DNA of 58,491 nucleotides from a virus: the IMG/VR virus record IMGVR_UViG_3300027659_000039, positions 1 through 58,491 of that record; one strand, written 5' to 3'. The notes beneath the pieces were generated by a model. That model was given only the letters and a program-made list of their open reading frames with translations, had not been told where the DNA came from and searched no databases. Positions 1 to 58,491 of this stretch are shown here, one piece after another. Made by a program: the position numbers and the translations under genes. Numbering within the stretch: position 1 is the first letter of the stretch; the number at the start of each line of letters is the position of its first letter.

Positions 1-36
1 TTTGAGAGCATTGAATTGGCAGAACGTTTAAACTAA
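1..36 (+). CDS. 3' end of an upstream gene (partial)
   Basis: The first 36 bases form an open frame of eleven codons ending in TAA. The stop lies next to the ribosome-binding site (AAGGAG, 35-40) of the following gene, the usual packing in this early cluster. Only the tail FESIELAERLN is visible, too little to assign a function. Confidence 0.45.
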   Translation, partial: FESIELAERLN

Positions 37-45
37 GGAGCGAAC

Positions 46-231
46 ATGAAGATCACAATCACAATCCCCAAAGAAGCAGTTGAAGCAGTCAAGAGCATGG
101 CCAAAGAGGTCTCGGGCAAGAAGCCCTCCAAAGAACAGCTGGCCGAGTTCTTCACACAGGACATTGAGGGCCTGTACGGCGACCTCTTTGATGAGGGCAT
201 TGACGATGCAGTTGAATGCTATTTTGGTTGA
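46..231 (+). CDS. small early protein of unknown function
   Basis: A 61-residue soluble, acidic protein that I do not recognise. It opens with a beta-like stretch (MKITITIPKEA) followed by a lysine-rich helix and an acidic C-terminal half. The start is set by AAGGAG at 35-40, five bases before the ATG. Its stop codon lies inside the -35 box of the next gene's promoter. Position among short plus-strand genes with sigma70 promoters suggests early expression and perhaps host takeover; that role is inferred from position only. Confidence 0.7.
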   Translation: MKITITIPKEAVEAVKSMAKEVSGKKPSKEQLAEFFTQDIEGLYGDLFDEGIDDAVECYFG

Positions 232-256
232 CAGCCCTACATTTCGGTGCTATAAT
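228..256 (+). promoter_or_regulatory. early sigma70 promoter 1
   Basis: TTGACA (228-233), a 17-base spacer and TATAAT (251-256): a full consensus sigma70 promoter. The -35 box overlaps the stop codon of the gene at 46-231. The start of the gene at 290 lies 34 bases after the -10 box. The bases after TATAAT (ACACACATA) recur after the second early promoter. Confidence 0.9.
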
Positions 257-289
257 ACACACATAGACAGCAACAAACAGGAGCGAACA

Positions 290-676
290 ATGGAAGCATT
301 ACAGACTTGGGAAGAGATGACAGTATTAGAGCAGTATGCCTGCCAGTACTGGGACATGTACAAGGATGCCTATGGCGTTCGCCCTCGCTGGATTGACACC
401 ACTCAGTGGACCGAAGAGCAGTTTGAAGCAGAGTTTGCTTCACTGGCTACTGCCATTGAGCAGGCTGAGGTTGAACGCAAGGCCGCTGAAGCTGAGGCTA
501 TGCATGCCTTTGAAATGCGAGTGCAGGGTCTGTTGATGTCGGGTGCCAATGATCGTGCGATGGCCCTGCGTTGGGTACACGAAGCAGAGGGTAGCAACGG
601 TGATGACGACTACCTCTGCTACCTCGTTGGCTTGCCCTACGGTTATTTCCGTTCGGTTGACAGGGTTATTGTTTGA
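290..676 (+). CDS. early protein of unknown function
   Basis: A 128-residue protein with many Glu, Ala, Trp and Tyr residues. Residues about 50-75 form a likely alanine/glutamate helix (AIEQAEVERKAAEAEAMHAF). No catalytic motif is recognised. The ATG at 290 is preferred over upstream in-frame ATGs because it lies downstream of early promoter 1 and six bases after GGAG (280-283); an upstream start would run through the promoter and the neighbouring gene. Function unknown. Confidence 0.75.
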   Translation: MEALQTWEEMTVLEQYACQYWDMYKDAYGVRPRWIDTTQWTEEQFEAEFASLATAIEQAEVERKAAEAEAMHAFEMRVQGLLMSGANDRAMALRWVHEAEGSNGDDDYLCYLVGLPYGYFRSVDRVIV

Positions 677-685
677 GCATATAAT
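657..685 (+). promoter_or_regulatory. early sigma70 promoter 2
   Basis: TTGACA (657-662), 17 bases, TATAAT (680-685), again full consensus. It lies inside the last codons and stop of the gene at 290-676 and is followed by ACACACATA, as after promoter 1. It serves the gene starting at 714. Confidence 0.9.
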
Positions 686-713
686 ACACACATACACAAA
701 CAAAGGAATGAAC

Positions 714-905
714 ATGAGTACAATCGCTTACAGAATCATAATGGCGCTCTTGTTGGCTTACATCGGTATCGGTGTGTATGCCGCGGTTACCTACATGAAT
801 ACCCCGCAGACCTGCATCAACGGCATCGTTATGCAACCCAAAGGCGACATGATGGTTCAGTCAGGACTGTTGCCCGCACACTGTATGCCTATCAGCAGGG
901 ACTGA
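714..905 (+). CDS. small membrane protein, early
   Basis: A 63-residue protein with one strong membrane-spanning segment near the N-terminus (about residues 8-28, IIMALLLAYIGIGVYAAVTY). It is followed by a short soluble tail containing two cysteines. The ATG at 714 is chosen because AAGGA (703-707) sits six bases before it; an in-frame ATG at 708 would touch the Shine-Dalgarno. It is probably an inner-membrane protein expressed early. No family recognised. Confidence 0.7.
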   Translation: MSTIAYRIIMALLLAYIGIGVYAAVTYMNTPQTCINGIVMQPKGDMMVQSGLLPAHCMPISRD

Positions 906-906
906 C

Positions 907-1092
907 ATGGTAACCATTGACCCTACACTGAACTCCCTAGAGGTTCTAGTGGTAGCAGAACACCTAGAGCGCCGAGGTGTTACCCACTACACCCTAACCC
1001 AGGGCAACGACTGTATTTGGGCCTACTACGGTGTAATAAATGAGTATTACATCTTTAAGGCGGGTCTTTTGGTTGACGTCCGGATAGATTGA
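907..1092 (+). CDS. small early protein of unknown function
   Basis: A 61-residue protein starting one base after the stop of the membrane protein gene, so translation is probably coupled. It contains a helix (LEVLVVAEHLERRG) followed by beta-like segments rich in Tyr and Ile (WAYYGVINEYYIF). The pattern suggests a compact alpha/beta fold. No family recognised. Its last codons carry the -35 box of early promoter 3. Confidence 0.65.
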   Translation: MVTIDPTLNSLEVLVVAEHLERRGVTHYTLTQGNDCIWAYYGVINEYYIFKAGLLVDVRID

Positions 1093-1101
1093 CCTTATAA
1101 T
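1073..1101 (+). promoter_or_regulatory. early sigma70 promoter 3
   Basis: TTGACG (1073-1078; one mismatch), 17 bases, TATAAT (1096-1101), then ACATACATG. It overlaps the end of the gene at 907-1092 and serves the gene at 1135, whose ATG is 34 bases beyond the -10 box, the same distance as for promoter 1. Confidence 0.85.
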
Positions 1102-1134
1102 ACATACATGTTCAACGCACTAGAGGAAACGAAA

Positions 1135-1482
1135 ATGACTACAGCAACAGAATTCAACGCTCGCTTGGTACAAGACGCTTGCAACGAAGCAGGCATCCAA
1201 GCTCGTACAGCCAGCAAGGCTTTCTTTGATCGTCATGGCGATCGTGACGCTTGTGGCTTTGCTTGGGTTGATGTCTACGGTGTTCGCAGTAACAGCCGCT
1301 TGGGCAAGACACTGCAATCCTTTGGCTTCCGCAAGAGCTACACAGGTAGCCTGCAGTTATGGAATCCCAGCGGTGCGGCTACACAATCAGTCAGCATCCT
1401 GGAAGCTGGCGCCGATGCCTACGCAAAGGTCATTACAGAGAAACTGGGTGTCAAAGCCTACGCTGGCTCACGTTTGGACTAA
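1135..1482 (+). CDS. conserved phage early protein, unknown function
   Basis: A 115-residue basic protein with a middle segment (FAWVDVYGVRSNS, then a Lys/Arg-rich stretch, then LQLWNPSG) that I associate with a family of hypothetical proteins in environmental phages. No enzyme motif is visible. The ATG at 1135 follows GAGGAAA and is preferred over the in-frame ATG at 1108, which lies at the expected transcription start of promoter 3 and would have no ribosome-binding site. The basic charge would suit nucleic-acid binding, but that is a guess. Confidence 0.75.
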   Translation: MTTATEFNARLVQDACNEAGIQARTASKAFFDRHGDRDACGFAWVDVYGVRSNSRLGKTLQSFGFRKSYTGSLQLWNPSGAATQSVSILEAGADAYAKVITEKLGVKAYAGSRLD

Positions 1483-1491
1483 GGAATAGAC

Positions 1492-1683
1492 ATGAAAAAA
1501 TCAATGGGCTTTATCCTGCTGATGACCGCAATCTTTCTCATGTTGGGCGTGGAGGGCACAATCGAAACCCTGCCGCCCTATGCAGGAGTTCCGGAATGGA
1601 CGGTCCTGGGCTTATTCACCCTACTGGCCACAATAATCGGCCTGTTAGGCGTATCATACATCATGGAGAACAACAATGGTTGA
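1492..1683 (+). CDS. small two-span membrane protein, early
   Basis: 63 residues with two hydrophobic segments (about 5-20 and 38-56) joined by a short Pro-rich linker (ETLPPYAGVPEW), so probably an integral membrane hairpin. AAGGA at 1481-1485 sets the start. It overlaps the next gene by eight bases. The size and two spans also fit a holin or a membrane-modifying early peptide; no lysis gene lies beside it, so neither role is claimed. Confidence 0.65.
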   Translation: MKKSMGFILLMTAIFLMLGVEGTIETLPPYAGVPEWTVLGLFTLLATIIGLLGVSYIMENNNG

Positions 1684-1921
1684 ATTAGAATTACAAGGAC
1701 TCAACAGCCGTCAACAGGTCCTGGCTGACATTCTTTGGCAACTAGAGGAATACGATGATGTCCAGGCATTCATCGCTACCCTGCCTGATCGTGAAGCCTG
1801 CGAGTGCGAATCAATCATCGAAATGATGAAGTTGGCCCTGGTTGAACAGTATGCCGAAGGCATGAAGGACCAAGTGCCCATGACCGAGGCACAACGACTG
1901 ATTGACAAAGTCCGTAAATAA
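1676..1921 (+). CDS. small acidic early protein of unknown function
   Basis: An 81-residue, mostly helical, acidic protein (many Glu, Asp and Leu). It starts inside the preceding membrane-protein gene, suggesting coupled translation. A Cys-Glu-Cys pair occurs near residue 42. No family recognised. The sequence for its C-terminus also encodes the -35 box of early promoter 4. Confidence 0.65.
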   Translation: MVELELQGLNSRQQVLADILWQLEEYDDVQAFIATLPDREACECESIIEMMKLALVEQYAEGMKDQVPMTEAQRLIDKVRK

Positions 1922-1930
1922 CAGTATAAT
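1902..1930 (+). promoter_or_regulatory. early sigma70 promoter 4
   Basis: TTGACA (1902-1907), 17 bases, TATAAT (1925-1930): full consensus. It overlaps the end of the gene at 1676-1921 and drives the AAA ATPase operon starting at 1959. Confidence 0.9.
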
Positions 1931-1958
1931 AACATTTTTAACACACTAAGGAATAAAA

Positions 1959-2828
1959 ATGGCAAAAGCTAACATGAAACCCAGCGCCGTTACCCAAGTA
2001 CTTGAATTCGATACGGATGCGATCAAGCGCCGTGAGAAGGAAGTAGCTCGTGAGTCGGATCAAGAGATCCTGGATCGATTGGCAGAACGCTTTGACATCT
2101 TAACGGACATGACCAAGGCTGTCAAGTCGGGTGATGTACGTGCCATGATCGTGTCAGGTCCTCCGGGCGTGGGCAAGAGCTACGGTGTTGAAGCAGTACT
2201 GCAAAAGGACGGTCTGTTTGACACCTTGGCAGAACGCAAGCCACGCTATGAGATCGTCAAAGGCGCCATGTCAGCACTTGGACTCTACGCTAAACTCTAC
2301 GAGTTCTCCGCAGAGAAAAACGTTGTGGTCTTTGATGACTGCGACTCTGTGCTAATGGACGAGCTCAGCTTGAACATTCTTAAGGGTGCCTTGGACTCAT
2401 CAAAGAAGCGTTTCATTGCTTGGAACACTGACAGCCGCTTGCTCCGCAGTGAAGGCATTCCAGATCGCTTTGAGTTCAAAGGCTCTGCGATCTTTATCAC
2501 CAACATCAAGTTTGAGCACGTTAGATCTAAAAAGCTTCGCGATCACTTGGATGCATTGGAAAGCCGTTGCCACTACATTGACCTGCAGATGGACACCGAA
2601 CGTGAAAAGATGTTGCGCATACAGCAGGTGGTCAAAGAGAACGAGATGCTGGCTGACTACGAGTTTGAGCCCTGCATACAAGACGAGCTGATTGAGTTCG
2701 TAGTAGAGAACCAAGAGAAGTTGCGTGAGCTGAGCCTGCGCATGGTACTCAAGTTGGCCGATCTACGCAAGGCTTTCCCAGCCAACTGGAAGAGTCATGC
2801 CAAGACAACCTGCATGAAGCGAGCGTGA
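1959..2828 (+). CDS. AAA-family ATPase
   Basis: A 289-residue P-loop ATPase. The Walker A motif GPPGVGKS is at about residues 67-74, a Walker B-like VVVFDDCDS at 122-130, and a sensor-1-like ITN at 180-182 after FKGSAIF. This order matches AAA+ ATPases, which usually form rings that remodel proteins or nucleic acids. The start follows AAGGA (1948-1952) downstream of early promoter 4. It heads a three-gene operon: its TGA overlaps the GTG start of a membrane/coiled-coil protein, followed by a Cys/His protein. The target is unknown; a host-directed remodelling role is inference. Confidence 0.85.
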   Translation: MAKANMKPSAVTQVLEFDTDAIKRREKEVARESDQEILDRLAERFDILTDMTKAVKSGDVRAMIVSGPPGVGKSYGVEAVLQKDGLFDTLAERKPRYEIVKGAMSALGLYAKLYEFSAEKNVVVFDDCDSVLMDELSLNILKGALDSSKKRFIAWNTDSRLLRSEGIPDRFEFKGSAIFITNIKFEHVRSKKLRDHLDALESRCHYIDLQMDTEREKMLRIQQVVKENEMLADYEFEPCIQDELIEFVVENQEKLRELSLRMVLKLADLRKAFPANWKSHAKTTCMKRA

Positions 2829-3073
2829 TACAACGACTTGCTCTATACAGTAGCCTAGGCCTGCTACTGGATGCTCTGGGCTACGGTGCTGGCACCGTAG
2901 TGTTCTGGAGTGTTGTGGCCCTGTTCTGGGCCAGCGATCACTTGGCCCGCATTGAGACCATAGAAGACTTTAGGTCCAGTCTACTTGATGCACTAGAACA
3001 GGCACGTGATGAGCTGGCACGAGCACAGGATAGACTAGAACAACTACAACAAGACCGCAAGGACACACAATGA
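2825..3073 (+). CDS. membrane-anchored coiled-coil protein
   Basis: 82 residues. The first half is hydrophobic (about residues 5-40, one or two membrane segments). The second half is a heptad-like coiled coil (DALEQARDELARAQDRLEQL). The start is GTG, overlapping the TGA of the ATPase gene by four bases; the end overlaps the next ATG by four bases. The arrangement suggests a small membrane anchor or spanin-like/scaffold protein working with its neighbours. No family recognised. Confidence 0.65.
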   Translation: MIQRLALYSSLGLLLDALGYGAGTVVFWSVVALFWASDHLARIETIEDFRSSLLDALEQARDELARAQDRLEQLQQDRKDTQ

Positions 3074-3333
3074 CTAAGGACACACGTATAGACACCTGCC
3101 AGTACATAGGCACAGAGCAGGGCTATAGTAGACTACGGCCTACATGCACACACTCAGCACTAGCAGGGCGTAGCTACTGTGCAGAGCACATATACGTAGT
3201 CTATCAAAAGGGCACAGCACAGGGTCGACGCAAGAAGGATCAGCGTAGGGCACACTCATTGAGAGAGATCGTCAGCGACTTCAACGATGTCTACTCTGAA
3301 CTGCTGAACAGCGGAGAGATTGAAGACTCCTGA
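3070..3333 (+). CDS. small Cys/His protein, conserved in environmental phages
   Basis: 87 residues. The N-terminal half contains spaced Cys and His residues (Cys10, Cys26, His28, then YCAEH near 37-41) that could bind a zinc ion. The rest is a basic segment (RRKKDQRRAHSLRE) and an acidic tail. The Cys pattern loosely resembles the end of GcrA-type regulators, but the similarity is too short to claim. It is the last gene of the early run and may bind nucleic acid. Confidence 0.65.
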   Translation: MTKDTRIDTCQYIGTEQGYSRLRPTCTHSALAGRSYCAEHIYVVYQKGTAQGRRKKDQRRAHSLREIVSDFNDVYSELLNSGEIEDS

Positions 3334-3637
3334 GGGGCCGGTGGGGCACCGGTGGGGGTGGGGTAGTATTGCTTGCTGTTGCTACTTGCGCAACAAGCAA
3401 GCATGCCAAAAGTTCTCAAAGTTTTCTCAAAGTTTTCCTAATAATCGCCCCCCGTTAGATGTAATCACCAGCACCGTGGTTCTCATGGCCTCTTTTAATT
3501 TGCGCGGCAATATTTTTGCCCTGTGTATAGACCGGTCCCCCACAATAGACTATCTGCTGTACATATCAAGTGCGTCCCCATCAACTCCCGTCCATACACT
3601 AATGGTTCAATAAATATAGGCAAGGGCAGGGTATAAA
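3334..3637 (+). other. gap with hairpins and short direct repeats
   Basis: No convincing gene. It holds a perfect hairpin CCGGTG-GGG-CACCGG (3338-3352) directly after the early operon, and a longer hairpin with arms 3371-3382 and 3390-3402 (one bulged base). Three imperfect 10-11 base repeats of the form CAAAGTTTTCT follow at 3407-3437. The hairpins lack a T run, so they are at best weak terminators or RNA-stability elements. The region marks the switch from G+C-richer early genes to the A+T-richer rest of the window. Confidence 0.6.
3609..3616 (+). promoter_or_regulatory. late promoter box for the gene at 3638
   Basis: AATAAATA, one base from the T4 late box TATAAATA. The predicted start of transcription leaves a 16-base leader carrying GGGCAGG before the ATG at 3638. 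Confidence 0.5.
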
Positions 3638-3865
3638 ATGGCAACACAAATTAAATTAATACAAGACACGGCAGTTAATTGGACCAGTACTAATCCAATA
3701 TTGGATTCGGGTCAACAGGGAATAGAAATAGACACACTTAAAATCAAATACGGTGATGGAACTACAGCCTGGACTTTATTAGCATACAGTGCTGGTCATT
3801 TTGATTTTAGCGATAACTATGCCGACGACAGTAATTTTGTAACCTTAAGTGAGATGCAAAAATAG
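3638..3865 (+). CDS. short protein resembling a tail-fibre N-terminal (Mtd-N-like) domain
   Basis: 75 residues made almost entirely of the motif found at the N-terminus of many phage receptor-binding proteins: a WTSTNPIL stretch, GQQGIEIDTLKIKYGDG and TAWTLLAY. In fibres this domain (major tropism determinant N-terminal type) attaches the fibre to the tail. Here nothing follows it, so it may be a stand-alone tip or adaptor protein or the remnant of a longer fibre gene. The residues after the motif (HFDFSDNYADDSNFVTLSEMQK in part) are acidic. Confidence 0.6.
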   Translation: MATQIKLIQDTAVNWTSTNPILDSGQQGIEIDTLKIKYGDGTTAWTLLAYSAGHFDFSDNYADDSNFVTLSEMQK

Positions 3866-4012
3866 ATTCGACCATTTGAAATTTTTGCGCGGCCATTTTT
3901 ACACAGTGTGCCTAGTTCGGCCATTATCCAAGCAGATAATTAGGGTGATAAAAAATTTTGCGCTACCCCTACGGGGTTTGGCTCTCGGTTCCGATGCTAG
4001 TCTGCATTTTTA

Positions 4013-4020
4013 ATTAAATA
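4013..4020 (+). promoter_or_regulatory. late promoter box for the gene at 4027
   Basis: ATTAAATA ending seven bases before the ATG at 4027. By T4 rules transcription would begin at 4026, giving a one-base leader. Confidence 0.45.
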
Positions 4021-4026
4021 TTTGTC

Positions 4027-4284
4027 ATGCGTATGCTCTATGATCGTTATCCGGAATTGCCCTATCGTGCGGCAGCACCGTGGCCCTTTGTGGAATATAA
4101 GGGCAATGTAGATTGGATTGCCAGTGTAGATCTAGTGGAGTCCTGGTTAGAACGATCTGTAGGTCATCATTGGGTACATTGGACTTGGAGCATGTACACA
4201 CTGGATCAGCAGAATCTATGCGGAGTCAGTTTCCTGCATCAGCGTAACTGCACATTATTTTTGCTCAAGTTTGGCACAGTATAA
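4027..4284 (+). CDS. hypothetical protein
   Basis: 85 residues rich in Trp, Tyr and His (for example GHHWVHWTW). No recognised domain. There is no Shine-Dalgarno; the upstream bases are instead a late-promoter-like box. The stop codon is embedded in the TATAAATA box of the next gene, a very tight arrangement that supports both features. Function unknown. Confidence 0.6.
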   Translation: MRMLYDRYPELPYRAAAPWPFVEYKGNVDWIASVDLVESWLERSVGHHWVHWTWSMYTLDQQNLCGVSFLHQRNCTLFLLKFGTV

Positions 4285-4287
4285 ATA
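4280..4287 (+). promoter_or_regulatory. late promoter box, leaderless arrangement, for the gene at 4293
   Basis: A perfect TATAAATA. Its last base is six before the ATG at 4293, so T4-type initiation would begin on the A of the start codon. It overlaps the TAA stop of the preceding gene. Confidence 0.7.
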
Positions 4288-4292
4288 TTATC

Positions 4293-4730
4293 ATGCCCAT
4301 ACAATTAAACTATTCTCTTCCCGTAGCAGGATCTACAGCTGATACACTCGATGTTTGGTCACTAGCACCCGATGATTTTTCAGTGGGAGTACACATTATA
4401 CACATTGAACTAGTTGACTCTCTTGTGGTTAATCAACAAGAGTTTCAGAAGGTTGTTAAGTCTATTACCTATAGAGTTGAGGTCAAGCATATAATTACAG
4501 ACGAAATTCGTGATTTTATAGATACTATGGTATTTGACCCGGACATGATACGTTCAGACTCATTTGTTGAATATGATCAAATTTCCTTGTCCACAGCAAA
4601 AAGATGGATATCGGCTACAACCATTAACAAATGTAATGATCTACAGACTCAGTTTGCCCAGGATATTAACCGTCGAGAAGAAGAGGCCGCTAGACAATCT
4701 CGTATTGTAATACCCAATTGGACCGATTAA
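4293..4730 (+). CDS. hypothetical protein, probably late
   Basis: 145 residues, mixed alpha/beta, acidic, ending in a helical Arg/Glu-rich segment (NRREEEAARQSR). No family recognised. It is read from a perfect late box with no room for a leader. It converges with the nucleotidase gene; the two genes share the palindromic stop TTAA at 4727-4730. Late expression suggests a minor virion or assembly role, which is inference. Confidence 0.65.
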   Translation: MPIQLNYSLPVAGSTADTLDVWSLAPDDFSVGVHIIHIELVDSLVVNQQEFQKVVKSITYRVEVKHIITDEIRDFIDTMVFDPDMIRSDSFVEYDQISLSTAKRWISATTINKCNDLQTQFAQDINRREEEAARQSRIVIPNWTD

Positions 4731-5221
4731 ATCTTTAGGGATTCAAACCAGACCTGACATTCGGGCCAGTTGCGGTATATGTGTGCCAGTCCACCAGCTT
4801 GAATCCATTCGGTACAGTTACTGGTACGATCATCTATTAGTATATCACCCGGCTTACAATGACGCCACTTGTCATGACTGAATGGTCCCAGGAACACGGG
4901 GATACCTTCAAAGTGTTCATGTGCCCACCATACTTTATCGCTGGCAGCATGGGGCATACTATAGTCGTGTGGCAGTGCTGTTAGAAAGAATAGTCCGTCT
5001 GCACGTCCATTTGCCACTGCATCACGGCAGTATTCAACCAGTTCGCCGGCGCCTTCTTTCACGGGCAAGTGGCGATAAAAATGGCTATCTTGTTTAACAC
5101 GATCCCAATCCTCTTGTGGGATGCGTTCGTTGTCTTTGTTCCAACGCATCTTGAGAAAGTCTTGGGCCGCAGAGTGCCAATCTGCTACTACATCGTCCAT
5201 GTCTAAATATATTGTTGTCAT
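4727..5221 (-). CDS. 5'(3')-deoxyribonucleotidase-like HAD phosphatase
   Basis: About 164 residues from the ATG at 5221. The N-terminus carries the HAD nucleophile motif YLDMDDVVADW. A C-terminal DILIDDRTSN stretch supplies the conserved acidic motif, as in NT5C-type 5'-nucleotidases. Such enzymes remove phosphate from (deoxy)nucleoside monophosphates and in phages can adjust the nucleotide pool or recycle host DNA. An in-frame ATG at 5236 is possible, but the family usually begins directly before the nucleophile strand. It lies near a nucleotidyltransferase gene. Confidence 0.8.
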   Translation of the reverse strand: MTTIYLDMDDVVADWHSAAQDFLKMRWNKDNERIPQEDWDRVKQDSHFYRHLPVKEGAGELVEYCRDAVANGRADGLFFLTALPHDYSMPHAASDKVWWAHEHFEGIPVFLGPFSHDKWRHCKPGDILIDDRTSNCTEWIQAGGLAHIYRNWPECQVWFESLKI

Positions 5222-5266
5222 GCTAACAGTATACATGAACTGCTGGACAAATACAACAGGGACGGA

Positions 5267-5944
5267 TTAGACGCTGAGTTTTCTGTCTTCTAGCTCTAGA
5301 GTGGCCTGCATCAGCTGACCGATAACTCCAGAGTTTCTTAGAGTTTTAAACACCACGTTGGCTCGACCTAGTTCGCCAGTTTTAGACAGGCCTTCTTTGC
5401 GATATTTGCTCAATAGTTCTTTTATGGTTTTTAACCCTGCTAGGTCTTTATCCTGTACGGCCTGCGTGATCAATGTTACCCATGCTAGGCACACGCGGTC
5501 TATGTCTTGAGCAGGTTCTCGGTCAGGTTGGGTAGGTTTTTGTACCCAGGTATCTTTGAGTAGACTGTAGCTACTGCCTTTGACAGGACGGGCATGATCT
5601 TCAGCATAGCATTCCACGGGTATACCATGTACTGTGATATTATGACGTAGTTTCCATAATTTGCGCTTGGTATCAAACAATTCTTCTACAGGCTGGTCGC
5701 AGGTCACTGTATCGTAGGGTACTATAATATGCAGGTCCAAATCACTAAACCTTGTATAGGTGTAGGAACATTGACTTCCGGTAATTATGATATCTTTAAC
5801 TTCTACAGGTACTTCTAGGAATTTAAAAAATTCACGAGCAATCTTAAGCAATCCGTCACGAACTTTTGGCCTAAGGCTGTAGTTGTCCCATATGAGCGGA
5901 TTTAATGATGGGTGTAATTCTACACCTAGTTCTAAGTTCGACAT
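5267..5944 (-). CDS. nucleotidyltransferase-fold protein
   Basis: 225 residues. The segment IIITGSQCSYTYTRFSDLDL carries the GS-x(10-12)-D-x-D signature of the polymerase-beta-like nucleotidyltransferase superfamily (metal-binding aspartates in SDLDLHI), at about residues 53-74. The family transfers nucleotides to proteins, RNA or antibiotics; the substrate here is unknown. It is divergent from the AlgH-like gene with a 29-base gap holding two late boxes, so it is probably late. A toxin-type or RNA-modifying role would be speculation. Confidence 0.75.
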   Translation of the reverse strand: MSNLELGVELHPSLNPLIWDNYSLRPKVRDGLLKIAREFFKFLEVPVEVKDIIITGSQCSYTYTRFSDLDLHIIVPYDTVTCDQPVEELFDTKRKLWKLRHNITVHGIPVECYAEDHARPVKGSSYSLLKDTWVQKPTQPDREPAQDIDRVCLAWVTLITQAVQDKDLAGLKTIKELLSKYRKEGLSKTGELGRANVVFKTLRNSGVIGQLMQATLELEDRKLSV

Positions 5945-5951
5945 AACAAGA

Positions 5952-5959
5952 TATTTATC
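5952..5959 (-). promoter_or_regulatory. late promoter box for the nucleotidyltransferase gene
   Basis: GATAAATA on the minus strand, predicted start at 5946, two bases before the ATG at 5944. One base separates it from the divergent plus-strand box at 5961-5968. Confidence 0.55.
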
Positions 5960-5960
5960 A

Positions 5961-5968
5961 GTTAAATA
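5961..5968 (+). promoter_or_regulatory. late promoter box, leaderless arrangement, for the AlgH-like gene
   Basis: GTTAAATA ending six bases before the ATG at 5974, so predicted transcription starts on the A of the start codon. Confidence 0.55.
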
Positions 5969-5973
5969 CTACT

Positions 5974-6543
5974 ATGACCACAGAAAACTATAATGGACAC
6001 CTAATTGTTGCACAGCCTAAATGTATTAGTAATTTTTTTAATAAAAGTACCATATTAGTTGCTGTACACGCACACAACGGTGCCTGGGGTGTTATCACTA
6101 ATCGAGTGTTTAATAGGATGGAATCCGGCTTGGGCGTTATAATGAACCAGATTGGTATAGAATTTGACAATGTAGGTGATCACCCATTATATGTTGGCGG
6201 TCCTTTAGAAACTAACAGAATAAATGTTATTCACAGTTTAGATTGGGCAGGACCTAGCACAACAACAGTAACAGATCATATTGGAATAACCAGCGACCTG
6301 TCTGTGTTGGCCGCTATTGCAGGGCACCGAGGCCCTGAATATTTTAGGGCATGTGTAGGTATTTGCCGTTGGGGAGAAGGACAATTGGAGGGAGAAATGA
6401 GAGGTCTCCCTCCTTGGCTACCCGAGCATCGTTGGCTTCATGCTCCGGCCACAATGTCCAATGTATTTGACTTTACCGAACAGTTCCAATGGCAAAATGC
6501 CATTGTTGACGCGGCTAAAGAAACTACCAAAGAGTGGCTTTAA
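5974..6543 (+). CDS. YqgE/AlgH-family protein
   Basis: 189 residues matching the YqgE/AlgH (UPF0301) family along its length: GHLIVAQPK near the N-terminus, then ILVAVHAHNGAWGVITNR, YVGGPL, and later GICRWGEGQLEGEM, each in the family's usual order. Cellular members are about 180-190 residues, so it looks full length. Their biochemical role is poorly defined. The gene sits between a nucleotidyltransferase gene and the gp41 helicase gene and has a late box with no leader. It shares the TTAA stop (6540-6543) with gp41. A host-regulation role is inference. Confidence 0.85.
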   Translation: MTTENYNGHLIVAQPKCISNFFNKSTILVAVHAHNGAWGVITNRVFNRMESGLGVIMNQIGIEFDNVGDHPLYVGGPLETNRINVIHSLDWAGPSTTTVTDHIGITSDLSVLAAIAGHRGPEYFRACVGICRWGEGQLEGEMRGLPPWLPEHRWLHAPATMSNVFDFTEQFQWQNAIVDAAKETTKEWL

Positions 6544-7994
6544 TCTTTCTCAGAGTTTAGGCTTGCAAGCATTGTACGAATCTTAGCACTATCGGCAGTA
6601 CCTCGAATTTTTCCTATATTAATGCCCTGCGTGGGATCTGCAATTTCTCCAGTCTCGTGATCTACTGCATTGTTAACAGTACTTGTTTTCTTTAGATTTG
6701 CATAGATACTGCTAGTTTTTCCACCACCACTTTGAGTATAACTTCCCTGACTTTCTTCTTCACCTAGATCGGTAATTCTCAGTGTTTCCACGTTAAATTC
6801 TAGATCTACTTTTTGCCCAACACCACTCGAACTACGTGTCTTCATAAACTGAATCTGATAGCGTCCACGTTCTTTCATAGCACGGCTTGTAAAGATACCG
6901 ATGACATTATCTGCTGTCATAATCTTACTCAACCCGCCGCTAATATGACTGTGATCAAACTCGATTTCTTCAACAGCACTACGATTTAACTGTGACGCGG
7001 TAACTGTAATACATTGTGTCTCCATAGCCAAATTTCGAATCTCTTCTGACACATATTTGTCTTTTACAAACAAATCGCTGGGCGAGACCTTCACTGATAA
7101 AGGCATCATCAAATCCAGGTAATCTATTAAAATAACGTCTGGTTTCTGGCCAGTTTTGACCTGATATTCCTTCAAATAGGCTCGAATATCGTTACAATTT
7201 TTTCCCGACGGCATATACTTAACTTGAAGGTTTCCTGCCTTCTTACCTAACATTTTAACCTTTAGTTCCACATCGTCGATATTCTTAAAAATGTCGCGGG
7301 TTGTAATACCTGTCATCATAGAATCCAAACGCATTGATACTAATCCTTCACTAAGTTCAAATGTTAGATATATTACATTTAACCCTTGTAGCGCCCAGTT
7401 TACTCCTAGATTTGCAAGGAACAAACTCTTGCCCCCACCAGACCCTGCACAGAAAATATTCAACTCACCTCGGTTAAATCCACCATATAGTTTCTTGTCA
7501 ATGCTGGGCCAACCAGTACTAATCTGCCCGTTCCCGTCTTTAAGTTTAGTCAATCGTGCTCTAGGATCTTCAAAGTAATCTGTACCCATATCCTTGTTTA
7601 GACTAATCTGGATAGCGTCTTTGATCAGCTTTTCAACCGGACCGTAGTCGCCATCTTCTAGCAAATCGCTTGATTGAATAATAGCACGTTCTAAGCCTTT
7701 ATGTCGACTAAAATTTTCAAACTCGTCCATTAACCAGTCATAGTTCTCTTTGGGCAAACTAACTGATTGGAGGTCCTTGCCGCAGTTAGCGTTGACAATA
7801 TGAATGTCTGGTATTACCCTATACTCATCTGTATATGTCTTGATAAATTTTGCTGTATCTTGTAATCGTTGGTCAAAATTTTCTGGGTCAAAAATGTTTG
7901 CACAACGCATAAATGTTTCAGCATCGCTAAGAAACATTTCAATGTATAATTTTTGTACGTTAAAATCGTAATTGGGTTTTTCTTTTTTATTCAT
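6540..7994 (-). CDS. gp41: replicative DNA helicase, gp41-like (DnaB family)
   Basis: 484 residues, close to T4 gp41 (475). The C-terminal RecA-like domain carries Walker A GSGGGKS (about 184-190) after GGFNRGELNIF, and a Walker B-type VILIDYLDLM near residue 290. The TASQLNR stretch is typical of DnaB/gp41 motif H3. It unwinds DNA at the fork on the lagging strand, as a hexamer with primase. Its start overlaps the end of the primase gene by eight bases, so the two are co-translated, as expected for a helicase-primase pair. Confidence 0.95.
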   Translation of the reverse strand: MNKKEKPNYDFNVQKLYIEMFLSDAETFMRCANIFDPENFDQRLQDTAKFIKTYTDEYRVIPDIHIVNANCGKDLQSVSLPKENYDWLMDEFENFSRHKGLERAIIQSSDLLEDGDYGPVEKLIKDAIQISLNKDMGTDYFEDPRARLTKLKDGNGQISTGWPSIDKKLYGGFNRGELNIFCAGSGGGKSLFLANLGVNWALQGLNVIYLTFELSEGLVSMRLDSMMTGITTRDIFKNIDDVELKVKMLGKKAGNLQVKYMPSGKNCNDIRAYLKEYQVKTGQKPDVILIDYLDLMMPLSVKVSPSDLFVKDKYVSEEIRNLAMETQCITVTASQLNRSAVEEIEFDHSHISGGLSKIMTADNVIGIFTSRAMKERGRYQIQFMKTRSSSGVGQKVDLEFNVETLRITDLGEEESQGSYTQSGGGKTSSIYANLKKTSTVNNAVDHETGEIADPTQGINIGKIRGTADSAKIRTMLASLNSEKD

Positions 7995-8970
7995 GTATTG
8001 CTTCTAGTTTTTTCTTTAATAGATTTATTTTTATCTCTCCGTGAACCTTATAGTGTAGTATTGTGGCTAACACATACAAACGTCCGTGTCTTTTTACCGA
8101 ATCAGCCACGTCTTTAATATCTTCACTCCACGGGGGCATACTAACAGACCAGTTGTTTTTTATTGCCGCTTTGAGCATTTTGGCGCCTGGCCTATCTCTA
8201 TCCGGTACTACTATAACTTCTCGTCCTAATGCGTTTAGACGCATAACTTGTACCTCATTAGGTTCATTATGTCCTATAGCACAGCCATCTATAGATATTG
8301 CATCAAATTGTCCTTCTACAACTATAACATACTTTCTGTCATTAGGTTGTGCAGTTAGGTTGAATACATATCCGGGTTGACTATGTGCTAGGTATTTTGG
8401 CTTACCTTCTGTTATTTTACGCCCTGTAAATCCCACTATTTTGTTATCTTGGTAGTATGGTATAATAACACGATCTCTATATCCGGGTTCGGGAGACCAC
8501 ATCCAATCATACCAACTTAGGTCCATTTTACGTCCTAATACATATTCTACAACTTTGATAAATTCTTCTTCAGGATCGGGTATGTCTGTGAACTTTTTAC
8601 AATCTTTTGGTAACTCAACTTCTTTAAGTTCGAAGTTAAATTCTTTTTTGTCAGTAGGTTGATCTTCTTGTTCTTTAAGTGCGGCTAGTGATAATTTTTG
8701 CACTTCGCTATCAGGTATGCCAAACCAGTTAAACAGAGTTTTGGTGTTCTTGCTTAACAGCTTACCCTTGCTCCATCCAGCTTTATATCCGCAATTAAAA
8801 CAATGGTATATAAACCCGTCAGCAGTTAGCATTATACCACCGCGCTTGCGATCATCACGTCGATCACCTCTATGATGACAACAGGGCGCATTGAAGCTGT
8901 CCCAACCGCTAGGAGTTTTCTTGCGATTTGGAGGTAAGACGGCTAGTAAGGCATTCTGTATGAGGCTCAT
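7987..8970 (-). CDS. gp61: DNA primase, gp61-like
   Basis: 327 residues (T4 gp61 is 342). A zinc-ribbon near the N-terminus uses CCHH at about 30-33 and CFNC at 57-60. A TOPRIM domain follows with VIVVEGQFDAISID near 213 and VVPDRDRPGA near 255, the latter giving the metal-binding DxD. It makes RNA primers for lagging-strand synthesis together with gp41, whose gene overlaps its 3' end. No strong Shine-Dalgarno is visible upstream. Confidence 0.93.
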   Translation of the reverse strand: MSLIQNALLAVLPPNRKKTPSGWDSFNAPCCHHRGDRRDDRKRGGIMLTADGFIYHCFNCGYKAGWSKGKLLSKNTKTLFNWFGIPDSEVQKLSLAALKEQEDQPTDKKEFNFELKEVELPKDCKKFTDIPDPEEEFIKVVEYVLGRKMDLSWYDWMWSPEPGYRDRVIIPYYQDNKIVGFTGRKITEGKPKYLAHSQPGYVFNLTAQPNDRKYVIVVEGQFDAISIDGCAIGHNEPNEVQVMRLNALGREVIVVPDRDRPGAKMLKAAIKNNWSVSMPPWSEDIKDVADSVKRHGRLYVLATILHYKVHGEIKINLLKKKLEAIHE

Positions 8971-8979
8971 ACAGTTAGT

Positions 8980-9819
8980 TTAACTTCTATACAGGAGTTT
9001 GTCAAATGTTCCGGCGTAGGCAGTATCGTTATTCTGCTGTGTAATTGGGTTTTTACTAGGAATGTATCTAATTCTAACATTCGAAAAGACACCGTTAAAG
9101 TTAACATAATCTACGCCAGTATACCCTGTATAACTTTTGGTAGATAATGTAGCATAGTTGCTAAAACTACCCGGACTATTTTCCAGTGTACCTTCTACAA
9201 TTACTTGTCCTTTGTATCCGGATAGATAGAAGGCCATTGTATGTAGGGCTGAGTTAGAATTGTATTCTGGTTGTGCTTTTAGATTGCCGCTATAGTATTC
9301 ATACTGTTGTGCTTCGAGGTCATAGTTATATTGTGGCTGGAACGATGTAACCTCAGTACTAGATTGTAGCACAGGACTGATATCTTCTAATAGTTCTAAA
9401 GTACCGCTAATTCCATAATAGGTATTAGAATAGGCTAGATCATAGGTACCAACATCGTTTAATTTTTTGATGCTAAACTTGTAAAACCCCTTATCTAAAT
9501 CTAACGTATCACTCTCAGATAAGGTAAGTAAACCAAGTCCCCTAGTACTAGTGGTTGCTCCATTATCTAGGATTTCTATAGATTTTTCTACCAGTTGTCT
9601 GCGGTTAGTTGCGTCAAACATGCTAAACACAAAAGTGCTAGTCGAAACGGGTAACAATTTTTGATCACTGTTTTTGAATTGAAATTGTATCTTATTTTGC
9701 AATCCCTTTTGTATTTTTAACTCGCGCTGGTACATAATATTATAGGTCCTTGTATTTTGATCCAAATCCAATATTACGGTGAATAAATTGGTGTATAAAT
9801 AGATTGGGCACTTTTGCAT
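8980..9819 (-). CDS. T4-like conserved structural-type protein
   Basis: 279 residues, rich in Tyr, Ser and Thr with a beta-sandwich-like pattern. Segments such as DLDQNTRTYNIMYQRELKIQ and IQFQFKNSDQK recall a protein conserved in marine T4-like phages and annotated there only as hypothetical or structural. I know no function. The start at 9819 lies one base beyond the predicted start of a late promoter. It is followed by the primase gene after ten bases, an odd mix of late and replication genes on one strand. Confidence 0.7.
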   Translation of the reverse strand: MQKCPIYLYTNLFTVILDLDQNTRTYNIMYQRELKIQKGLQNKIQFQFKNSDQKLLPVSTSTFVFSMFDATNRRQLVEKSIEILDNGATTSTRGLGLLTLSESDTLDLDKGFYKFSIKKLNDVGTYDLAYSNTYYGISGTLELLEDISPVLQSSTEVTSFQPQYNYDLEAQQYEYYSGNLKAQPEYNSNSALHTMAFYLSGYKGQVIVEGTLENSPGSFSNYATLSTKSYTGYTGVDYVNFNGVFSNVRIRYIPSKNPITQQNNDTAYAGTFDKLLYRS

Positions 9820-9825
9820 AATGTG

Positions 9826-9833
9826 TATTTATT
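9826..9833 (-). promoter_or_regulatory. late promoter box for the gene ending at 8980
   Basis: AATAAATA on the minus strand; predicted start 9820, giving a one-base leader before the ATG at 9819. Confidence 0.55.
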
Positions 9834-9842
9834 TTTTAAACG

Positions 9843-10226
9843 ATGGTTACAAAAAACAGCTTTCTAAACGATTTTCCTTTTATAACATGTATCAAATCTA
9901 ATGATATTGAATATGTAGGAATTGTCATTAATTTCGACGATTACGTCACCAGTATATATGATCTTGGATCTATTAAAACAGATGACGAACGCAAACACTT
10001 TCTAAATCTGGGGGAAAGTTGGTGGTGGGAAAGTAATCGCAAAATCCCTATTAATATTTTCTTAAAGGTTGAAATGCTGATGTTTAAACCATGCATTAAA
10101 ACCTTTAATAGAAAAGATGTAGAGATAGTATTTGGACCAACTGTAAATCTTGGCGATATAGCTGAAAAAAGAATTAAACGTAAGAGCATACAGCTGATTA
10201 GAAGTACTAAGAAAACCCGTAACTAA
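9843..10226 (+). CDS. hypothetical protein
   Basis: 127 residues with a beta-rich N-terminal half (FITCIKSNDIEYVGIVINF) and a basic C-terminus (KRIKRKSIQLIRSTKKTR). The middle holds an aromatic cluster (ESWWWES). No family recognised. The pattern could suit a small nucleic-acid or polymerase-binding protein, as inference only. It runs against its neighbours, and its last 20 bases overlap the convergent Pol III alpha-like gene. Confidence 0.65.
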   Translation: MVTKNSFLNDFPFITCIKSNDIEYVGIVINFDDYVTSIYDLGSIKTDDERKHFLNLGESWWWESNRKIPINIFLKVEMLMFKPCIKTFNRKDVEIVFGPTVNLGDIAEKRIKRKSIQLIRSTKKTRN

Positions 10227-10788
10227 TCTTTTCACAAATAAAATTCATCTGTACAACAATCGCTAGTGCATACGCGGTTGCATGACTTTTCTTAAAAAAG
10301 TATTCATCATTCTCTGGCCTGGTCCATACCTCTGCCATAACCGTAGGCCATTCTTGCCCAATTAGATAACGCTTTGCAGGTCGAATCATTGCTAGTACTG
10401 CGGCTAACTGTTCTACACTCCTTGGTTTCATTTCTTTTAGGATAGACCCGTGTCCGTTTACGTGAAATAGTAAGTTGCTGAAATCAGTTTGCTCTAGTAG
10501 ATCCCATAATGGTTCTTGATTCATTAATTGAATTAACTGTTCTTCATTACGTATGTCTTTGTACACGCCTGCATTTAAAAAATCTATTTTAAAGTAACCT
10601 CGATCCTCTGCGGCTTTGTAATCAATTGTGCTTAATCCTGTTAGTGGATTGTACGGTACAGAAGTACAATATACTCCAGAATTGTGTTTTTTAAAAGCTC
10701 CATTATCGTCTTTCATAGACGCAGGTATATGATCAATAATCTCGAGTATTGTTGTTCTATCTGCAAAATCGATGTCAATATCGGGCAT
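10207..10788 (-). CDS. miniature DNA polymerase III alpha-like protein
   Basis: Only 193 residues, yet carrying in order several core motifs of bacterial DnaE/PolC: PDIDIDF at 2-8 (the PDxDxDF site with two catalytic aspartates), HNSGVYCTSV at 35-44 (the HxAGVVIS region), YFKIDFL at 65-71 (the K-x-DFLGL site of the third aspartate), FHVNGHGSILKEMKP at 108-122 (the FQLES..M..LL...P region), VLAMIRPA at 131-138 (the ALYRPGP region) and FFKKSHATAYAL at 164-175 (the FNKSHxxAYxL motif). The PHP, beta-binding and OB domains are absent; bacterial alpha exceeds 1000 residues. It is probably not a processive polymerase and may be a regulator or specialised transferase. Overlaps the upstream gene by one base (TAATG). 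Confidence 0.8.
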   Translation of the reverse strand: MPDIDIDFADRTTILEIIDHIPASMKDDNGAFKKHNSGVYCTSVPYNPLTGLSTIDYKAAEDRGYFKIDFLNAGVYKDIRNEEQLIQLMNQEPLWDLLEQTDFSNLLFHVNGHGSILKEMKPRSVEQLAAVLAMIRPAKRYLIGQEWPTVMAEVWTRPENDEYFFKKSHATAYALAIVVQMNFICEKISYGFS

Positions 10789-11174
10789 TATAATTCTCCA
10801 CTTTCTGCTAATTTCAATATAAGGCTATAATGTTCGTAGGCCTTCTTCACTGCCGGGTAGTTGTCTCGTAATCTTTTTTCTTTATACTTTTGTTCCATCA
10901 TAACTTCAAACATTTGATAATGGTGTGCCCCATTTTGTTTCATATTGTTAAACACTTGATCTTCAAATTCTTTAATACGTTCTAACTCACTTAGCGGTAT
11001 CTCTATCGTGTACAGTGGTTCGGTTTCATAATTAAGGCGGGGGTCTTGAATTAGATTATAATCATCGGGATCGCTAAAATACTGACGGTTGATAGGTCTA
11101 TATCTTGCAAATCTTTTATTGGTATTAACAACAGTGATATTATGTTTTTGGCAAAATACTTTCATATTATTCAT
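10788..11174 (-). CDS. hypothetical protein, partner of the Pol III-like gene
   Basis: 128 residues: a basic N-terminal third (VVNTNKRFARYRPINRQYF) and a helical charged C-terminal part. No recognised domain. It is translationally coupled to the Pol III alpha-like gene through TAATG, so the two products may act together. An alternative ATG at 11165 would shorten it by three residues. Function unknown. Confidence 0.65.
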   Translation of the reverse strand: MNNMKVFCQKHNITVVNTNKRFARYRPINRQYFSDPDDYNLIQDPRLNYETEPLYTIEIPLSELERIKEFEDQVFNNMKQNGAHHYQMFEVMMEQKYKEKRLRDNYPAVKKAYEHYSLILKLAESGEL

Positions 11175-11364
11175 CTGCCCACCTTAATATAAACATTAGA
11201 TGATCTCGTTTGTCAAAGAAAAAAAGTTTAGGGTGTCGGTAGAACCAACGCTCTCCAGTAGGTGAGCCAAGTCGTTCCTGTAACCAATTGTGCATCTCTG
11301 TAGTCATGCCGTAACGACTTAGTTCAACAACATTGTAATCGTATTCTAGTACTATCATAACCAT
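11167..11364 (-). CDS. tandem paralogue A of a small MFILRW family
   Basis: 65 residues. The C-terminus LFFFDKRDHLMFILRW matches the ends of the next two genes upstream. A central part contains WLQERLG and GERWFYRH. Genes A, B and C lie in a row on the same strand with overlaps of 10-11 bases, so they arose by duplication. The shared ending looks like a beta-strand, an acidic/basic turn and a helix. Function unknown. Confidence 0.7.
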   Translation of the reverse strand: MVMIVLEYDYNVVELSRYGMTTEMHNWLQERLGSPTGERWFYRHPKLFFFDKRDHLMFILRWADE

Positions 11365-11612
11365 CTTAAAATAAACATGCTGGCATCTTTTTTATTTTCA
11401 AATATAAAATCTCTACTATGCCATTCGTAAGAACCTTTACAGTTATCATTAAGCCATGTATTAATTCCTAAATGATAGTTACCTGGTATCATAACACGAG
11501 TCCACCCTATAGATTTGAGCATACCCCAAAGTATTTCGCGGTCAATTTCTCCCTGCATCTGCATAGACATTTTGTGGGCAATTTCTTCTTCTAATGTCAT
11601 ATTATGATCCAT
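11355..11612 (-). CDS. tandem paralogue B of a small MFILRW family
   Basis: 85 residues; the C-terminus FIFENKKDASMFILRW is nearly the same as in paralogue A. The N-terminal 25 residues (LEEEIAHKMSMQMQGEID) are an extra helix absent from A. A middle GNYHLGINTWLND stretch corresponds to the WLQER region of A. Overlaps A by ten bases and C by eleven. Confidence 0.7.
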   Translation of the reverse strand: MDHNMTLEEEIAHKMSMQMQGEIDREILWGMLKSIGWTRVMIPGNYHLGINTWLNDNCKGSYEWHSRDFIFENKKDASMFILRWL

Positions 11613-11823
11613 ATTTTAATATAAACATAGTAGCATGTTTGTCAACATAAAACGTAAACACTGTATGTTGTGGTACAACTGCTTCATAACTAAAATTATC
11701 CCATTTAGTTTGAATATACGCAAAGTCAAAATCTTTTCCTTGAACTAGTCCCTGTGCTCTAAGTTCTCCAACAAGTTCCATAACGTAATTAGGGCTAAGA
11801 GACATGAGTTTGACTTCAACCAT
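11602..11823 (-). CDS. tandem paralogue C of a small MFILRW family
   Basis: 73 residues; the C-terminus FTFYVDKHATMFILKYG is the most divergent member of the trio but keeps the spacing and MFIL core. The N-terminal half (LSPNYVMELVGELRAQG) is helical. It begins one base downstream of the stop of the zinc-finger protein gene. Similar small proteins occur, as I recall, in other T4-like phages, without a known function. Confidence 0.65.
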   Translation of the reverse strand: MVEVKLMSLSPNYVMELVGELRAQGLVQGKDFDFAYIQTKWDNFSYEAVVPQHTVFTFYVDKHATMFILKYGS

Positions 11824-11824
11824 G

Positions 11825-12520
11825 TTATCTTATATCTGTTTCTTTAAGTATTTCCGCCACCAATGCGGCATCTGCCGGATGCTGTTTAAATTTCTTAACC
11901 CAAAATTGTATGTCGAATGCAGGTGCAATCATTTCTAATTGTTCGTCATTCATATTACCGATCATCTTTTTCCCACCCGAGCAATTAAGTATAACCCATG
12001 CACTAATCTTTCCGTTCTTTATATCGTGTACTGCTTTATTAAGATTTACGTATTCGAAATAATGATTAAATTGTGCCTGACTATAATCGCCCCATTCCAT
12101 CATAGTTGTCAATGTTCTCTGCACCGCAGATTCGACCGGTTCAAGTTTAAGCATTTCGTATAGATAGGTTTCGTATAGCTCATCTCTACACCAATGATCT
12201 AGTTTAACTCCGCTCTTAATTACAAAATCTATAAACTTTTCTGGATATATCGGCATTACATTGTTAACAAAACTTCCAAATTTTACAAAAGCATTGTAGT
12301 ATGCACTCTTACAAAATTCTTCATAGGTCTTAGACTTTTTAGCATTTTGTGTTAGCTGATAGAACCTATTAAACGCTATTAATCCTGCCTGAACACGCTT
12401 CTCGTCTTTTTGCATGGCACGCCGTTTGTTTTCGCACATATGAGCATACAAGGTCTTTTCCTTCATAAAGGCCTTGGTACAATGTACACAAATAAATGGT
12501 TGGTCAGCTAATGCTATCAT
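11825..12520 (-). CDS. C2H2-type zinc-finger phage protein
   Basis: 231 residues from the ATG at 12520, which overlaps the previous stop by one base (TAATG). The N-terminus holds a single finger, FICVHCTKAFMKEKTLYAHMC (residues about 9-29), followed by a long helical region rich in Lys, Tyr and Phe. Later segments (YPEKFIDFVIKSGVKLDHWC, ISAWVILNCSGGKKM) recall a conserved T4-like environmental phage family of unknown role. The finger suggests nucleic-acid or protein binding. A longer in-frame start at 12634 would run into the upstream gene and looks spurious. Confidence 0.75.
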   Translation of the reverse strand: MIALADQPFICVHCTKAFMKEKTLYAHMCENKRRAMQKDEKRVQAGLIAFNRFYQLTQNAKKSKTYEEFCKSAYYNAFVKFGSFVNNVMPIYPEKFIDFVIKSGVKLDHWCRDELYETYLYEMLKLEPVESAVQRTLTTMMEWGDYSQAQFNHYFEYVNLNKAVHDIKNGKISAWVILNCSGGKKMIGNMNDEQLEMIAPAFDIQFWVKKFKQHPADAALVAEILKETDIR

Positions 12521-12960
12521 TATGCTTTTTGATATGTTTGTTGAAAAATATCTTTCTTTACTACACCGTAGTCGTTGGATCCGTGGCGTACAATAAAATC
12601 TTCTCCCGGATTGTAGTGTAACTTCTCGCCCCAACTAGTGTCCACCGTTCCGGAGTGATCAGCAAGTTTTGCCACCTTAATAATCTTCTTAGGGGTACAA
12701 ACACCGTGCCCATGATCGTCTTTAAGTTCTGCAAACTTCTCCGGAGGAATAGGATACTGCTCACCTTTTGGGCCAGTTAGTATATAATAGCCTGCCTTGT
12801 AATTAACTGGACCTTCTAAAGTTTTAATCTGTCCGTCTTGAGAAGCAATCTCATATTTTTCTTTGGCAGGACGTTTGTAAGTTTTAAATCCGTCTTTAAA
12901 CCAGTCATCTGTAATACCAACACCTTCAACAATGTTGATAAATTTTCTAACATCACTCAT
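12520..12960 (-). CDS. conserved phage protein, unknown function
   Basis: 146 residues from the ATG at 12960 (MSDVRKFINIVEGVG). The middle and end show two copies of a small beta motif: GYYILTGPKGEQYPIPPEKF, and GEDFIVRHGSNDYGVVKKDIF, each a beta hairpin followed by a YPI or YGVV turn. This recalls PGDY-type small domains in phage proteins. Overlaps the upstream gene by eight bases. The N-terminal FINIVE resembles peptides seen on T4-like head-associated proteins, a weak hint of virion location. Confidence 0.65.
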   Translation of the reverse strand: MSDVRKFINIVEGVGITDDWFKDGFKTYKRPAKEKYEIASQDGQIKTLEGPVNYKAGYYILTGPKGEQYPIPPEKFAELKDDHGHGVCTPKKIIKVAKLADHSGTVDTSWGEKLHYNPGEDFIVRHGSNDYGVVKKDIFQQTYQKA

Positions 12961-13417
12961 AGTCTTTCCTTTGCTTTTTATCAAATCCCATTTTGTCAAA
13001 TAACTCTTCAATGTCTTTTTTATCCATTATAGATGCCAATAACTTAATCTCATCCATCTTTTTTGCAGGATATAATTCGGCCAATAATTTTTCAATCTTG
13101 TGTGCTTTTTCTTTTTTCCCTGCGGCAAGATATGGATGATATGCACTAACACCGGTACCAATCCCTGCAAATAACTTCCACAATAGTTCTTTGTGATTTT
13201 TGCTCAATGTCCAGTGATTTTTATTAACTAACTCGTTGGTCATTTCTAAAAACCATTCTTGTGTATCTCTGTCACCTTGTACACTTGCTGAATACCTCAT
13301 TAAAATAAAAGGCGCAAATGCTTTCTTTTCTTCATTAGACAGCTTTTCGTAGAACTCATAATTTTTTTGATCTACAGCGTTGAGTTCTCGTTTAATATCA
13401 AGTTTTGCGGTTGCCAT
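12953..13417 (-). CDS. possible clamp-loader small subunit (gp62-like) or unknown conserved phage protein
   Basis: 154 residues, almost wholly helical and Lys/Glu-rich. The order of segments (FAPFILMRYSAS, a central helical part, then LLAELYPAKKMDEIKLLASI and a short charged tail) matches a protein I associate with the small clamp-loader subunit of T4-like environmental phages, where gp62 bridges the gp44 ATPase ring. The resemblance to T4 gp62 itself is faint. Genes for gp44 and gp45 are not in this window, so context does not settle it. Confidence 0.45.
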   Translation of the reverse strand: MATAKLDIKRELNAVDQKNYEFYEKLSNEEKKAFAPFILMRYSASVQGDRDTQEWFLEMTNELVNKNHWTLSKNHKELLWKLFAGIGTGVSAYHPYLAAGKKEKAHKIEKLLAELYPAKKMDEIKLLASIMDKKDIEELFDKMGFDKKQRKDYE

Positions 13418-13712
13418 ATTTTTTTTCGTAATCTTTAGTTAGGTAATATGTAACTTTAACACGATTCAATGCTTCTTGTAAAGTAGGATTGGTTTTTGCT
13501 TCTTGCCGAATATCGCCCCAAAGTTTACTGTCCATTATGTGATCATGTAGTGGCCTGCCGTCAGCGGTACGGGGATCAAAGTTTGGATCATCTTTTTTAT
13601 AATCCCAACCAACTGCTTGTCTAGTACTGGGATCTGCTCCAAATTCTCTAGAGTAAACTACATTGTCTACACGTTCGTGTATGTACGTGGCACCAGGTTT
13701 AAGAGTTCCCAT
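13398..13712 (-). CDS. conserved phage hypothetical protein
   Basis: 104 residues from the ATG at 13712 (MGTLKPGATYIHERVD). The N-terminal GATYIHERVDNVVYSREFGAD and the DGRPLHDHIMDSKLWGDI stretch belong to a small family I recall from T4-like environmental phages, always hypothetical. No catalytic motif is evident. It overlaps the following gene by 20 bases. An in-frame start at 13724 would add four residues. Confidence 0.65.
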   Translation of the reverse strand: MGTLKPGATYIHERVDNVVYSREFGADPSTRQAVGWDYKKDDPNFDPRTADGRPLHDHIMDSKLWGDIRQEAKTNPTLQEALNRVKVTYYLTKDYEKKYGNRKT

Positions 13713-13714
13713 AC

Positions 13715-14218
13715 TTACCAACACCTGGTGTAATCTACTAGCTCACTTTGTCTACTAACTTCTTTGACAAAGTAAGCACAAAGCGGATCTTCGCCTGCAT
13801 GTAACGGAGTACATAAAAGTTGTCCAGGACGCATCTTAGGAAAATACCACTTAACATCTTGATAGACATTTATAATATCTATATCGTGGAATTCTGGTCT
13901 AAAACTTCCTAATGGGTTAAAGCAATATGCACGGAATCCTCTATCATTAAGACTAGTAATAGGTAACACCTCCATATCGGGGCCTTCTGGGTCTCCAACA
14001 ATGCAACACCAATCTAATGGCATTGTAATTTCATAAGGCCCGATTTTTAGTACCACTGCTGGGCCAGTAAAACTTTCCAGGAAAATTAATGGTATAAAGA
14101 AGTAATCGGGGTTACTACTGTCGCTGTTATCAAGTACAGCGAATCTTAAATCATCTTCGATTTCCTCTGGAAGGTCGTTAAGATAAAATGTTTTATTTTC
14201 TAGTGTTAATATTTGCAT
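13715..14218 (-). CDS. conserved T4-like hypothetical protein
   Basis: 167 residues, beta-rich, acidic. Segments PDYFFIPLIFLESF, MPLDWCCIVGDPEG and SLNDRGFRAYCFNPLGSF are typical of a hypothetical family next to uvsW in cyanophage-like genomes. It begins where the uvsW gene ends (one-base overlap), so both are probably made from the same message. Function unknown. Confidence 0.7.
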   Translation of the reverse strand: MQILTLENKTFYLNDLPEEIEDDLRFAVLDNSDSSNPDYFFIPLIFLESFTGPAVVLKIGPYEITMPLDWCCIVGDPEGPDMEVLPITSLNDRGFRAYCFNPLGSFRPEFHDIDIINVYQDVKWYFPKMRPGQLLCTPLHAGEDPLCAYFVKEVSRQSELVDYTRCW

Positions 14219-15681
14219 TATTGGTATTTTACTTTCTCTATAGTGAATCGGTATTGTGCTTCCTTATAGAATTTCTTTCGTTCAGTTAAGTGTTTTTTAG
14301 CATATTTTGTTGAGGCTGTCAAGTCCCAGATTTGTACGAAGTCCTTATCCTCCGCCTTTCGAATACCGCGCCCAATTGATTGTATAACGCGAGTAAAGCT
14401 CTTTCCGGGCTCAAGAAGAACCAGATTAAAAATCCTTGGGATATTAATGCCAACAGCGGCCACACCATAAGTCGCCACAATAATCTTGTTAGTGCTTGTT
14501 TTAATTTCATCATATTCTTCTTTTCTATCTTTTGTTTTCACTGCGCCGGAAATGAAGACTGCATCTTCTAATTTTTCTGTTAAGAATTTTCCAGATTCAA
14601 TTCTATCTACCAATACTAGAGTGTTTCCGCTTTCAGAAATTCCTTGAATTAAACTGCCAATATATGACATCCGTGTTTCGTCTGTTACAAGATATTTTAA
14701 CTCTTCTGGGTAACTTCCGAATTCTTTCCATTCAGCTGTTTGTATCACTTGTACGTGGCATCCGCTTAATACACCTTTTTCTTGTAACTCGTGTGCCGCA
14801 ACGCGATGAACTACTTCTCCTAGGCTTGCTTTTAAACTTTGGAACTCAAAATCTTGTTTTGGCACAGTCCCTGTTAATCCCCAACGGATAGGTGCATTAG
14901 CTAAATTTCTTGTCAACAAATTTTTAAGAACTTCGGCTTTAGCCATATGTACTTCGTCAACCATAACTGTTTGAACACCGTCAAGGAATTCTGCAAGAGT
15001 TAAAATATCGGAATCTTCATCCCGATTTTTGGATTTTTTGTCTAAGATATTGAGACTTTGCCAGGTACAAATTGTATGTGTTTTATTAAGATCTTTTCGG
15101 TCGCCGTAGTAAACCCCAACATCTAATTGACAATTGATAAAGTCTTCTTCGGTTTGTTCTACTAAACTTTTATTAGGAACAATGGTTATTGTTCGACCAT
15201 ATTTTTCACAAATTTTTGCCAAAGTTGCAGTGGTTATGGTCTTACCGAACCCTGTGGCAATTTCTTGTATGCATTGGGGATTAGCTAAGAATTTGTTAAT
15301 AACTTCAACTTGGTCATCACGTAGTCTAATCTTTTCGCCTGCATATCGATGACCCTCGGGCCATGTTGCATCACCCCAAAAATCCTCAAAAATCTGAGAA
15401 AATTCCAAGTTTGAATGAGTACGCAAATCTTCAACCTCAATATAATAATTTTTTTGTTCTAGATATTCTAGTACCTGATCAAGCATTGAAAGATATGTTG
15501 TTCCGCCTAATCCAAAAAATGGAATAGTTCCATCCCATCGACCTAATTTATACGCAGGCCGGTATCTTGCGGTGGGGTCTTCATACTTAAACTTTTTAAC
15601 CAGAGCCTTACGTGTGTCAAGATCTAAATTTTCTATCTTAACATTTACTTCATCGCGGATAATAACTTTACACGTTGGCAA
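14218..15681 (-). CDS. uvsW: UvsW superfamily 2 helicase
   Basis: 487 residues (T4 UvsW 503). Motifs in order: GFGKT (144-148, motif I), a DEVH box (241-244), LTGTVPK near 272 (motif III), and QSIGRGIRK near 447 (motif VI). The N-terminal 115 residues contain the small UvsW-type domain that contacts DNA (YRPAYKLGRWDGTIPFF). UvsW unwinds branched DNA and R-loops and helps switch T4 from origin- to recombination-dependent replication. Its start overlaps the upstream gene by 14 bases, and uvsY and uvsX follow further upstream. Confidence 0.95.
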   Translation of the reverse strand: MPTCKVIIRDEVNVKIENLDLDTRKALVKKFKYEDPTARYRPAYKLGRWDGTIPFFGLGGTTYLSMLDQVLEYLEQKNYYIEVEDLRTHSNLEFSQIFEDFWGDATWPEGHRYAGEKIRLRDDQVEVINKFLANPQCIQEIATGFGKTITTATLAKICEKYGRTITIVPNKSLVEQTEEDFINCQLDVGVYYGDRKDLNKTHTICTWQSLNILDKKSKNRDEDSDILTLAEFLDGVQTVMVDEVHMAKAEVLKNLLTRNLANAPIRWGLTGTVPKQDFEFQSLKASLGEVVHRVAAHELQEKGVLSGCHVQVIQTAEWKEFGSYPEELKYLVTDETRMSYIGSLIQGISESGNTLVLVDRIESGKFLTEKLEDAVFISGAVKTKDRKEEYDEIKTSTNKIIVATYGVAAVGINIPRIFNLVLLEPGKSFTRVIQSIGRGIRKAEDKDFVQIWDLTASTKYAKKHLTERKKFYKEAQYRFTIEKVKYQ

Positions 15682-16897
15682 TTGTTTTCCTTACTTTGTA
15701 ATTAATCACACAATGGTGATTTTTTACTAAATTTTTCTGTGTGTAATGAGCTGCCTCATCACCTAAGTTTATTATAACATCAATTTCTCTATTATAGTTA
15801 ATTAAAGTCTTAGGAATTTTGCCACTTAAGAATACTATCTTAATTTTTTCATCCAATGGATTATTCAGTTGAAACATCTTAACAAATTCATTAAAATCTT
15901 TTCCTTTATCATTGTCCAATCTAAAAAGTACGGTCATCTGTTCTTTAGAAATTCCAATATCATTTAGGAATTTGTAGCAGTATTTTAGATTTAATATCTC
16001 ACTACCACCGGGAATTAAAAATAAACAAAAATTATGATACTTAATGAAATCTGTTAAGTCATATAATGTATATATGTCGGGGTTGACCACAAACCCTTTT
16101 GAAAGAGGAGTATCTAATACTTGTCTTGTAATAGGATTTATAGAATTAGATGCTATCATCTTCTCAATTGTTTCATCCCACGTGGTAATCCCTTGTTTTT
16201 TTGCCAAAAACAACGTTTCTAAAAGATCTGTGGAAGTTGGTTGGTCTACCTTATGATGAACATTTTGAAATTGAAATTTATCATCATCGAACGTAATCAT
16301 AGGAACATACTGTTCTATGGAATTTTTTATATCTTGTATATCGTTTAATAAATTAACAATTTCTTTCTCAATCTCAAACCCGTTAGGTACCAATACATCG
16401 TTAACCCACCCTAAACATTCTTCCCATATGGGAAATGTCCAGCATCTAAGAGTATCACTCCATGCTGGTTGGTTATCATAGGCTATACTTCTGTTAAGTA
16501 ATTGAGCGTTATCTAATAATTCTTTTTTAAAGTTTCGAATTGACAAAATAATTTCTTCATCATACGGAAAAAATGCGGCCAATTTCCTTTTGTTATCATC
16601 AGTAACGATAAATTTAACAATTTTACTTTTTTCAATTGTTCTTATTGGCAATTTGAATACAGGTTGGTCAGCAAACGGGACTACATCTGTTTTAAGTAGT
16701 ACATTTAATTGTGAACTATATTTTTTAATAAGCCGTTGAGCCAATATTGCTTGTTTTTCTGTAAGACCCAGACCTTTATCTATTTGACTAGAGAAGCTAA
16801 GGACAATTTTTTCATCTGGTGGGGCCATTTGTATTCCAATAGAGAAATAAAAATGACCTCCCCTAGACATAGTATGGATTAGATCTTCGATGAACAT
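15668..16897 (-). CDS. conserved unknown protein between uvsW and uvsY
   Basis: 409 residues, unrecognised. It has an N-terminal part with KIVLSFSSQIDKGLGLTEKQ and AQRLIKKYSSQLN, a long central helical region, and a C-terminal part of alternating strands and helices (IKIVFLSGKIPKTL, DVIINLGDEAAHYTQKNL) that looks like a degenerate RecA/SF2-type fold without a visible P-loop. Its place inside the recombination operon suggests a helper in recombination-dependent replication, by inference. Eleven bases separate it from uvsY. Confidence 0.65.
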   Translation of the reverse strand: MFIEDLIHTMSRGGHFYFSIGIQMAPPDEKIVLSFSSQIDKGLGLTEKQAILAQRLIKKYSSQLNVLLKTDVVPFADQPVFKLPIRTIEKSKIVKFIVTDDNKRKLAAFFPYDEEIILSIRNFKKELLDNAQLLNRSIAYDNQPAWSDTLRCWTFPIWEECLGWVNDVLVPNGFEIEKEIVNLLNDIQDIKNSIEQYVPMITFDDDKFQFQNVHHKVDQPTSTDLLETLFLAKKQGITTWDETIEKMIASNSINPITRQVLDTPLSKGFVVNPDIYTLYDLTDFIKYHNFCLFLIPGGSEILNLKYCYKFLNDIGISKEQMTVLFRLDNDKGKDFNEFVKMFQLNNPLDEKIKIVFLSGKIPKTLINYNREIDVIINLGDEAAHYTQKNLVKNHHCVINYKVRKTIANV

Positions 16898-16908
16898 AAC
16901 TTTGCTGA

Positions 16909-17367
16909 TTAAAGACTTGCGTCTTCTAAACCCGAAACTCTAAGTTTAATAATGTTGGATAATTGCCATTGTTTTATATCAAGTCCTTTGACAATCCCCA
17001 ACCATTGGTTGCGTAAGAGTGCAAATTCATTAATAATTTTCTCCATGTCAACTACGTCGGCTTCTCCGTCAACATATTTTTCAACGTCTCTAGAGCTTAG
17101 TGCTCTTTGATAGTTTTCTAGATATTTTTTGAAGGCTTTACTACGAATCCTTCGAAGTTCGATATTGAGATATTCCAACACAGCTTCAATTTCTTGAAGC
17201 TGGTTGAAACGTTGCTCAACGATGCCCGGCAATACGGAACTGGCTTTTTCTATGTTGCCGTAGATTTTGGTCTCTTGTCGTGCAGTAGTAAGTTCAGAGT
17301 AAAAATAGTCAATACATGCTGGTAAATGATTAATATCTTTACTAACTTTAGCATACCAGTGCGACAT
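16909..17367 (-). CDS. uvsY: UvsY recombination mediator
   Basis: 152 residues from the ATG at 17367, overlapping the preceding stop by one base (TGATG). It is helical with a basic core (LRRIRSKAFKKYLENYQRAL), an acidic KYVDGEADVVDMEK segment and a C-terminal KQWQLSNIIKLRVSGLED. These match UvsY-family proteins of environmental T4-like phages (T4 UvsY 137 residues). UvsY loads UvsX onto gp32-covered single-stranded DNA; uvsX and gene 32 lie just upstream in the same direction. Confidence 0.85.
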   Translation of the reverse strand: MSHWYAKVSKDINHLPACIDYFYSELTTARQETKIYGNIEKASSVLPGIVEQRFNQLQEIEAVLEYLNIELRRIRSKAFKKYLENYQRALSSRDVEKYVDGEADVVDMEKIINEFALLRNQWLGIVKGLDIKQWQLSNIIKLRVSGLEDASL

Positions 17368-17612
17368 CAATAGTCCTCATCTTCCTCATAATACTCACTA
17401 TCATCAGCATCGGCTACCTCGTCGTCGGCAATGGCTGTTTTAATTGCATCGTCAAGATGGGGATCATATCCAGATAATCCCTCAATCACAGATGTTTCAA
17501 CATCCTTACCTAACAAGAAATCGATAAACTGATTTGCTGCCATTTCTTTATTTTTCTCTGGGATATATTCTCGAAATGTATCCCAAATTTCAATAATTAA
17601 TGTCTCTTCCAT
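17367..17612 (-). CDS. small acidic protein between uvsX and uvsY
   Basis: 81 residues with an amphipathic N-terminal half (LIIEIWDTFREYIPEKNKEM) and a very acidic tail (DDSEYYEEDEDY). This small gene recurs between uvsX and uvsY in environmental T4-like phages. The acidic tail resembles that of ssDNA-binding proteins and might modulate UvsX or UvsY; that is inference. One-base overlaps on both sides. Confidence 0.75.
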   Translation of the reverse strand: MEETLIIEIWDTFREYIPEKNKEMAANQFIDFLLGKDVETSVIEGLSGYDPHLDDAIKTAIADDEVADADDSEYYEEDEDY

Positions 17613-18673
17613 TATGCTTCTTCCTCTTCGTTAGTTTCGATTGTTGTAGGAGTTGCTGTAACAGAGTTGTCCCACTCTTTCATAATTGTCATGAGTTTAT
17701 CCTCACTCCAATTCTTACGGAACTCTGCAACAATCTCACCAGTTTCTTTACTGGTGTATGCTAATTTATTCCCAACCTTAGATAATACACCCATTTTCTC
17801 AAACATATCGACTAAACCTGAACTAGGAGCCATACCAGTTGAATATGGAATCTCAACTTGTACACTTTCAAAAGGTTTAGCATAACGAGTTTTCATAATC
17901 TTACATGCGGCACGGATCCCTAACACATCAGTAACTTTGTTACCATCTGCGTCAACTTTGAGTTTGAGTTTCTTCATAGCAACAACAATTGATGATGCGT
18001 AAACAAAGCCTTGCCCACCTGAAATTTTGTCATCCGGGTCAAACATGTCTTGACTTGCGTATGTGTGGTTGGTACAAACCATACCTACGTTGTAACTACC
18101 AAACATGTTCACACAGTTACGAACAAGACTTGTAAGTGCTTTGGGTTTACGACCCATATCACCTTTCATTTCGCCTGCTTCGAACTGATTTACGTCAGTT
18201 GGAGTAAGCAACATGCCTAACGAGTCGATTACAAACAACACCTTTGGACGTTCTTCCAAAGGCATTACTTTAAACTCTTTCATGAACTCTGAAATAGTTT
18301 TAGCCACATCATCGATCATTGCCATGTTAAGTTTAAGTAACTTATCTTCGCTTGTGTCAACACCTAAATCTAGTAACCACTGTTTGTCCAAAGCATTTTC
18401 GCTGTCAACTAAGACAACAAAAATGCCCTGTGCTTGAGCGGCTCTAATAATGTTTCCAGAACAGATATATGATTTACCTGCGCCGGATTCTCCAGCAAAC
18501 ACAGTTACCTTACCTAAAGGAACTCCTTTAAAGAAGTCCCCCGAGATAAGATAGTTTAGTGCATAGTTGCCAGTACTAACCCAATCAGTTGGGTCGTTAA
18601 AACCAATTCCTAAGCCATCAATACTCTTGGTGATAGACTTGCGGAACTTCGAAATATCGAAGGCCTTTCCCAT
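17612..18673 (-). CDS. uvsX: UvsX recombinase (RecA family)
   Basis: 353 residues (T4 UvsX 391). Walker A GESGAGKS at 61-68; a Walker B-like VLFVIDSLGMLL near 145-156; and a loop with SGGQGFVYASS near 218. It forms filaments on single-stranded DNA and catalyses strand exchange in recombination-dependent replication. AAGGAG precedes the ATG at a suitable distance. The C-terminus is acidic (ETNEEEEA), as in RecA. It lies between gene 32 and the small acidic gene, the expected T4-like setting. Confidence 0.96.
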   Translation of the reverse strand: MGKAFDISKFRKSITKSIDGLGIGFNDPTDWVSTGNYALNYLISGDFFKGVPLGKVTVFAGESGAGKSYICSGNIIRAAQAQGIFVVLVDSENALDKQWLLDLGVDTSEDKLLKLNMAMIDDVAKTISEFMKEFKVMPLEERPKVLFVIDSLGMLLTPTDVNQFEAGEMKGDMGRKPKALTSLVRNCVNMFGSYNVGMVCTNHTYASQDMFDPDDKISGGQGFVYASSIVVAMKKLKLKVDADGNKVTDVLGIRAACKIMKTRYAKPFESVQVEIPYSTGMAPSSGLVDMFEKMGVLSKVGNKLAYTSKETGEIVAEFRKNWSEDKLMTIMKEWDNSVTATPTTIETNEEEEA

Positions 18674-18687
18674 GGTCTATCTCCTTA

Positions 18688-19683
18688 TTATTGCTTTTGA
18701 CGATTACGAATCATTGCCAAGATATCTTGGGCACGTGAACTAGCACTGTCTCCAGTGTCAGCTGATTCAGCAACTTTGAGTGCGGGTGCTGGAGCCGCTT
18801 TCTCAAAAGGGATCTCATCCTCGTCTATTGACGGAGCAGGTGTCGGAGCCGCTTTTGGAGCCGCTTGTGTGTTTGACCCAGTAGCTGAACCGCTACCGCC
18901 CATACCTGCTGGTTTGAAATACTGACCCCAGCGTTCCATATCAAATGCGTCGCCATCTACTGATGCTTCAAACATTTCTTTCATAACTTTGAGTTCAACT
19001 TCGCCCGGTTTCTTAGGCAGGAAGCTCTTAAGATCAAATACGCCATACTGCTTAATAGCGGCTTGTTCTGCTTCGCTTAGAGCACGTTCACGACGAGCCC
19101 ATGTACTGGTAGAATAATCAGCATAACCGCCTTTACTAGTCTTAGTGATCTTAAAATCCAGACCACGAACATAGTCTGTTGGCAACTCTTCGATCTCGGC
19201 GTCCATTAATGCGTTTTTAACAATGTTAAAAATCTGACTTCCGATAATAAATCGACGAATTGGGTTCTCTGGAGTTTTATCTTCCTGGTACTTGCTGTCA
19301 ACAACAAATCCTTGGAAAAGATAAGATTTCTTTTTCCAATATTTGCGACCCATATCTTCCAGGCTCTTATCTTTGAACCAAGGACGCACCTCAGTAAGTA
19401 TTGGACAAGTTTCGCCCCACATTTCCATACAAGGAACTTGCACTTGTGTAGGTTTGCTGTTTGTTTCACCCTTTACTCCTGCGAACGGCAATTTGATCAT
19501 TGCTCGTTCGATCCAGAAGAATGTGTTATTTGGATCAGCATCAGGCAAGAAACGAACGGTTGCGTTTGTTCCTTCTGCGATATTCCAATGGGGGTAAATT
19601 GCGTTGTCACCACCGCCTGCGCCGCCGGTGTTTTGTTGTGATGATGCTTGAAGTTTTGCGCGAATTTCTGCTAAAGTTGCCAT
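18688..19683 (-). CDS. gp32: single-stranded DNA-binding protein, gp32-like
   Basis: 331 residues (T4 gp32 301). The N-terminus (MATLAEIRAKLQAS) corresponds to the basic/LAST-type region. The core has NATVRFLPDADPNNTFFWIE and a Cys-rich part (VPCMEMWGETCPIL) consistent with the zinc-binding OB fold. The C-terminal third is low complexity with Ala/Pro runs and acidic residues (SIDEDEIPFE), the usual interaction tail. It coats single-stranded DNA for replication, repair and recombination. AAGGAT lies upstream of the ATG, and the gene starts the minus-strand replication block. Confidence 0.93.
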   Translation of the reverse strand: MATLAEIRAKLQASSQQNTGGAGGGDNAIYPHWNIAEGTNATVRFLPDADPNNTFFWIERAMIKLPFAGVKGETNSKPTQVQVPCMEMWGETCPILTEVRPWFKDKSLEDMGRKYWKKKSYLFQGFVVDSKYQEDKTPENPIRRFIIGSQIFNIVKNALMDAEIEELPTDYVRGLDFKITKTSKGGYADYSTSTWARRERALSEAEQAAIKQYGVFDLKSFLPKKPGEVELKVMKEMFEASVDGDAFDMERWGQYFKPAGMGGSGSATGSNTQAAPKAAPTPAPSIDEDEIPFEKAAPAPALKVAESADTGDSASSRAQDILAMIRNRQKQ

Positions 19684-19747
19684 AATGATTTATCCTTAAT
19701 GTTTAATTTTATGTGCCATTCCTTTAAAGCCAACTGACTAAAAAGAA

Positions 19748-19779
19748 AAAGTGCATATAGTTAACTATACGCACTTTTA
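19748..19779 (-). terminator. terminator between the 19817-22030 gene and gene 32
   Basis: Arms AAAAGTGC and GCACTTTT flank a TATAGTTAACTATA palindrome, with single A/C mismatches between them; read on the minus strand the stem ends in a T run (CTTTTTCTTTT). It should end transcripts coming from the structural gene at 19817-22030. The near-symmetry could allow action in both directions. Confidence 0.8.
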
Positions 19780-19816
19780 TTTATCTCTGCAACCTAAACG
19801 GTGCTAAAAATATGGT

Positions 19817-22030
19817 TTATTTTGCCAAACCTGCAAGTTTTATAATGTTAGAAAACTCATCATCTTCTCTCATTGGTTTTGCTGGTTGTATAGCAGGTGG
19901 TGCCGGTGTAGCAGGTGTTGCCGGCGCTACTCTGATAGCATTACCAGGTTCTATAGTTGTAACTTTCCCTACAGATTTTGAAGAAACACCTTCTGGATCA
20001 CCGCTTGGTGCGGTAACATTTGGCTGTCCAGGTTTTGGAGCATCTGCTGTCCAAACGCCGCCTTGAATTGACCCTTCGCTTTGTCCGGAAAGTTTTGCAA
20101 CAAATTTCTCTGCTAACTTGCCTGCTTGGTCACCAAGTTCTTTTCTTACATGAATAATAACACCCTCTTCACCTTTTGGAAACGGTCCAAGCCCTTGCTC
20201 TTTATGATTCCTGTTATAGAAAGATTTTACCAGTTCAGCAATCTTTTTAACATTGGGCCCGATTGGTAGTCTTTTATTATTCTTTGAAAGAATAGTATCT
20301 TCATTTTCTTCATCTGGTCTAGATTCATACATGCCAACTTCATCTACAACCTTTTCCATATGTTGTAGTTCGCTTAGTGTATCAGCAAGAAAATCTTCGT
20401 CATAACTTAGTAGGTAACGAATCTCTTTATGATCCATACCTAATTTCATCATGGCGCCGCCGATCATTTTGATAAGCTGTTGTTCATTACGCGGTTCATA
20501 TCTTGCACCTTTATCAAACAGATAACGAGCAACTTTATAACTTGTACGGTCCTCTGCATCTTCACTTACTGGTTGTCCAACAGGAACCTGTGTTGGTTGT
20601 ACTAGACCAAATTCTTGGGCAGCTTCTGGATCTTCTTTTGCTAACCATTCACCTACAGGGTCTGATAGGGGAGTATTTGGGTCAATAGCGGCTTTGCCTT
20701 CGATTAGTTTTTGCAATTCTTCATCGCTGATGCCTATACCTTCTAGAGCTTCGATTGCGGCGGTGCCGTCAACTCCTAAGGTTGTTCCTTGGTCTAATAG
20801 ATCTTTAAGAGCCATTAGTGTATCTGGTTCAATTCTTCCTTCTACTATTGCATCAGCCCAGTTGGTAAATTTTGTAAAATAATTTTCTTTTACATTAGTA
20901 TCGCATGAACACTTGCTTTCCCACATGCCACATTCGGTACATTTGCTCTCGTCGACGTCGTCCCAACGTTTATCGTCAGCATTGTCATCTGGATGTTCTG
21001 GCTTGTCGGCCGGGCCTTCTTTAACATAATCTTCTAGGTCAACAGTTCCTGCTTCTTGCATAATGCTGTGTATTAATGGAAAGTATTGTGCTAGGTCTTC
21101 TTTAAAACTACTGATGGTAAACTTTGATTTGTAGTCTTCCATAGTAGCCTGGTCCATTTCCATAGTTGGAGACATTGCTGGCTGGAATGATTCAGACCAA
21201 GATTCGTAATGATGTTGCTTGCTTAATGAATTTAATTGACTGCGTAATGATTCTAATTTCATTCCTGCACGGTCAGCAATTTCATTTACTTCTTGGTTCA
21301 TACCGTCGTGATTACTAACATGGCGTCTAAATGCTGTTAGTTGCGCTATTTGTTCACTCATGTTAACAATAGAACCACCTAGATCGTCATATGGGCGACC
21401 GCCATTAGACACATGTCGTTGCATTGCCTTAGCGCCTGCAACATGAATGAATGGGTATTTAAATCTTTCGCCCTCTGCATTTTCGATGTATAACGCTTTA
21501 ATATTACCAGCTCTACTTCTAGCACCGAAACTTTCGTCTTCAATACTGTTGTGATGCTTGGCAATTAATTTTGTTTTTTCTAGTACACGGTAACTAGTTT
21601 TTTTACCGCCTTGAAATTTTATAGATTCACTCATATTCATATTTTCTTCCTTAGAGCCCTTCGAAGCTAGAAATTGGAAATCATCTTTGTTAAGATTACT
21701 CTTTGTGATATCCCTAGTGTCAAAACGCAATAGTCTACGTTTAGCAAAACTACGCATTTCTTTTAAAAAGTCATACCATACGTGGTGTGTATTATCGTCA
21801 GCACTTTCTAAAATACTTTTGCTATAGAATAATTTTAATGTTCCTAATTCGTTTATGCTGATACTAACTCTTCCCAAGTTATGGTCTTCATTAACAAAGT
21901 CAAAATCAAAGAATCTAGCCTGTCTAGGATCCATAGTTACGCCACCGTTTTCGTCACCCATTTCCAAATTCTGGAAACGACTGCGGATTTTGTCAAAAAC
22001 GTCCTGGCTGATAATCTCAATAGTCTTCAT
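19817..22030 (-). CDS. large conserved virion-type protein, unknown function
   Basis: 737 residues. The N-terminal ~115 residues (RQARFFDFDFVNEDHNLG, later FLKEMRSFAKRRLLRFDTRD) form a conserved module I have seen next to terminase genes in environmental T4-like phages. The middle is acidic and includes a Cys cluster (CTECGMWESKCSC, about residues 370-382) that could bind zinc. A later segment (ARYLFDKGARYEPRNEQQL) is helical, then a Pro/Ala-rich linker leads to EDDEFSNIIKLAGLAK at the very end. It is read from a late box with no leader. It is probably virion-associated; role unknown. Confidence 0.75.
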   Translation of the reverse strand: MKTIEIISQDVFDKIRSRFQNLEMGDENGGVTMDPRQARFFDFDFVNEDHNLGRVSISINELGTLKLFYSKSILESADDNTHHVWYDFLKEMRSFAKRRLLRFDTRDITKSNLNKDDFQFLASKGSKEENMNMSESIKFQGGKKTSYRVLEKTKLIAKHHNSIEDESFGARSRAGNIKALYIENAEGERFKYPFIHVAGAKAMQRHVSNGGRPYDDLGGSIVNMSEQIAQLTAFRRHVSNHDGMNQEVNEIADRAGMKLESLRSQLNSLSKQHHYESWSESFQPAMSPTMEMDQATMEDYKSKFTISSFKEDLAQYFPLIHSIMQEAGTVDLEDYVKEGPADKPEHPDDNADDKRWDDVDESKCTECGMWESKCSCDTNVKENYFTKFTNWADAIVEGRIEPDTLMALKDLLDQGTTLGVDGTAAIEALEGIGISDEELQKLIEGKAAIDPNTPLSDPVGEWLAKEDPEAAQEFGLVQPTQVPVGQPVSEDAEDRTSYKVARYLFDKGARYEPRNEQQLIKMIGGAMMKLGMDHKEIRYLLSYDEDFLADTLSELQHMEKVVDEVGMYESRPDEENEDTILSKNNKRLPIGPNVKKIAELVKSFYNRNHKEQGLGPFPKGEEGVIIHVRKELGDQAGKLAEKFVAKLSGQSEGSIQGGVWTADAPKPGQPNVTAPSGDPEGVSSKSVGKVTTIEPGNAIRVAPATPATPAPPAIQPAKPMREDDEFSNIIKLAGLAK

Positions 22031-22035
22031 AGTAT

Positions 22036-22043
22036 TATTTATT
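22036..22043 (-). promoter_or_regulatory. late promoter box, leaderless arrangement, for the gene at 19817-22030
   Basis: AATAAATA on the minus strand, ending six bases before the ATG at 22030, so predicted transcription starts on the start codon. It lies between this gene and the terminase stop at 22042. Confidence 0.65.
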
Positions 22044-23631
22044 AAAAACTGCTGATGTAGATCGGCATAGGCATTTCGTAGTCCTCTAAACGGGCGTCTT
22101 CGACCATCTTATTATATACTATAGGATCCCAGTCTCCTAGCATCATAATCATGCGTATAGCTAATAACATAGCAGATACAAGATCGTCACTTTCTTCGTT
22201 TTTTCCTTTAAATGTAATGCCATGCGCAACAAATGTCTTTAATTCTGATATTAAACTTTTACTCGAAACAGTTAATTTGTTCTGTTCGACAAGTTGTTTT
22301 AGCTTGGCGCAAGCTGAAATTTTAGACTGATTTGTTGTGTTAAACCCTCTACGGAATCTGCGAACGTGTCCTTTTTTAATAGGTTCACTTAAGAACATCC
22401 CGGGTATGCTTTCTTCGCCCATTTCATTAATAGACACCAGGGCGGCTTCGCCCACTGTGTTATTTTCTACTGAATAGTATATACTGGCCGGAAATCCTTG
22501 ATTCATACATTGTTCTTCGATGTACTTACAAATATCCCGTAAGATCTTAACCTGTTGCTGAATAGGAGTTAGATTGTTTTGCCATTCTCCTACTTGTTTT
22601 AAACTAGGAATTTCTATAACTTCAATGCCGGAATAGTTTCCCCCCGTGCCTAAACTTGGGTCGTGGGCAACAATATAGGTACATGCTGGGTTTATTTTTC
22701 CATACCATCGTACTTGCCCCATTTTGTAAACTGGTTCAATACCTTCCATATTTGCTAGGGTAATACTGTTAATCAGTGTTTCGTCAAAGATTAAGAATTC
22801 ACATTCGTGTTCACGACGGAAACGTTCTTCGCCAATCCTACCTTTTTCTTCATCTGCCCACTTTTGATCTCTATCAGGGTGTTCAGACCAGTGTGCTTTA
22901 AACGGAAAGAACCCGTTACGTCCTACTATTTGTTCATTGCCAAACTCGTCAAAGCGTTTATTGGCCTCGTTCCAAATCATAGCAAATTGATCTTCATCTG
23001 AATTTGGTGTACTTGTAATAATAGCCTTACCACCAGTTGCTAGTGTAGGACTAATAGATGTCCAGAATTCTGTAGCAATGTTTGGCGGGACAAACGCAAA
23101 CTCGTCAGCGTATAGCAATGATAGTGACATACCACGACCAGTAGTTTCTGTAGTTGTCTGCGCCACAATACGTGACCCGTTGTCAAATTCTATACTTTCT
23201 TTATTATAACTTGTGACACCACATCGTATATGATCTGGACATAATTCGTATGCGTACCTAATACGATTCATAATTTCTCGAGCACCTGTATACTTGTGTG
23301 CGGCAATTAGAATAGTCGAATCCGGAATAAACATGGCAAACCATAACAGGTATCCTGCCGCTGTGGTAGTCTTGCCTGTTTGACGTGGAAGTAAGTTTAC
23401 ATTAAATCGATGGGTATGATAACTGTCAACTAACCGTTTTTGATACTCAAATGGTTGGTATAATAACTTACCTCTAGTAGGATGTTGTATATGAAAGAAA
23501 TTGTTTAGGAAGTAATGGGGGCCGTTAACTTGGTCCATACACCCTGCAAGATCCTGTATGTCCTTTTCAGTAAACCGTTGTGTACTGTGTGCTGTTTTTA
23601 CCAGCTTGCCGTCTAAGTTTTTGCTTCCCAT
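22042..23631 (-). CDS. gp17: terminase large subunit, gp17-like
   Basis: 529 residues (T4 gp17 610). Walker A LLPRQTGKTT (about 80-89) and Walker B LLYADEFAF (172-180) give the packaging ATPase. The C-terminal nuclease has an early acidic motif in YIVAHDPSLGTGGNYS (near 312) and further acidic residues near the end (NEESDDLVSA). It cuts concatemers and pumps DNA into the prohead. It is shorter than T4 gp17 mainly at the two ends. It is read from a late box with no leader, just after a strong terminator. Confidence 0.96.
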   Translation of the reverse strand: MGSKNLDGKLVKTAHSTQRFTEKDIQDLAGCMDQVNGPHYFLNNFFHIQHPTRGKLLYQPFEYQKRLVDSYHTHRFNVNLLPRQTGKTTTAAGYLLWFAMFIPDSTILIAAHKYTGAREIMNRIRYAYELCPDHIRCGVTSYNKESIEFDNGSRIVAQTTTETTGRGMSLSLLYADEFAFVPPNIATEFWTSISPTLATGGKAIITSTPNSDEDQFAMIWNEANKRFDEFGNEQIVGRNGFFPFKAHWSEHPDRDQKWADEEKGRIGEERFRREHECEFLIFDETLINSITLANMEGIEPVYKMGQVRWYGKINPACTYIVAHDPSLGTGGNYSGIEVIEIPSLKQVGEWQNNLTPIQQQVKILRDICKYIEEQCMNQGFPASIYYSVENNTVGEAALVSINEMGEESIPGMFLSEPIKKGHVRRFRRGFNTTNQSKISACAKLKQLVEQNKLTVSSKSLISELKTFVAHGITFKGKNEESDDLVSAMLLAIRMIMMLGDWDPIVYNKMVEDARLEDYEMPMPIYISSF

Positions 23632-23636
23632 GCGAG

Positions 23637-23644
23637 TATTTAAT
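23637..23644 (-). promoter_or_regulatory. late promoter box, leaderless arrangement, for the terminase gene
   Basis: ATTAAATA on the minus strand, ending six bases before the ATG at 23631. It sits directly after the T run of the terminator at 23644-23673, so the upstream transcript ends and a new one begins within a few bases. Confidence 0.6.
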
Positions 23645-23673
23645 GAAAAAAATAGCCTCCGAAGAGGCTATTT
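23644..23673 (-). terminator. strong intrinsic terminator with a UUCG loop
   Basis: A perfect 10-base stem (AAATAGCCTC and its complement, 23650-23673). On the minus strand the loop reads TTCG closed by C-G, the exceptionally stable UUCG tetraloop, followed by a run of Ts. It ends the transcript of the gene at 23688-24716 just before the terminase promoter. Confidence 0.92.
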
Positions 23674-23687
23674 GGTAAGCATTTTAA

Positions 23688-24716
23688 TCAAGCGTTTTTT
23701 AAACGATCATCTTTTTCAGCTGGCTTCGTGTCCTTGGCAACTTCTTTTGATGCAGGCTTCTTTTTCTTGAAGGACGGATAAGGTGCTGTCTGCGTGAATG
23801 CGTTGGAGACCGGTCTCACACCTTTGTACTCCGCCTCTTGCATTGAGCCTTCGTCATACTTGTTATATTTGGCACGTACTGGTTCTAAGGATTTACCTTT
23901 TTTACCAGCATCAGCTAAAGCCTTCATACCTTTTTTGCCATACTTCTCGTGGCCTTTAGCAGCACGGCTCATAGTCTTTCCCTCGCCTTCGTTTACAAAC
24001 TTCTTGTATTCATACATTAGACGATCTTCAAGAGTTGCATTACCTTTAGGCATATTGCCGTCCATACGATTTCCTACATTGGTTGCATTTGAGTTGTAGG
24101 CAAACTTGTTACTGTCGTGTGGTGGAATAGCAGTAGGATCGGCTGGGGTATTGTCGTAACTCTCAAGCCCTAATTCGTCTTTGCTAGTTCCTGATAATTC
24201 GTCAGCCATGTCGCGTACTTGGTCAGCCATGTCACCTATGTCAATTGGCTCACCGCCCATGCTACCCATATCACCGCCTAGATCGCCCCCGTCTAGATTA
24301 TCTAGGCCACCGCCTGCATCAGCGCCCGCCTCTGGTGGAGGTAGAGCTGTCATTGTTGTTTCATCCTCTGGACCATTTAGTGTGTCCAGCATACTGCGCA
24401 TGATCTCATTGTCATTCGGAGTATATTGAGGACCTTCGTCCCCCATTGTTGGCTCGTTACCCATTACTGGTTCTTCGCCGCCAGCGTCGGTTTTATGGAC
24501 TCCGGCTAGATTCATAATTTGACTTAGCATACCGGCAACTTCGTCACCGTCTGCTGCCGATGCATTGATGCTAAAAGATGCAGGTGGGCGATTCGGCTCC
24601 ATGCCTCCCATCATTCCCATTGGGCCGCATTCAGCTAGATTTGCATCTTCTTTTACTATATTTGGATTAGTAGAATCTAGTTCTGCTAACCGCTTCATTA
24701 CATCGATCATTTGCAT
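23688..24716 (-). CDS. Gly/Met/Asp-rich head-associated protein candidate
   Basis: 342 residues of unusual composition: residues about 30-200 are rich in Gly, Asp, Met and Pro (GGMEPNRPP, NLDGGDLGGDMGSMGGEP), largely disordered. The C-terminal third is basic (SRAAKGHEKYGKKGMKALAD, SFKKKKPASKEVAKDTKPAEK). EYKKFVNEGEGK near residue 237 resembles the targeting peptide of T4 internal head proteins (pattern EFI.EA). The position between gp16 and gp17 genes fits a head or packaging-associated protein. AAGGA precedes the ATG. Function not known. Confidence 0.65.
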   Translation of the reverse strand: MQMIDVMKRLAELDSTNPNIVKEDANLAECGPMGMMGGMEPNRPPASFSINASAADGDEVAGMLSQIMNLAGVHKTDAGGEEPVMGNEPTMGDEGPQYTPNDNEIMRSMLDTLNGPEDETTMTALPPPEAGADAGGGLDNLDGGDLGGDMGSMGGEPIDIGDMADQVRDMADELSGTSKDELGLESYDNTPADPTAIPPHDSNKFAYNSNATNVGNRMDGNMPKGNATLEDRLMYEYKKFVNEGEGKTMSRAAKGHEKYGKKGMKALADAGKKGKSLEPVRAKYNKYDEGSMQEAEYKGVRPVSNAFTQTAPYPSFKKKKPASKEVAKDTKPAEKDDRLKNA

Positions 24717-24718
24717 AA

Positions 24719-25306
24719 TTATTTCCTTAGGTCTTCTGCTTGTTTTAAAACAGTTTGTGTGCCAGCGACAGAATCTGTATTATATTTTGCCACGGTGTCA
24801 GAGGGAATAACTTCTCCTCTTTCTTTTCTTTGTAGTTTGAGAATATCATTTAATTCTTTTAAAAATTTAGAATTATAAGTGGCGCCATAATAGTCTTCAA
24901 ATTTAGCATTTGGAGATTCTTTATATTCGGCATCTGTAAGTAACGGGCCGTCGCGCCTTTCTTTAGGCTCTTGGTATTCTTCACTTGGCTCACCTGGACG
25001 ACGAACAGCTAAATTTTCTTTAGCAATCGCTAGGTTGCTGGCAATATATTCTGTTAGTTCAAACTGTGTTGTAGGATAGTCTAACGAAACTTCGTAGATG
25101 TTAACTGTCGAATTTATTAATTTAGGAAAATCTAATGGAAATTGTTGTACGGGAGTAGATGCAAGTTTTTTGAAACTTGCAATTTTAAATTTGCTTAGAA
25201 TTGATTCTAATTTAGTTTCATTATCCTTGCTAACGTCGCCAGCAATTTTTACACGAAAATCATATTTTTTCGAGCCCTCAGATAGATATTCTTTAAACGG
25301 TTTCAT
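24719..25306 (-). CDS. conserved structural-type protein with a head-targeting-like N-terminus
   Basis: 195 residues, unrecognised. The N-terminus MKPFKEYLSEGSKK resembles the T4 capsid-targeting peptide (MK.Y.EFI.EA) that directs internal proteins into the prohead. The next ~70 residues are alpha/beta, then a charged helical C-terminal part (LKELNDILKLQRKERGE). It is two bases before the following gene. A role inside the head is plausible but unproved. Confidence 0.6.
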   Translation of the reverse strand: MKPFKEYLSEGSKKYDFRVKIAGDVSKDNETKLESILSKFKIASFKKLASTPVQQFPLDFPKLINSTVNIYEVSLDYPTTQFELTEYIASNLAIAKENLAVRRPGEPSEEYQEPKERRDGPLLTDAEYKESPNAKFEDYYGATYNSKFLKELNDILKLQRKERGEVIPSDTVAKYNTDSVAGTQTVLKQAEDLRK

Positions 25307-25323
25307 AATAGTATCCCTATACG

Positions 25324-25797
25324 TTATTTATTCATATTTTTAAGTTTTTCCAAGATGCTGTTACGATCAGTAAGGATATAACCCTCGCCCTCTACTTCAT
25401 CTCCTTTTTCGCCATGCTTCTTGTCTATAGCTAGTTTCTTTAACTGTAGATCGACCATCTTTAACTTTTTATCAATTTTGTTAGTTTTAGCTGTAATAGC
25501 GGCTGATATCATTCCTGTAGCAACTTCAAACATACGGGCGCTATACTTGGCTTCAACCTGCATGGCTAAATCCATAATGTCGTCATACGCCTGTTCAGCT
25601 TTTGCGGCCAACGCATCTAGTTCCCCGTCAGCCATGTCACCTAATCCTTTTACCCTAGGTAATGCGGCGGCAATTTTGTCAAATTCTTCTAGTTTTTCTT
25701 CTAAGTTAAATGTCGGAACTGTAGCAACTTCAGCAGGTTGTTCTATACGTTCATCGTCATGTGATATGTTTAATAATTCTTCAAGTTTCTTAGTCAT
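25324..25797 (-). CDS. gp16: terminase small subunit, gp16-like
   Basis: 157 residues (T4 gp16 164). It is almost entirely helical with a long central coiled-coil region (AAKAEQAYDDIMDLAMQVEA, then ISAAITAKTNKIDKKLKMVD), the usual make-up of T4-type small terminase, which forms rings and recognises DNA for gp17. The next gene upstream is gp4. It is separated from gp17 by two other genes, unlike the adjacent 16-17 pair of T4. Confidence 0.8.
   Translation of the reverse strand: MTKKLEELLNISHDDERIEQPAEVATVPTFNLEEKLEEFDKIAAALPRVKGLGDMADGELDALAAKAEQAYDDIMDLAMQVEAKYSARMFEVATGMISAAITAKTNKIDKKLKMVDLQLKKLAIDKKHGEKGDEVEGEGYILTDRNSILEKLKNMNK
25325..25332 (-). promoter_or_regulatory. late promoter box for the gene at 24719-25306
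   Basis: AATAAATA on the minus strand, overlapping the end of gene 16. Predicted start 25319 leaves a 13-base leader with GGGA before the ATG at 25306. Confidence 0.5.
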
Positions 25798-25801
25798 AAC
25801 A

Positions 25802-26248
25802 TTACTTATTTTTCTTTTTACCAGTATGGTATATATCTTGTTCGCTTATCACTCGAAATTTTAATCCGTGTTGCTGACACCATGCTCGGGCCGCTGACCA
25901 TTTTGCCATGTTTTTAACATACTGTGCTTGGTTATACACATTTTTCCCCACTCTTTCTAGTAAAGACTGATTTGCAGGTTTAATCTCAATTAGCTCTGCA
26001 TGTTTATGTTGATGCTTGTCTAAGTAAACAATTAAAAAGTCGGGAACATAAATTGTATTTTTTCCCGACAGCGGGTCTTTATATGGAATTTTTATACTTT
26101 CACTTGCCCATTCATGTACGCTAGGATTATTATCACAAAACATCATAAAGGTTAACTCCCACCCGCTTCTATATCTAGGATTGTTATTTCCTAAATATTT
26201 TTCTGTATTCTTAACCTGATAAATCCCTTGGCTAAATTTCAAACTCAT
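25802..26248 (-). CDS. gp4: head-completion nuclease, gp4-like
   Basis: 148 residues, as in T4 gp4 (150). Shared features: FSQGIYQVKNTEKYLGNN at the start, YRSGWELTFMMFCDNNPSV, WASESIKIPY, and a nuclease-like core YVPDFLIVY...ELIEIKPANQ (PDF and E-x-K). Gp4 acts with gp50 and gp65 in finishing the head; the PD-(D/E)xK core suggests trimming of DNA ends. Its start overlaps the next gene by four bases. Confidence 0.9.
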   Translation of the reverse strand: MSLKFSQGIYQVKNTEKYLGNNNPRYRSGWELTFMMFCDNNPSVHEWASESIKIPYKDPLSGKNTIYVPDFLIVYLDKHQHKHAELIEIKPANQSLLERVGKNVYNQAQYVKNMAKWSAARAWCQQHGLKFRVISEQDIYHTGKKKNK

Positions 26249-26628
26249 GCTAAGATATTTCTTTGAATTTCGTTTGCAGGTATTGCTGTAGGAGTTAGGC
26301 CAAGACTACTAGATTTAAATCGATTAAAATTTAATATTTCCCCTACAAGGCCACTTAGTTGTAATTGTGATAAACCGGTTAGTGTATCTATAATTTGAAA
26401 TTCGTTTATTTTGTCTTTCTTGGCCTGAGATAAAATTATTACTGCTATTGTTTCTGCCGCACTTTCTCCAAATCCTCTGCTCTCAAAGAAACCTTTAACT
26501 GCCGTTAAACTATTTCCATTAATTTCAATAGGCACCTGATAAAATTGATCAAAGAATTTTAATGTGGTACTAGCACTGTTTTCTGGATTGTCTGGTGGGA
26601 TATTGTTATAAAATGTTTTATTGATCAT
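26245..26628 (-). CDS. conserved T4-like virion protein, unknown role
   Basis: 127 residues in a family common in cyanophage-like T4 relatives, annotated there as virion structural. Marks include FFDQFYQVPIEINGNSLTAV, FFESRGFGESAAETIAVIIL and FNRFKSSSLG near the end. Helical. It lies between gp4 and a tube-related gene with gaps of three bases or overlaps, so it is probably made with them. A neck or baseplate position is possible but not shown by the sequence. Confidence 0.7.
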   Translation of the reverse strand: MINKTFYNNIPPDNPENSASTTLKFFDQFYQVPIEINGNSLTAVKGFFESRGFGESAAETIAVIILSQAKKDKINEFQIIDTLTGLSQLQLSGLVGEILNFNRFKSSSLGLTPTAIPANEIQRNILA

Positions 26629-26631
26629 ATA

Positions 26632-27774
26632 TTAATTAACTGGTACGCCCTTGCCGTTTGCACTAATAGTACTGACGGCTTGTGCTCCTCTTTTTAGAAC
26701 ATTAACTGCTCCTGGGTTAACAGAATTTGCAATACCGCTAGTAAAATTTTCCACACTGGTAGTAAGATCAGCTCTACCGCCAGTGGCTACACTATTCAGC
26801 CCTCCAGCAAGAATACTATATCCTTCTGCCTTGATGCTCTGAGCAGTAATCTTGCTAACATTTTTAGCCAGGTTGGCGGCCGAGATACCTGCTTTTAAAT
26901 AATCTAAAGGACTAGAGTTTTCATCTAGGCTGCTTATTTCATCAAACAAATCACCTGCACCTGTAATGGCTCCAAAAATTCCGCCTCCTCCACCTACTGC
27001 TAATGGACTAGGTGTTGTATCATAATGATTATCTTTGAAATTAACATTAGCCTTCTTGAGCTTGCCTGAAGTGTAATTAACTGATTCGTATGCAACAGTC
27101 ATTCGATTCTCTGACATCCTACTTCCTTGAGTTTGGTCAAGACTACTACTATCCCATCCAGTAATAATTGGATTAACTAGGGTAGTGCAATAATATTGTT
27201 GCCTATTCATCTGATAAATTTCTATCTGATCAAAGAATCTAGATTCGTGTGCTGTGTTAAAACCGTATCTTTTTTGTTCTGTATTAAATTTAGTATCTGC
27301 AAACGCAGGGTCTCTCGAGACTCCTGAAAACTGATTTGATGTTCCTTTATAACGACTATCTGCGTAGTAATATTGGTAATATAATTCCCATAGCTTTGAT
27401 GTAGCATTACCTTGATCATCGTGCCAGCTAATTGAGATAGGTGCATATGATATTTTTGTCTGCACAATAGTTTTTCTATTATACTGATTAAGAACTTCAT
27501 TGCCAATTGTAAATTTTGGCCTGTCCACACTCTTAGCTAGGATCCCCACAAACGGCATTGATCTTTTAGCCCAGGCCGCACCGCCCGGAAGAGCGCTTAT
27601 CTGGGAATCAACATCTGTGTTTATTTTAACCACAACATAATACATCCACCCTGCTTTTGGGGCATAGTCGTAGAATTTATCATTTCTATATAGTCGAGTC
27701 GCATGTTGAGCGTTACGAAGATATCCTTCGGAACCAAACACGCTGTCCATGAAATTAGTTAGTAAATTGGCCAT
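26632..27774 (-). CDS. tail-tube-related or baseplate protein (gp54/gp48-type candidate)
   Basis: 380 residues. A segment PFVGILAKSVDRPKFTIGNE, then YNRKTIVQTKISYAPISISW, carries the pattern of phage tube-fold proteins (VDRP.F followed by a long beta hairpin). The C-terminal ~130 residues are Gly/Ala/Ser-rich and hydrophobic. In T4, gp54 and gp48 resemble the tube and start tube assembly; this gene lies beside gp19 and fits such a role. The exact counterpart is uncertain. It is read from a late box with no leader. Confidence 0.6.
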   Translation of the reverse strand: MANLLTNFMDSVFGSEGYLRNAQHATRLYRNDKFYDYAPKAGWMYYVVVKINTDVDSQISALPGGAAWAKRSMPFVGILAKSVDRPKFTIGNEVLNQYNRKTIVQTKISYAPISISWHDDQGNATSKLWELYYQYYYADSRYKGTSNQFSGVSRDPAFADTKFNTEQKRYGFNTAHESRFFDQIEIYQMNRQQYYCTTLVNPIITGWDSSSLDQTQGSRMSENRMTVAYESVNYTSGKLKKANVNFKDNHYDTTPSPLAVGGGGGIFGAITGAGDLFDEISSLDENSSPLDYLKAGISAANLAKNVSKITAQSIKAEGYSILAGGLNSVATGGRADLTTSVENFTSGIANSVNPGAVNVLKRGAQAVSTISANGKGVPVN

Positions 27775-27779
27775 ATAGA

Positions 27780-27787
27780 TATTTATC
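27780..27787 (-). promoter_or_regulatory. late promoter box, leaderless arrangement, for the gene at 26632-27774
   Basis: GATAAATA on the minus strand, ending six bases before the ATG at 27774. It lies just after the terminator for the gp18-gp19 message. Confidence 0.65.
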
Positions 27788-27791
27788 TTAT

Positions 27792-27819
27792 AAAAAAAGG
27801 TCCTCGAGGACCTTTTTTT
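27792..27819. terminator. perfect 28-base palindromic terminator
   Basis: AAAAAAAGGTCCTC followed by its exact complement GAGGACCTTTTTTT. The fourteen-base arms end in A/T runs on either strand, so it can stop transcription in both directions. It follows the tail-tube gene. Confidence 0.9.
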
Positions 27820-27833
27820 GATTACTGTAAATT

Positions 27834-28460
27834 TTAACCTGTTGCTAATGTACGTAGCGTACGACCAACAAGGCCGCCGATTCCAACTGGTTGACCAGTT
27901 CCATCTGCTTGTATTGCATTGTCAAATTTGACTGTTAGTGTAATAAGGAATGGGTTGCTGTCCTTATAGTCTGCACCGTCATATACTGTATTTTGTAAGT
28001 AACAGCCATTTAATTCAAACACTTCTAAAATTGTTGGTTCAAATGCTCCGTTACCGCCATCTAAAATTTCAATCTTAGTAACAAACTTATAGTCCATACC
28101 GCTTGCGGCACTAGATTGTTCAAAGAAATCAAACTGTTTCTGTACCTGTTCGCCGACTAACTTACTAACGGCTCCTGTTACATCGTCACGTAATACAATT
28201 TGAACGTCTGTGAATGAGTATCTACCAGCATAATTAATCTTGCTGTTATATACTGCTAATTCCACGTTCTCAAATTGAACTGACGGGCGTGTACATGACA
28301 TCACCTGCTTGGTCAATTCTGTTGTGGGCTTGCTGACTCCGAATCCTTCTAACATTACCCTGAAGCGATACTTCAACTTCGGCATTAGTAGGCCTTGTGA
28401 AGCCCCGCCCTGTCCCCCTGGTAGGGGAACTGTAAATTTACTTAAACTAGAGATAGCCAT
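27834..28460 (-). CDS. gp19: tail tube protein, gp19-like
   Basis: 208 residues (T4 gp19 163). MPKLKYRFRVMLEGFGV near the N-terminus, RPSVQFENVELAVYNSKINY, and a late PFLITLTVKFDNAIQADGTG fit the tube fold of T4-type tails. It forms the inner channel of the tail inside the sheath. A good AAGGAG lies ahead of the ATG, unlike the leaderless genes around it, which suits a major structural protein. It follows the sheath gene after 33 bases and ends before a strong terminator. Confidence 0.9.
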   Translation of the reverse strand: MAISSLSKFTVPLPGGQGGASQGLLMPKLKYRFRVMLEGFGVSKPTTELTKQVMSCTRPSVQFENVELAVYNSKINYAGRYSFTDVQIVLRDDVTGAVSKLVGEQVQKQFDFFEQSSAASGMDYKFVTKIEILDGGNGAFEPTILEVFELNGCYLQNTVYDGADYKDSNPFLITLTVKFDNAIQADGTGQPVGIGGLVGRTLRTLATG

Positions 28461-28481
28461 TTACTGCTCCTTATTCCTTAT

Positions 28482-28489
28482 TATTTACC
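28482..28489 (-). promoter_or_regulatory. late promoter box for gene 19
   Basis: GGTAAATA on the minus strand; predicted start 28476 leaves a 16-base leader carrying AAGGAG before the ATG at 28460. Confidence 0.55.
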
Positions 28490-28493
28490 TTAA

Positions 28494-31400
28494 TTATAGA
28501 CCAGCTTTGATCTCGCCAGTATTCTTTAAACGCAATGGAATGTAGATAAATTCCACGGCTTTAACTGGCTCGATAGCTACATCTACCCATAGTTCACTGC
28601 GGTCGATGCGTGTTTTAGTATTGTTACTATCATCGCATACCACAATAAAGTCATATAGGGCACGTTGTCCTACTAGTTCTAACATTAGACTTTCTACTGC
28701 ATTCTTAATTTCGTTTCTTGTAGTTCTGTCGTTTGGTTCAAATAAGAACGGACGACTTAGAACATCCAATTGTCTACGTAAGTATGCTACTAATCTAGAA
28801 ACATTAATTCTGTCCAAACTGCTAGTGCCTGATGCTCTTGTGTAATTACCAAAGTTAACAATACCAACACCATTTAATGTTGCAATAGGATTGATCTTAA
28901 CTGTAGACATTACATCTCTAATATTGTTTGGCAGTGCAGTTGTCTTAAATTCGCCGTTGTCGATATAACCAACGCTGGTTGCATTAGATACATTACCACG
29001 CTTAATTCCACTAGGTGCAAACCACTGATAGCTCTTCTGATCGCTGACTGCAATAGTACGTAACATCATGTGGCTTGGTGGAACAACAATATTGTTTCCC
29101 GAGTTGTCGTTAGTATAACCACTTGGATAGAACATGGCCATGTACTCATTATAACTAACTCCTCCCTCGTCACCGTTATCCACAGCTCCTATGGTGTTGT
29201 TACCCCAATTAGCAAGCTCGGTTCCGGTTGGTTGTAAACGGAATGGTGTATCACCGATAACAAACGCTGTATAACTACGATCTTCGTTAAATGCTGACAT
29301 ATTAGCAATTAGTTCAGGGTAGCCTGGGCAAGCAATTAGGTTAAAAACTAATGTGTCAGTATCTCTAACTTGTGAATTAGTATCAACTAATGCTTTTAGT
29401 TTTGCAACAACGTGCGATCTTTGTGAATGACGACCAAATGAACCCGACCCATTGGCATTGTTAGGGCTTACAGTTACCCAACGATCTGGATTGTATGGGG
29501 TTGTGTCGCCGCCACCGTCCATTGGATCGTTAAGATAACGTTGATTGTAGCCATCATTTTCATTAACATCGATGTGATTAACTTTGAATTGTTTAATGTT
29601 AAATCCGCTACGGCGGGTGTTCCACAAACGCATTCCTTGTGGGTATAATGCAGGATCAGGTGCGTCCGGATCTAAGTAATCACTGTTCAGCAATTCTATA
29701 ATTGTAGCAGGATCTGTATCTGGGCCAGCAGTACTCCAACGAGCATCAGCATATAGCCATCCAGTTGGGCTTTCTTGGTCAGTTACATCTTGTTTAATCC
29801 ATTTTAATAATGAACCATTATAGACATATACATTTAGACCATATTCATCGCTAACTGAAGTGTCTATCCAAATATCACCATCAACTAGGTCATAATTACC
29901 GCTATGGCCGCCGACTTGTTGTGTAGGTTGTGTAGCACTTAAAATGGGACCGTATGAATCAGCAGTAGTATATTCAGATGCGTAACCTACCCATGTTGTT
30001 CCGTTGTGTACTAGAATGTCGATATCGTGTGTTGCCGCACTATACCACAATGTGCCGTCTGCTGGGTCTGTATATGGTGCTGTGCTCTTAGCTTCATAAC
30101 TCAATGGTTTCCAATTTGAGCCAATTAGCTCAAATGTATCATATTCTCCTGAAGCAAATAAGTTTTGTGTACCAGTTTGATTCACTAGATCATACTCTGT
30201 AAAGCCTAATGTGGATAATATGTTAGCAGAACCAGTTCCGTCAGTTAGATAAATTTCTCCACCTAGTGCATGGTTGATACTTAATGTACCGTTAGAATTT
30301 AGTTTTGCACTAATATTTTCAAATCCTGCGCCGCTGATTGCAGTTACTATATCTGCACCATTAATATCGCCTGCGCCATTAGCTACAGTAATTGTGGCTG
30401 TATTTTGGCTAACGGCCGACCCAGCAACAGTTTCCCTCATGATAAAGTTTTTAGCACCAGCAACAGTAAATGTTGTAACATCTGCACTACCTGTGATCGT
30501 TGTAGGACTTGTACCGTTACGACGATATACTTTAAATGTTGCCAGTTTAGATGTAGCGGTTGTGCTACCCGTGCCATGATCAAAGTTGCTTTCTATAAAC
30601 AATGAACCAGAGGGTATGTTCTTACCACCCGCTACATCTAATGATTTAATTGCATCTGCACGACTAGGATAAATTGGTGCAGACAATGTTGCCCAAGAAT
30701 TAGTACTACCGTTATAACTTTTTACAGTCCAACTAGCACCTTGACTAGCCGCGGTTGTTTTAATATAAACTGAGCCAGTTGGGTTACCGTTTGCGGCATA
30801 TTGTGGGAACTGATAGTGAGGTTGGATACTTAATGCTACTGCGGAATAAGTTCCAGTAGTTAGTCCTAACGAACCAACTGCGTTTCCGGCAACAGCAACT
30901 ACGCCATTGGTACCGTTGGAACTTGCATTAATATCTGCATATAATTCTAATTTTCCTAAAGAATTAACTTTAGCACCAACACCTAAGTTACCTACAGTAT
31001 TGTTAATTGTAGTTGCAACAGCTGATGTCGATGTAGATCCGATTGTAACAGTTTGACCGTTAATTGTAAATGTAGATGCACCTACTACGGTTCCGAACCC
31101 GCTACTAACTGCAACAGGGTGGCTTGTTTGCCATACTGTGCTGTCAAATGTACTTGAACTAAATGTAGCTCTTAGATCAGTTCCGTAGCTACTACCAATT
31201 AGTACCCACTTGTTATTGTTATTTTTGTAATAGATGGCATTTGTATTGTCCATTGTGACAACAATAGCATACGACCCTTTTGTACCAATGCTTGCTTTTG
31301 GCACCATACTTCCGTCTGTATCAGCGTCAACATTTTCGTCATTAATAATAATAGGAGTTTTATTAACAAACACCTTATTAGTGGCATCCCATTCGCTAAT

Positions 31401-31838
31401 TCCAAATATACTAGAACTAGTATCAACCCAGTGCTGTCCGCTTATCGGTAACCCGGTTGGAGCACTTGTTTTAGCTTCTAACTGACTAAGATCAACATTT
31501 GCTCTAACAATATAAGCCTTTGAACTAACACCTAGTAAACTATATGCGGCTTGTAGACCGTATTCGTTTAATTCTCCACCGTGTACAGGATTACCACTTA
31601 CATCAGTATAAAATTTAGGTGTTCCAAACAAATCAGTTAGGTCCCGTTGACTAGTAACTGTATAAACTTGCCCTACATTGCCAGCTAGTGTGGCAGCGGC
31701 TGTGCCTGTTTTCGAGGCGTTGCTTTTATTTGCAGCGGTTGCTACAAAAATCATTGGTACGGTTCCAGGTGTTGCAGGTGTATAGAAACTTTCATCTATA
31801 ACAGATACTATCGTTCCTGGTGATTGTAATGTTGGCAT
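28494..31838 (-). CDS. gp18: tail sheath protein, gp18-like, enlarged
   Basis: 1114 residues, much longer than T4 gp18 (659). The N-terminal ~130 residues (SPGTIVSVIDES, SQRDLTDLFGTP, YIVRANVDLSQL) and the C-terminal ~370 residues (NLIACPGYPELIANMSAF, RPFLFEPNDRTTRNEI, SELWVDVAIEPVKAVEF) are the sheath core. Between them lies an inserted region of about 550 residues. It contains two related beta domains (one with TFTINGQTVTIGSTS, one with ADVTTFTVAGAKNF; each ends in a NSxGxL segment and LGLT/LGFT) and short modules with GTLWYS or GDIWID followed by a Trp. The insert probably decorates the outside of the sheath. A GGGAG site lies ahead of the ATG. Confidence 0.92.
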   Translation of the reverse strand: MPTLQSPGTIVSVIDESFYTPATPGTVPMIFVATAANKSNASKTGTAAATLAGNVGQVYTVTSQRDLTDLFGTPKFYTDVSGNPVHGGELNEYGLQAAYSLLGVSSKAYIVRANVDLSQLEAKTSAPTGLPISGQHWVDTSSSIFGISEWDATNKVFVNKTPIIINDENVDADTDGSMVPKASIGTKGSYAIVVTMDNTNAIYYKNNNNKWVLIGSSYGTDLRATFSSSTFDSTVWQTSHPVAVSSGFGTVVGASTFTINGQTVTIGSTSTSAVATTINNTVGNLGVGAKVNSLGKLELYADINASSNGTNGVVAVAGNAVGSLGLTTGTYSAVALSIQPHYQFPQYAANGNPTGSVYIKTTAASQGASWTVKSYNGSTNSWATLSAPIYPSRADAIKSLDVAGGKNIPSGSLFIESNFDHGTGSTTATSKLATFKVYRRNGTSPTTITGSADVTTFTVAGAKNFIMRETVAGSAVSQNTATITVANGAGDINGADIVTAISGAGFENISAKLNSNGTLSINHALGGEIYLTDGTGSANILSTLGFTEYDLVNQTGTQNLFASGEYDTFELIGSNWKPLSYEAKSTAPYTDPADGTLWYSAATHDIDILVHNGTTWVGYASEYTTADSYGPILSATQPTQQVGGHSGNYDLVDGDIWIDTSVSDEYGLNVYVYNGSLLKWIKQDVTDQESPTGWLYADARWSTAGPDTDPATIIELLNSDYLDPDAPDPALYPQGMRLWNTRRSGFNIKQFKVNHIDVNENDGYNQRYLNDPMDGGGDTTPYNPDRWVTVSPNNANGSGSFGRHSQRSHVVAKLKALVDTNSQVRDTDTLVFNLIACPGYPELIANMSAFNEDRSYTAFVIGDTPFRLQPTGTELANWGNNTIGAVDNGDEGGVSYNEYMAMFYPSGYTNDNSGNNIVVPPSHMMLRTIAVSDQKSYQWFAPSGIKRGNVSNATSVGYIDNGEFKTTALPNNIRDVMSTVKINPIATLNGVGIVNFGNYTRASGTSSLDRINVSRLVAYLRRQLDVLSRPFLFEPNDRTTRNEIKNAVESLMLELVGQRALYDFIVVCDDSNNTKTRIDRSELWVDVAIEPVKAVEFIYIPLRLKNTGEIKAGL

Positions 31839-31870
31839 TGTTAACTCTCCCTTAATGGATTTCTTAGCAG

Positions 31871-31878
31871 TATTTAGT
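31871..31878 (-). promoter_or_regulatory. late promoter box for gene 18
   Basis: ACTAAATA on the minus strand; predicted start 31865, a 27-base leader with AAGGGAGAG before the ATG at 31838. Confidence 0.5.
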
Positions 31879-31900
31879 GTATGACTGGAAAAAATTACGT

Positions 31901-31908
31901 GTTAAATA
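31901..31908 (+). promoter_or_regulatory. late promoter box for the zinc-rich HNH-like gene
   Basis: GTTAAATA; predicted start 31914, a 23-base leader with AAAAGGGC before the ATG at 31937. Confidence 0.45.
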
Positions 31909-31936
31909 CATGAGAAAAGGGCAATAAAAGGGCACT

Positions 31937-32272
31937 ATGCGAAAACTATGTCAAGTTTGTGATAAAAAACCTGTAGCGGTAAATTATATCAAAGAAGGCA
32001 GGACCTATTATAGGTCTAAATGCGATCATTGTGCTAGGGGACTAGGAGAAGGGATACCTAGATGGCAAGCGGCTGGCTATAAATTAAAAAATAAATGTGA
32101 TAAATGCGGGTACGCTGGAAAACATATTGAACAATTCAATGTTTATCATGTAGATGGCAATCTAGATAATTGCCGACCGTCTAATCTCAAGTCAGTTTGT
32201 GCCAATTGCCAACGGCTACTTCACGTGCTAGGCCTTCCCTGGAGGCAAGGGGATTTGACACCTGATCTTTAA
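31937..32272 (+). CDS. Cys-rich, HNH-like phage protein
   Basis: 111 residues with four CxxC pairs (Cys5/8, 29/32, 54/57, 88/91). The stretch YHVDGNLDN (70-78) followed by N83-L84 and a final Cys pair matches the HNH/His-Me finger layout (H-x-D-G-N, N-L, C-x-x-C). A small homing-type or structure-cutting endonuclease is likely, but the usual last histidine is replaced by Gln after the final Cys. It runs opposite to its neighbours and overlaps the 3' end of the dNMP kinase gene by 86 bases. Confidence 0.65.
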   Translation: MRKLCQVCDKKPVAVNYIKEGRTYYRSKCDHCARGLGEGIPRWQAAGYKLKNKCDKCGYAGKHIEQFNVYHVDGNLDNCRPSNLKSVCANCQRLLHVLGLPWRQGDLTPDL

Positions 32273-32885
32273 GGGCTTGAAACAATTCGTCTATAGTGCT
32301 ATCGTTAGGTATTAATGTATCAATGTCGCCACCTACCCAGGCAGTTTCACTAGCATGAATTTTAAGCGTTTCTAGTTTTCGTTGACTCAATGCCCAAGTT
32401 GCATTTCCGTTAGGACCGCTATTAAAGCTAACTGCGGCATCATACCAGTCTGGTTCAGGGCCTCGTTTAATACGAATAACTTTTCCGCCTGCGTTGTGTA
32501 TAGCCCTAATCTCATTAGGAAAGCGAACATCGCTAATAACAATGTTGTCGCTTGTTTTACGCATCTTATTTTCTACACTGGCAATCCATATATCATCGTG
32601 GAACCCATGACGACATACTTCTGTACCCCAATATTGTAGTACCCAGCGTGGTGTTAACGTAGGAATGTTTAATCGTTTTGCCCACCACGGATCTACTTGT
32701 TCACGCCATTCTCGGGCTTCTTTTGTTCGTCCTTCCAAGAGAACGCGGTCCCAACCAAATACGGCAGCAACCGCGTCTTTTAATGTATTAGCGAATGAAT
32801 CACGGCGGAATCCGTGAAAATTAACAAGATAGTCTGCGGCAGTATCTTTGCCGCTACCAATAAAACCTACAAAACCTATAATCAT
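32187..32885 (-). CDS. gp1: deoxynucleoside monophosphate kinase, gp1-like
   Basis: 232 residues from the ATG at 32885 (T4 gp1 241). P-loop GFIGSGKDTAADYL near the N-terminus; WWAKRLNIPTLTPRW and YWGTEVCRHGFHDDIW in the middle; VISDVRFPNEIRAI further on. Gp1 phosphorylates dNMPs, including modified ones in T4, for DNA synthesis. GGGAGA lies eight bases before the chosen ATG; a longer start at 32927 would run into the neck gene. Confidence 0.92.
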   Translation of the reverse strand: MIIGFVGFIGSGKDTAADYLVNFHGFRRDSFANTLKDAVAAVFGWDRVLLEGRTKEAREWREQVDPWWAKRLNIPTLTPRWVLQYWGTEVCRHGFHDDIWIASVENKMRKTSDNIVISDVRFPNEIRAIHNAGGKVIRIKRGPEPDWYDAAVSFNSGPNGNATWALSQRKLETLKIHASETAWVGGDIDTLIPNDSTIDELFQALKDQVSNPLASREGLAREVAVGNWHKLT

Positions 32886-32913
32886 AGCATCTCCCGGGAT
32901 ACTATATTTTATA

Positions 32914-33672
32914 TTAACCTCTAACAAAGGTCAATGGTTGTTGGTTATCGTAATTATTAATTAATTCCAATTCTAACTTTTCAATTTGGGCAGTGCCTTC
33001 TGCTTTTAAAGAGCCGCCGTTTAACTGTGTACCGCCTTGCGGGCTGGCAATTGTGGCAAATTTTTCACGTGCCTCGCCTAGTATAATTTTAGATTGTGCA
33101 ACTGCGTAATCTTTAAGCCAAATTCCTGCATACGTATCTTCGAATAGGTTAAAATCCGGTCGATAATTATATGCCCAGATTAGAACACTTTCTTGTCCAC
33201 GTGGACGTTGGCTAATTCTTAACTTTTTACTTGTAGGATTAAAATCAAAGTTAATATAACTACCAAACATTTTACCAACTTCTTTTTGGTAGCTGGCAAA
33301 CATAAAATATGTTGCTAGTCCACCAAGATTCGATGAACTCATTAGATATGTATTAGAATAGGCCAAATTAAATGGTTCAAACAACGTACCACCGTCGCCG
33401 CCACCCGTTCTAGATCCTATGCTACGTCGAAATACTTCTCTAACCTGCATAACTTCTTTTGGAAGGATATAGTCGTTTTTGTCATTTTCTAGTGTTAGAA
33501 AACTAAAACTTTCTTCTACGGCATTACTACTACGTTGTCGGTATTTTGCCAGTGCGCGATCAATTGCGGTATTATAGTGAATGGGGTCTAGTTCAATATC
33601 GACCATGCCATCACCTAACATTGTACGTATGTAAGTAACTATTTCTTGGCGGGTTTGTTCTGAATCAGTCAT
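32914..33672 (-). CDS. gp13: neck protein, gp13-like
   Basis: 252 residues (T4 gp13 309). The N-terminal pattern EIVTYIRTMLGDGMVDIELD, then AIDRALAKYRQRSSNAVEES, and LPKEVMQVREVFRR matches T4-type gp13, which with gp14 closes the head and joins the tail. The rest is beta/alpha with no further motif. It starts exactly at the predicted start of a late promoter, without a leader, and is divergent from the gp14-gp15 genes. Confidence 0.8.
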   Translation of the reverse strand: MTDSEQTRQEIVTYIRTMLGDGMVDIELDPIHYNTAIDRALAKYRQRSSNAVEESFSFLTLENDKNDYILPKEVMQVREVFRRSIGSRTGGGDGGTLFEPFNLAYSNTYLMSSSNLGGLATYFMFASYQKEVGKMFGSYINFDFNPTSKKLRISQRPRGQESVLIWAYNYRPDFNLFEDTYAGIWLKDYAVAQSKIILGEAREKFATIASPQGGTQLNGGSLKAEGTAQIEKLELELINNYDNQQPLTFVRG

Positions 33673-33677
33673 ATCAT

Positions 33678-33685
33678 TATTTACC
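33678..33685 (-). promoter_or_regulatory. late promoter box, leaderless arrangement, for gene 13
   Basis: GGTAAATA on the minus strand, ending six bases before the ATG at 33672. It abuts the plus-strand box at 33686-33693. Confidence 0.6.
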
Positions 33686-33693
33686 TATAAATA
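33686..33693 (+). promoter_or_regulatory. late promoter box for genes 14-15
   Basis: A perfect TATAAATA; predicted start 33699, a three-base leader before the ATG at 33702. It lies back to back with the gene 13 box. Confidence 0.7.
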
Positions 33694-33701
33694 CAACTAC
33701 T

Positions 33702-34907
33702 ATGCCGCGCTTATCACTTTATAAACCAGAAAAGGGTGCTGATTTCCGATTTCTTGATCGTGTTATAAACGAACAATTTCAAGTTGGCGGAACTGATATT
33801 TTTATACACAAATATCTTGGCCCTGTAAATCCCCAGGAGGGGACTGCTAGTCCGTCTGTTCCTACAAATGACGGTACGATACCGGAATTAGGAATACAAG
33901 ACCTGTTGTTTATGGAAAATCGAGACAGGCATTATTCCCCTGATGTTTATCAGTTACGCGGTATCTATACCATGCAAGATATAGATTTTAATCTTACACA
34001 GTTCGGAATATTTTTACAAAATGACAACATAATGATCACATTCCATCTAAGGGGTACTGTTGATTCATTAGGTCGTAAACTAATGGCGGGGGATGTATTA
34101 GAATTACCGCATCTTAAAGATGAATATGCGTTAGATGATGCTATGGTGGCATTAAAACGATTCTATGTTGTAACTGATGTTACTCGTGCCGCAACAGGAT
34201 TTAGTCAAACTTGGTATCCTCACTTACTAAGAGCAAAGTGTACGCCGTTAGTAGATAGTCAAGAATTTAAAGAAATTTTAGATGCTGATGCAGGTGATGG
34301 CAGCAGTTCATTAAGGGATGTCCTTAGTACCTACAATAAGAGTATTCAAATTAACCAAGCTATTATAGCGCAGGCAGAAGCAGATAGTCCTACTAGCGGA
34401 TTTGACACTAAGAATTTCTTTGTTCTTCCGCTACGAGAAGACGGCAATGTTGACATTGTCGACACCACTTCATTAGATGCTGATGCTAGCACAGAAAATC
34501 AAGTTATGGATGCTAGTGTAGTATTACATAGCCCAAATAAAGATTATTATGTCGGATACTTAACAGGTGACGCTGTCCCTCCAAACGGAGCTCCGTATAC
34601 GTTTGATACCGCATTTCCTTCAAACCCCCTAAACGGGCAATTTCATTTACGAACTGATTTTTTTCCAAATAGATTGTTTAGGTGGGACGGAGTTCGTTGG
34701 ATTAAATTTGAAGATAATGTTCGAATGACTCTTAATAATACAGGCAATGAGGATACTGCAAACGGTGCTCATTATGCAGGTAAAGCAGTTAGACAAACAC
34801 AAAAAGGTACATTTATTAATAATGCATCTACTTCAACAGTTGCCGGCAAGGTAATTAAAGAAAAACAAGCCTTGAGTAAGGCATTAAGACCACAGGCAGA
34901 TAACTAA
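33702..34907 (+). CDS. gp14: neck protein, gp14-like
   Basis: 401 residues (T4 gp14 256). The first ~190 residues (FQVGGTDIFIHKYL, YTMQDIDFNLTQFGIFLQND, DVLELPHLKDEY, SQTWYPHLLRAKCTPLVDSQ) follow the gp14 pattern. The C-terminal half is an extension ending with LFRWDGVRWIKFEDN and a basic tail. Gp14 with gp13 forms the neck that accepts the tail. It is followed by gp15 with a one-base overlap, the T4 order 14-15. Confidence 0.75.
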   Translation: MPRLSLYKPEKGADFRFLDRVINEQFQVGGTDIFIHKYLGPVNPQEGTASPSVPTNDGTIPELGIQDLLFMENRDRHYSPDVYQLRGIYTMQDIDFNLTQFGIFLQNDNIMITFHLRGTVDSLGRKLMAGDVLELPHLKDEYALDDAMVALKRFYVVTDVTRAATGFSQTWYPHLLRAKCTPLVDSQEFKEILDADAGDGSSSLRDVLSTYNKSIQINQAIIAQAEADSPTSGFDTKNFFVLPLREDGNVDIVDTTSLDADASTENQVMDASVVLHSPNKDYYVGYLTGDAVPPNGAPYTFDTAFPSNPLNGQFHLRTDFFPNRLFRWDGVRWIKFEDNVRMTLNNTGNEDTANGAHYAGKAVRQTQKGTFINNASTSTVAGKVIKEKQALSKALRPQADN

Positions 34908-36286
34908 TGGCAGATTTTTTTTATGATGGTCAAGTACGACGATACTTGACACAATTTATGAGGTTAATGAGTAACTTCAGCTATAAGGATGCTAAAGGTA
35001 ATTTAGTAGAAGTTCCTGTTCGCTACGGTGATATGAATCGACAGGTTGCGTCTATTATGAAAAAGAATAGTGAAAATATTATTCAGAGCGCACCATTTAT
35101 TGCCTGTTATATTAAAGACATGCAGTTTGATAGAGATCGATTACAAGATCCAACATTTGTTAGTAAGGTTCAAATAAGAGAACGAGCATATGATGACCAG
35201 GGTAATGAATATCTTAATACGCAAGGAGCTAACTATACCGTAGAAAGAATGATGCCAACTCCCTACCTGGCTACTTTTTCTGCCGATATATGGACCACTA
35301 ACACAGAACAAAAATTACAACTGTGGGAGCAAATTGTTGTATTGTTTAATCCTAGTTTAGAAATACAAACTACAGACAACTATATAGATTGGACCAGTCT
35401 CAGCGTTGTTGAACTAACGGGACAGCAGTTTGAAAGTAGAACAATTCCTCAAGGATTAGAGAGCGATATATCTATTTGTAATTTAAGTTTTTCAGCACCA
35501 ATATGGATTACTCCACCAGCTAAGGTAAAGCAGTTAGGTATTATTACAAAAATTATTACTAATTTACATACTGATCAGCCGGGCACAGTAGCATCAGGAT
35601 CTTATAAAGATATGGGACTAACAGATTTGTTTGCCGGTAGAGTTGCAGATAGTAAGACAGTTGTTTCTCCGGGAAATTATTGCCTATTAGTCATTAACAA
35701 CACCGCAACCTTATTACCATTTAAAGACGGTAATTCAGATGGCATTACTAGTGCATCCGAAATTGCTAATAAAGGGAACTGGAGAAAATTGTTAGATTTA
35801 TATCCTGGCGAATTTAAAGCAGGACTAAGTCAAATACGCCTTATGAAAGTAGACGGCAATGAGGTTGTTTCGTATGTTAGTTTAAATCCAACTGACGACT
35901 CAACAATGGTAATGAACATTGACTCAGATACAATTCCCACCAATACCATAATAGATGGTAGCGGTACAATAGATGCAATTATCAATCCAACAACCTTTAA
36001 TCCATTATCATCTGTCGCCGGTGTTAGATATTTAATATTAGAAGATATTGTAGACGGGGCAGATGCGTGGAGAAATACAGATAATTCTCCATTTATAGCA
36101 TCGGCTAATGATATTGTAAAATGGGACGGCGCATTGTGGACAATAATATTCAATTCAGTTAACGTCACTGATCTCACTTATATAATTAATTCATATACAG
36201 GAATACAGTACAAGTGGGACGGGGAACAATGGACAAAGACATTCGAGGGAGTGTATGATCCGGGCGCTTGGCGTTTAATTTTATGA
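34907..36286 (+). CDS. gp15: tail terminator / sheath stabiliser, gp15-like
   Basis: 459 residues; T4 gp15 has 272. The N-terminal ~230 residues (FFYDGQVRRYLTQFMRLMSN, VPVRYGDMNRQ, YLATFSADIWTTN, FSAPIWITPPAK) match gp15, which caps the tail and joins it to the head. Another ~230 residues follow with two copies of a Trp-Asp-Gly module (VKWDGALWTIIF, YKWDGEQWTKTF), also present once in gp14. Its TGA overlaps the Nudix start by four bases. Confidence 0.82.
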   Translation: MADFFYDGQVRRYLTQFMRLMSNFSYKDAKGNLVEVPVRYGDMNRQVASIMKKNSENIIQSAPFIACYIKDMQFDRDRLQDPTFVSKVQIRERAYDDQGNEYLNTQGANYTVERMMPTPYLATFSADIWTTNTEQKLQLWEQIVVLFNPSLEIQTTDNYIDWTSLSVVELTGQQFESRTIPQGLESDISICNLSFSAPIWITPPAKVKQLGIITKIITNLHTDQPGTVASGSYKDMGLTDLFAGRVADSKTVVSPGNYCLLVINNTATLLPFKDGNSDGITSASEIANKGNWRKLLDLYPGEFKAGLSQIRLMKVDGNEVVSYVSLNPTDDSTMVMNIDSDTIPTNTIIDGSGTIDAIINPTTFNPLSSVAGVRYLILEDIVDGADAWRNTDNSPFIASANDIVKWDGALWTIIFNSVNVTDLTYIINSYTGIQYKWDGEQWTKTFEGVYDPGAWRLIL

Positions 36287-36708
36287 CAGAAATAGTTTGT
36301 AGTGGCGGTTTGTTTTTAGCTAAAGACACTAAAAGGTTTTTATTTTTGTTAAGGACAAAAGGAAAAACAGCAGGTACCTGGGGACTAGTTGGTGGAAAGA
36401 AGGAACCAGATGATCATACACCGTACGATACATTAAAAAGAGAAGTAAGTGAGGAAGTTGGAAAAGTTCCAGCAATTAAAAAAATTATTCCCTTAGAACT
36501 TTTTATTAGTAATGATAAACAGTTTCATTATAACACCTATGTGTTATTAGTAGAAAAAGAATTCATTCCTACATTAAATGAGGAACATGCCGGCTACGCC
36601 TGGTGCGATTTAAATCAATGGCCTAAACCCCTGCATCAAGGGGTGAAAACCAGCCTAAGTAATAAGTCTATTCGAGGTAAAATAGAAATACTATTAGAAC
36701 TGGTTTAA
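36283..36708 (+). CDS. Nudix hydrolase
   Basis: 141 residues from the ATG at 36283 (ATGA overlap with gp15). The Nudix box is GGKKEPDDHTPYDTLKREVS followed by EEVGK, with the REVSEEVG core intact. The family cleaves nucleoside diphosphates linked to another group, such as oxidised dNTPs, NAD or capped RNA. The substrate cannot be told. Coupling to a tail gene implies late expression. Confidence 0.88.
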   Translation: MTEIVCSGGLFLAKDTKRFLFLLRTKGKTAGTWGLVGGKKEPDDHTPYDTLKREVSEEVGKVPAIKKIIPLELFISNDKQFHYNTYVLLVEKEFIPTLNEEHAGYAWCDLNQWPKPLHQGVKTSLSNKSIRGKIEILLELV

Positions 36709-36712
36709 ATTT

Positions 36713-37012
36713 TTAAACTAATAAAGTTTTAATTCTAGCGTACATATCTTGGTCAGTCCATGTACCGCGAACTGCTAGATACTCTTCGCCTTCCCATACA
36801 GTAATTCTACGTTCAATATATGGATCTTCGCTGAGTACTAATGTTGCAACCACGGCATTTGAGCGGCCGGATCCTCTAGTAGGATTATTTCCAGTTTCGT
36901 CGTTAGTCCAACCATAGTTTTCTTCAACATGGATAACTTTAAAAGAAGTGGTAGTCTTAGCTTCAGCAGCTGGAACTATTACTATTGGGGTTTCTAATGT
37001 AATGCTTGTCAT
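36713..37012 (-). CDS. hypothetical late protein
   Basis: 99 residues, beta-rich with two conserved-looking motifs (FKVIHVEENYGWTNDETG and YIERRITVWEGEEYLAVRG). No family recognised. It has a late box and a good AAGGAG site, so it is probably made in quantity. A small virion or decoration protein is possible but unproved. It converges with the Nudix gene. Confidence 0.65.
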   Translation of the reverse strand: MTSITLETPIVIVPAAEAKTTTSFKVIHVEENYGWTNDETGNNPTRGSGRSNAVVATLVLSEDPYIERRITVWEGEEYLAVRGTWTDQDMYARIKTLLV

Positions 37013-37042
37013 AAATCTCTCCTTAGGGGTTTGTTAACCAAG

Positions 37043-37050
37043 TATTTATT
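37043..37050 (-). promoter_or_regulatory. late promoter box for the gene at 36713-37012
   Basis: AATAAATA on the minus strand; predicted start 37037 leaves a 24-base leader with AAGGAGAG before the ATG at 37012. Confidence 0.6.
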
Positions 37051-37075
37051 GTTTACGTTATTTTAAACATACTTG

Positions 37076-37300
37076 TTAGTCTTTACCAGTAACAATTACG
37101 GCTACTTTATCAACCCAAACAAGTCGTCCATGACAGGCAATATTCCATTTTGTTTCGCCGTATTCATGAGTACATTCTGTAAAAGTTTCGCCAACTAACC
37201 TAACATCAGTGGCCAAATGCTCTACACCGTTTTCAAATATTCGCCAAACTAAATCAGACCCGTTGTGTTTGGTATTGAATCTAATGTGGTATTTGTTCAC
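37076..37300 (-). CDS. small protein at the end of the sugar-modification operon
   Basis: 74 residues, beta-rich with aromatic and His residues (KYHIRFNTKHNGSDLVWRIF, KWNIACHGRLVW). I recall similar short proteins in T4-like cyanophages, annotated hypothetical. Its ATG overlaps the upstream stop by four bases, so it belongs to the operon at 37297-45323. Function unknown. Confidence 0.65.
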   Translation of the reverse strand: MNKYHIRFNTKHNGSDLVWRIFENGVEHLATDVRLVGETFTECTHEYGETKWNIACHGRLVWVDKVAVIVTGKD

Positions 37301-38091
37301 TTCAATCCCAATTCCTTGCGGATTTTTGTAGCACTAATATCTGTTACTGTATCATCAAACGTTTCTTCGCCTGCTGTATAACCCACGCCTCTGCCCCAGC
37401 CGATGTGTACAATGTTAGGAACAACTTGTATTTCGTATTGGCCTTGGTACAATGGATCTAAATCACGTTTGATAAAATTCTTAACCTTTTCTACTTCAAA
37501 TGGATTACTGCCTTGCCAGCCCTGTACGTCACGCACTTGAATAACAACTTGTCCAGTTTTTGCTAGGAGTCTTTCAAATAAGGCACGATGTCCGTCGTGC
37601 CATGGTTGCCAACGTCCCAGCATCTGTACTGTTTCTTTTTTCCAATCAAACGACGGTCTACGGCGATTATCATAAATGTGTGCAAATATAAACTCACTCC
37701 ATTTCTCAGCGTGTTGCTCTGTTATTCTAAAATCATATATTTCAGGCTCAATAAACATTTTATTAGTGTCGGCATATCGACCTTCACGAATAGTATCCAT
37801 CCAAATAGTCCAATCTGCTTTGAAGTTGTTACGCATTTCTATAAGAGGCGCAACGAAATCACAGATAACAAAATCCATATCTGTCATTGAATCTGCTAGA
37901 TCACGCATACGTTTACTTTGACGAATACGACCTTCATGACTAAAGTCCCAGTCATCATATTTTTTACGTACATCGTCAGCATTTAACCAACTTACTCGTT
38001 TTTTTTCATTTTGCAAATGCTCTAATAGATATTGTGCAAGATAAGTTTTTCCGGCACCAGGTAATCCCATAATTAAAATTCTTTGTGGCAT
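37297..38091 (-). CDS. APS-kinase-like / nucleotidyltransferase fusion
   Basis: 264 residues. The N-terminal half is a P-loop kinase with GLPGAGKT at 9-16, then NADDVRKKYDDWDFSHEGR and RQSKRMRDLAD, the pattern of adenylylsulfate (APS) kinase, which makes PAPS. The C-terminal half has GRWQPWHDGH (159-168, the HxGH site) and ends with ISATKIRKEL, the signature of cytidylyl- or adenylyltransferases. A fused kinase plus nucleotidyltransferase could activate sulfate or a sugar phosphate. The kinase substrate is not certain. AAAGGAG lies inside the upstream gene's last codons; a start at 38121 would be out of place. Confidence 0.75.
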   Translation of the reverse strand: MPQRILIMGLPGAGKTYLAQYLLEHLQNEKKRVSWLNADDVRKKYDDWDFSHEGRIRQSKRMRDLADSMTDMDFVICDFVAPLIEMRNNFKADWTIWMDTIREGRYADTNKMFIEPEIYDFRITEQHAEKWSEFIFAHIYDNRRRPSFDWKKETVQMLGRWQPWHDGHRALFERLLAKTGQVVIQVRDVQGWQGSNPFEVEKVKNFIKRDLDPLYQGQYEIQVVPNIVHIGWGRGVGYTAGEETFDDTVTDISATKIRKELGLK

Positions 38092-38092
38092 G

Positions 38093-39505
38093 TTATTCTC
38101 CTTTATACCAAAACCAAACATTGCTTTTTACGTGATATATTTTTGTTTCTATACCGCGTTCTTTTCTAAAATGTTCTACTGCTGCCTTCACTGGGGGTAA
38201 ATTCCAATCGTGGCCAGCAAATATTCCACCTGTTTTAACTTTACACCAATATTTACGCAAGTCTCGAGCTACGGCCGCGTAACTATGATCCCCGTCAATA
38301 AAAATGTAATCTAATTCTTCATTAGGAATTAAATCAGCTGCTTCCCAACTGTCTAATTCTATAAATTCTATTTTATCTTTATAAGGATCTAGCAACTGAT
38401 ATGCGTTAACTTTCCATCTATTAACCATTTCTTGAGTAACCTGCCCCCAATGATCCATATAGGGTTTATATGCATCTATTGCATAAACCTTACTGATAGA
38501 ATCGCTCATGTCAAAGAAATAACGCAAGGTAAAACCAAGACACACACCTAGTTCGCATCCTATTAAATTTCTTCCTAATTTTTCTACATAGGGAAGTAGT
38601 TCAGGAGCAGATACTTGATCCATCGGTACAGGAGTTTGTCTTGCTGTAAGCGGTTCAAGCCTAAAAGATTTTCTAATCAGATTGGTAAAATTATCTAAAT
38701 CGTCTTGATCTAATTGATACTTAACAATTACTTCTCGAGTATTGCCTATCTGCAGACATAAGTTCGCTAGGTCCTCGTTATATTTTTTAGAAAAATATTG
38801 AAAATAATCAGAGTTCCGTTGTTCTATAGATTTCTTATCTTCGTTACCATCCCAGGAACTTTTTCCATGAAAATGTAGAACATAACTATCGTTAGTATAT
38901 AGTGTTTTATATCCTAACTGTGCGGCACGAATTCTATAATCAACATCTTCGCCGCCGACTGGCTTAAATTCTTCATCAAATAACCCTACTGCTTGATAAA
39001 TGTTTCTAGGTATTCTAAACAAATAAAACGCTGTATGAAATCTTTCATAGAATCCAGAGTGTTGGTCTGTGTGAGCCACTGCTACACGACATAGCATTTC
39101 GTAATTATTGTCATATTCTTCCAAGGTCCAAGTGTTGGGAATTTCTGTGTAAGCATGTGTTTGATTACAACTGGGTAAACAAATAATATCATCTGCTTTT
39201 TCTAAACTTTCTCTCCATCCCGGCGTGAATATAATATCGTTATTCATCATAACAAAGTCTAGATCATACTCATTGGCTATCTTCATCATTTGATTTATGT
39301 TAGCCGCAAAACTTTGAGGTGTTTTGTTCTTAATAACATTTAACCAAGGATGGCTTACATCTGTCCAAACATTATCGTTATCAATTAGTGCAAATAGATC
39401 GTTCTCTTTCAGTTGAGTAGTACTAAAAAAACTGTTTAGTGCGTAAGGAGTAAAGTGTGTACTACCTGCACTGGTTATCATTCCAAATAAAGTACCGTTG
39501 CTCAT
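38093..39505 (-). CDS. glycosyltransferase (GT2-like) fused to a SAM methyltransferase
   Basis: 470 residues. The N-terminal ~250 residues are a GT-A glycosyltransferase-like domain (FVMMNNDIIFTPGW as the acidic metal site, VGGEDVDYRIRAAQLGYKT, SYVLHFHGKSS). The last ~170 residues are a class I methyltransferase (IGCELGVCLGFTLRYF, VYAIDAYKPY, DYIFIDGDHSYAAVARDL, GGIFAGHDW). Together they could add and then methylate a sugar. It overlaps the next upstream gene by four bases. Confidence 0.85.
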   Translation of the reverse strand: MSNGTLFGMITSAGSTHFTPYALNSFFSTTQLKENDLFALIDNDNVWTDVSHPWLNVIKNKTPQSFAANINQMMKIANEYDLDFVMMNNDIIFTPGWRESLEKADDIICLPSCNQTHAYTEIPNTWTLEEYDNNYEMLCRVAVAHTDQHSGFYERFHTAFYLFRIPRNIYQAVGLFDEEFKPVGGEDVDYRIRAAQLGYKTLYTNDSYVLHFHGKSSWDGNEDKKSIEQRNSDYFQYFSKKYNEDLANLCLQIGNTREVIVKYQLDQDDLDNFTNLIRKSFRLEPLTARQTPVPMDQVSAPELLPYVEKLGRNLIGCELGVCLGFTLRYFFDMSDSISKVYAIDAYKPYMDHWGQVTQEMVNRWKVNAYQLLDPYKDKIEFIELDSWEAADLIPNEELDYIFIDGDHSYAAVARDLRKYWCKVKTGGIFAGHDWNLPPVKAAVEHFRKERGIETKIYHVKSNVWFWYKGE

Positions 39506-40416
39506 TTTGTAATTGTATTAAAAAAGTTGCTCCACTCATTAGCCCTGCGTTCCCAAGACCAATAGTTATGATAATGATGTGATTGTGCAATTAACTGTTG
39601 CTGGTTGTCTTCATTCCAGTAGTTATTAATAGTTTTTTCTAGTTCTATTGCAAATCTTTCCGCTAAAACTTCCCTATTTGGGCCATGAGGAACGTATGTA
39701 GCCCAGTCATTGCATGTTTCAGGTAGTGCCCCTAGATTAGTTGTAAGTATTTGACAGCCGGCTGTTGCTGCTTCAATTGCAGATAGGCAACTAGTTTCTT
39801 CAAATGTGCTAGGATACGGAAATATATGTGCTTGTTGTACACACGCACGTACAATATCATTGGGCTGGTATTCGTGAAAGTTTACATTTTTTTGTGTGCG
39901 GGCATGATCAAACAACCAATCAAATTGCCCCTGTGTAATTTTTACAAAATTCTCGCCGTAAATCTTTGTACTAGAAAATACATCTAATTCTACATCATCA
40001 CGATCTAGTATCATTAACGATTTAAGTATTACATCTAGGCCACGCCATGGCGTACTAGTATACACTAATTTTAGTTTTCCTGTCTTTGACTTTTCTACAA
40101 ACGGAATAGGTTCTACAGCATTTCTTAACACAATACTTTTATAAGCAGGAACATTAAATTCTTGTTTAAATTTATTAAACTGCCAATGACTTACAAAGAT
40201 AAAATAATCAATTGCTTCAACAAATGTGGGGTCTTTCATGCCTACGCAGATTTCTTCATTAGTGTTTAGGTGTTGCCACACAACATTTATTTTATTGGGG
40301 TCAATTTGTTCGTGAAAACAAAAACTTAAAATTAAATTTATTCGATCACTCCACTCAGACCCAACATGTTTAAGCATGTTAAGATATAGTATCTCGCTGC
40401 CGCCCATTGGTTTCAT
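39502..40416 (-). CDS. glycosyltransferase, GT4-like
   Basis: 304 residues. It starts almost at the GGSE motif (residues 5-8), has STPWRGLDVILKSL (donor-domain start) near 120, and PSTFEETSCLSAIEAATAGC (the EX7E region) near 206. GT-B-fold transferase using a nucleotide sugar; acceptor unknown. The N-terminal domain is short for the family. ATGA overlap with the upstream gene. Confidence 0.85.
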   Translation of the reverse strand: MKPMGGSEILYLNMLKHVGSEWSDRINLILSFCFHEQIDPNKINVVWQHLNTNEEICVGMKDPTFVEAIDYFIFVSHWQFNKFKQEFNVPAYKSIVLRNAVEPIPFVEKSKTGKLKLVYTSTPWRGLDVILKSLMILDRDDVELDVFSSTKIYGENFVKITQGQFDWLFDHARTQKNVNFHEYQPNDIVRACVQQAHIFPYPSTFEETSCLSAIEAATAGCQILTTNLGALPETCNDWATYVPHGPNREVLAERFAIELEKTINNYWNEDNQQQLIAQSHHYHNYWSWERRANEWSNFFNTITK

Positions 40417-41069
40417 AGACTCTCCGCAAACTTCATTAGATTTTCGTATACTCGAACTTTGGGAAGCAACATTTTGTAGATGTGATTTTGTAATTTTTCT
40501 TGTGTTTTTTTACCTTTGCCGGTAAGAACAAGCACCGGAGTTGCTCCTGCTTTTTCAGCCATAACTAAATCTTCTAAACTGTCACCAACATAGGCCCCAC
40601 CTTTAATTTTTGCCCCAGGAATATTATTTTCAGCATGTTTAAAAAGACCTGGATTGGGCTTAGAAAACGGATCGTCTTTGCGACTAGATGTATTATACCA
40701 AATCCCATCAATGCTTGTACAACCTGCTTGTCCTAGTAGATTTAACATGTGTCGGTTACAGTTTTCTACTTCATCTATAGAAACTTTTTTATGACTTATA
40801 CTTGGTTGATCAAATAAGAAGGCAAGTTTATGACCTTTACTACGAATAATTGCAACAGCCTTAAATGCATCTTCAATGGGTATAAACTTATCTGGGCCGT
40901 TAATTATATCATCACATTCACAAACTACACCGTCTCTATCTAACGCAATAAGGTATTTGTCAAATATTGCAGGCATAGTTATAGCTTGTGAAATATTTGG
41001 TTGTACCTGCTGTTGCTGTTGAACAGACAGGTTGCTTTTCATATTTTTATCTACACTAAATCTTCCCAT
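40413..41069 (-). CDS. HAD phosphatase, GmhB-like
   Basis: 218 residues with a short Gln-rich N-terminus (SVQQQQQVQP), then ALDRDGVVCE (nucleophile motif near 42-51), KPNPGLF near 140, and YVGDSLEDLVMAEKAGATP near 160. This matches the HAD-IIIA group containing D-glycero-D-manno-heptose-1,7-bisphosphate phosphatase and histidinol phosphatase. In an operon with a GT9 (heptosyltransferase-type) gene, a heptose or sugar-bisphosphate phosphatase role fits best. The zinc-loop cysteines typical of GmhB are not clearly present. Confidence 0.78.
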   Translation of the reverse strand: MGRFSVDKNMKSNLSVQQQQQVQPNISQAITMPAIFDKYLIALDRDGVVCECDDIINGPDKFIPIEDAFKAVAIIRSKGHKLAFLFDQPSISHKKVSIDEVENCNRHMLNLLGQAGCTSIDGIWYNTSSRKDDPFSKPNPGLFKHAENNIPGAKIKGGAYVGDSLEDLVMAEKAGATPVLVLTGKGKKTQEKLQNHIYKMLLPKVRVYENLMKFAESL

Positions 41070-41072
41070 ATT

Positions 41073-41864
41073 TTACTCGTATAATTTTTTTATATCTTGA
41101 GATATTGACGGTTGTGTCTTATTCATATATCTATTAAGGTGATTACTTCCGTAGGATTTACTTACCGGAGGGGCTAACTGGCCTGGTTGACTGTTATTAG
41201 GATTTGTCCTACGTAACCAATCATCAAAATTTCCTGTATATTTTTTAAATCCGACATGATTGCAGGTAATACCAGTGTCTAGCCAAGTTGTATACCCTAA
41301 TTGTTTTAATTTTCTACACATTAAAATGTCTTCACTAATAATATCACCATTTTCTACAATGACATCAAATATCCATCGACGCTTTTTACCTTGTTCTTTT
41401 TCTTCATATACAGGACTAGCGTCCCATATTGCGTCAACCGCCTTACGACTTAACTTTAAAAATCCAGTGCCTAGTCCTTCTACTGCTAACAATCCCGTAA
41501 CAGGATCACGATCAGCATATGGTTGTAAAACTTTCCCTACATACATTTCTGTATCGCCTTTCTTAGGATAAGTCCCACCTACTACATCTACTGGATAATT
41601 TAACAATCTGTAAAAATGCTCGGGATTCCACTCAATGTCGGCATCGATAAAAATGATATCATCGCAATTCATTTCTCGAACTAGCGCAATAATATCGTTT
41701 CTTGCACGTTGTATTAGCGCATCGTAACTTAACCAGATAGGTAAAATTTCTACGTTCATCTGATCAGATAATTTAATTGTATTCACAAGGCTATGTGTAT
41801 ACCATACATCAACACTTCCGTCATAACACGGAGTACCTATTAACACTCGTCTTTTCTTTTGCAT
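41073..41864 (-). CDS. glycosyltransferase, GT2-like (GT-A fold)
   Basis: 263 residues from the ATG at 41864 (TAATG overlap with the sulfotransferase gene). RRVLIGTPCYDGSVDVWY at the start, RARNDIIALVREMNCDDIIF with the metal site IDADIEW, and GGTYPKKG. The second part has GTGFLKLSRKAVDAI and SEDILMCRKLKQLGYTTWLD, as in GT-A transferases. Substrate unknown. An in-frame GTG at 41876 is less likely. Confidence 0.82.
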   Translation of the reverse strand: MQKKRRVLIGTPCYDGSVDVWYTHSLVNTIKLSDQMNVEILPIWLSYDALIQRARNDIIALVREMNCDDIIFIDADIEWNPEHFYRLLNYPVDVVGGTYPKKGDTEMYVGKVLQPYADRDPVTGLLAVEGLGTGFLKLSRKAVDAIWDASPVYEEKEQGKKRRWIFDVIVENGDIISEDILMCRKLKQLGYTTWLDTGITCNHVGFKKYTGNFDDWLRRTNPNNSQPGQLAPPVSKSYGSNHLNRYMNKTQPSISQDIKKLYE

Positions 41865-42685
41865 TATTCTATCCACAACAGTTGTCTTTTAATATGGTCA
41901 AAGTCAAATTTCCAAAAACTCGAACTTACGTAATTTTCCCAGATATCTGATGGCAATATTGGTTTCCTCTGTTTAAATTCTACCTTCTTGCGAACTGTAT
42001 GTAAGCCCGTAATATTAGCGGCGTCATCAAATTCATCATAGCTGTCTTCAACATTGTTGAAGTCGTGTTCAAACCAAGGTTCGCCAATAAATTGGTAAAT
42101 TGTCTGCATTGTTTCTCTAGGGCGTTTACACAACGCTTCATAATCTACTACACACAACATATCTTTTTCATTACTGAATAGGCCTTGTTTTAAACAAGTT
42201 AGTGGTCCGGTAACATAGCCGCCGTTTCCCTCCATACTCATTAGACTATTACATCTCATATAGACATTAGACATATCCTGATGATTATATAATGCCTTTA
42301 TTGAGTAAGGATTTTTAGCATTTAATTGTTCAAAACTATCTAATATCCAAGGAACGTCTCTAATACATACAATTACTTTACTGTAGGGAAATAAATCTTT
42401 AACCATAGAAGTTTGTGCAGTCCAGGCCCGGTTCGTATTAAAACAAACTTCCGGTTTTCCTTCGTAGAAGTTAGCAAATAATCCTCTAATCAAACCTGCA
42501 CGTTTTTCTATTGGCACTGAAACTTCCATGCCTACTGCGCTGTGTGTTACCTGTAAGAGGTTTCTTGCATAGTCGTGTAATGGGTCACTAATATCTGCAC
42601 AGAATTTAGGATTTTGTTTTAGAATAGCACTGAGCAATGTTGACCCACTGCGTGGTAATCCTGATATAAAATGATATTTTTGCAT
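41864..42685 (-). CDS. PAPS-dependent sulfotransferase
   Basis: 273 residues. FISGLPRSGSTLLSAILKQN at the start is the 5'-phosphosulfate loop of sulfotransferases. VIVCIRDVPWILDSFEQ near 105-121 gives the 3'-phosphate site (Arg...Ser). The C-terminal part is helical. The family moves sulfate from PAPS to sugars, proteins or small molecules. The same operon holds an APS-kinase-like gene that could supply PAPS. One-base overlaps on both sides. A glycan substrate is inferred from the neighbours. Confidence 0.88.
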   Translation of the reverse strand: MQKYHFISGLPRSGSTLLSAILKQNPKFCADISDPLHDYARNLLQVTHSAVGMEVSVPIEKRAGLIRGLFANFYEGKPEVCFNTNRAWTAQTSMVKDLFPYSKVIVCIRDVPWILDSFEQLNAKNPYSIKALYNHQDMSNVYMRCNSLMSMEGNGGYVTGPLTCLKQGLFSNEKDMLCVVDYEALCKRPRETMQTIYQFIGEPWFEHDFNNVEDSYDEFDDAANITGLHTVRKKVEFKQRKPILPSDIWENYVSSSFWKFDFDHIKRQLLWIE

Positions 42686-44388
42686 TATTCTTTCACCAAT
42701 AACTTTCCTATATCTGGTAGATATAGATATTTTATATCAGATCCGATGATTGTGTTAACTGCATCTACTAACGTCTCTACTAACGGATCACCTGCTAGAT
42801 TGAAGCTGGTATTAAACACCATAGGTACACCTGTCTTTTTATAGAATGCTTCAATTAGACGATAATAAAATAAATTGTCTGCCTCATTAACAGTCTGAAC
42901 ACGACATGTTCCGTCTACGTGTGTAACACTAGGAACGTCTCCTATGCGTTTTGCCGACAGGTTAATGGCATACATCATAAAAGGACTAGACTTTAGTCCT
43001 CTCATTTCAAACCATTCGTCTGCATGTTCTTCCATAACGCTGGCTGCAAATGGTCGAAACCATTCGCGACCTTTAACACGATTTACAAAATCTTTGCCGT
43101 CGAGTCTGCGTGGATCAAATAAAATACTACGATTACCTAATGCTCTAGGCCCCCCTTCTGGACGACCATGAAATAACGAAACAATATTACCATTAACTAA
43201 TAGGTCAGCAACATCGTTAATATCCGCAGATTGCGTTTTTATTCCGCTTATTTGTTTTAGTATATTATCTAAAATACTGTAGTTTGGCGCGGCACCTAAA
43301 TAGATATGTTTTAATGGGTTCTTCGGAGCGGTGTTGTTATAAACATACCATCCAAGTTTAGCAAGTCCCATAGCAGTTCCACCGTCGTGACTGATAGGGT
43401 CTACATATAAATTAATATCTTTTAATCTATCTTTATAATAATAGTTTGCCACACAGTTTAATCCGTAGCCGCCTGCAATGACAACATTCTTAATACCTGT
43501 CGAGGCTACCGCATTTTCTATTAGACCACACACCATCTGTTGAGATTCTTGTTGAATTTTCCAAGCAAGATCTCGGTCGATATCTTTTACTTTAGAAAAG
43601 TTGTTGTGCCATTCTTTAGGTTCTTGTGTCCTTTGTAGTGCAGGGAATCTATTTTCATCTATGTTTGAGCCAGCAGGGTACATAGGTAATAGTAAGTTTT
43701 TATTCCCCTTACCTTCCACAAAGAAGTCTGGAATAGTTGCGTTGGCTTTTCCATAAGGTGCAAGCCCCATTGTTTTGCCTGCTTCAATATAACCAAATCC
43801 CAGATAGTGACTGACTGCTTCGTAGGCCTTGGTAATAGTAACAGAGTTATCAAACTCTTGTACACCATTATTAAAATAATCAGTACGACCATCCGAATAT
43901 CGTTTGTACAAGGGTTCAAAATTTACAGGATAAGAACATTTATAAACACTTTCGGTTTCGTATCCACCTACTGTGTTGCCTGTACCGTCTGGTCCGGTAG
44001 TAGTTGAATGAAAACTGCCAGCACCGTCTACTATAACGGCCAGTGCTTCATCAAATCCACTGTTATAAAATGCGCCTGCGGCATGACCTAAGTGATGCTG
44101 ATGCCCCATATTGGTAACTAAAACTTTTGGATTAAATTTACGAACCAATGCTGTATAAGCATCTTCCATAGTCCAGGGTAGTTTACTAAATTCCGGACTG
44201 GTACCGCCTAAAATAAGTTCATCTACGGGATAACTTTGTAAACACTCTAACATTGCTCGGAAAGGATTGCCATCGTATTTCATACGGCTGAGTCTTTCTT
44301 CTTCTGCATAGTAGACAACTTCGCCGTCTACAAGCAAACAAGCAGAACCGTTGTGTCCTGGATTAATGGCTAAAATGTTATATGGCAT
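42685..44388 (-). CDS. carbamoyltransferase (NodU/CmcH/TobZ family)
   Basis: 567 residues, the usual length. The N-terminal Kae1-like part has NPGHNGSACLLVDGEVVY and the metal-binding HQHHLGHAAGAF (about 97-108). The C-terminal YrdC-like part has PEGGPRALGNRSILFDPR, NRVKGREWFRPFAASV and VPMVFNTSFNLAGDPLVET. The family uses carbamoyl phosphate and ATP to put a carbamoyl group on a hydroxyl of a sugar or antibiotic. In this operon the target is probably a glycan. One-base overlaps with both neighbours. Confidence 0.93.
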   Translation of the reverse strand: MPYNILAINPGHNGSACLLVDGEVVYYAEEERLSRMKYDGNPFRAMLECLQSYPVDELILGGTSPEFSKLPWTMEDAYTALVRKFNPKVLVTNMGHQHHLGHAAGAFYNSGFDEALAVIVDGAGSFHSTTTGPDGTGNTVGGYETESVYKCSYPVNFEPLYKRYSDGRTDYFNNGVQEFDNSVTITKAYEAVSHYLGFGYIEAGKTMGLAPYGKANATIPDFFVEGKGNKNLLLPMYPAGSNIDENRFPALQRTQEPKEWHNNFSKVKDIDRDLAWKIQQESQQMVCGLIENAVASTGIKNVVIAGGYGLNCVANYYYKDRLKDINLYVDPISHDGGTAMGLAKLGWYVYNNTAPKNPLKHIYLGAAPNYSILDNILKQISGIKTQSADINDVADLLVNGNIVSLFHGRPEGGPRALGNRSILFDPRRLDGKDFVNRVKGREWFRPFAASVMEEHADEWFEMRGLKSSPFMMYAINLSAKRIGDVPSVTHVDGTCRVQTVNEADNLFYYRLIEAFYKKTGVPMVFNTSFNLAGDPLVETLVDAVNTIIGSDIKYLYLPDIGKLLVKE

Positions 44389-45323
44389 TAGGTACCCTTA
44401 CGCTCGATGTCTTCAACAATTTTATTATAAATTGCGGTTAATTCTTCTTCGTCAAAATCGGACATTCTATCATTGTGACGGTCTGCTAATACACTGTCTA
44501 ATCCTGTAATACGAATAGGGCTGTATTTCTTTGCGCCTTCTTTTTCGATAATTTGGAAATAATCAGGATAGCTGGTATTAATAGGAAATGTACTTCCAAA
44601 GATAACTGTTCCCGGAGTACCTACAGCACGAGCCATATGTTGTCCCACACTGTCTACTCCTACAAAATAATCAGCACATTCAATTAGGGCGGCCCACATG
44701 CGTAGGTCAGTAGTAGGTGGAAGTTTAATTGTGTATGTATCAGTGACAATTTGGAACTGTTGTTCTCCGAAGAATACCATATTATATCTTGCCGCAAGTT
44801 TTTTAGTTAGACTAATATAAGCATCGGGGCTTAGACTGCGACTAGCAGGATCGATTACATCCGCACGATCTAATGTGGCGCCACGGCCGAACGGTTGGAT
44901 AATAATAGTCTTAGATTTCTTTTGCTGTTCTTTAACATCAGCAAGAGTATTTGCGGCCCATTTTTCTTCCGACTTGTTAAATGTAAGACAGGGAGCGACT
45001 AAATCACTGTGGTCTGTGGTCTTATTGATTTCTCGATCAAACCCCTCTACTAGACCAATTTCTTGACGAAAATATGCAGGTAGCCTGTAAGGTTCAGGTG
45101 TAAGAATTTCTTCTGCTTTGCTGACAATATTGTCCCAAAGTCCTTTAGTGTCTGCACCATAGGTACGATCTTGTAGTTCCGGAATACTCCAAAGTAATCC
45201 GTCCCATGCAGGAATAATGATATACCATTCTCTATTCGGGTTAAGTCTATGGTATTTGAGTAATGCAGGTATTGCGGCAATAACACGGCCTGCGCCGCCG
45301 TCGATGTAAATAATTGTTGACAT
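44388..45323 (-). CDS. glycosyltransferase, GT9-like (heptosyltransferase type)
   Basis: 311 residues of GT-B pattern. The N-terminal YIDGGAGRVIAAIPALLKYH resembles the start of heptosyltransferases. FVGVDSVGQHMARAVGTPGT near 223 is the donor-site motif (G-D-S/T-G-xxH-xA-A-G-P). GT9 enzymes add heptose to lipid A core in Gram-negatives. It is the first full-length gene of the operon, downstream of the late box at 45484. Confidence 0.85.
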   Translation of the reverse strand: MSTIIYIDGGAGRVIAAIPALLKYHRLNPNREWYIIIPAWDGLLWSIPELQDRTYGADTKGLWDNIVSKAEEILTPEPYRLPAYFRQEIGLVEGFDREINKTTDHSDLVAPCLTFNKSEEKWAANTLADVKEQQKKSKTIIIQPFGRGATLDRADVIDPASRSLSPDAYISLTKKLAARYNMVFFGEQQFQIVTDTYTIKLPPTTDLRMWAALIECADYFVGVDSVGQHMARAVGTPGTVIFGSTFPINTSYPDYFQIIEKEGAKKYSPIRITGLDSVLADRHNDRMSDFDEEELTAIYNKIVEDIERKGT

Positions 45324-45341
45324 TGAATCCTCTGATCAGAT

Positions 45342-45364
45342 ATTAAGTATTATACGTACTTAAT
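45342..45364. repeat. inverted repeat ahead of the sugar operon
   Basis: ATTAAGTA and TACTTAAT separated by seven bases, in the leader of the GT9 gene. No T run follows, so it is not a plain terminator; it could be an operator or an RNA hairpin. Confidence 0.4.
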
Positions 45365-45413
45365 TATGCTAGATCAAGAGGGTTAGATAAAATTTTGATT
45401 AACTCGATTACTT

Positions 45414-45464
45414 TCACCATTTATTCATTGGGCAATTAAAAACTATATCGTATTTTATTGCCAT
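45414..45464 (-). CDS. 16-codon reading frame in the sugar-operon leader
   Basis: MAIKYDIVFNCPMNKW after a GAGAATAAC leader that matches the one before the C1q-like fibre gene at 47903. It starts 14 bases after the predicted start of the late promoter at 45484. It is either a leader peptide or the stub of a lost gene. Confidence 0.3.
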   Translation of the reverse strand: MAIKYDIVFNCPMNKW

Positions 45465-45483
45465 GTTATTCTCTTATTATGTG

Positions 45484-45491
45484 TATTTATA
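45484..45491 (-). promoter_or_regulatory. late promoter for the sugar-modification operon
   Basis: A perfect TATAAATA on the minus strand. Predicted start 45478; the GT9 gene begins 155 bases later. This places the ten-gene operon under late control, together with the virion genes. Confidence 0.65.
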
Positions 45492-45511
45492 TTAGAGTCC
45501 TACTCAAATTA

Positions 45512-46963
45512 TCATAATCCAAATCGTGATTTAAACGTATTGAAGTTTGTGCTAACTTCACCTGCTGATAAAGCACGATTGTACACTGCAACTTGATTAA
45601 TCCTTGCAGTGGCAAATTCACTGGCATCTGGATCACCACCAACAAAAAACGGCATGGCATCTACTCTCAAATCTGGAGAATCTCCATCTCGCGATCCCAC
45701 TTGTGTGCCATTTACATACAGCTTCATGTTGGCAGTGCCGGCCTGTGTTCCATCGTAAATCACACATATATTCTGCCAGACATTGAGTGTGAACAACTGA
45801 AATATTTCTGCAGGATACATTTCAAATTTTTGGGTGGTTAATTTGTAAAATCTTAAAAGGCTGGTTCCTCTATAGCCCATGAGAACATAACTATCAGAGT
45901 TTGCTACCGGGTAAGTCCATATATTCCATGTGAACGCTGTGGCTGCCGATTGTACTGGTGTTTGATAAGTGAAGCTGGTTCTTTGTGATGCGCCACTTCC
46001 GAAACTAAAATAACTTGCAGCTCCAGCAGATGTATATGCAGGACTATTAACTATTGTACCAGTCCTGCCATTACCACTCAAATCAGTCCAAGTAGTTCCC
46101 GATCCAGAATAACTTGCAACATTTCCTGCATCTAACCAAAGTTGTAATCCGGAGGTGATGAGAGTTGGTACATATGGATCGACTGTTATTATAGTGGGAG
46201 CTTGATAGCTATTGGGTTGTCTCGCCACTATGGCTCCGGTGTTATTCCCTACATCTAATGCATTTATTTTTTTGCCCCATGCACGAACATAGGCAATATC
46301 CCCCCTGAAGAAATTACCAGTGCCTGCACGACTGGCTATATAGGTCCAAGTATTGGCAAATGCCAATCCACTAGTGGTTGCAGATGTAACAGCAGTTATT
46401 GATGTGTTGGTAAAAAATTGAGCAGTAGTAGAACCATTGATAAAAATTTGTCTGCCGGTTGAATCAGATCCGTTGACAAATGTCTCAACAACACTGTTAA
46501 ATGATGTATTTGTATTTGGTGTAAATCCAAACAATCTAGGCCCGTAACCCTGCCATATTGACAGGTAGGTATTGGTCACAGTACTAATATTATTTGCGTT
46601 CATCAGCAGGGTAATACCACCAGTGGCTGTACTACCACCAGTACCCGTAGTTTCATATAATATTTGTGTAGTAGATGTATTAGTAGTCCTGTAACCAATT
46701 TCAATAGTTACCGCTGAGTAAGCATTAAAATTTATAGCAGTGGCACTACGTGCATGTTGATTTGTGCCGTTAAAGGTTAAGTATGTACCAGTAGTTCCAT
46801 TACTGGTATAGGTAGGTGTATTGAATAATGTAAAATTATTTCTATTAGGTGACAAATCATTCCACGTTGATCCGCTACCTGGGTAACTTTTAGGATTAGC
46901 AGCATCTAAATAAAATATTAGATCGCTAACATTAGATAAATTTGGCCCGTCTATTACGCTCAT
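45512..46963 (-). CDS. tail fibre with two LamG-like domains
   Basis: 483 residues. Two concanavalin/LamG-like domains: about 9-255 (begins LIFYLDAANPKSYPGSGSTW, ends NFFRGDIAYVRAWGKKINAL) and about 265-483 (begins GLQLWLDAGNVASYSGSGTT, ends ATARINQVAVYNRALSAG). Each opens with LWLDA/FYLDA and closes with a GxIxxVxxWxxxL strand. Such domains bind sugars at fibre tips. The first domain is closely related to the ones at 49690 and 53352. The gene lies six bases from a small chaperone-like gene. Confidence 0.82.
   Translation of the reverse strand: MSVIDGPNLSNVSDLIFYLDAANPKSYPGSGSTWNDLSPNRNNFTLFNTPTYTSNGTTGTYLTFNGTNQHARSATAINFNAYSAVTIEIGYRTTNTSTTQILYETTGTGGSTATGGITLLMNANNISTVTNTYLSIWQGYGPRLFGFTPNTNTSFNSVVETFVNGSDSTGRQIFINGSTTAQFFTNTSITAVTSATTSGLAFANTWTYIASRAGTGNFFRGDIAYVRAWGKKINALDVGNNTGAIVARQPNSYQAPTIITVDPYVPTLITSGLQLWLDAGNVASYSGSGTTWTDLSGNGRTGTIVNSPAYTSAGAASYFSFGSGASQRTSFTYQTPVQSAATAFTWNIWTYPVANSDSYVLMGYRGTSLLRFYKLTTQKFEMYPAEIFQLFTLNVWQNICVIYDGTQAGTANMKLYVNGTQVGSRDGDSPDLRVDAMPFFVGGDPDASEFATARINQVAVYNRALSAGEVSTNFNTFKSRFGL
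46275..46336. repeat. 62-base exact repeat, copy 1 (fibre gene)
   Basis: Identical to 49149-49210. Both copies encode the end of a LamG-like domain (the RAGTGNFFRGDIAYVRAWG part). Exact identity of coding DNA suggests a recent copy or gene conversion between fibre genes. Confidence 0.9.
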
Positions 46964-46968
46964 AACAA

Positions 46969-47142
46969 TTATTGAGCTAGTTGCTCTTCGGTGGGTTGTG
47001 GTAAAGTTGGATGGTTCCAGCTCTCAATAAAAGCGCCACGACCGTCATTGTTGTCAACTAACACGATTGTACCCCGCCTTGGACTAAAATCCTCAATAGT
47101 TAATTCTGGATAAATGGTTAAGATTTTTTCAAATAATGACAT
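46969..47142 (-). CDS. 57-residue tail-fibre assembly chaperone-like protein
   Basis: A small gene of 57 residues. MSLFEKILTIYPEL at the start and VDNNDGRGAFIESWNHPTLP then QPTEEQLAQ at the end match short proteins that follow fibre genes in many phages (XkdW or tail-assembly chaperone type). Its ATG overlaps the C1q-like gene's stop (TAATG), and six bases separate it from the LamG fibre gene. It probably helps fold or attach a fibre. Confidence 0.75.
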   Translation of the reverse strand: MSLFEKILTIYPELTIEDFSPRRGTIVLVDNNDGRGAFIESWNHPTLPQPTEEQLAQ

Positions 47143-47903
47143 TAGGGTCTCACGTAAAATGCTTGGAAATATGTACCAGCTTGGGCTGCAGAAGTATTTA
47201 AAGCAGTAGAAGAGTAGCCAAATATTTCAATGTAATCAGTACTGCCATTTAGATTTACTAATGCTGATACAACTGTAGAGTAACAGGTTCCGCCAATGTC
47301 TGCGCCAGCTTTAATTGCAGTTCCGTTCCTTCTTATGACTATATACCCTTCGGTAACTCCTGCGGCAAACGCAATGCTGGCATTAACTTGATACCATCCT
47401 GCTATCAGAGGTTGATATCTGTAGTTGGTAGTGTTATCGTAAGCGTTGGTAGAATCTGCCTCTTTGACTTGGAAAGCTACTTTGGTGTAGGAGGCCGCAC
47501 CTAATGCAGTTACAGAGTTTTGATAAGCACTGAATGCGGGCATACCATAGGATAACACGGGGCCGCCTACTGACAGTACAGTGGCATTAGTTGTAGTGTT
47601 GGTACTTGTTCCAATCCATACAGCACCGTTGTATTGTCCCAATTTTAATAAACCGTTGTCTAACAACTCAATACTAGGAATACCAGAAATGTCATTGACA
47701 CTAAAAAGTGTGCCAGTATTAGTATCAATAATACTCATTAATTGTCCAACACCGCCTTCAATACTTATGGGGCCTGTGTCTAGTACTTTAAAAGTAATGG
47801 TACTTACAGATGCAGTTGCAGACCCGCCAGTAAATTTAATGGTCGGTTGTCCGCTAGTACCTGTAGCTGGTGTTATTACAATATTTTTATCGCCTAGTGC
47901 CAT
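47142..47903 (-). CDS. tail-fibre protein with C1q-like C-terminal domain
   Basis: 253 residues. The N-terminal ~115 residues are beta-rich repeat-like (KFTGGSATASVSTITF, ISGIPSIELLDNGLLKLGQY). The C-terminal ~135 residues form a C1q/TNF-like jelly roll: PAFSAYQNSVTALG at its start, YQPLIAGWYQVNASIAFAAG in the middle, TYFQAFYVRP at the end. Such domains trimerise and bind ligands at fibre ends. It has a late box, with GAGAATAAC ahead of the ATG. Confidence 0.82.
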   Translation of the reverse strand: MALGDKNIVITPATGTSGQPTIKFTGGSATASVSTITFKVLDTGPISIEGGVGQLMSIIDTNTGTLFSVNDISGIPSIELLDNGLLKLGQYNGAVWIGTSTNTTTNATVLSVGGPVLSYGMPAFSAYQNSVTALGAASYTKVAFQVKEADSTNAYDNTTNYRYQPLIAGWYQVNASIAFAAGVTEGYIVIRRNGTAIKAGADIGGTCYSTVVSALVNLNGSTDYIEIFGYSSTALNTSAAQAGTYFQAFYVRP

Positions 47904-47920
47904 GTTATTCTCATTTTAAT

Positions 47921-47928
47921 TATTTATA
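47921..47928 (-). promoter_or_regulatory. late promoter for the C1q-like fibre operon
   Basis: A perfect TATAAATA on the minus strand; predicted start 47915, a 12-base leader with GAGAA before the ATG at 47903. Confidence 0.75.
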
Positions 47929-47974
47929 TCTTGGTTATCTTGATATATCCGCTTGCAGTCATGTTAAAGTGTCC

Positions 47975-49648
47975 TCAACCTAGAAAGGTTATTTTAATGT
48001 ATCCATTACTATTATTAAATGATCCTATGTTAGTTACAGATGATCCATTAAATGTACCAGATGTGTTATATACACCATCACTGGTTGCTACAGCGGTTGC
48101 AGAAGAATCAATATATGAACCCCCACCTATACCTGCGAGATAACTACCGCCCAAACTAGTCTGCCCTCCATGACCTCCTGAATAACCACCGCCGCCACCA
48201 CCTGAATTGTTTCCAAGATGCCCACCACCGCCACCTCCAAAACCACCTGATGCGTTATAACCCGAGAGGTTCATAAAACCGCCAATAGCATACCATGTTC
48301 CTGCCGCATTATCTACAGATCCGCCTATGAACGATGCTCCATGTGTACTGATTTGTCCACCATTTGAATCTGTTGCCGAAACTGCAGATCCAACATTACC
48401 ACTGTAGGGTTGTCCTGCGGTAAGTAGTCCACCACCCCCACCACCATGATATCCACTACCACCCCCACCTAATGCGGGATTGGTACCAAGAACAAGTGGA
48501 GAATAACTATAGCCATCCCATCGTGGTTGTTCTCGAGTTTGACCATTAACAATTGCCTGTGTAGTAATACTGCTATAAGATCCAGCGCCACCACCAGCAA
48601 TTATGATAGGAGTACTTGTGCCCTGCAACACAACAAAACTTCCGCCGCCACCGCCAGCCATTGTGACGCCAGAGTTAGTACTTGGACTACTAGAGATGTT
48701 TACGCTACTACCTGCAATTTGTCCAACCACCATTTCTAACTTATTAGCAGTACTTAATATAAAGTTTCCACGTACTATTGCGCCACGCCCATGACTGTCA
48801 GACGTGGAACCCCAATTACCTCTGCCACCAGCAACTTCAATTTCGTAAATTCCGTTTGTTGGTGGTTGCCAAACCTGATACCCTTGTGCTCGACCCTGTG
48901 AAAAGAAAGCTGCATTACTAGTCCAAGTTTGTGCAGCATAGGTTGCGTCTGCCTGAAGCGAAGCAAATGTTGGTCCAAATCGTCCGCATAGTCCAGCTGA
49001 AGTAAATGTAAATGTAGTAAACGGATACAGAGGAGGGGCAATAACGGATGGATCACTACTTAAGATTGTAGACCCGGCGTAAGAGGTCGGTTGCCTCGCT
49101 ACTATAGCTGATACATTGCTTCTTACATCTAATGCATTTAATTTTTTACCCCATGCACGAACATAGGCAATATCCCCCCTGAAGAAATTACCAGTGCCTG
49201 CACGACTGGCCACATAAGTCCATGTATTGGCAAATGCACCCAATACTCCAGTAACACCACTTGTTGCAGTAAAAGAAATCTGACCAGTCCCAGCAGTAAA
49301 AGTTGTTATGTTGTATCCTGCTACACTGGAAGAATCTGTTGTAAAGGTAAGTCCGCCCCCTGGATTGGAGATAGTAACACTATTTGAATATTTGAGGATA
49401 ACAACACCTGAACCACCAGCACCGGATGATCCTTGTAAATTTCCAGCGTCAGTGTAGCCGTTTCCACCTCCTCCGCTACCAGTATTTGGCGTTCCGCCAG
49501 TTGCATTTAATCCGTTGCGACCTCCATTGCCGCCAATGCTTGAACCGCCTGTTCCAGCTGTTCCTGTGCCACCAAGTTGATAAGCGCCTCCTCCACCACC
49601 GGCTGCACGGGTAACACTTGATCCTGTGATTGAGTTGGCTGTGCCCAC
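47975..49648 (-). pseudogene. C-terminal part of a frameshifted glycine-rich tail fibre
   Basis: Its frame is open well upstream of 49648: reading up to the duplication at 49747-49828 gives continuous glycine-rich sequence (GAGTAFAGGGGGGAGSVG) with no stop, and the nominal start is a GTG without a ribosome-binding site. It is therefore the continuation of the gene at 49690-51642, put out of frame by the 41-base duplication. It contains the end of a LamG-like domain (FANTWTYVASRAGTGNFFRG) and a long Gly-rich domain (GGGGGSFVVLQGTSTPIIIAG) typical of phage fibres. Confidence 0.85.
49149..49210. repeat. 62-base exact repeat, copy 2 (fibre gene)
   Basis: Identical to 46275-46336 in the LamG fibre gene. 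Confidence 0.9.
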
Positions 49649-49689
49649 CCCGCCGCCGCCGGCGGTTGTGGTACCTGATGCAGATATTC

Positions 49690-51642
49690 CTACGCTACCA
49701 GCACCACCGCCACCACCACCAGCAAAAGCAGTGCCTGCACCATTATCATTTCCGTTTCCGCCACTATTACCTCCAACGTAGCCAGGACATTTCCGTTTCC
49801 GCCACTATTACCTCCAACGTAGCCAGGAGCCCCCGAGCGGACTCCTACGGTGCCGCCACCACCTCCACCTGAGGCAAAGGCATTGGTGCTGGCCATGGCA
49901 GACTCTCCCGCCCCGCCACCACCTCCACCGCCAGTGATTGTATTAAAAACAGAATCTATACCTAAATTCCCCACCGCACTAGTAGACGCAAGTCCGCCTG
50001 CACCAATTGTGACTGTGTAGTTTGTGTTGGCAACTAAAGACTGATTGGTGAAATACCGATGTCCGCCAGCACCACCACCACCCAGATGTCCGCCAGCACC
50101 ACCACCGCCGATCACAAGAATATCAACTCCGTTTATATTATCGGTAGTTGCTGATGTAAGGACTGTTACTGCTGTATTTGTAAAAAATTGAGCAGTTGTT
50201 CCGTTAATTAGGGCTTGCCTGCCAGACGAGTCAACTCCATTGACAAACGTTTCTGCAACACTGTTAAATGATGTAGTTGTATTTGGTGTAAAGCCAAACA
50301 ATCTAGGTCCAAATCCTTGCCACATCGACAAATATGTTTTAGCCACAGTGCCGGTGCCATTAGCATTCATTAACAGGGTAATGCCGCCTGTGGCTGTACT
50401 GCCACCAGTACCAGTAGTTTCATATAATATTTGTGCTGTAGTTGTTATTGTAGGAACAGTAATAACTGGTGTAAATGATGAGGATTGGCCGCTAGTTCCG
50501 GTGTTCCCACCTGACCCACTACTCCCACCTAATCCTACTGTCACTGAATAATACCCGGCAGTAGTAATGGACAACGTATTAAAATAACGCAGGCCGCCTG
50601 CACCGCCGCCCCCACCGCCGTGATAAATCAAACTACTTGAGCCACCTCCGCCACCTCCGCCAACAACTAACAATTCAATTGAAGTAGTATTTGTTGCGGT
50701 AAATCTACTGTTTGTTGTAAACGTGTGTATCCACTTATTTCCTGACGCAGTTGTTATTGCACCACCGAGCGCTACTTGTGTTGGGCTATAGTAAGCAGCA
50801 ATAACAACGCCCGATCCACCAGCACCGCCGCTAAAGCTACTATATCCACCACCACCACCACCACCACTATTAGCTATGCCCGCACCACCATTTGCGGAAG
50901 TACCTCCCGCACCGCCACCACCGGTGTTAACTGTACCAACGCCGCCCGATACTGTTTGGTAGCTACTTCCACCACCACCACCACCACCACCGTAGTAAGT
51001 TGGTGTTCCTGTGATATTTAATAATGTGCCTGTACCACCACGTCCTGATGCATAGGTTAAAACGGACAACTGGCTATTTCCTCCTGGGCCGCCTGATCCG
51101 CCACCTCCGCCTGCGCCCCAATCTGTTCCAAAAGCATATCCTGCAGGAGTACCGGATGCTCCTCCGCCGTAACCTTCAATTGGAGTAAATTGTCCAATAT
51201 TACCGGTTGTAGAAGTTGCGTTTCTAATACTCCCACCGCCGGATCCGCCTGCGTATCCTACTTGGTCGACTCCTACAGCGGCTCCACTACCAGCGCCTGC
51301 TCCACCGCCACTAGCACTAATATTGTTCTGAAGACTACTCCAATAAGCATAATCTATAAATTCAGGCCGATAGCCAATTTCTAATGTTACAGCTGAGTAG
51401 GCATTAAAATTAATTGCATTGGCGCTACGTGCATACTGATCAGTGCCGTTAAAGGTTAGATATGTACCAGTAGTTCCGTTTTGCGTATAAGTCGGTGTAT
51501 TGAATAATGTAAAGTGGTTTCTGTTAGGTGACAGATCATTCCATGTTGACCCTGATCCCGGATAACTTCTAGGATTGACTGCATCTAAATAAAATATTAG
51601 ATCAGCTACATTAGTTAAGTTAGTATTTCTTGTAATTGCCAT
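49690..51642 (-). pseudogene. N-terminal part of a frameshifted LamG/glycine-rich tail fibre
   Basis: 650 residues to a stop reached only after a frameshift: the last ~30 residues (VLATLEVIVAETEMIMVQAL, then a Val/Leu run) are out of keeping with the glycine-rich part before them. It begins with a LamG-like domain (LIFYLDAVNPRSYPGSGSTW), which is interrupted after LEIGYR by some 290 residues of glycine-rich sequence, resumes at AQILYETTGTGGSTATGG, and is interrupted again after VTVLTSATT. Removing one 41-base copy at 49747-49828 joins it to 47975-49648 as one 1208-residue protein. Whether the split is biological or from assembly cannot be told. Confidence 0.85.
49747..49828. repeat. 41-base exact tandem duplication
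   Basis: Two consecutive identical 41-base units (49747-49787 and 49788-49828). As 41 is not a multiple of three, the duplication shifts the frame of the fibre gene. Confidence 0.95.
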
Positions 51643-51645
51643 ATA

Positions 51646-53352
51646 TTATGCTCGCCATTGAATCGTTACTGACCCGTTGCCGCCTGCACCAACAATGGCG
51701 CCTGCTGTGCCACCGCCACCAACTGTATTTGATATGTATAGCGTAGCGCCAGACAGTGTATCTACTGCGGAGGTAATAAAACTCCATCCACCTTGCCCTG
51801 CTCTCCCCCAAGTAGTAGCATTATTAATACCGCCCTCGCCACCTAGATGGCCACCGCCGCCACCGCCTCCGGGACTTTGGCGTTGAACAGTACCACCGCC
51901 GCCTCCACCACCACCACCACCACCACCTCCAAAACCACCAGCACCGCCAATGTATCCACTGGAACTCCCTCCAGCAGAACCCGTAGCAGTTCCAAAGCCA
52001 CCACCACCACCAGATCCCCCGTTGTCCCCAGTTGAAGTCCCTCCGTTGCCACCGCCTGTTCCCGAGCCGTTTGTACCTGCACATCCTTGATCTTGACTTC
52101 CTGCAACTCCCCCTGCAGCAGATAATATGCTAGTGGCTGTTGATTGGCCGCCCTGCTTGCTTGCTACACCTGTACTGACAACTGGAGTTTCAATTGTGCC
52201 TCCAGTTCCCCCACCACCACCACCACTACTAATTAAATGTGTTGTTGATCGTAACACTCCAGAAAACCCACCACCGCCACCCGAACCTCTTGTAACAGCT
52301 CCGGCACCACCGCCACCTCCTACAATAACTGACAATGTTTCTCCTGAAGTAACACTGATCCATCCTATTATTCGTCCACCGGCACCTCCAACTGTTCCAA
52401 CGCTCCCGTTATCCATACTACTATTACCAGATCCCCCACCGCCGCCTGCGTTGGCTGTTACATATAACCATGTTACCCCAGTTGGTACAGTAATACTCTG
52501 ATTAGCACCTGTATAAGTATAAGAATTAGTATTAGTTAAAGATGCCACTGATGGGGGTCCACTAACTCCATCAGACGTTATTAGACTAATTGTACTCGAA
52601 TTATAATTTAAAATATACTTTAATTGATTATTATATGCGTTATTTGTAATGTCACTTGCAGGTGCTTTATACCCAAATGCTCTTATCCACGCAATATCAC
52701 CTTGATAAAAATAACTAGCACCGTTTCGACTTGCTATATAAGTGTAGGTATTGGCAAAGGATAGCCCCGCAGTAGTTGCAGTCGAAACAGATGTGATATT
52801 GGTGTTGGTAAAATACGGCAATTGAGCATTATCAACGTAAGAATTTCTACCAGTTGGGTCTGTTGAATTGACAAATACTTCGGATACAGAATTAAATCCG
52901 CCAGCAGTGGGAGTAAACCCAAACAATCTGTACCCATAACCTTGCCATTGCGATATATATCTATTTGTAACGGTGCCTGTACTGTTAGTATTCATCAATA
53001 ACGAAATACCACCTGTTATAGTACTTCCGGCTGTACCAGTAGTTTCGTATATAATCTGCTGACTGGTGCTAATTGTTCTAAAACCAATTTCTAAAGTTAT
53101 TGCAGAATATGCACTGAAATTTATTGCATTGGCGCTACGTGCGTATTGGTTAGTTCCGTTAAAAGTTAGGTAGGAACCAGTAGACGCAACAGTTGTATAA
53201 GTCGGTGTATTGTATAGAGTAAAGTGATTACCGTTGCCTGATATATCTGTCCATATTGAACCAGTGCCTGGATAACTCTTGGAGTTAGATGCGTCTACAT
53301 AAAATATTAAACTTGTTGCACCAGTTAGTCGAGGATTGTAATGCTGTGCCAT
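51646..53352 (-). CDS. tail fibre with LamG-like and glycine-rich domains
   Basis: 568 residues. An intact LamG-like domain (about 12-240, begins LIFYVDASNSKSYPGTGSIW, ends FYQGDIAWIRAFGYKAPASD) is followed by a glycine-rich domain (from about 285; YTGANQSITVPTGVTWLYVT, then repeated GGGGG blocks, ending NGSVTIQWRA). The domain order LamG then Gly-rich contrasts with the next gene, where Gly-rich blocks lie inside the LamG domain. Three bases separate it from that gene; ten bases from the one before. Confidence 0.82.
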   Translation of the reverse strand: MAQHYNPRLTGATSLIFYVDASNSKSYPGTGSIWTDISGNGNHFTLYNTPTYTTVASTGSYLTFNGTNQYARSANAINFSAYSAITLEIGFRTISTSQQIIYETTGTAGSTITGGISLLMNTNSTGTVTNRYISQWQGYGYRLFGFTPTAGGFNSVSEVFVNSTDPTGRNSYVDNAQLPYFTNTNITSVSTATTAGLSFANTYTYIASRNGASYFYQGDIAWIRAFGYKAPASDITNNAYNNQLKYILNYNSSTISLITSDGVSGPPSVASLTNTNSYTYTGANQSITVPTGVTWLYVTANAGGGGGSGNSSMDNGSVGTVGGAGGRIIGWISVTSGETLSVIVGGGGGAGAVTRGSGGGGGFSGVLRSTTHLISSGGGGGGTGGTIETPVVSTGVASKQGGQSTATSILSAAGGVAGSQDQGCAGTNGSGTGGGNGGTSTGDNGGSGGGGGFGTATGSAGGSSSGYIGGAGGFGGGGGGGGGGGGGTVQRQSPGGGGGGGHLGGEGGINNATTWGRAGQGGWSFITSAVDTLSGATLYISNTVGGGGTAGAIVGAGGNGSVTIQWRA

Positions 53353-53362
53353 TCGCTACTCC

Positions 53363-55378
53363 TCACTTGTTAAACTCTACAATAAGTTTTCCTGTATCTT
53401 TACGTTCGCCGTAGACTGTGTAATAACAATCTATAGTATTAGATGTTGATCCTACTACAACTTGATTATTGATAATGCTCTGTACCCATAATTCTTGATA
53501 TTGTCCCACAGGTGTTAACGTAGCGGTAATTGTATTTTCGTCAACTAGTCCAGTCCAATAGTCAGGCAGGTCAATTATGTCAACATTGGACAATCGCCCA
53601 CGGACATATACACCGTTTTCAGGACCTTCTAAACTGCCGTACTGTAAACTCATATTAGGTTTAGTCGGATGGTCTATTAAGAATGACTTGCTAGTAGCAA
53701 CTAGACTACCGCCAATGTAGACATTACCGCCAACCCCAACGCCACCTAATACCTGCAGGGCACCTGTGTTGGTACTTGTGCTTGCGGTTCCCGGAACAAC
53801 AGTTACAGTTCCTGTATTATTTGCCGTGACAATTCTGATATTTTTTCCCAGTCCTGTGCCGCTAGCTTGTACACCCATAGTAAGTGTGCCAGCTGTTGTT
53901 GACCAATCTAATACAGCACGCTCGTAGTTAGTGGGAGTTGTGTAGGCAGCTGTGCCACCATCTGTATTGTATACATATAAACTAGCAGGCGTAGTAGTTT
54001 GTCTCCTAATGCCAATTATGCCGGCTGCACCATCACGACCCATGTAAACATCACTCCAACTCATCGATGATGTTTGAGGCCATGTCCATAGTCCCGAAAC
54101 GTTACTGCTCCACCCGGCGGATCCAGTACCACCTTGGACAAATAAAGCATTCATTATGTTTCCGTCAGTATTATTGATATAAACATAGTTTTGACTGCTA
54201 TCGTACCCTAGTCCTGCGTTGGCCACTGCACCGTAAATGTCACCACTTCTAGCAGTTGGTCCCTTGACTTGAAATGCTGGTCTTGCTCGTGCAGCATTGA
54301 AATTAGATGAAAGGTCGTTACTATAAAAATAATTTGATCTAATTTGCCCCCAACTACGGATGTCTCCGGCAACGTTTAAATCACCACGGCTGGCTATGCC
54401 TCCTTGAACTACTAGTGCGCCAGTTGAACTGCTAAAACTCACTGTGGGATAGTTTATAGCTACATTTATTGGATAATTAGCGTCAGGAAACGGACTAGTT
54501 GGTGGTATAAAAGTGGCAGTATATCTAGCCACATCTCGAGTGATGCGTAGTTCGTCTATGCGGCCGTTCCACCTGTAGTTTACTGTATCAGGATATGCAC
54601 CAACTTTCCACGGTCCGCTAACTACCTCAGTACTAGAGAGTGTAGTTGTCTGTAGAATTCCGTTGACAAAGAATCTTATAACACCGTTAGATCTTGAAGC
54701 GGCAATATGATACCATACGTTGGCCGTGAAATACAATCCTTGATTCCAGTTGAATGATGTTGAACCATTATATGTGCTGAAATTAATTTGTTGACTATTG
54801 TAGATGTAGAACATCCAAAGTGTACCACTTACTGTATCTCTAGATAACAGCGTTCTATTTATACCCGAACCGCCTTCGTTGGCATCATAACTAAACCACA
54901 TCTCTATGGTAAAGTCCCCAGCCATTTGCGGATCCGGTAAACCGTAATTTCCTATTCTAACGTAATTGTTAACACTGGTTCCCGGAAATCTAATTGCACC
55001 GCTGTTGCCGCGGGCACCGGCAAATGTTCCTGTTGTAAAGGAAACTGTTCCCACACTGAACAAGGTAGCAGTTGTGCCCCCGGGAGCACTGTTTTCAACA
55101 TTGCCGTCGAAGTGCATGAGCACATCTACTTTGTTAAAAAAAGGATCGTATGCTTGGGTATCTAGAGGTTGTGCGCCAAATACAGTACTACCAGTTACTG
55201 TAAAAGAAGAAGTAGATACTGTCCCTAGAATAGGAATTTCAGACCACTGTACAGCACCGTTATAAAACAGACTTTTGTAAAGTTTATTTGTAGTGGGGTT
55301 ATACCACTCATCCCCTAATGCAACCTGCGGGGGAGGAGTTGTACTGACAATCTGCTGAATACTCTGTCTTGATGACAT
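53363..55378 (-). CDS. tail fibre with LamG domain and conserved C-terminal tip
   Basis: 671 residues. The N-terminus has a short module (ALGDEWYNPTTNKLYKS). A LamG-like domain spans about 85-300 (VDVLMHFDGNVENSA, FTIEMWFSYD, RWNGRIDELRITRDVARYTA). A beta-repeat section (GGIASRGDLNVAGDIRSWG, GGVGVGGNVYIGGSL) leads to the C-terminal SFLIDHPTKPNMSLQYGSLE and GPENGVYVRGRL, a tip motif common in T4-like environmental phage fibres. It is probably a receptor-contact protein. Confidence 0.85.
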   Translation of the reverse strand: MSSRQSIQQIVSTTPPPQVALGDEWYNPTTNKLYKSLFYNGAVQWSEIPILGTVSTSSFTVTGSTVFGAQPLDTQAYDPFFNKVDVLMHFDGNVENSAPGGTTATLFSVGTVSFTTGTFAGARGNSGAIRFPGTSVNNYVRIGNYGLPDPQMAGDFTIEMWFSYDANEGGSGINRTLLSRDTVSGTLWMFYIYNSQQINFSTYNGSTSFNWNQGLYFTANVWYHIAASRSNGVIRFFVNGILQTTTLSSTEVVSGPWKVGAYPDTVNYRWNGRIDELRITRDVARYTATFIPPTSPFPDANYPINVAINYPTVSFSSSTGALVVQGGIASRGDLNVAGDIRSWGQIRSNYFYSNDLSSNFNAARARPAFQVKGPTARSGDIYGAVANAGLGYDSSQNYVYINNTDGNIMNALFVQGGTGSAGWSSNVSGLWTWPQTSSMSWSDVYMGRDGAAGIIGIRRQTTTPASLYVYNTDGGTAAYTTPTNYERAVLDWSTTAGTLTMGVQASGTGLGKNIRIVTANNTGTVTVVPGTASTSTNTGALQVLGGVGVGGNVYIGGSLVATSKSFLIDHPTKPNMSLQYGSLEGPENGVYVRGRLSNVDIIDLPDYWTGLVDENTITATLTPVGQYQELWVQSIINNQVVVGSTSNTIDCYYTVYGERKDTGKLIVEFNK

Positions 55379-55399
55379 CTAATATATTCCGATCTAAAA

Positions 55400-58261
55400 T
55401 TAAGCCTGAGCTTCTGTCCAGTTAATACGTGCGTTGATAGAGTTACTAGTTACGGCTGTTACGTTAGTGGCGCATACTGTAATAATGTCCGGACCGTCTG
55501 GATACAAGTTTTGGAAACCTGTAGGAGCACTTAATGTGTTACCACCACCTAAAATACTATTACCCAGATCTCGAACTAATTCCAAGCCTTGATCAGTACT
55601 ACCCGGGGTAGTTGTAAAGAATCCATAAACAGTTTCACCGCCTGTGACAGTCTGTCCACTGGTGTGGAACGCAACCTGCGCTAGACTAGAACCACCAGCA
55701 GACACAAATGAGCCGCCGCTCAATCGACCATTTAAACGCAGAGACACAAAGAAGCTCATACTTGTACCAGTGGAGAATGCAGCCATTGTACGCAGGGTTA
55801 ACTGCATACGATTGATAAGCTCTCGTGCGCCCAATAATCCAGTAACACCGCTGTCAACGCTAGGTGATACACGAATACTGATTAATGGTTGTGTTACACC
55901 TGCTCCAATGTTGTTAATAGCAGTGGTCATACCAGCTACGAAGATCAAAGATTTATCATCATCGTAACGTCCATCCATGATAACGCTAGAACCCCAGTGA
56001 CTGATGGTTGCTGCGACTGACGGCGCCCACAATGCCACACTAATCGGTATAGTAGTACTTGTGGTAAAAGTAGTGGCAGTGGCAGAACCTCCACCACTGC
56101 TGAATCCGCCTGGGCCCGACAAGTTGGTTACATTCCGTGTAAGACCGTTTAGAGTATTTCCAGTCTTACTGGTATAGTTAATATACTCGACTATGTTATT
56201 GGTAGCAGTTGTTCCCCCTGCTGTTAATATCACTGTACCGGTATTAGGCCAGTAAGTAGTATCTGCTAATGCAAGTCCACTAGTTGCACCACTGGCAAGC
56301 GTAGTTGACAATACAGTGTTTAACACGCTTGTATTACATTCATATCGAGCAGGCAGGTTACCTGAACGCATGTATGCTTCTGTTCTTAAGTTAGCGTTGG
56401 CAATTCTATGGCAGTAAATTACTTCGCCGCGTTGATTCTTAGCACCAAAACGGATTGCACCTGCACCGTACCAGCTGTAGTCAATGTACCACATCTGCAT
56501 TCTAGTTAGATCTAACGAAAATGCACTTGAGCCAGTACCGTCGAGACGATCAATATTCCACTGACTTTGTGGAATTTTAACATCTGTTGTCTTACTGATA
56601 ATGCAACCGGTATCAATACTTGTACCTCTGTATTCTGGATATATATGCATTGAAGTGTCGCTTGCAATGTTTATGACTGTGTAACTCATCCCTCGAATTA
56701 CAATATTGTCAAATGGTTTTAACTGTGTTGAAAATTTTGTGCCGATACCGTTAATTGCCTGTGACCCGAGAGCAACTGAACACCTACCACTGAGTTGGTC
56801 AGTGCTGGATCGACGGCAGGCAAACAGTGTCTGTCCGTCAAATTCAAAGAAAAAGCCATTTTGATTGTCAAACATTCCGGCTCGTACTGCTGAACCAAAC
56901 CAAGACCAAGGACCCACTGTGATAGGAAATCCAGTTGCAGGTGTTGCACTTGGAGTTGTATAAGCATTATAGGTAAATGTTAATTCATCTGTGATAGATA
57001 CAACAATGTAGATACCATTGTAGGCAGTTTCGTTGCAACCACTTACTCTAATATTGGCACCCACATTGATATTGTGGGGTTGTTTGCATGTTACTGTGAC
57101 TACGGCGCCACTTGATGTAACGTTGTCAACTTGAAAAACAGGTTTAAACATACTACCAGTGGAGAACTGCATACCCTTACCCGATTGGTAACGGAAGTAA
57201 CGTCTTGTTTGACGAATAACTTGATTGCCCGGATACGGAAGTCCTGTACTAAATTGCACACCGCCATCAAACGGCCTATGTGAAACAAATCCCCATGGCC
57301 TTGCATACAGAGATGCAGTTGCGCCCGCACTCAATGTAATAGTACCGGAAGGCGTATTAACCATATCAAATGTAAATGTATTTGAAGTGGGTACAGTTTT
57401 AATGACCCAGCTGCCGTTCGGTGGGTTACTAGAACTGATAGTCGTGCCCGTAACAAAGATTGCATCACCCGCAGTAAATCCGTGAGCAAATGTACAGTTA
57501 ACTAGAATTGTTGTGCCAGATACAATCGACATGGATGAGCATGGGACACCGGCACCTGTATAGAGCTGGCATAGATACATGTATGTTTTTGTAGGATCAA
57601 AAATACTGCCGGCTGAAACAGTAGATTTAGCAGTAAATGTGATCTGTGTACTGCCGTTCTGCGAGTCTATAACAAAGAATCCGTTGGCAGCTGGGTTCAA
57701 GCTGTCAACTATGTACATAATACTGGCTCCCGCAGTAAGTCCGGTAAGTCCTGTGCCGGTTACTGTGATAGTTCTCGCACCAGCACTGCTCATTGCAGAT
57801 AAAACATACGGCGTAGTGGCATCAAAGAAAACGCTGGGTCGATTATTCATCAAGTGAATACTTTCCCACTTGGTTGGCTGTGTACCGTATTCAAAGTCAG
57901 TGTCAATCAACGCTTGCGGTTGACTTACACGCATTTTACCAACAGGGTCAAAGAATGTTTCGGCTGGTTGGAAACTTTCGTTAACTTCTTCATAGAGTAT
58001 ACTGATCTTATCAGTGGCACTCATTGCTGTAGTATTGTAGGTCAATATGATTGTAGCAGTTTCAGTTCCGCTAACACTGTCTATTGCATTAGTTAAACTA
58101 ACAACACCCAAGTTAGGGTCACTGAAATTATAAATTACAGTGCCTCGTGTTACGTTTGTGATCAACAATAGTTGTTCTGCACGAATTGTTTTACCAGTTA
58201 CCACGATAGTTTTCGTACCTGGTGTAAATGTGTACGATTCTAATATTACATGTTTTGCCAT
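55400..58261 (-). CDS. large T4-like tail-fibre or baseplate structural protein
   Basis: 953 residues. The N-terminal ~150 residues (MAKHVILESYTFTPGTKTIV, ITNVTRGTVIYNFSDPNLG, VGKMRVSQPQALIDTDFEYG, QPTKWESIHLMNNRPS) are a conserved start of a structural protein of marine T4-like phages. The rest is beta-rich with repeated small modules (ITVTGTGLTGLTAGASIMYI; VTCKQPHNINVGANIRVSG) that resemble ubiquitin-activating-type or Ig-like stalk repeats only loosely. A role in the fibre base or stalk is likely. Confidence 0.75.
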   Translation of the reverse strand: MAKHVILESYTFTPGTKTIVVTGKTIRAEQLLLITNVTRGTVIYNFSDPNLGVVSLTNAIDSVSGTETATIILTYNTTAMSATDKISILYEEVNESFQPAETFFDPVGKMRVSQPQALIDTDFEYGTQPTKWESIHLMNNRPSVFFDATTPYVLSAMSSAGARTITVTGTGLTGLTAGASIMYIVDSLNPAANGFFVIDSQNGSTQITFTAKSTVSAGSIFDPTKTYMYLCQLYTGAGVPCSSMSIVSGTTILVNCTFAHGFTAGDAIFVTGTTISSSNPPNGSWVIKTVPTSNTFTFDMVNTPSGTITLSAGATASLYARPWGFVSHRPFDGGVQFSTGLPYPGNQVIRQTRRYFRYQSGKGMQFSTGSMFKPVFQVDNVTSSGAVVTVTCKQPHNINVGANIRVSGCNETAYNGIYIVVSITDELTFTYNAYTTPSATPATGFPITVGPWSWFGSAVRAGMFDNQNGFFFEFDGQTLFACRRSSTDQLSGRCSVALGSQAINGIGTKFSTQLKPFDNIVIRGMSYTVINIASDTSMHIYPEYRGTSIDTGCIISKTTDVKIPQSQWNIDRLDGTGSSAFSLDLTRMQMWYIDYSWYGAGAIRFGAKNQRGEVIYCHRIANANLRTEAYMRSGNLPARYECNTSVLNTVLSTTLASGATSGLALADTTYWPNTGTVILTAGGTTATNNIVEYINYTSKTGNTLNGLTRNVTNLSGPGGFSSGGGSATATTFTTSTTIPISVALWAPSVAATISHWGSSVIMDGRYDDDKSLIFVAGMTTAINNIGAGVTQPLISIRVSPSVDSGVTGLLGARELINRMQLTLRTMAAFSTGTSMSFFVSLRLNGRLSGGSFVSAGGSSLAQVAFHTSGQTVTGGETVYGFFTTTPGSTDQGLELVRDLGNSILGGGNTLSAPTGFQNLYPDGPDIITVCATNVTAVTSNSINARINWTEAQA

Positions 58262-58267
58262 TTTTCT

Positions 58268-58491
58268 TTAATCTCCAAATGCGATTGATGCCGCTGAATA
58301 CGGATATCTTCTAAATTGTTTAACTGCGCTGATACCTTTTACAGTGATCGTCGCATCGTCTCCTGGTGCAGGTACGTTAAAAATTTCTACATAATTTGTT
58401 GTTGCTGTAGAAACACTTGAACTTGCACTTATAACTCTAAATCCTTTGTAGCTGTCATATTCTGTTATCCACGGATATCTGTATTCTGTAA
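58268..58491 (-). CDS. C-terminal part of a further structural gene (partial)
   Basis: An open minus-strand frame enters from the right edge and stops at 58268-58270. The visible 74 residues include WITEYDSYKGFRVISASSSV, VEIFNVPAPGDDATITVKG and end in YPYSAASIAFGD. It is beta-rich and similar in style to the fibre genes. Six bases separate it from the start of the 953-residue protein gene, so it is the preceding gene of the same operon. Confidence 0.7.
   Translation of the reverse strand, partial: TEYRYPWITEYDSYKGFRVISASSSVSTATTNYVEIFNVPAPGDDATITVKGISAVKQFRRYPYSAASIAFGD

Follow-up and report, generated by a model that had tools for sequence, protein, structure and literature searches.

Two gaps of exactly 29 bp between divergent genes of a giant T4-like phage are probably minimal bidirectional T4-type late promoters, each of which, judging from its sequence, would give rise to two leaderless or near-leaderless mRNAs. 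The gaps occupy positions 5945..5973 and 33673..33701 of the 58,491-nt stretch of viral DNA that was analysed (hereafter the window). The boxes, their spacing and conservation, the bimodality of the spacing, the start-codon pattern and the gp55 genes of relatives were computed, and they provide the basis for the mechanism proposed below.

Architecture of the divergent gaps

The first gap separates ORF 5267..5944 on the minus strand, encoding a 225-aa protein of phrog_36119 (unknown function) with a weak match to a nucleotidyltransferase domain, from ORF 5974..6543 on the plus strand, which encodes a 189-aa AlgH-like (DUF179) protein (E 6.5e-26; alignment). The second lies between the minus-strand ORF 32914..33672, for a 252-aa T4 gp13-like head-tail adaptor Ad2 (phrog_211, E 6e-33; T4 gp13 is itself annotated as head-tail adaptor Ad2), and the plus-strand ORF 33702..34907, for a 401-aa virion structural (neck) protein (phrog_11591, E 2.8e-76; 80 related loci). 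Directly downstream of this neck gene comes a tail sheath stabilizer-like gene.

Each gap contains one late box per strand, set back to back. In the first these are GATAAATA at 5952..5959 (minus) and GTTAAATA at 5961..5968 (plus), ending 7 nt before the ATG of the 225-aa gene and 5 nt before that of the 189-aa gene; in the second, GGTAAATA at 33678..33685 (minus) and TATAAATA at 33686..33693 (plus), ending 5 nt before the ATG of the gp13-like gene and 8 nt before that of the neck gene. From left to right the gaps are built as 7+8+1+8+5 and 5+8+0+8+8 bp. The preliminary description had reported both the 29-bp length and the back-to-back boxes at these same positions, and our analysis bears it out. 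It had further called the two promoters identical, which is true of their length but neither of their build nor of their sequence, the two 29-mers matching at 14/29 positions in either orientation. The full T4 consensus TATAAATA is present in only one of the four boxes, TAAATA being common to all of them. Such an arrangement is far from expected by chance: the window contains two copies of TATTTA-N4-6-TAAATA, whereas its shuffled versions average 0.08 and 0/100 of them reach two.

Among the genes compared there are two further divergent gaps. One of 98 bp (31839..31936) holds a box on each strand, at 31871..31878 (minus) and 31901..31908 (plus), with long spacers of 32 and 28 nt, and had been overlooked in the preliminary description; the other, of 23 bp (9820..9842), holds a late box on the minus strand only. 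Single late boxes precede other genes at short distances. On the plus strand, ATTAAATA at 4013..4020 ends 6 nt before the ATG of 4027-4284, and TATAAATA at 4280..4287 ends 5 nt before that of 4293-4730. On the minus strand, AATAAATA was found twice, at 9826..9833 (6 nt before the ATG of the virion-structural-like gene 8980-9819) and at 22036..22043 (5 nt before that of the virion-structural-like gene 19817-22030), along with ATTAAATA at 23637..23644, 5 nt before the ATG of the large terminase gene 22042-23631, and GATAAATA at 27780..27787, 5 nt before that of the tail-tube-like gene 26632-27774. The spacer of 5 nt recurs in 15/15 members scored of the terminase family and in 30/35 members scored of the family of the tail-tube-like gene.

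Conservation of the paired late boxes

That one small element serves two genes, as had been proposed earlier, is supported by the persistence of the dual boxes at the two loci across dozens of relatives, with box-to-ATG spacers of mostly 4-8 nt. At the neck pair, 70/81 loci (80 relatives plus the window) carry both boxes, 59 of these 70 having gaps of 27-30 bp; the minus spacer is 5 nt in 70/70 and the plus spacer 6-8 nt in 62 and 20-21 nt in 8. The 11/81 rows scored as lacking the dual box comprise nine with no plus box in the 80 bp upstream (L019, L032, L037, L043, which is truncated, L052, L053, L054, L055 and L070) and two with no minus box (L038, L044). At the AlgH pair the dual boxes are kept in 69/80 loci, with gaps of 23-31 bp in 65 of these 69. 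Further 29-bp divergent gaps, which the preliminary description had suggested looking for in relatives, are represented at this pair by 41 of the 69 dual-box loci, alongside gaps of other sizes. The other 11/80 rows include one truncated locus (L136), one in which no minus start was found (L148), two in which no ATG start was found (L149, L150) and seven without a minus box (the near-identical L167-L172, and L185). These loci were retrieved with the AlgH alignment as query; the AlgH-like gene alone returned one relative, the 225-aa gene none, and a scan of bacterial genomes for the host found no relative either.

Many of the related loci are near copies of one another. In sets of 40 different gap sequences, which exclude gaps longer than 35 bp and L164 (minus spacer scored 1), the AlgH pair has a mode of exactly 29 bp (27 sequences), and the neck pair measures 28 bp in 21/40 and 29 bp in 15/40. 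The equal size of the two gaps in the window had been taken to suggest a constraint, such as a fixed footprint, either of two late initiation complexes or of a single one that is shared. A preference for 29 bp does stand at the AlgH pair, where the 27/40 compare with a mean of 16.9 when the three parts of the gap are shuffled independently (p 0.0008, relatedness uncorrected), and where the minus spacer and the inter-box distance vary in opposite directions; the parts of the dual-box gaps of L101, L105, L106 and L107 likewise sum to 29. Such opposite variation would, however, also be expected if substitutions outnumber indels, and the preference does not extend to the neck pair, where 28 bp is the commoner size; lengths of 27-31 bp all occur, and the boxes are also kept in variants of 39-71 bp, in which the leader or the inter-box stretch is longer. 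Moreover, two holoenzymes could hardly share a 29-bp element, given the usual footprint of RNA polymerase. A footprint is thus an unlikely source of the gap size, which is the sum of two short spacings (5 and 7 nt, each varying by 1), two boxes of 8 bp and mostly 0-3 bp between them. As sizes vary at both pairs, a fixed 29-bp rule was rejected as stated; 29 bp is a frequent value within a narrow band and no constant. The size is likely explained by each box ending 5-8 nt before an ATG, a point missed in the preliminary description.

The two boxes also amount to an inverted repeat whose arms have their centres mostly 7-11 bp apart, and could in principle be an operator, i.e. a palindrome bound by a symmetric regulator of both genes, to which the late-box match would be secondary. 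We consider this very improbable, since the inter-box distance ranges from -1 to 3 bp and in a few loci reaches up to 42 bp with the boxes kept, and since single boxes with equal spacing precede other virion genes.

Box-to-ATG spacing and translation initiation signals

The distance between late boxes and start codons is bimodal. Over 1.02 Mb, 191/405 boxes lie 5-8 nt before the ATG, 6 lie at 9-16 nt and the remainder mostly at 17-35 nt; with the neck gap left out, the counts are 90/302 at 5-8 nt, 5 at 9-16 nt and 202 at 17-39 nt, and the short class is spread across families, the modal spacer being 5-8 nt in 18/59 of them. The window itself has 10/34 boxes at 5-8 nt and none at 9-16 nt, where random positions give 0.43 and hexamers of the same composition 21 of 1,289. 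When a gene start is not required, raw TAAATA-N5-8-ATG matches number 11 against a shuffle mean of 6.6, and 7/100 shuffles reach 11; therefore, the excess of short spacing in the window is significant only when gene starts are required.

The two classes differ in their translation signals. Shine-Dalgarno (SD)-like sequences (GGAG, AGGA or GAGG) are present in 57/73 spacers of 17-25 nt and in 0/90 of 5-8 nt, a length which could hardly hold one. In the spacer-5 class outside the neck gap, the base before the ATG is T or C in 63/63 sites, as for a transcript predicted to start at the A, this pyrimidine rule being looser at the AlgH pair (24/31). Alternatively, transcripts might originate at more distant promoters, within the neighbouring genes upstream, with the AU-rich box enhancing translation from an ATG devoid of an SD. 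It is true that AU-rich sequence before the ATG can aid SD-less initiation and that the link between box and start rests, in this clade, on sequence. Nevertheless, TAAATA is also found 17-35 nt before SD-led genes, where an enhancer acting close to the ATG would be hard to explain, the near-empty class at 9-16 nt would be unexpected, and a simple consensus scan returned no sigma-70-like promoter around either gap (0 sites in 5850-6080 and 33570-33810), all of which makes an upstream start rather unlikely.

By whole-record counts of box-N5-7-ATG versus box-N9-15-ATG, the records G001 and G003 stand out from T4, PA5oct, RaK2 and most other records, the phage HTVC008M being enriched as well. The excess is weak in the relative G002 (29 matches in 3 slots versus 35 in 7, with 36 in 3 slots in the reversed control), and a stretch of P-SSM2 provided no more than 6 sites, of which a single one had a spacing of 5 nt.

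Late transcription and the proposed mechanism

In T4, the late promoter is described as a TATA box of 8 bp located about one turn of the helix upstream of the start (PMC2988020). Profile searches identified a gp55-type sigma in 3/3 large relatives (E 5e-85 or better) and none in two shorter fragments. The gp33 and gp45 PHROG profiles, which found T4 and KVP40, matched 0/3 large relatives and neither PA5oct nor Atu_ph07, although divergent versions may escape them; a clamp-activated mechanism therefore remains a supposition for this clade.

In the bidirectional promoter that we propose, each of the two back-to-back TAAATA boxes would act as a -10-like element needing no -35, at which the host RNA polymerase carrying the phage gp55-type late sigma would open the DNA either way, one complex at a time. 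With 5-8 nt between the end of each box and an ATG, transcripts are predicted to start at or near this codon, that is, at its A or up to about 3 nt before, and both mRNAs would be leaderless or nearly so; the ACT-ATG at the end of the spacer of the neck gene suggests a leader of 3 nt on that side, not zero. The near-constant gap size would be what results from packing two such units as tightly as possible (5 + 8 + 0-3 + 8 + 7). We infer transcription from both strands from the conservation of the boxes on both, and the start sites, the choice of direction, mutual exclusion and leaderless translation from the sequence patterns described. Phage transcripts in general are often leaderless according to the AR9 paper (PMC5312081). 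A search by title or abstract start, weak and covering few subscription journals, found no paper on leaderless late mRNAs in T4-like phages.

If 5' ends confirm these predictions, many late proteins of a group of giant T4-like phages are, unlike those of T4, translated from mRNAs opening directly with the start codon, and the 29-bp elements illustrate how small a two-way promoter can be. Annotators could then use a late box lying 5-8 nt ahead of an ATG to recognise the starts of SD-less phage genes.

Start codons, leader switching and gene dosage

The neck gene starts with ATG in 64/64 short-spaced rows and with another codon in 10/11 SD-led rows, which mostly use ATT, TTG or GTG. On a quick tree, which excludes the truncated L043 and L055 (whose matched start is no start codon), its leader state changed 8 times, at least 6 of these changes being forced by well-supported branches, and start codon and leader agree in 4/5 pairs that are independent on the tree, with 0 in the opposite direction (sign test p 0.125). 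Because the gene has switched about 8 times, mostly together with its start codon, these phages would offer a large natural set for asking when genes switch between leaderless and SD initiation. At 5-8 nt after non-neck boxes, ORFs of at least 80 aa are opened by 91 ATG, 8 ATT, 4 CTG, 2 GTG and 0 TTG codons, whereas at random positions ATT (319) outnumbers ATG (173). In E. coli, leaderless mRNAs with a non-AUG start are inefficient (PMC9031893).

The short-spaced form tends to go with genes whose products probably suffice in low numbers (neck, terminase), and longer leaders with sheath, tube and capsid genes. Major capsid genes are SD-led in 5/5 records with a match (8 searched), and portal genes show neither a box nor a clear SD in 5/5 records with a match (8 searched). 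We infer the link with copy number from few families, and the portal genes count against it. One may further speculate, at rather long odds, that promoter and start codon are fused as one unit, that such late genes are made best when ribosomes tolerate weak initiation, and that low-copy parts are dosed through changes of IF3 or of the ribosomes late in infection, with one bidirectional element delivering two such parts. This idea follows from the two states of the neck gene, leaderless with AUG and SD-led with AUU, UUG or GUG, and from leaderless mRNAs and AUU starts both being disfavoured by IF3. Discrimination by IF3 against AUU starts is known from infC. That leaderless mRNAs are disfavoured by this factor is the title of a work cited in PMC9031893.

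Comparison with known systems

Bidirectional bacterial promoters with symmetric -10 elements initiate divergently from inverted -10-like elements. They are a property of the host, whereas here a conserved pair of late boxes serves two phage genes. Leaderless mRNAs such as that of lambda cI have the AUG at or near the 5' end and no SD (PMC9031893); unlike these, those considered here are predicted to be a systematic product of late promoters, two per element.

As in our window, the gp55/gp33/gp45-dependent late promoters of T4 place an 8-bp TATAAATA-type box before virion genes, and late boxes for both strands occur in the short divergent gaps 4/53 and 26/51 (47 and 50 bp). The 4/53 boxes, however, face each other and the 26/51 boxes overlap, whereas those described here abut. 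Of the T4 genome, 50 kb were examined; there, ORFs of at least 50 aa provide only a single ATG at 5-8 nt from an upstream box. It falls within uvsW, and no annotated gene starts at this distance from a box, in contrast to the many late boxes of that region that sit 17-35 nt before an SD-led ATG. In the Agrobacterium phage Atu_ph07, the homologous neck gene is likewise preceded by divergent, abutting boxes (TATTTAAC and GGTAAATA), but the gap measures 68 bp, with longer spacers on both sides and an SD-like sequence on the minus side. The cultured Pelagibacter phage HTVC008M has a gp13-like gene in a 32-bp divergent gap where, unlike here, only the plus box was seen; this gene is among the eight which, as in our phage, have a box 5-8 nt before the ATG, 8/8 of them at annotated CDS starts.

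Box-to-ATG spacing at two divergent gene pairs

The virus record is 58,491 bases long. Its T4-like virion genes include those for large terminase, tail sheath and its stabilizer, tail tube and an adaptor resembling gp13; its T4-like replication genes encode a UvsX-like recombinase, primase and helicase. Named relatives of the neck protein belong to giant phages, e.g. Atu_ph07, Phosso and PA5oct (34-37% identity). As the preliminary description had it, the gaps ahead of the AlgH-like gene (5945-5973) and the neck gene (33673-33701) are both 29 bp and hold one TAAATA-type late box per strand, back to back (5952-5959/5961-5968 and 33678-33685/33686-33693); two such pairs were observed in the window against 0.08 expected by chance. 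The two promoters had also been called identical, which is true of their length and not of their sequences, agreeing at 14 of 29 positions.

That description left one clue unused, namely how far each box stands from its ATG: 7, 5, 5 and 8 nt on the four sides of the two gaps, and 5 or 6 nt at six further window genes with single boxes, large terminase included. Ten of the 34 TAAATA sites in the window have a gene-opening ATG (that of an ORF of at least 80 aa) 5-8 nt downstream and none has one at 9-16 nt; random window positions gave a mean of 0.43 and a maximum of 4 in 2,000 draws, and for other hexamers with the composition of TAAATA the count was 21 of 1,289. When a gene start was not required, the bare pattern in the window was not significant (11 vs 6.6 expected).

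A third divergent gap (31839-31936) separates the tail sheath gene from a 111-aa ORF with weak HNH likeness and carries one late box per strand with long spacers on both sides. G+C content is about 0.49 in 1-4000 and 0.48-0.49 in 48001-52000, against 0.35-0.44 across most of the remainder.

Conservation in related viral loci

The dual-box gaps are real and conserved. Taking the best 80 of 593 loci retrieved with the neck protein plus the window (81 rows), 70 rows show the dual box, always with a minus-strand spacer of 5 nt (70/70), a plus-strand spacer of 6-8 nt in 62 and 20-21 nt in 8, and a gap that measures 27-30 bp in 59 rows and 39-67 bp in the other 11. Among the best 80 of 178 loci found with the AlgH alignment 69 have the dual box, the gap being 29 bp in 41, 23-31 bp in 65 and 56-71 bp in 4. 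Six contigs, by name, are common to both sets. Many loci are near copies, leaving 40 distinct short gap sequences (27-31 bp) per pair, and exactly 29 bp was found in 15/40 at the neck pair and 27/40 at the AlgH pair. Viral contigs keep the phage-borne AlgH-like (DUF179) protein (5974-6543 in the window) behind the same kind of promoter, its partner in locus L106 being again phrog_36119. A further 29-bp divergent dual-box gap (4+8+1+8+8) lies at 1300-1316 of locus L107, flanked by two ORFs of ~390 aa without PHROG matches.

The preliminary description suggested a constraint behind the 29 bp, such as the footprint of two late initiation complexes or of one shared complex, but two fused promoter-start-codon units explain the gaps better. 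In the AlgH gaps a longer minus spacer tends to go with a shorter inter-box distance (covariance -0.22), and exactly 29 bp occurs in 27 gaps vs 16.9 under independent shuffling (p 0.0008, relatedness ignored), a pattern that indel rarity would equally produce. In our reading the gap is about as small as two packed units allow, with some further conservation.

Two leader classes

The window and the 80 neck loci (best 80 of 593), together 1.02 Mb, yielded 826 distinct box contexts. In 405 of these the ATG of an ORF of at least 80 aa follows within 40 nt: 191 at 5-8 nt, 6 at 9-16 nt and a second rise at 17-35 nt. With the neck gap excluded, 302 sites remain, and SD-like (Shine-Dalgarno) GGAG/AGGA/GAGG motifs are found in none of 90 at 5-8 nt, none of 5 at 9-16 nt, 57 of 73 at 17-25 nt and 65 of 129 at 26-39 nt, the other 5 sites lying at 0-4 nt. 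The short class extends beyond one gene family, with a modal spacer of 5-8 nt in 18 of 59 families and of 9-15 nt in none of the 59 in this same set. PMC2988020 describes the T4 late promoter as an 8-bp box with the start about one helical turn downstream. The hole at 9-16 nt is expected if transcripts start ~5-6 nt past the box and the leaders that are kept either measure 0-3 nt or have room for an SD, with nothing in between.

The bases next to the ATG give hints of the start site. Where the spacer is 5 nt the preceding base is T or C at 63/63 sites outside the neck gap and in 40/40 different neck gaps, less strictly so at the AlgH pair (24/31), and thus a +1 A would follow a pyrimidine. On the neck side with spacer 7 the last three bases are A, C and T in 36, 35 and 35 of 36; this A may therefore be the first transcribed base, giving a leader of 3 nt.

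Neck start codons were compared in 79 rows (81 less L043, a truncated locus, and L055). All 64 short-spaced rows start with ATG, as do the four that are neither short-spaced nor SD-led, while the 11 SD-led rows have ATT (7), TTG (2), GTG (1) and ATG (1). Leader state changed 8 times on a quick tree, at least 6 of them on well-supported branches, and among 5 independent pairs there are 4 in which the start codon follows the leader and 0 in which it opposes it (p 0.125); the link is therefore clear in the counts but not significant in this strict test. The probable ATT start, behind a good SD, was noted in L016, L031, L036, L042, L047, L051 and L070. Loci L032 and L070 have an HNH-type ORF separating the promoter region from the neck gene, which there has an SD; that of L032 (9270-9998), homing-endonuclease-like, is inserted directly behind the bidirectional late promoter and takes the short-spaced ATG. 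An upstream ORF that ends in a similar way is present in L038 and L044, but there the neck gene retains its own short-spaced box.

Proposed mechanism and comparison with known phages

We propose that the late holoenzyme would melt either box but never both together, since they are too near for joint occupancy, that mRNA in each direction would begin at the AUG or up to ~3 nt before it, and that both would be translated in leaderless fashion. Short spacers occur at terminase and neck genes, whereas sheath and tube genes have long ones and major capsid genes an SD (5/5 found); this fits a low-dose role of the short-spaced form, though portal genes belong to neither class.

In T4, too, late boxes for either strand are found in divergent gaps, of 47 and 50 bp, and the leaders there carry an SD. 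The homologous neck gene of Atu_ph07 keeps abutting boxes, but its spacers are longer and the gap measures 68 bp; that of PA5oct has a box and AGGAG upstream with no divergent neighbour. In HTVC008M eight box spacers measure 5-8 nt, 8/8 ending at annotated CDS starts, so that this phage is possibly a second lineage with leaderless late mRNAs. Judged from these comparisons, the back-to-back late promoter is more widespread than its putatively leaderless form.

The late sigma profile phrog_12791 matches strongly in the large relatives G001, G002 and G003, PA5oct and Atu_ph07 and weakly in T4, with no match in the two shorter fragments searched, and a gp55-type sigma is therefore likely. Of the seven records searched with the gp33 and gp45 profiles, T4 and KVP40 alone gave matches; clamp activation is assumed here by analogy with T4 (PMC7892883). 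The gp55-type sigma gene itself has a dual late box a short way upstream in L100 (G001), L102 (G002) and L104 (G003), and in L100 and L104 it diverges from a virion-protein gene. Between box and sigma gene, L100 and L102 also show a TTGAC/TAtAAT-like host promoter, recognized by eye, suggesting that the late sigma may be expressed early as well as late.

Follow-up and report, generated by a model that had tools for sequence, protein, structure and literature searches.

A stretch of 58,491 nucleotides from a freshwater bacterial virus, a T4-like myovirus, is the window analysed here. It carries nine tightly packed minus-strand genes at 37076-45323, which raise the question of what the phage builds with them and to what the product is attached. 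The original prediction, made from the sequence letters, was a late operon for a sulfated, carbamoylated glycan, placed perhaps on the phage's own fibres or on host LPS.

Layout and setting of the operon

All nine predicted ORFs were recovered in place as consecutive minus-strand genes, and the close joining claimed for them was borne out: in transcription order the junctions are overlaps of 1, 1 and 1 bases, a gap of 3, overlaps of 4 and 4, a gap of 1 and an overlap of 4. Profile matches in Pfam, NCBIfam and PHROG agree with the enzyme families named. The placement between neck and tail-fibre genes also held, with LamG/fibre-type virion proteins upstream and NUDIX and tail-sheath-stabiliser/neck proteins downstream. 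The features are as follows.

45512-46963, minus strand: LamG-type fibre/virion protein, upstream context (PHROG virion structural match, 5e-15)
45484-45491, minus strand: T4-type late promoter box TATAAATA, upstream of the operon
44388-45323, minus strand: GT9-fold glycosyltransferase-like protein, core gene 1, phrog_8954 (Pfam GT9, AF2 fold, CARB adjacency)
42685-44388, minus strand: NodU/TobZ-type O-carbamoyltransferase, CARB, core gene 2, phrog_1601 (Pfam, PDB profile matches, invariant residues)
41864-42685, minus strand: PAPS-dependent-type sulfotransferase, SULF (Pfam Sulfotransfer_3, conserved motifs)
41073-41864, minus strand: GT-A-type glycosyltransferase with TPCYDG / DAD motif (phrog_1574, 8e-24; weak GT2 match; conserved in relatives)
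40413-41069, minus strand: HAD-IIIA GmhB-like phosphatase (NCBIfam PRK08942, 2e-25; alignment)
39502-40416, minus strand: GT4 glycosyltransferase (Pfam Glycos_transf_1, 3e-10; alignment)
38093-39505, minus strand: GT2-like / SAM-methyltransferase fusion (Pfam Methyltransf_24, 7e-14; alignment)
37297-38091, minus strand: KIN-NT, an APS-kinase-fold kinase (residues 1-145) plus a compact HxGH nucleotidyltransferase (residues 146-264) (Pfam APS_kinase, 9e-12)
37076-37300, minus strand: 74-aa protein (conservation beside KIN-NT)
34907-36286, plus strand: tail-sheath-stabiliser-like neck protein, context (phrog_11196, 4e-90; phrog_227, 8e-24)

All eight named enzyme genes are under strong purifying selection, with low pN and near-saturated pS. 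The HAD GmhB-like phosphatase has a Q-rich N-terminal tail and a replaced motif II Thr, the GT4 glycosyltransferase is N-terminally short here and in most relatives, and the methyltransferase half is fused only in the window and in locus L098, the N-terminal GT2-like half standing alone in L089, L097 and L101. The 74-aa protein, which had no match in Pfam, PHROG or NCBIfam, adjoins KIN-NT in 10 of 80 viral KIN-NT loci and is 84-89% conserved. A DNA near-identity search of the operon against phage records gave no match, and a literature search found no published account of phage sulfotransferase-carbamoyltransferase operons.

Late timing had been predicted from a perfect promoter box. The box is present, ~160 bases upstream of where translation of the operon's first gene starts, and 5 of its 6 copies in the window lie at most 200 bases upstream of a correctly oriented gene, compared with 24% for permuted words. 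As an enriched word it was rejected, with 6 copies found against 7 expected, so that good placement is what distinguishes it. Among relatives the exact box occurs only in L090, and its position is not conserved. Since the box is well placed but not fixed in relatives, late expression of the operon is plausible.

The GT9-like protein and carbamoyltransferase pair

The GT9-like protein matches Pfam GT9 with 33.3 bits (cut-off 22; E 4e-8), and the best PDB matches of its AF2 model (pLDDT 95) are GT9 heptosyltransferases, with Z scores of 20-24 over 252-280 residues. Both the GT9 fold and the C-terminal donor-site motif are present. It shares the GT-B fold with WaaC, WaaF and TibC at 12-16% identity; TibC O-heptosylates an adhesin. 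However, the active-site Asp of WaaC (D13, after the first Gly-rich loop) is absent, and the phage protein has Arg13 there, a residue that does not vary in sets of 11 and of 38 homologues.

The adjacent carbamoyltransferase shares a full-length Pfam match with NodU, TobZ and WapO, with E-values of 2e-21 for the N domain (Kae1-like) and 4e-57 for the C domain (YrdC-like), and scores of 193 and 77 bits for the Kae1-like and YrdC-like domains (cut-offs 27 and 24). Its PDB profile matches are TobZ, GdmN and NovN-type enzymes (1e-46 to 2e-52). The putative metal and phosphate residues are invariant; among them are H98, H102, D121 and D335, unchanged in 9 homologues, which we take to be the TobZ-like metal-site His and Asp (HxxxH, D, D). 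The protein falls in a phage clade, and the best cellular homologues have ~35% identity once viral-looking contigs are set aside. The two genes stand side by side in 74 of 79 viral loci as opposed to 3 of 80 cellular-genome loci; the pair is therefore an essentially viral, conserved unit.

A search for the same gene set in other phage genomes, which the original prediction had suggested, found recurring synteny: GT9-CARB-SULF-GTA-(HAD)-GT4-kinase, flanked by fibre genes and by NUDIX/neck genes, is seen again on independent contigs as long as 355 kb. Related operons also carry DegT aminotransferase, GDP-mannose-dehydratase-like and further GT4 genes, all pointing to sugar biosynthesis. Large upstream ORFs did not discriminate as a test of fibre linkage (41 of 56 viral vs. 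40 of 63 cellular), so PHROG matches were used instead; six of ten proteins upstream of the pair match a PHROG virion or tail family, and a seventh does so weakly.

The closest published counterparts are the 'LPS' clusters of P-SSM2, S-SSM7 and S-SM2, likewise T4-like myoviruses in which a GT9-like gene directly precedes a carbamoyltransferase near tail-fibre genes. The window proteins are 34% (GT9-like) and 44% (carbamoyltransferase) identical to those of P-SSM2. Unlike these cyanophage clusters, the window has no HldE, GmhA or PfkB genes and its operon is on the neck side; no heptose or other sugar kinase or isomerase gene was found among the nine by Pfam, PHROG or NCBIfam. The P-SSM2 cluster, in turn, lacks the sulfotransferase and the sulfate-activation-type kinase, both of which the window operon carries. 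On the marine virus AG-345-O18 contig (MH319759), GT9-CARB-HAD recurs at 52%, 52% and 40% identity together with a related sulfotransferase, but the latter is ~9 kb away and no kinase was found on that contig.

These likenesses bear on a rather doubtful alternative, in which the same enzymes would modify the host surface late in infection, placing carbamoyl and sulfate groups on sugars of the LPS core or O-chain, and so prevent superinfection or the re-adsorption of progeny, as others have proposed for the LPS clusters of cyanophages. LPS heptosyltransferases belong to GT9, heptose in LPS is known to be carbamoylated by WapO of Pseudomonas (PMC8005017), the P-SSM2 pair stands beside heptose kinase/adenylyltransferase and GmhA-like genes, and a host-surface change during pseudolysogeny has been proposed for phage (PMC7824862; PMC2984593). 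On the other hand, many viruses have the pair located between their fibre and neck genes, Pfam and PHROG recognise none of the nine genes as encoding a lipid-carrier transferase, flippase or ligase, and a late surface change would be of little use to a lytic phage.

The sulfotransferase and KIN-NT

The sulfotransferase matches Pfam Sulfotransfer_3 (PF13469) with 58.4 bits (cut-off 27; E 2e-15). GLPRSGSTLL and R109..S117 are conserved in 20 homologues, and the residues of the 5' phosphosulfate loop (G9, R12, S13, G14) and of the 3' phosphate site (R109, S117) are invariant in the alignment. The PAPS-binding motifs are kept, which answers the earlier concern that catalytic residues might be missing. 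TPST and CurM are among its profile matches. The region aligned to the TPST catalytic Glu reads D, S or N and never Glu, in a weak part of the alignment, and a TPST-like function is not supported.

For the P-loop gene the same check had a mixed outcome. Its kinase half matches Pfam APS_kinase with 45.7 bits against a cut-off of 21.1, and the AF2 domain aligns to APS kinases at Z 16-19 (Z 18.8, rmsd 2.2, 143 residues), the next fold scoring Z 15. Like APS kinase (CysC), it keeps the P-loop and most APS-site positions: D39, R42, F50 and R55, invariant in 28 sequences, are by sequence mapping the counterparts of the APS-site residues D63, R66, F75 and R80 in P. chrysogenum numbering. Three canonical motifs are nevertheless changed, in forms nearly invariant across the phage family: the FISP Ser is A81, N83 is Q58, and the KGLYKKAR lid is replaced by GR(Y/F)xDTN. 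Given these three motifs and the missing Asp of the GT9-like protein, it is safer to say that each works like the named enzyme than that it is one.

The kinase-then-nucleotidyltransferase order is that of PAPSS, but the NT half is only ~119 aa long and NMNAT-like, not Sat-like. It is NadM-like, its NMNAT profile match to 2qjt (3e-7) covering profile residues 12-67 only, and a PDB profile search gave no Sat match. With hhalign against one Sat, only the ISxTKIRK end aligned, at 36% probability. VIA-align returned no match for KIN-NT residues 145-264, a poorly modelled region.

Viral GT9-CARB loci carry the kinase domain only together with a sulfotransferase (10 of 15 loci with one vs. 0 of 38 without, dereplicated; Fisher 1.5e-7, uncorrected for relatedness), although 5 of the 15 sulfotransferase-bearing loci lack it. 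In 10 of 23 operon loci the kinase is joined to DUF2061, by fusion or as a neighbour, and in 23 of 80 other loci the two are neighbours; bacterial DUF2061 is itself part of CysN or CysN-CysC fusions, or has a cysK-like gene on one side and cysH on the other. Homologues (45%) occur in five related bacterial genomes, where kinase and NT are adjacent genes closing an operon of SUMT, sulfite reductase (SiR), APS-reductase-type CysH and DUF2061. Known ATP sulfurylases were not found in four of these five, possibly incomplete, genomes (Sat in one, CysD in none). Nor was Sat found in 12 related phage contigs, and we rejected on that ground a complete phage-encoded PAPS pathway with a classical sulfurylase.

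Our initial view was that KIN-NT is unconnected with sulfation. The gene occurs in >500 viral contigs, mostly away from sulfotransferases: ~84% of its loci have none recognisable within 10 kb, and a wider search added only weak PRSGT proteins (L014, L038-L042). Neighbours include replication, deaminase, pterin and radical-SAM genes. Together with the NMN-adenylyltransferase-like NT half, this fits an enzyme that would phosphorylate and then nucleotidylate a small molecule, in sugar-nucleotide or NAD-type salvage, and whose place in the operon would be accidental or serve to supply nucleotide sugars. We revised that view, and now think it unlikely, on the co-occurrence with sulfotransferase, on the several SULF operons that keep the kinase without NT and joined to DUF2061, and on the bacterial sulfate-assimilation operon closed by kinase and NT. 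The genomic link of this P-loop kinase family to sulfate activation is supported, and the co-occurrence and the bacterial operon make PAPS supply better supported than the original prediction could see.

By its placement the NT half may be a candidate new minimal ATP sulfurylase, for all its likeness to NMN adenylyltransferases; should APS prove to be its product, no smaller one would be known to us. We tentatively suggest that KIN-NT (264 residues) could be a compact PAPS synthetase, widespread in phages, that couples an unrecognised HxGH ATP sulfurylase to a divergent APS kinase, replaces Sat or CysDN in one bacterial order, and here supplies sulfation of virion fibres.

Product and target of the operon

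The enzyme set very probably builds a sugar chain with carbamoyl and sulfate groups. The glycan originally predicted is borne out in part, by a conserved, selected glycan-modifying operon with kept carbamoyltransferase and sulfotransferase motifs and by the kinase family's link to sulfate activation. On balance we lean towards a late operon that builds and decorates a short glycan, most likely on virion fibres, with KIN-NT securing the sulfate donor. The activities and substrates that we infer run as follows. Three or four cytosolic glycosyltransferases (GT9-like, GT-A, GT4, GT2) would assemble the sugars, the NodU-type enzyme would add O-carbamoyl groups, the sulfotransferase would transfer sulfate from PAPS, and the methyltransferase may add methyl groups. 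The NT half probably helps to make APS, which the kinase half would convert to PAPS. The glycan would reach the fibres via cytosolic protein O-glycosylation.

A diffusible product, such as a carbamoylated, sulfated sugar or amino-acid metabolite, appears improbable. A small-molecule system has been inferred around phage carbamoyltransferases, in the carbamoyltransferase/halogenase cluster of S-SSM6a (PMC7824862), and one viral GT9-CARB locus (L253) has a tryptophan halogenase; Pfam and PHROG find no halogenase or oxygenase in the window operon, however, and the several glycosyltransferases, like the fibre-neck location, agree better with a macromolecular target. Attachment to phage DNA as a base hypermodification is highly unlikely. 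It is well established that hydroxymethylated DNA is a frequent substrate of phage glycosyltransferases, but the largest relatives have a single canonical-looking thymidylate synthase and no second TS-family (hydroxymethylase) gene, and the neighbourhood is late and structural where DNA-modifying genes are usually early. Virion fibres are the favoured target, with host LPS possible.

Ever since P-SSM2, it has not been clear if phage 'LPS' clusters have any function (PMC3037559). A GT9-CARB unit that is essentially viral, conserved and under strong selection beside fibre genes bears on that question. Such kinases, with several canonical APS-kinase motifs absent, may also be the viral 'cysC' of virome papers, and the link of KIN-NT to sulfate assimilation offers a concrete candidate function for a gene family present in hundreds of phages.

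Operon layout and conservation

37076-45323, minus strand: operon of nine genes
37297-38091, minus strand: APS-kinase-like kinase fused to an HxGH nucleotidyltransferase (KIN-NT)
40413-41069, minus strand: GmhB-like HAD phosphatase
45484-45491: late box, TATAAATA

All nine predicted ORFs are present at exactly their predicted positions in the source record, a virus fragment of 58,491 bases, with junctions in transcription order of -1, -1, -1, +3, -4, -4, +1 and -4 bases. Upstream lie LamG/fibre-type virion proteins; downstream are NUDIX, tail-sheath-stabiliser and neck proteins, an adaptor, a dNMP kinase and the sheath. The predicted late box was found ~160 bases ahead of the first start codon. 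As a word it is not enriched within the window, and five of its six copies there lie just upstream of sense genes, versus 24% for permuted words. A 99-aa gene past the operon (36713-37012) evolves fast compared with its neighbours (dN/dS about 0.3-0.7). Separately, positions 1-4700, with small plus-strand genes and a GC of about 0.49 versus 0.35-0.43 across most of the remainder, point to a separate module or to a chimeric join.

A search for the same gene set elsewhere, proposed with the original prediction, was successful: the order GT9-carbamoyltransferase-sulfotransferase-GT-A-(HAD)-GT4-(GT2)-kinase recurs in loci L089-L101, L018, L022 and L027, with fibre genes on one side and NUDIX/neck genes on the other. 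Relatives also carry genes for a DegT aminotransferase, a GDP-mannose-dehydratase-like protein and further GT4 enzymes, which marks the operon as one for sugar biosynthesis. Because pN is low (0.1-0.3 in most enzyme genes, up to 0.45 in the most distant comparisons of GT-A, GT2 and kinase) with pS near saturation, all enzyme genes are under purifying selection. Identity to relatives is about 83% for GT9 and mostly 70-76% for the carbamoyltransferase and sulfotransferase, equal to or above the neck proteins (about 62-72%) and above the sheath (mostly 51-58%).

Predicted glycan enzymes and their probable target

Pfam, PHROGs and NCBIfam returned the predicted family assignments. The GT9-like protein has no sequence-level match in the PDB; its predicted model (pLDDT 95) matches the GT9 enzymes WaaC, WaaF and TibC at Z 20-24. 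TibC, a heptosyltransferase, glycosylates an adhesin. Unlike WaaC, the protein has an invariant Arg, in the loop GGAGR, at the position of the active-site Asp. GT9-fold proteins are found in the chloroplast NDH-PSI complex as well, so having this fold is not by itself proof of activity. For the carbamoyltransferase, matches at 1e-46 or better are to TobZ, GdmN and novobiocin-type enzymes, and the metal-site residues are invariant. The 5' loop GLPRSGSTLL is intact in the sulfotransferase, as are R109 and S117; its nearest matches are TPST and CurM. Motif II of the HAD protein is altered; the protein begins with a conserved MGR(F/Y)S and has a Q/P-rich tail, as in L204, L207, L210 and L234, and the catalytic motifs are lost in L204 and L234.

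A carbamoyltransferase profile search hit >580 stretches of viral sequence and 225 of cellular genomes. Of 79 viral loci examined, 74 have GT9 directly upstream, against only 3 of 80 genome contigs, all three being short MAG contigs of viral type. These (L106, L107, L108), labelled archaeal or gammaproteobacterial, are probably mis-binned phage contigs. Among ten proteins tested upstream of the viral pair, six match virion or tail families, one does so weakly, and one is a halogenase (tryptophan-halogenase type; L253, 4030-5667). The T4-like cyanophage P-SSM2 shares the pair, there adjoining heptose-kinase/adenylyltransferase and GmhA-like genes; such clusters are termed LPS biosynthesis, with a possible role in superinfection exclusion (PMC3037559; PMC2984593; PMC7824862). 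The operon belongs with the cyanophage 'LPS' clusters as a conserved set of phage glycan genes. DNA as the glycan target is argued against by the absence of a second, hydroxymethylase-type thymidylate synthase gene in the three relatives >320 kb. Since the operon lies between fibre and neck genes and its enzymes are all cytosolic, a virion protein is favoured over LPS.

KIN-NT and its proposed link to sulfate activation

Relatives of KIN-NT occur in >500 viral stretches, at 77-89% identity among the best 80, in contexts unrelated to one another. These contexts initially suggested no relation to sulfation, a view revised in the light of four findings: co-occurrence with the sulfotransferase, a constant kinase domain, DUF2061 context and a bacterial operon. 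In loci fetched via the carbamoyltransferase, and therefore unbiased for either gene, the kinase occurs only with the sulfotransferase (11/20 versus 0/57 without; dereplicated, 10/15 versus 0/38, Fisher 1.5e-7, a value that ignores kinship although sulfotransferase-bearing loci form a related group). The kinase domain is kept throughout the operon relatives, and what varies is its partner: NT, fused or separate (L095); DUF2061, fused (L092, L093, L095) or adjacent; or none (L089, L096).

DUF2061 is a sulfate-assimilation partner in bacteria, occurring in CysN-CysC-DUF2061 (L287) and CysN-DUF2061 (L286) fusions, with CysN identified by reading the sequence, and in Arcobacter (L270) between a cysK-like gene and cysH. 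It was also seen in sulfate-assimilation operons at L301 and L319-L322. Within one alphaproteobacterial order, five of six genomes have an operon that runs SUMT, sulfite reductase (both identified by eye), CysH, DUF2061, KIN, NT, the last two adjoining and 45-50% identical to the window's. Its CysH carries CC/CxxC motifs typical of APS reductases, so APS must be made. CysD was found in none of the five operon-bearing genomes (two weak matches are CysH itself), and ATP sulfurylase in one, apart from the assimilation operon in a NeuB/ATP-grasp glycan cluster (L323, 1793-2857). No other APS kinase was found in G087, the one genome searched.

Compared by model, the kinase half aligns with APS kinases over 143 residues at Z 16-19 and an rmsd of about 2.2, a clear margin over gluconate kinase (Z 15). 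It nevertheless lacks the KKAR lid, the FISP Ser and N83. The NT half matches NMN adenylyltransferases rather than ATP sulfurylase, the likeness of its GR(D/G)xG and ISATKIRK to sulfurylase motifs being by eye only. On these grounds the kinase half likely works like an APS kinase, and the NT half may be a sulfurylase. What is new relative to the cyanophage 'LPS' kind is the combination of a sulfotransferase with a sulfate-activation-type enzyme, and KIN-NT may point to a family of sulfate-activating proteins that has gone unrecognised.

Follow-up and report, generated by a model that had tools for sequence, protein, structure and literature searches.

A phage fusion of an APS-kinase-like domain and a compact NadM-like nucleotidyltransferase is linked to sulfotransferases and may generate PAPS

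The stretch of DNA analysed here (58,491 nucleotides; hereafter the window) comes from IMG/VR as virus record IMGVR_UViG_3300027659_000039 and contains T4-like genes, among them the gp15 tail sheath stabiliser at 34907-36286. On the minus strand at 37297..38091 lies a single open frame of 264 residues plus stop, with the boundaries and the two-domain layout proposed in the first-pass annotation, that fuses a kinase to a nucleotidyltransferase and was assigned by its match to phrog_10255 (1e-46) and by family alignments. These alignments, together with a good ribosome-binding site (AAAGGAG; minus strand, 38098..38104 in plus-strand numbering), favour the start at 38091 over an alternative at 38121 that would give 274 residues. 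The APS-kinase-like P-loop kinase domain (residues 1-144; minus strand, 37660..38091) carries the motifs GLPGAGKT, NADDVR, DWDFS.EGR, FVAP and DTN, the first of which is the P-loop (residues 9-16; minus strand, 38044..38067), with G9, G14 and K15 invariant and L10, P11 and G12 conserved in at least 90% of members. The compact HxGH nucleotidyltransferase domain (residues 147-264; minus strand, 37300..37653) carries GRWQPWHDGH, NPF, PN, GRGVGY and ISATKIR. Within GRWQPWHDGH the HxGH site takes the form HDGH (residues 165-168; minus strand, 37588..37599), and the G, R, Q, P and both H are invariant, as are the I, S, T and R of ISATKIR (residues 252-258; minus strand, 37318..37338); both motifs had been read correctly in the first pass. 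The AlphaFold2 model has a mean pLDDT of 91.8.

The fusion gene belongs to a cluster on the minus strand that also contains a sulfotransferase (41864..42685; PF13469, 1.6e-15) and a NodU-like carbamoyltransferase (42685..44388; PF16861, 3.6e-57; phrog_1601, 2e-147). Glycan-type genes (38093..41876, minus strand) separate the sulfotransferase from the fusion gene, namely a glycosyltransferase-like/methyltransferase gene, a glycosyltransferase, an HAD phosphatase and a glycosyltransferase-like gene. The two genes, described in the first-pass annotation as adjacent, are thus ~3.8 kb apart in the window and not direct neighbours; their association holds at the level of the family, in many phages and some bacteria. 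Near the fusion gene there is also a Nudix hydrolase gene (36268-36708), which starts with TTG and overlaps the end of the gp15 gene. In phage Bhz60, a NADAR-annotated gene (L081:7565-8008) extends into the start of the fusion gene, and a gene of equal length occupies the same position in the related phages L084-L086. Considered as a sign of NAD metabolism, Nudix and NADAR genes are not conserved neighbours of the fusion family.

The match of the fusion protein to its family is far beyond chance: residues 3-262 align with positions 2-229 of the 230-position profile of phrog_10255, which is labelled 'kinase', with an E-value of 1e-46. The gene is widespread in phages from water: the first IMG/VR scan returned 513 relatives, and the family occupies more than 500 IMG/VR loci. 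Five cultured phages carry a member, at 37-39% identity. An alignment of 61 diverse family members contains 30 invariant columns.

The kinase half resembles APS kinase (CysC; PF01583, TIGR00455) more closely than any other family matched, both by sequence profile and by fold, as the first-pass annotation had suggested from its motifs. PF01583 matches with E=9e-12 (45.7 bits against a gathering score of 21.1), and when the family profile was compared with the PDB, APS kinases took the top 21 places, the best at 2e-14 to 2yvu. The modelled kinase fold superimposes on 7yq0 with a Z-score of 19.1 and an rmsd of 2.1 over 143 aligned residues; APS kinases and PAPS-synthetase/sulfurylase fusions make up all of the 30 best PDB entries (Z 19.1-15.9), followed by gluconate kinase at 15.1, in a ranking obtained by re-aligning the AlphaFold2 model to its Foldseek matches, which does not exclude families outside that list. 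The likeness extends over residues 1-144 and includes the P-loop, the Asp/Arg of the DGDxxR type and the FS..(D)R motif. An alignment with canonical CysC domains shows D39, R42 and F50, which belong to APS-kinase motifs, to be invariant, and R55 to be conserved in at least 90% of members; by APS kinase structures, these and related motif residues are presumably those that bind APS. The phage kinase differs from CysC in its fusion to a nucleotidyltransferase, in the Asn of DRxEN, which is Gln in most cases, in the replacement of the Ser of SISPY by Ala or Cys, and in a lid that is ~18 residues shorter and without KGLY...FTGI. One relative, L377, keeps the canonical DLGFS..DR.EN string (sequence DLGFSIEDRVEN). 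TIGR00455 (NCBIfam apsK) scores 35.5 bits, below its curated cut-off of 138.7, and the kinase model that ranks best for the most members is NCBIfam PRK05541 (61/61). Polynucleotide kinase, which the first-pass annotation had named as a match that would count against its reading, was rejected, with phrog_505 reaching only 0.03 and no such enzyme among the fold matches listed. APS is probably the substrate of the kinase half.

The identity of the nucleotidyltransferase half is less clear-cut. Pfam CTP_transf_like matches all 73 aligned members (best 1.4e-8; 0.006-0.013 for the window copy). The best sequence match is to NMN adenylyltransferase of the NadM type (7e-10; TIGR01527; 1f9a, 2qjt), with which the domain shares GRxQPxHxGH (GRFQPFHxGH in NadM), NPF and IS.T.IR motifs. 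TIGR01527 is likewise matched by 73/73 members, but at 24.4 bits against a curated cut-off of 181.2. By fold, the isolated model (pLDDT 88.9) ties between PPAT (Z 10.2) and NMNAT (Z 9.6). The phage domain is shorter than NadM: residues 74-108 of MJ0541, a stretch that we take to be the nicotinamide-site region of NadM, are left unmatched in the profile alignment. A closer match to NMN adenylyltransferase, also listed in the first pass as evidence against a PAPS synthase, is therefore present in sequence, while the fold is tied (Z ~9.5-10) and the segment of the nicotinamide region is missing. Because of that missing stretch, NAD synthesis is not favoured for this domain.

These similarities could be read as a reversed NadR, in which a riboside kinase would make NMN and the NadM-like domain would adenylylate it to NAD. 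Such a salvage role would fit the best matches of the nucleotidyltransferase, the breadth of the TIGR01527 hits, the NADAR-domain gene directly upstream in Bhz60 and the Nudix gene of the window. It is made improbable by the absence of the nicotinamide-site segment, by the TIGR01527 score of 24.4 against 181 and by a kinase that, among the fold matches listed, is like APS kinases and not riboside kinases, and it leaves the sulfotransferase linkage described below unexplained.

An ATP sulfurylase of the Sat family was also considered and rejected as the identity of the domain. PF01747 (ATP-sulfurylase) ranks second among Pfam matches by frequency, but it is weak and found in 13/73 members (best 6e-4), among which the window copy is not listed; the L438 copy scores 13.4 bits, below the gathering score of 24.3. 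Comparison of GR[W/F/Y]QPxHxGH with the sulfurylase motif QxRNPxHxxH places an aromatic residue (W/F/Y) at the position of the sulfate-binding Arg. Among the sequence and fold matches listed for the isolated domain there is no ATP sulfurylase, an absence that does not exclude that activity. Between the HxGH and ISAT motifs, all members have an invariant GRxVGY motif that sets them apart from NadM (GR[D/G]VGY; mostly GRDVGY, and GRGVGY in the window at residues 233-238, minus strand, 37378..37395, with G, R, V, G and Y invariant). From its sequence, this motif might parallel the GRDHAG of ATP sulfurylase, a resemblance that is suggestive only. We put sulfate as the substrate of the nucleotidyltransferase at slightly short of an even chance.

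The two halves also occur as separate genes. Among the genome contigs inspected, every SAR86 genome and the majority of SAR11 genomes encode a kinase of ~136 residues and a nucleotidyltransferase of ~124 residues as two genes, at 48-62% identity, usually adjacent and sometimes 2-5 kb from one another; the fused form is present in the Rhodospirillaceae L092 and L093. Because SAR11 and SAR86 have the same domains as separate, usually adjacent genes, the phage protein is a fusion of this bacterial gene pair, and the two activities therefore belong to one pathway. No sulfotransferase gene adjoins the pair in SAR11 and SAR86. The wider spacing of 2-5 kb is found in SAR11 L098, L100, L113, L115, L140, L154, L155 and L157; in L098, two large proteins, one of them beta-barrel-like, are encoded between the kinase and the nucleotidyltransferase. 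The SAR11 kinase is preceded there by a one-carbon or betaine-type operon (L098:502-8402) whose genes, named by eye, are BHMT-like, DMGDH-like, aminomethyltransferase-like, ureohydrolase-like, Rieske and creatinase-like; a functional tie and mere synteny are both possible.

The link of the fusion family to sulfotransferases is genuine and is seen in many phages and in some bacteria. Around 223 distinct viral loci, ORFs called by an N-terminal sulfotransferase motif numbered 20 at 0-1 kb from the family gene (4.7 per 100 kb), 12 at 1-3 kb, 1 at 3-4 kb and 0 at 4-6 kb; the difference between 0-1 kb and 3-6 kb (20 vs 1) gives a binomial p=2e-9, uncorrected for shared ancestry. The background density was 0.57 per 100 kb in gp15-seeded loci and 0 in carbamoyltransferase islands free of the kinase. 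The nearby ORFs fall into five sequence groups, of which the main one and two smaller ones are sulfotransferase-like by profile comparison. Among loci seeded by the carbamoyltransferase, 27 have both kinase and sulfotransferase, 53 have neither and none has only one, and on the carbamoyltransferase tree the two traits change together in 4/4 independent pairs; phage loci share ancestry, so that such counts overstate independence, and four pairs cannot reach p=0.05. Seeding with the sulfotransferase of the window recovered the kinase in 13/15 viral loci, and in one of the misses, L433, the record stops just past the sulfotransferase gene; virus records are often fragments. An unbiased gp15-seeded sample contained 2 loci with both genes, 4 with the kinase only, 3 with the sulfotransferase only and 71 with neither (p=0.043).

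If the family were instead a housekeeping or nucleotide-metabolism gene, its closeness to sulfotransferases would merely reflect shared genomic islands, and many members do lie in late, tail or nucleotide-metabolism regions without a sulfotransferase. This explanation is decidedly improbable, given how sharply sulfotransferase density drops away from the family gene, that several sulfotransferase groups take part, and that 53 carbamoyltransferase islands have neither gene.

Bacterial genomes provide further cases. In two Rhodospirillaceae, the fusion gene is ~3 kb from the only Sulfotransfer_3 match of the 5-Mb genome and adjoins a gene of the arylsulfotransferase family, and CysN-CysC is encoded elsewhere in the genome. 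Known arylsulfotransferases of this type do not use PAPS, so this neighbour indicates a context of sulfation only. The nucleotidyltransferase was found in 7/289 alphaproteobacterial genomes, at least 5 of which have Sulfotransfer_3, against 146/289 overall, a difference that is not significant. In one genome of this survey (G141), the only sulfotransferase is ~9 kb from the gene; in another genome, G121, a search close to the gene found no sulfotransferase related to those of the Rhodospirillaceae.

For many family members, the phage that carries them has no sulfotransferase that can be recognised: PF13469 over its cut-off is absent from 31/34 long family-bearing phage records, including all five cultured phages. 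Two clusters of proteins often encoded directly upstream, c73 and c78, showed no sulfotransferase identity by Pfam, PHROGs or profile comparison, nor did one c73 protein compared with the PDB, and both were left out of the distance counts. The c73 proteins (L300:5163-5996 and relatives), which have no Pfam match, contain a sulfotransferase-like NRSGST motif; of 23 copies measured, 12 have the c73 gene at 0-2 bp from the fusion gene. By this motif, c73 is possibly a new sulfotransferase family.

Distinct family ORFs from the sulfotransferase- or carbamoyltransferase-seeded loci comprise 19 fused proteins, 8 kinases only, 2 kinase-DUF2061 proteins (DUF2061 by Pfam for L438) and 1 nucleotidyltransferase only. 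Across these variants, the kinase is the part that always accompanies the sulfotransferase. No homologue of the nucleotidyltransferase was found in records of 194, 259 and 322 kb, though kinase and sulfotransferase are present; a kinase alone with a sulfotransferase in such large phage records is expected if host APS suffices. In two large phage records (L438:15218-15838 and L439:14844-15461), a DUF2061 membrane domain is fused to the kinase in place of the nucleotidyltransferase, and L438 has a separate nucleotidyltransferase gene just upstream of the kinase-DUF2061 gene. In three further loci (L177:5500-6393, L223:5034-5996 and L228:2-1018), a gene encodes a degenerate kinase domain preceded by an N-terminal domain of no assigned family; this gene is a short way upstream of the intact fusion gene, with which it overlaps in L177 and which it adjoins in L223. 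Tandem kinases occur at L457:12987-14354, where a 165-residue kinase with a more canonical DLGFS motif precedes a full fusion gene.

General models would name the kinase half cysC, and published work describes phage cysC along with cysH as genes of assimilation (PMC10914622, PMC9529941). On that basis, the protein could be an auxiliary CysC that raises the cysteine supply through PAPS and PAPS reductase. Yet PAPS reductase (CysH, PF01507) exceeds its cut-off in only 1/39 family-bearing records, and marginally so; the neighbours that cluster with the family are sulfotransferase and not reductase genes; and SAR11 has the gene pair without assimilatory sulfate reduction, while retaining cysC and cysQ (PMC5069961). 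A role in assimilation is accordingly very improbable. A PF01583 search of SAR11 genomes always recovers the kinase of the pair, with one further APS-kinase-like gene in each of G007 and G008, and since this kinase is always found, the SAR11 'cysC' is probably the kinase of the two-gene form. In the SAR86 genome G001, which has the pair and two sulfotransferases, no ATP sulfurylase, no CysN over its cut-off and no other APS kinase were found. In the portions seen, the papers that tie phage cysC to assimilation (PMC9529941, PMC10914622) mention neither a nucleotidyltransferase half nor a link to sulfotransferases; our comparison with them is by gene label.

A more serious rival is that the protein makes some other 3'-phosphorylated nucleotide donor, in which a nucleotide would be joined to a small phosphate- or amidate-bearing compound and then phosphorylated on its 3'-OH by the kinase, for decoration of phage-directed glycans. 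APS-kinase homologues can use other nucleotides, for Cj1415 is said to phosphorylate CDP-amidate in Campylobacter capsule synthesis, and the remodelled lid, the precedence of PRK05541 among kinase models and the frequent position of the gene among glycosyltransferase, epimerase and carbamoyltransferase genes are all in keeping with such a donor. The peak of sulfotransferases and their joint gain and loss with the kinase would be left unexplained by it, unless the sulfotransferase homologues transfer another group, and we regard it as unlikely.

Together, the kinase half and the sulfotransferase linkage lead us to read the protein as a compact PAPS-generating module, or PAPS synthase, that feeds sulfotransferases, to which we assign a probability of roughly 0.45. 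The C-terminal nucleotidyltransferase would adenylylate sulfate (ATP + sulfate -> APS + PPi), the N-terminal kinase would phosphorylate the 3'-OH of APS to give PAPS, and phage or host sulfotransferases would draw on PAPS for sulfation, the presumed target on the infected cell being a surface glycan, lipid or protein. Of the 'mini PAPS synthase' envisaged in the first pass, the kinase half and the tie to sulfotransferases have held up and the idea is still the best overall reading; the sulfurylase step is conjectural, and the nucleotidyltransferase is NadM-like, not Sat-family. That the kinase half is an APS-type kinase serving sulfation is likely in its own right.

The bifunctional PAPS synthetases (PAPSS1/2; Aquifex Sat-APS kinase) likewise combine the kinase with an adenylyltransferase of the HxGH superfamily and have a link to sulfotransferases, whereas the phage protein lacks a Sat domain, has a 118-residue NadM-like domain as its adenylyltransferase and measures 264 residues against 546-630 for the PDB chains. 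In NodP/NodQ-NodH systems, a dedicated sulfate-activation set, apart from the assimilatory one, serves a sulfotransferase; the phage cluster resembles them as a proposed sulfation-dedicated set and in its NodU-like carbamoyltransferase. It differs in that NodP/NodQ are CysD/CysN-CysC homologues and the phage nucleotidyltransferase is NadM-like.

The best reading of the module is that it serves sulfation rather than sulfate assimilation, unlike the usual reading of phage 'cysC'. Metagenome surveys commonly count phage 'cysC' as sulfate assimilation, and the fusion family points to sulfation. It also offers a role for the otherwise stranded cysC of SAR11. If the nucleotidyltransferase uses sulfate, it would represent a new origin of ATP sulfurylase activity within a minimal PAPS synthase. 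More tentatively, the 118-residue NadM-like domain might be a second, independently evolved ATP sulfurylase that, with the trimmed APS kinase, would form the smallest PAPS synthase known. Were this so, the two-gene form of SAR11 and SAR86 would make PAPS despite the lack of sulfate assimilation, and phages would carry the module to sulfate the surface of the infected cell. A sulfate-activation cassette that travels with sulfotransferase and glycan genes could alter cell-surface chemistry during infection.
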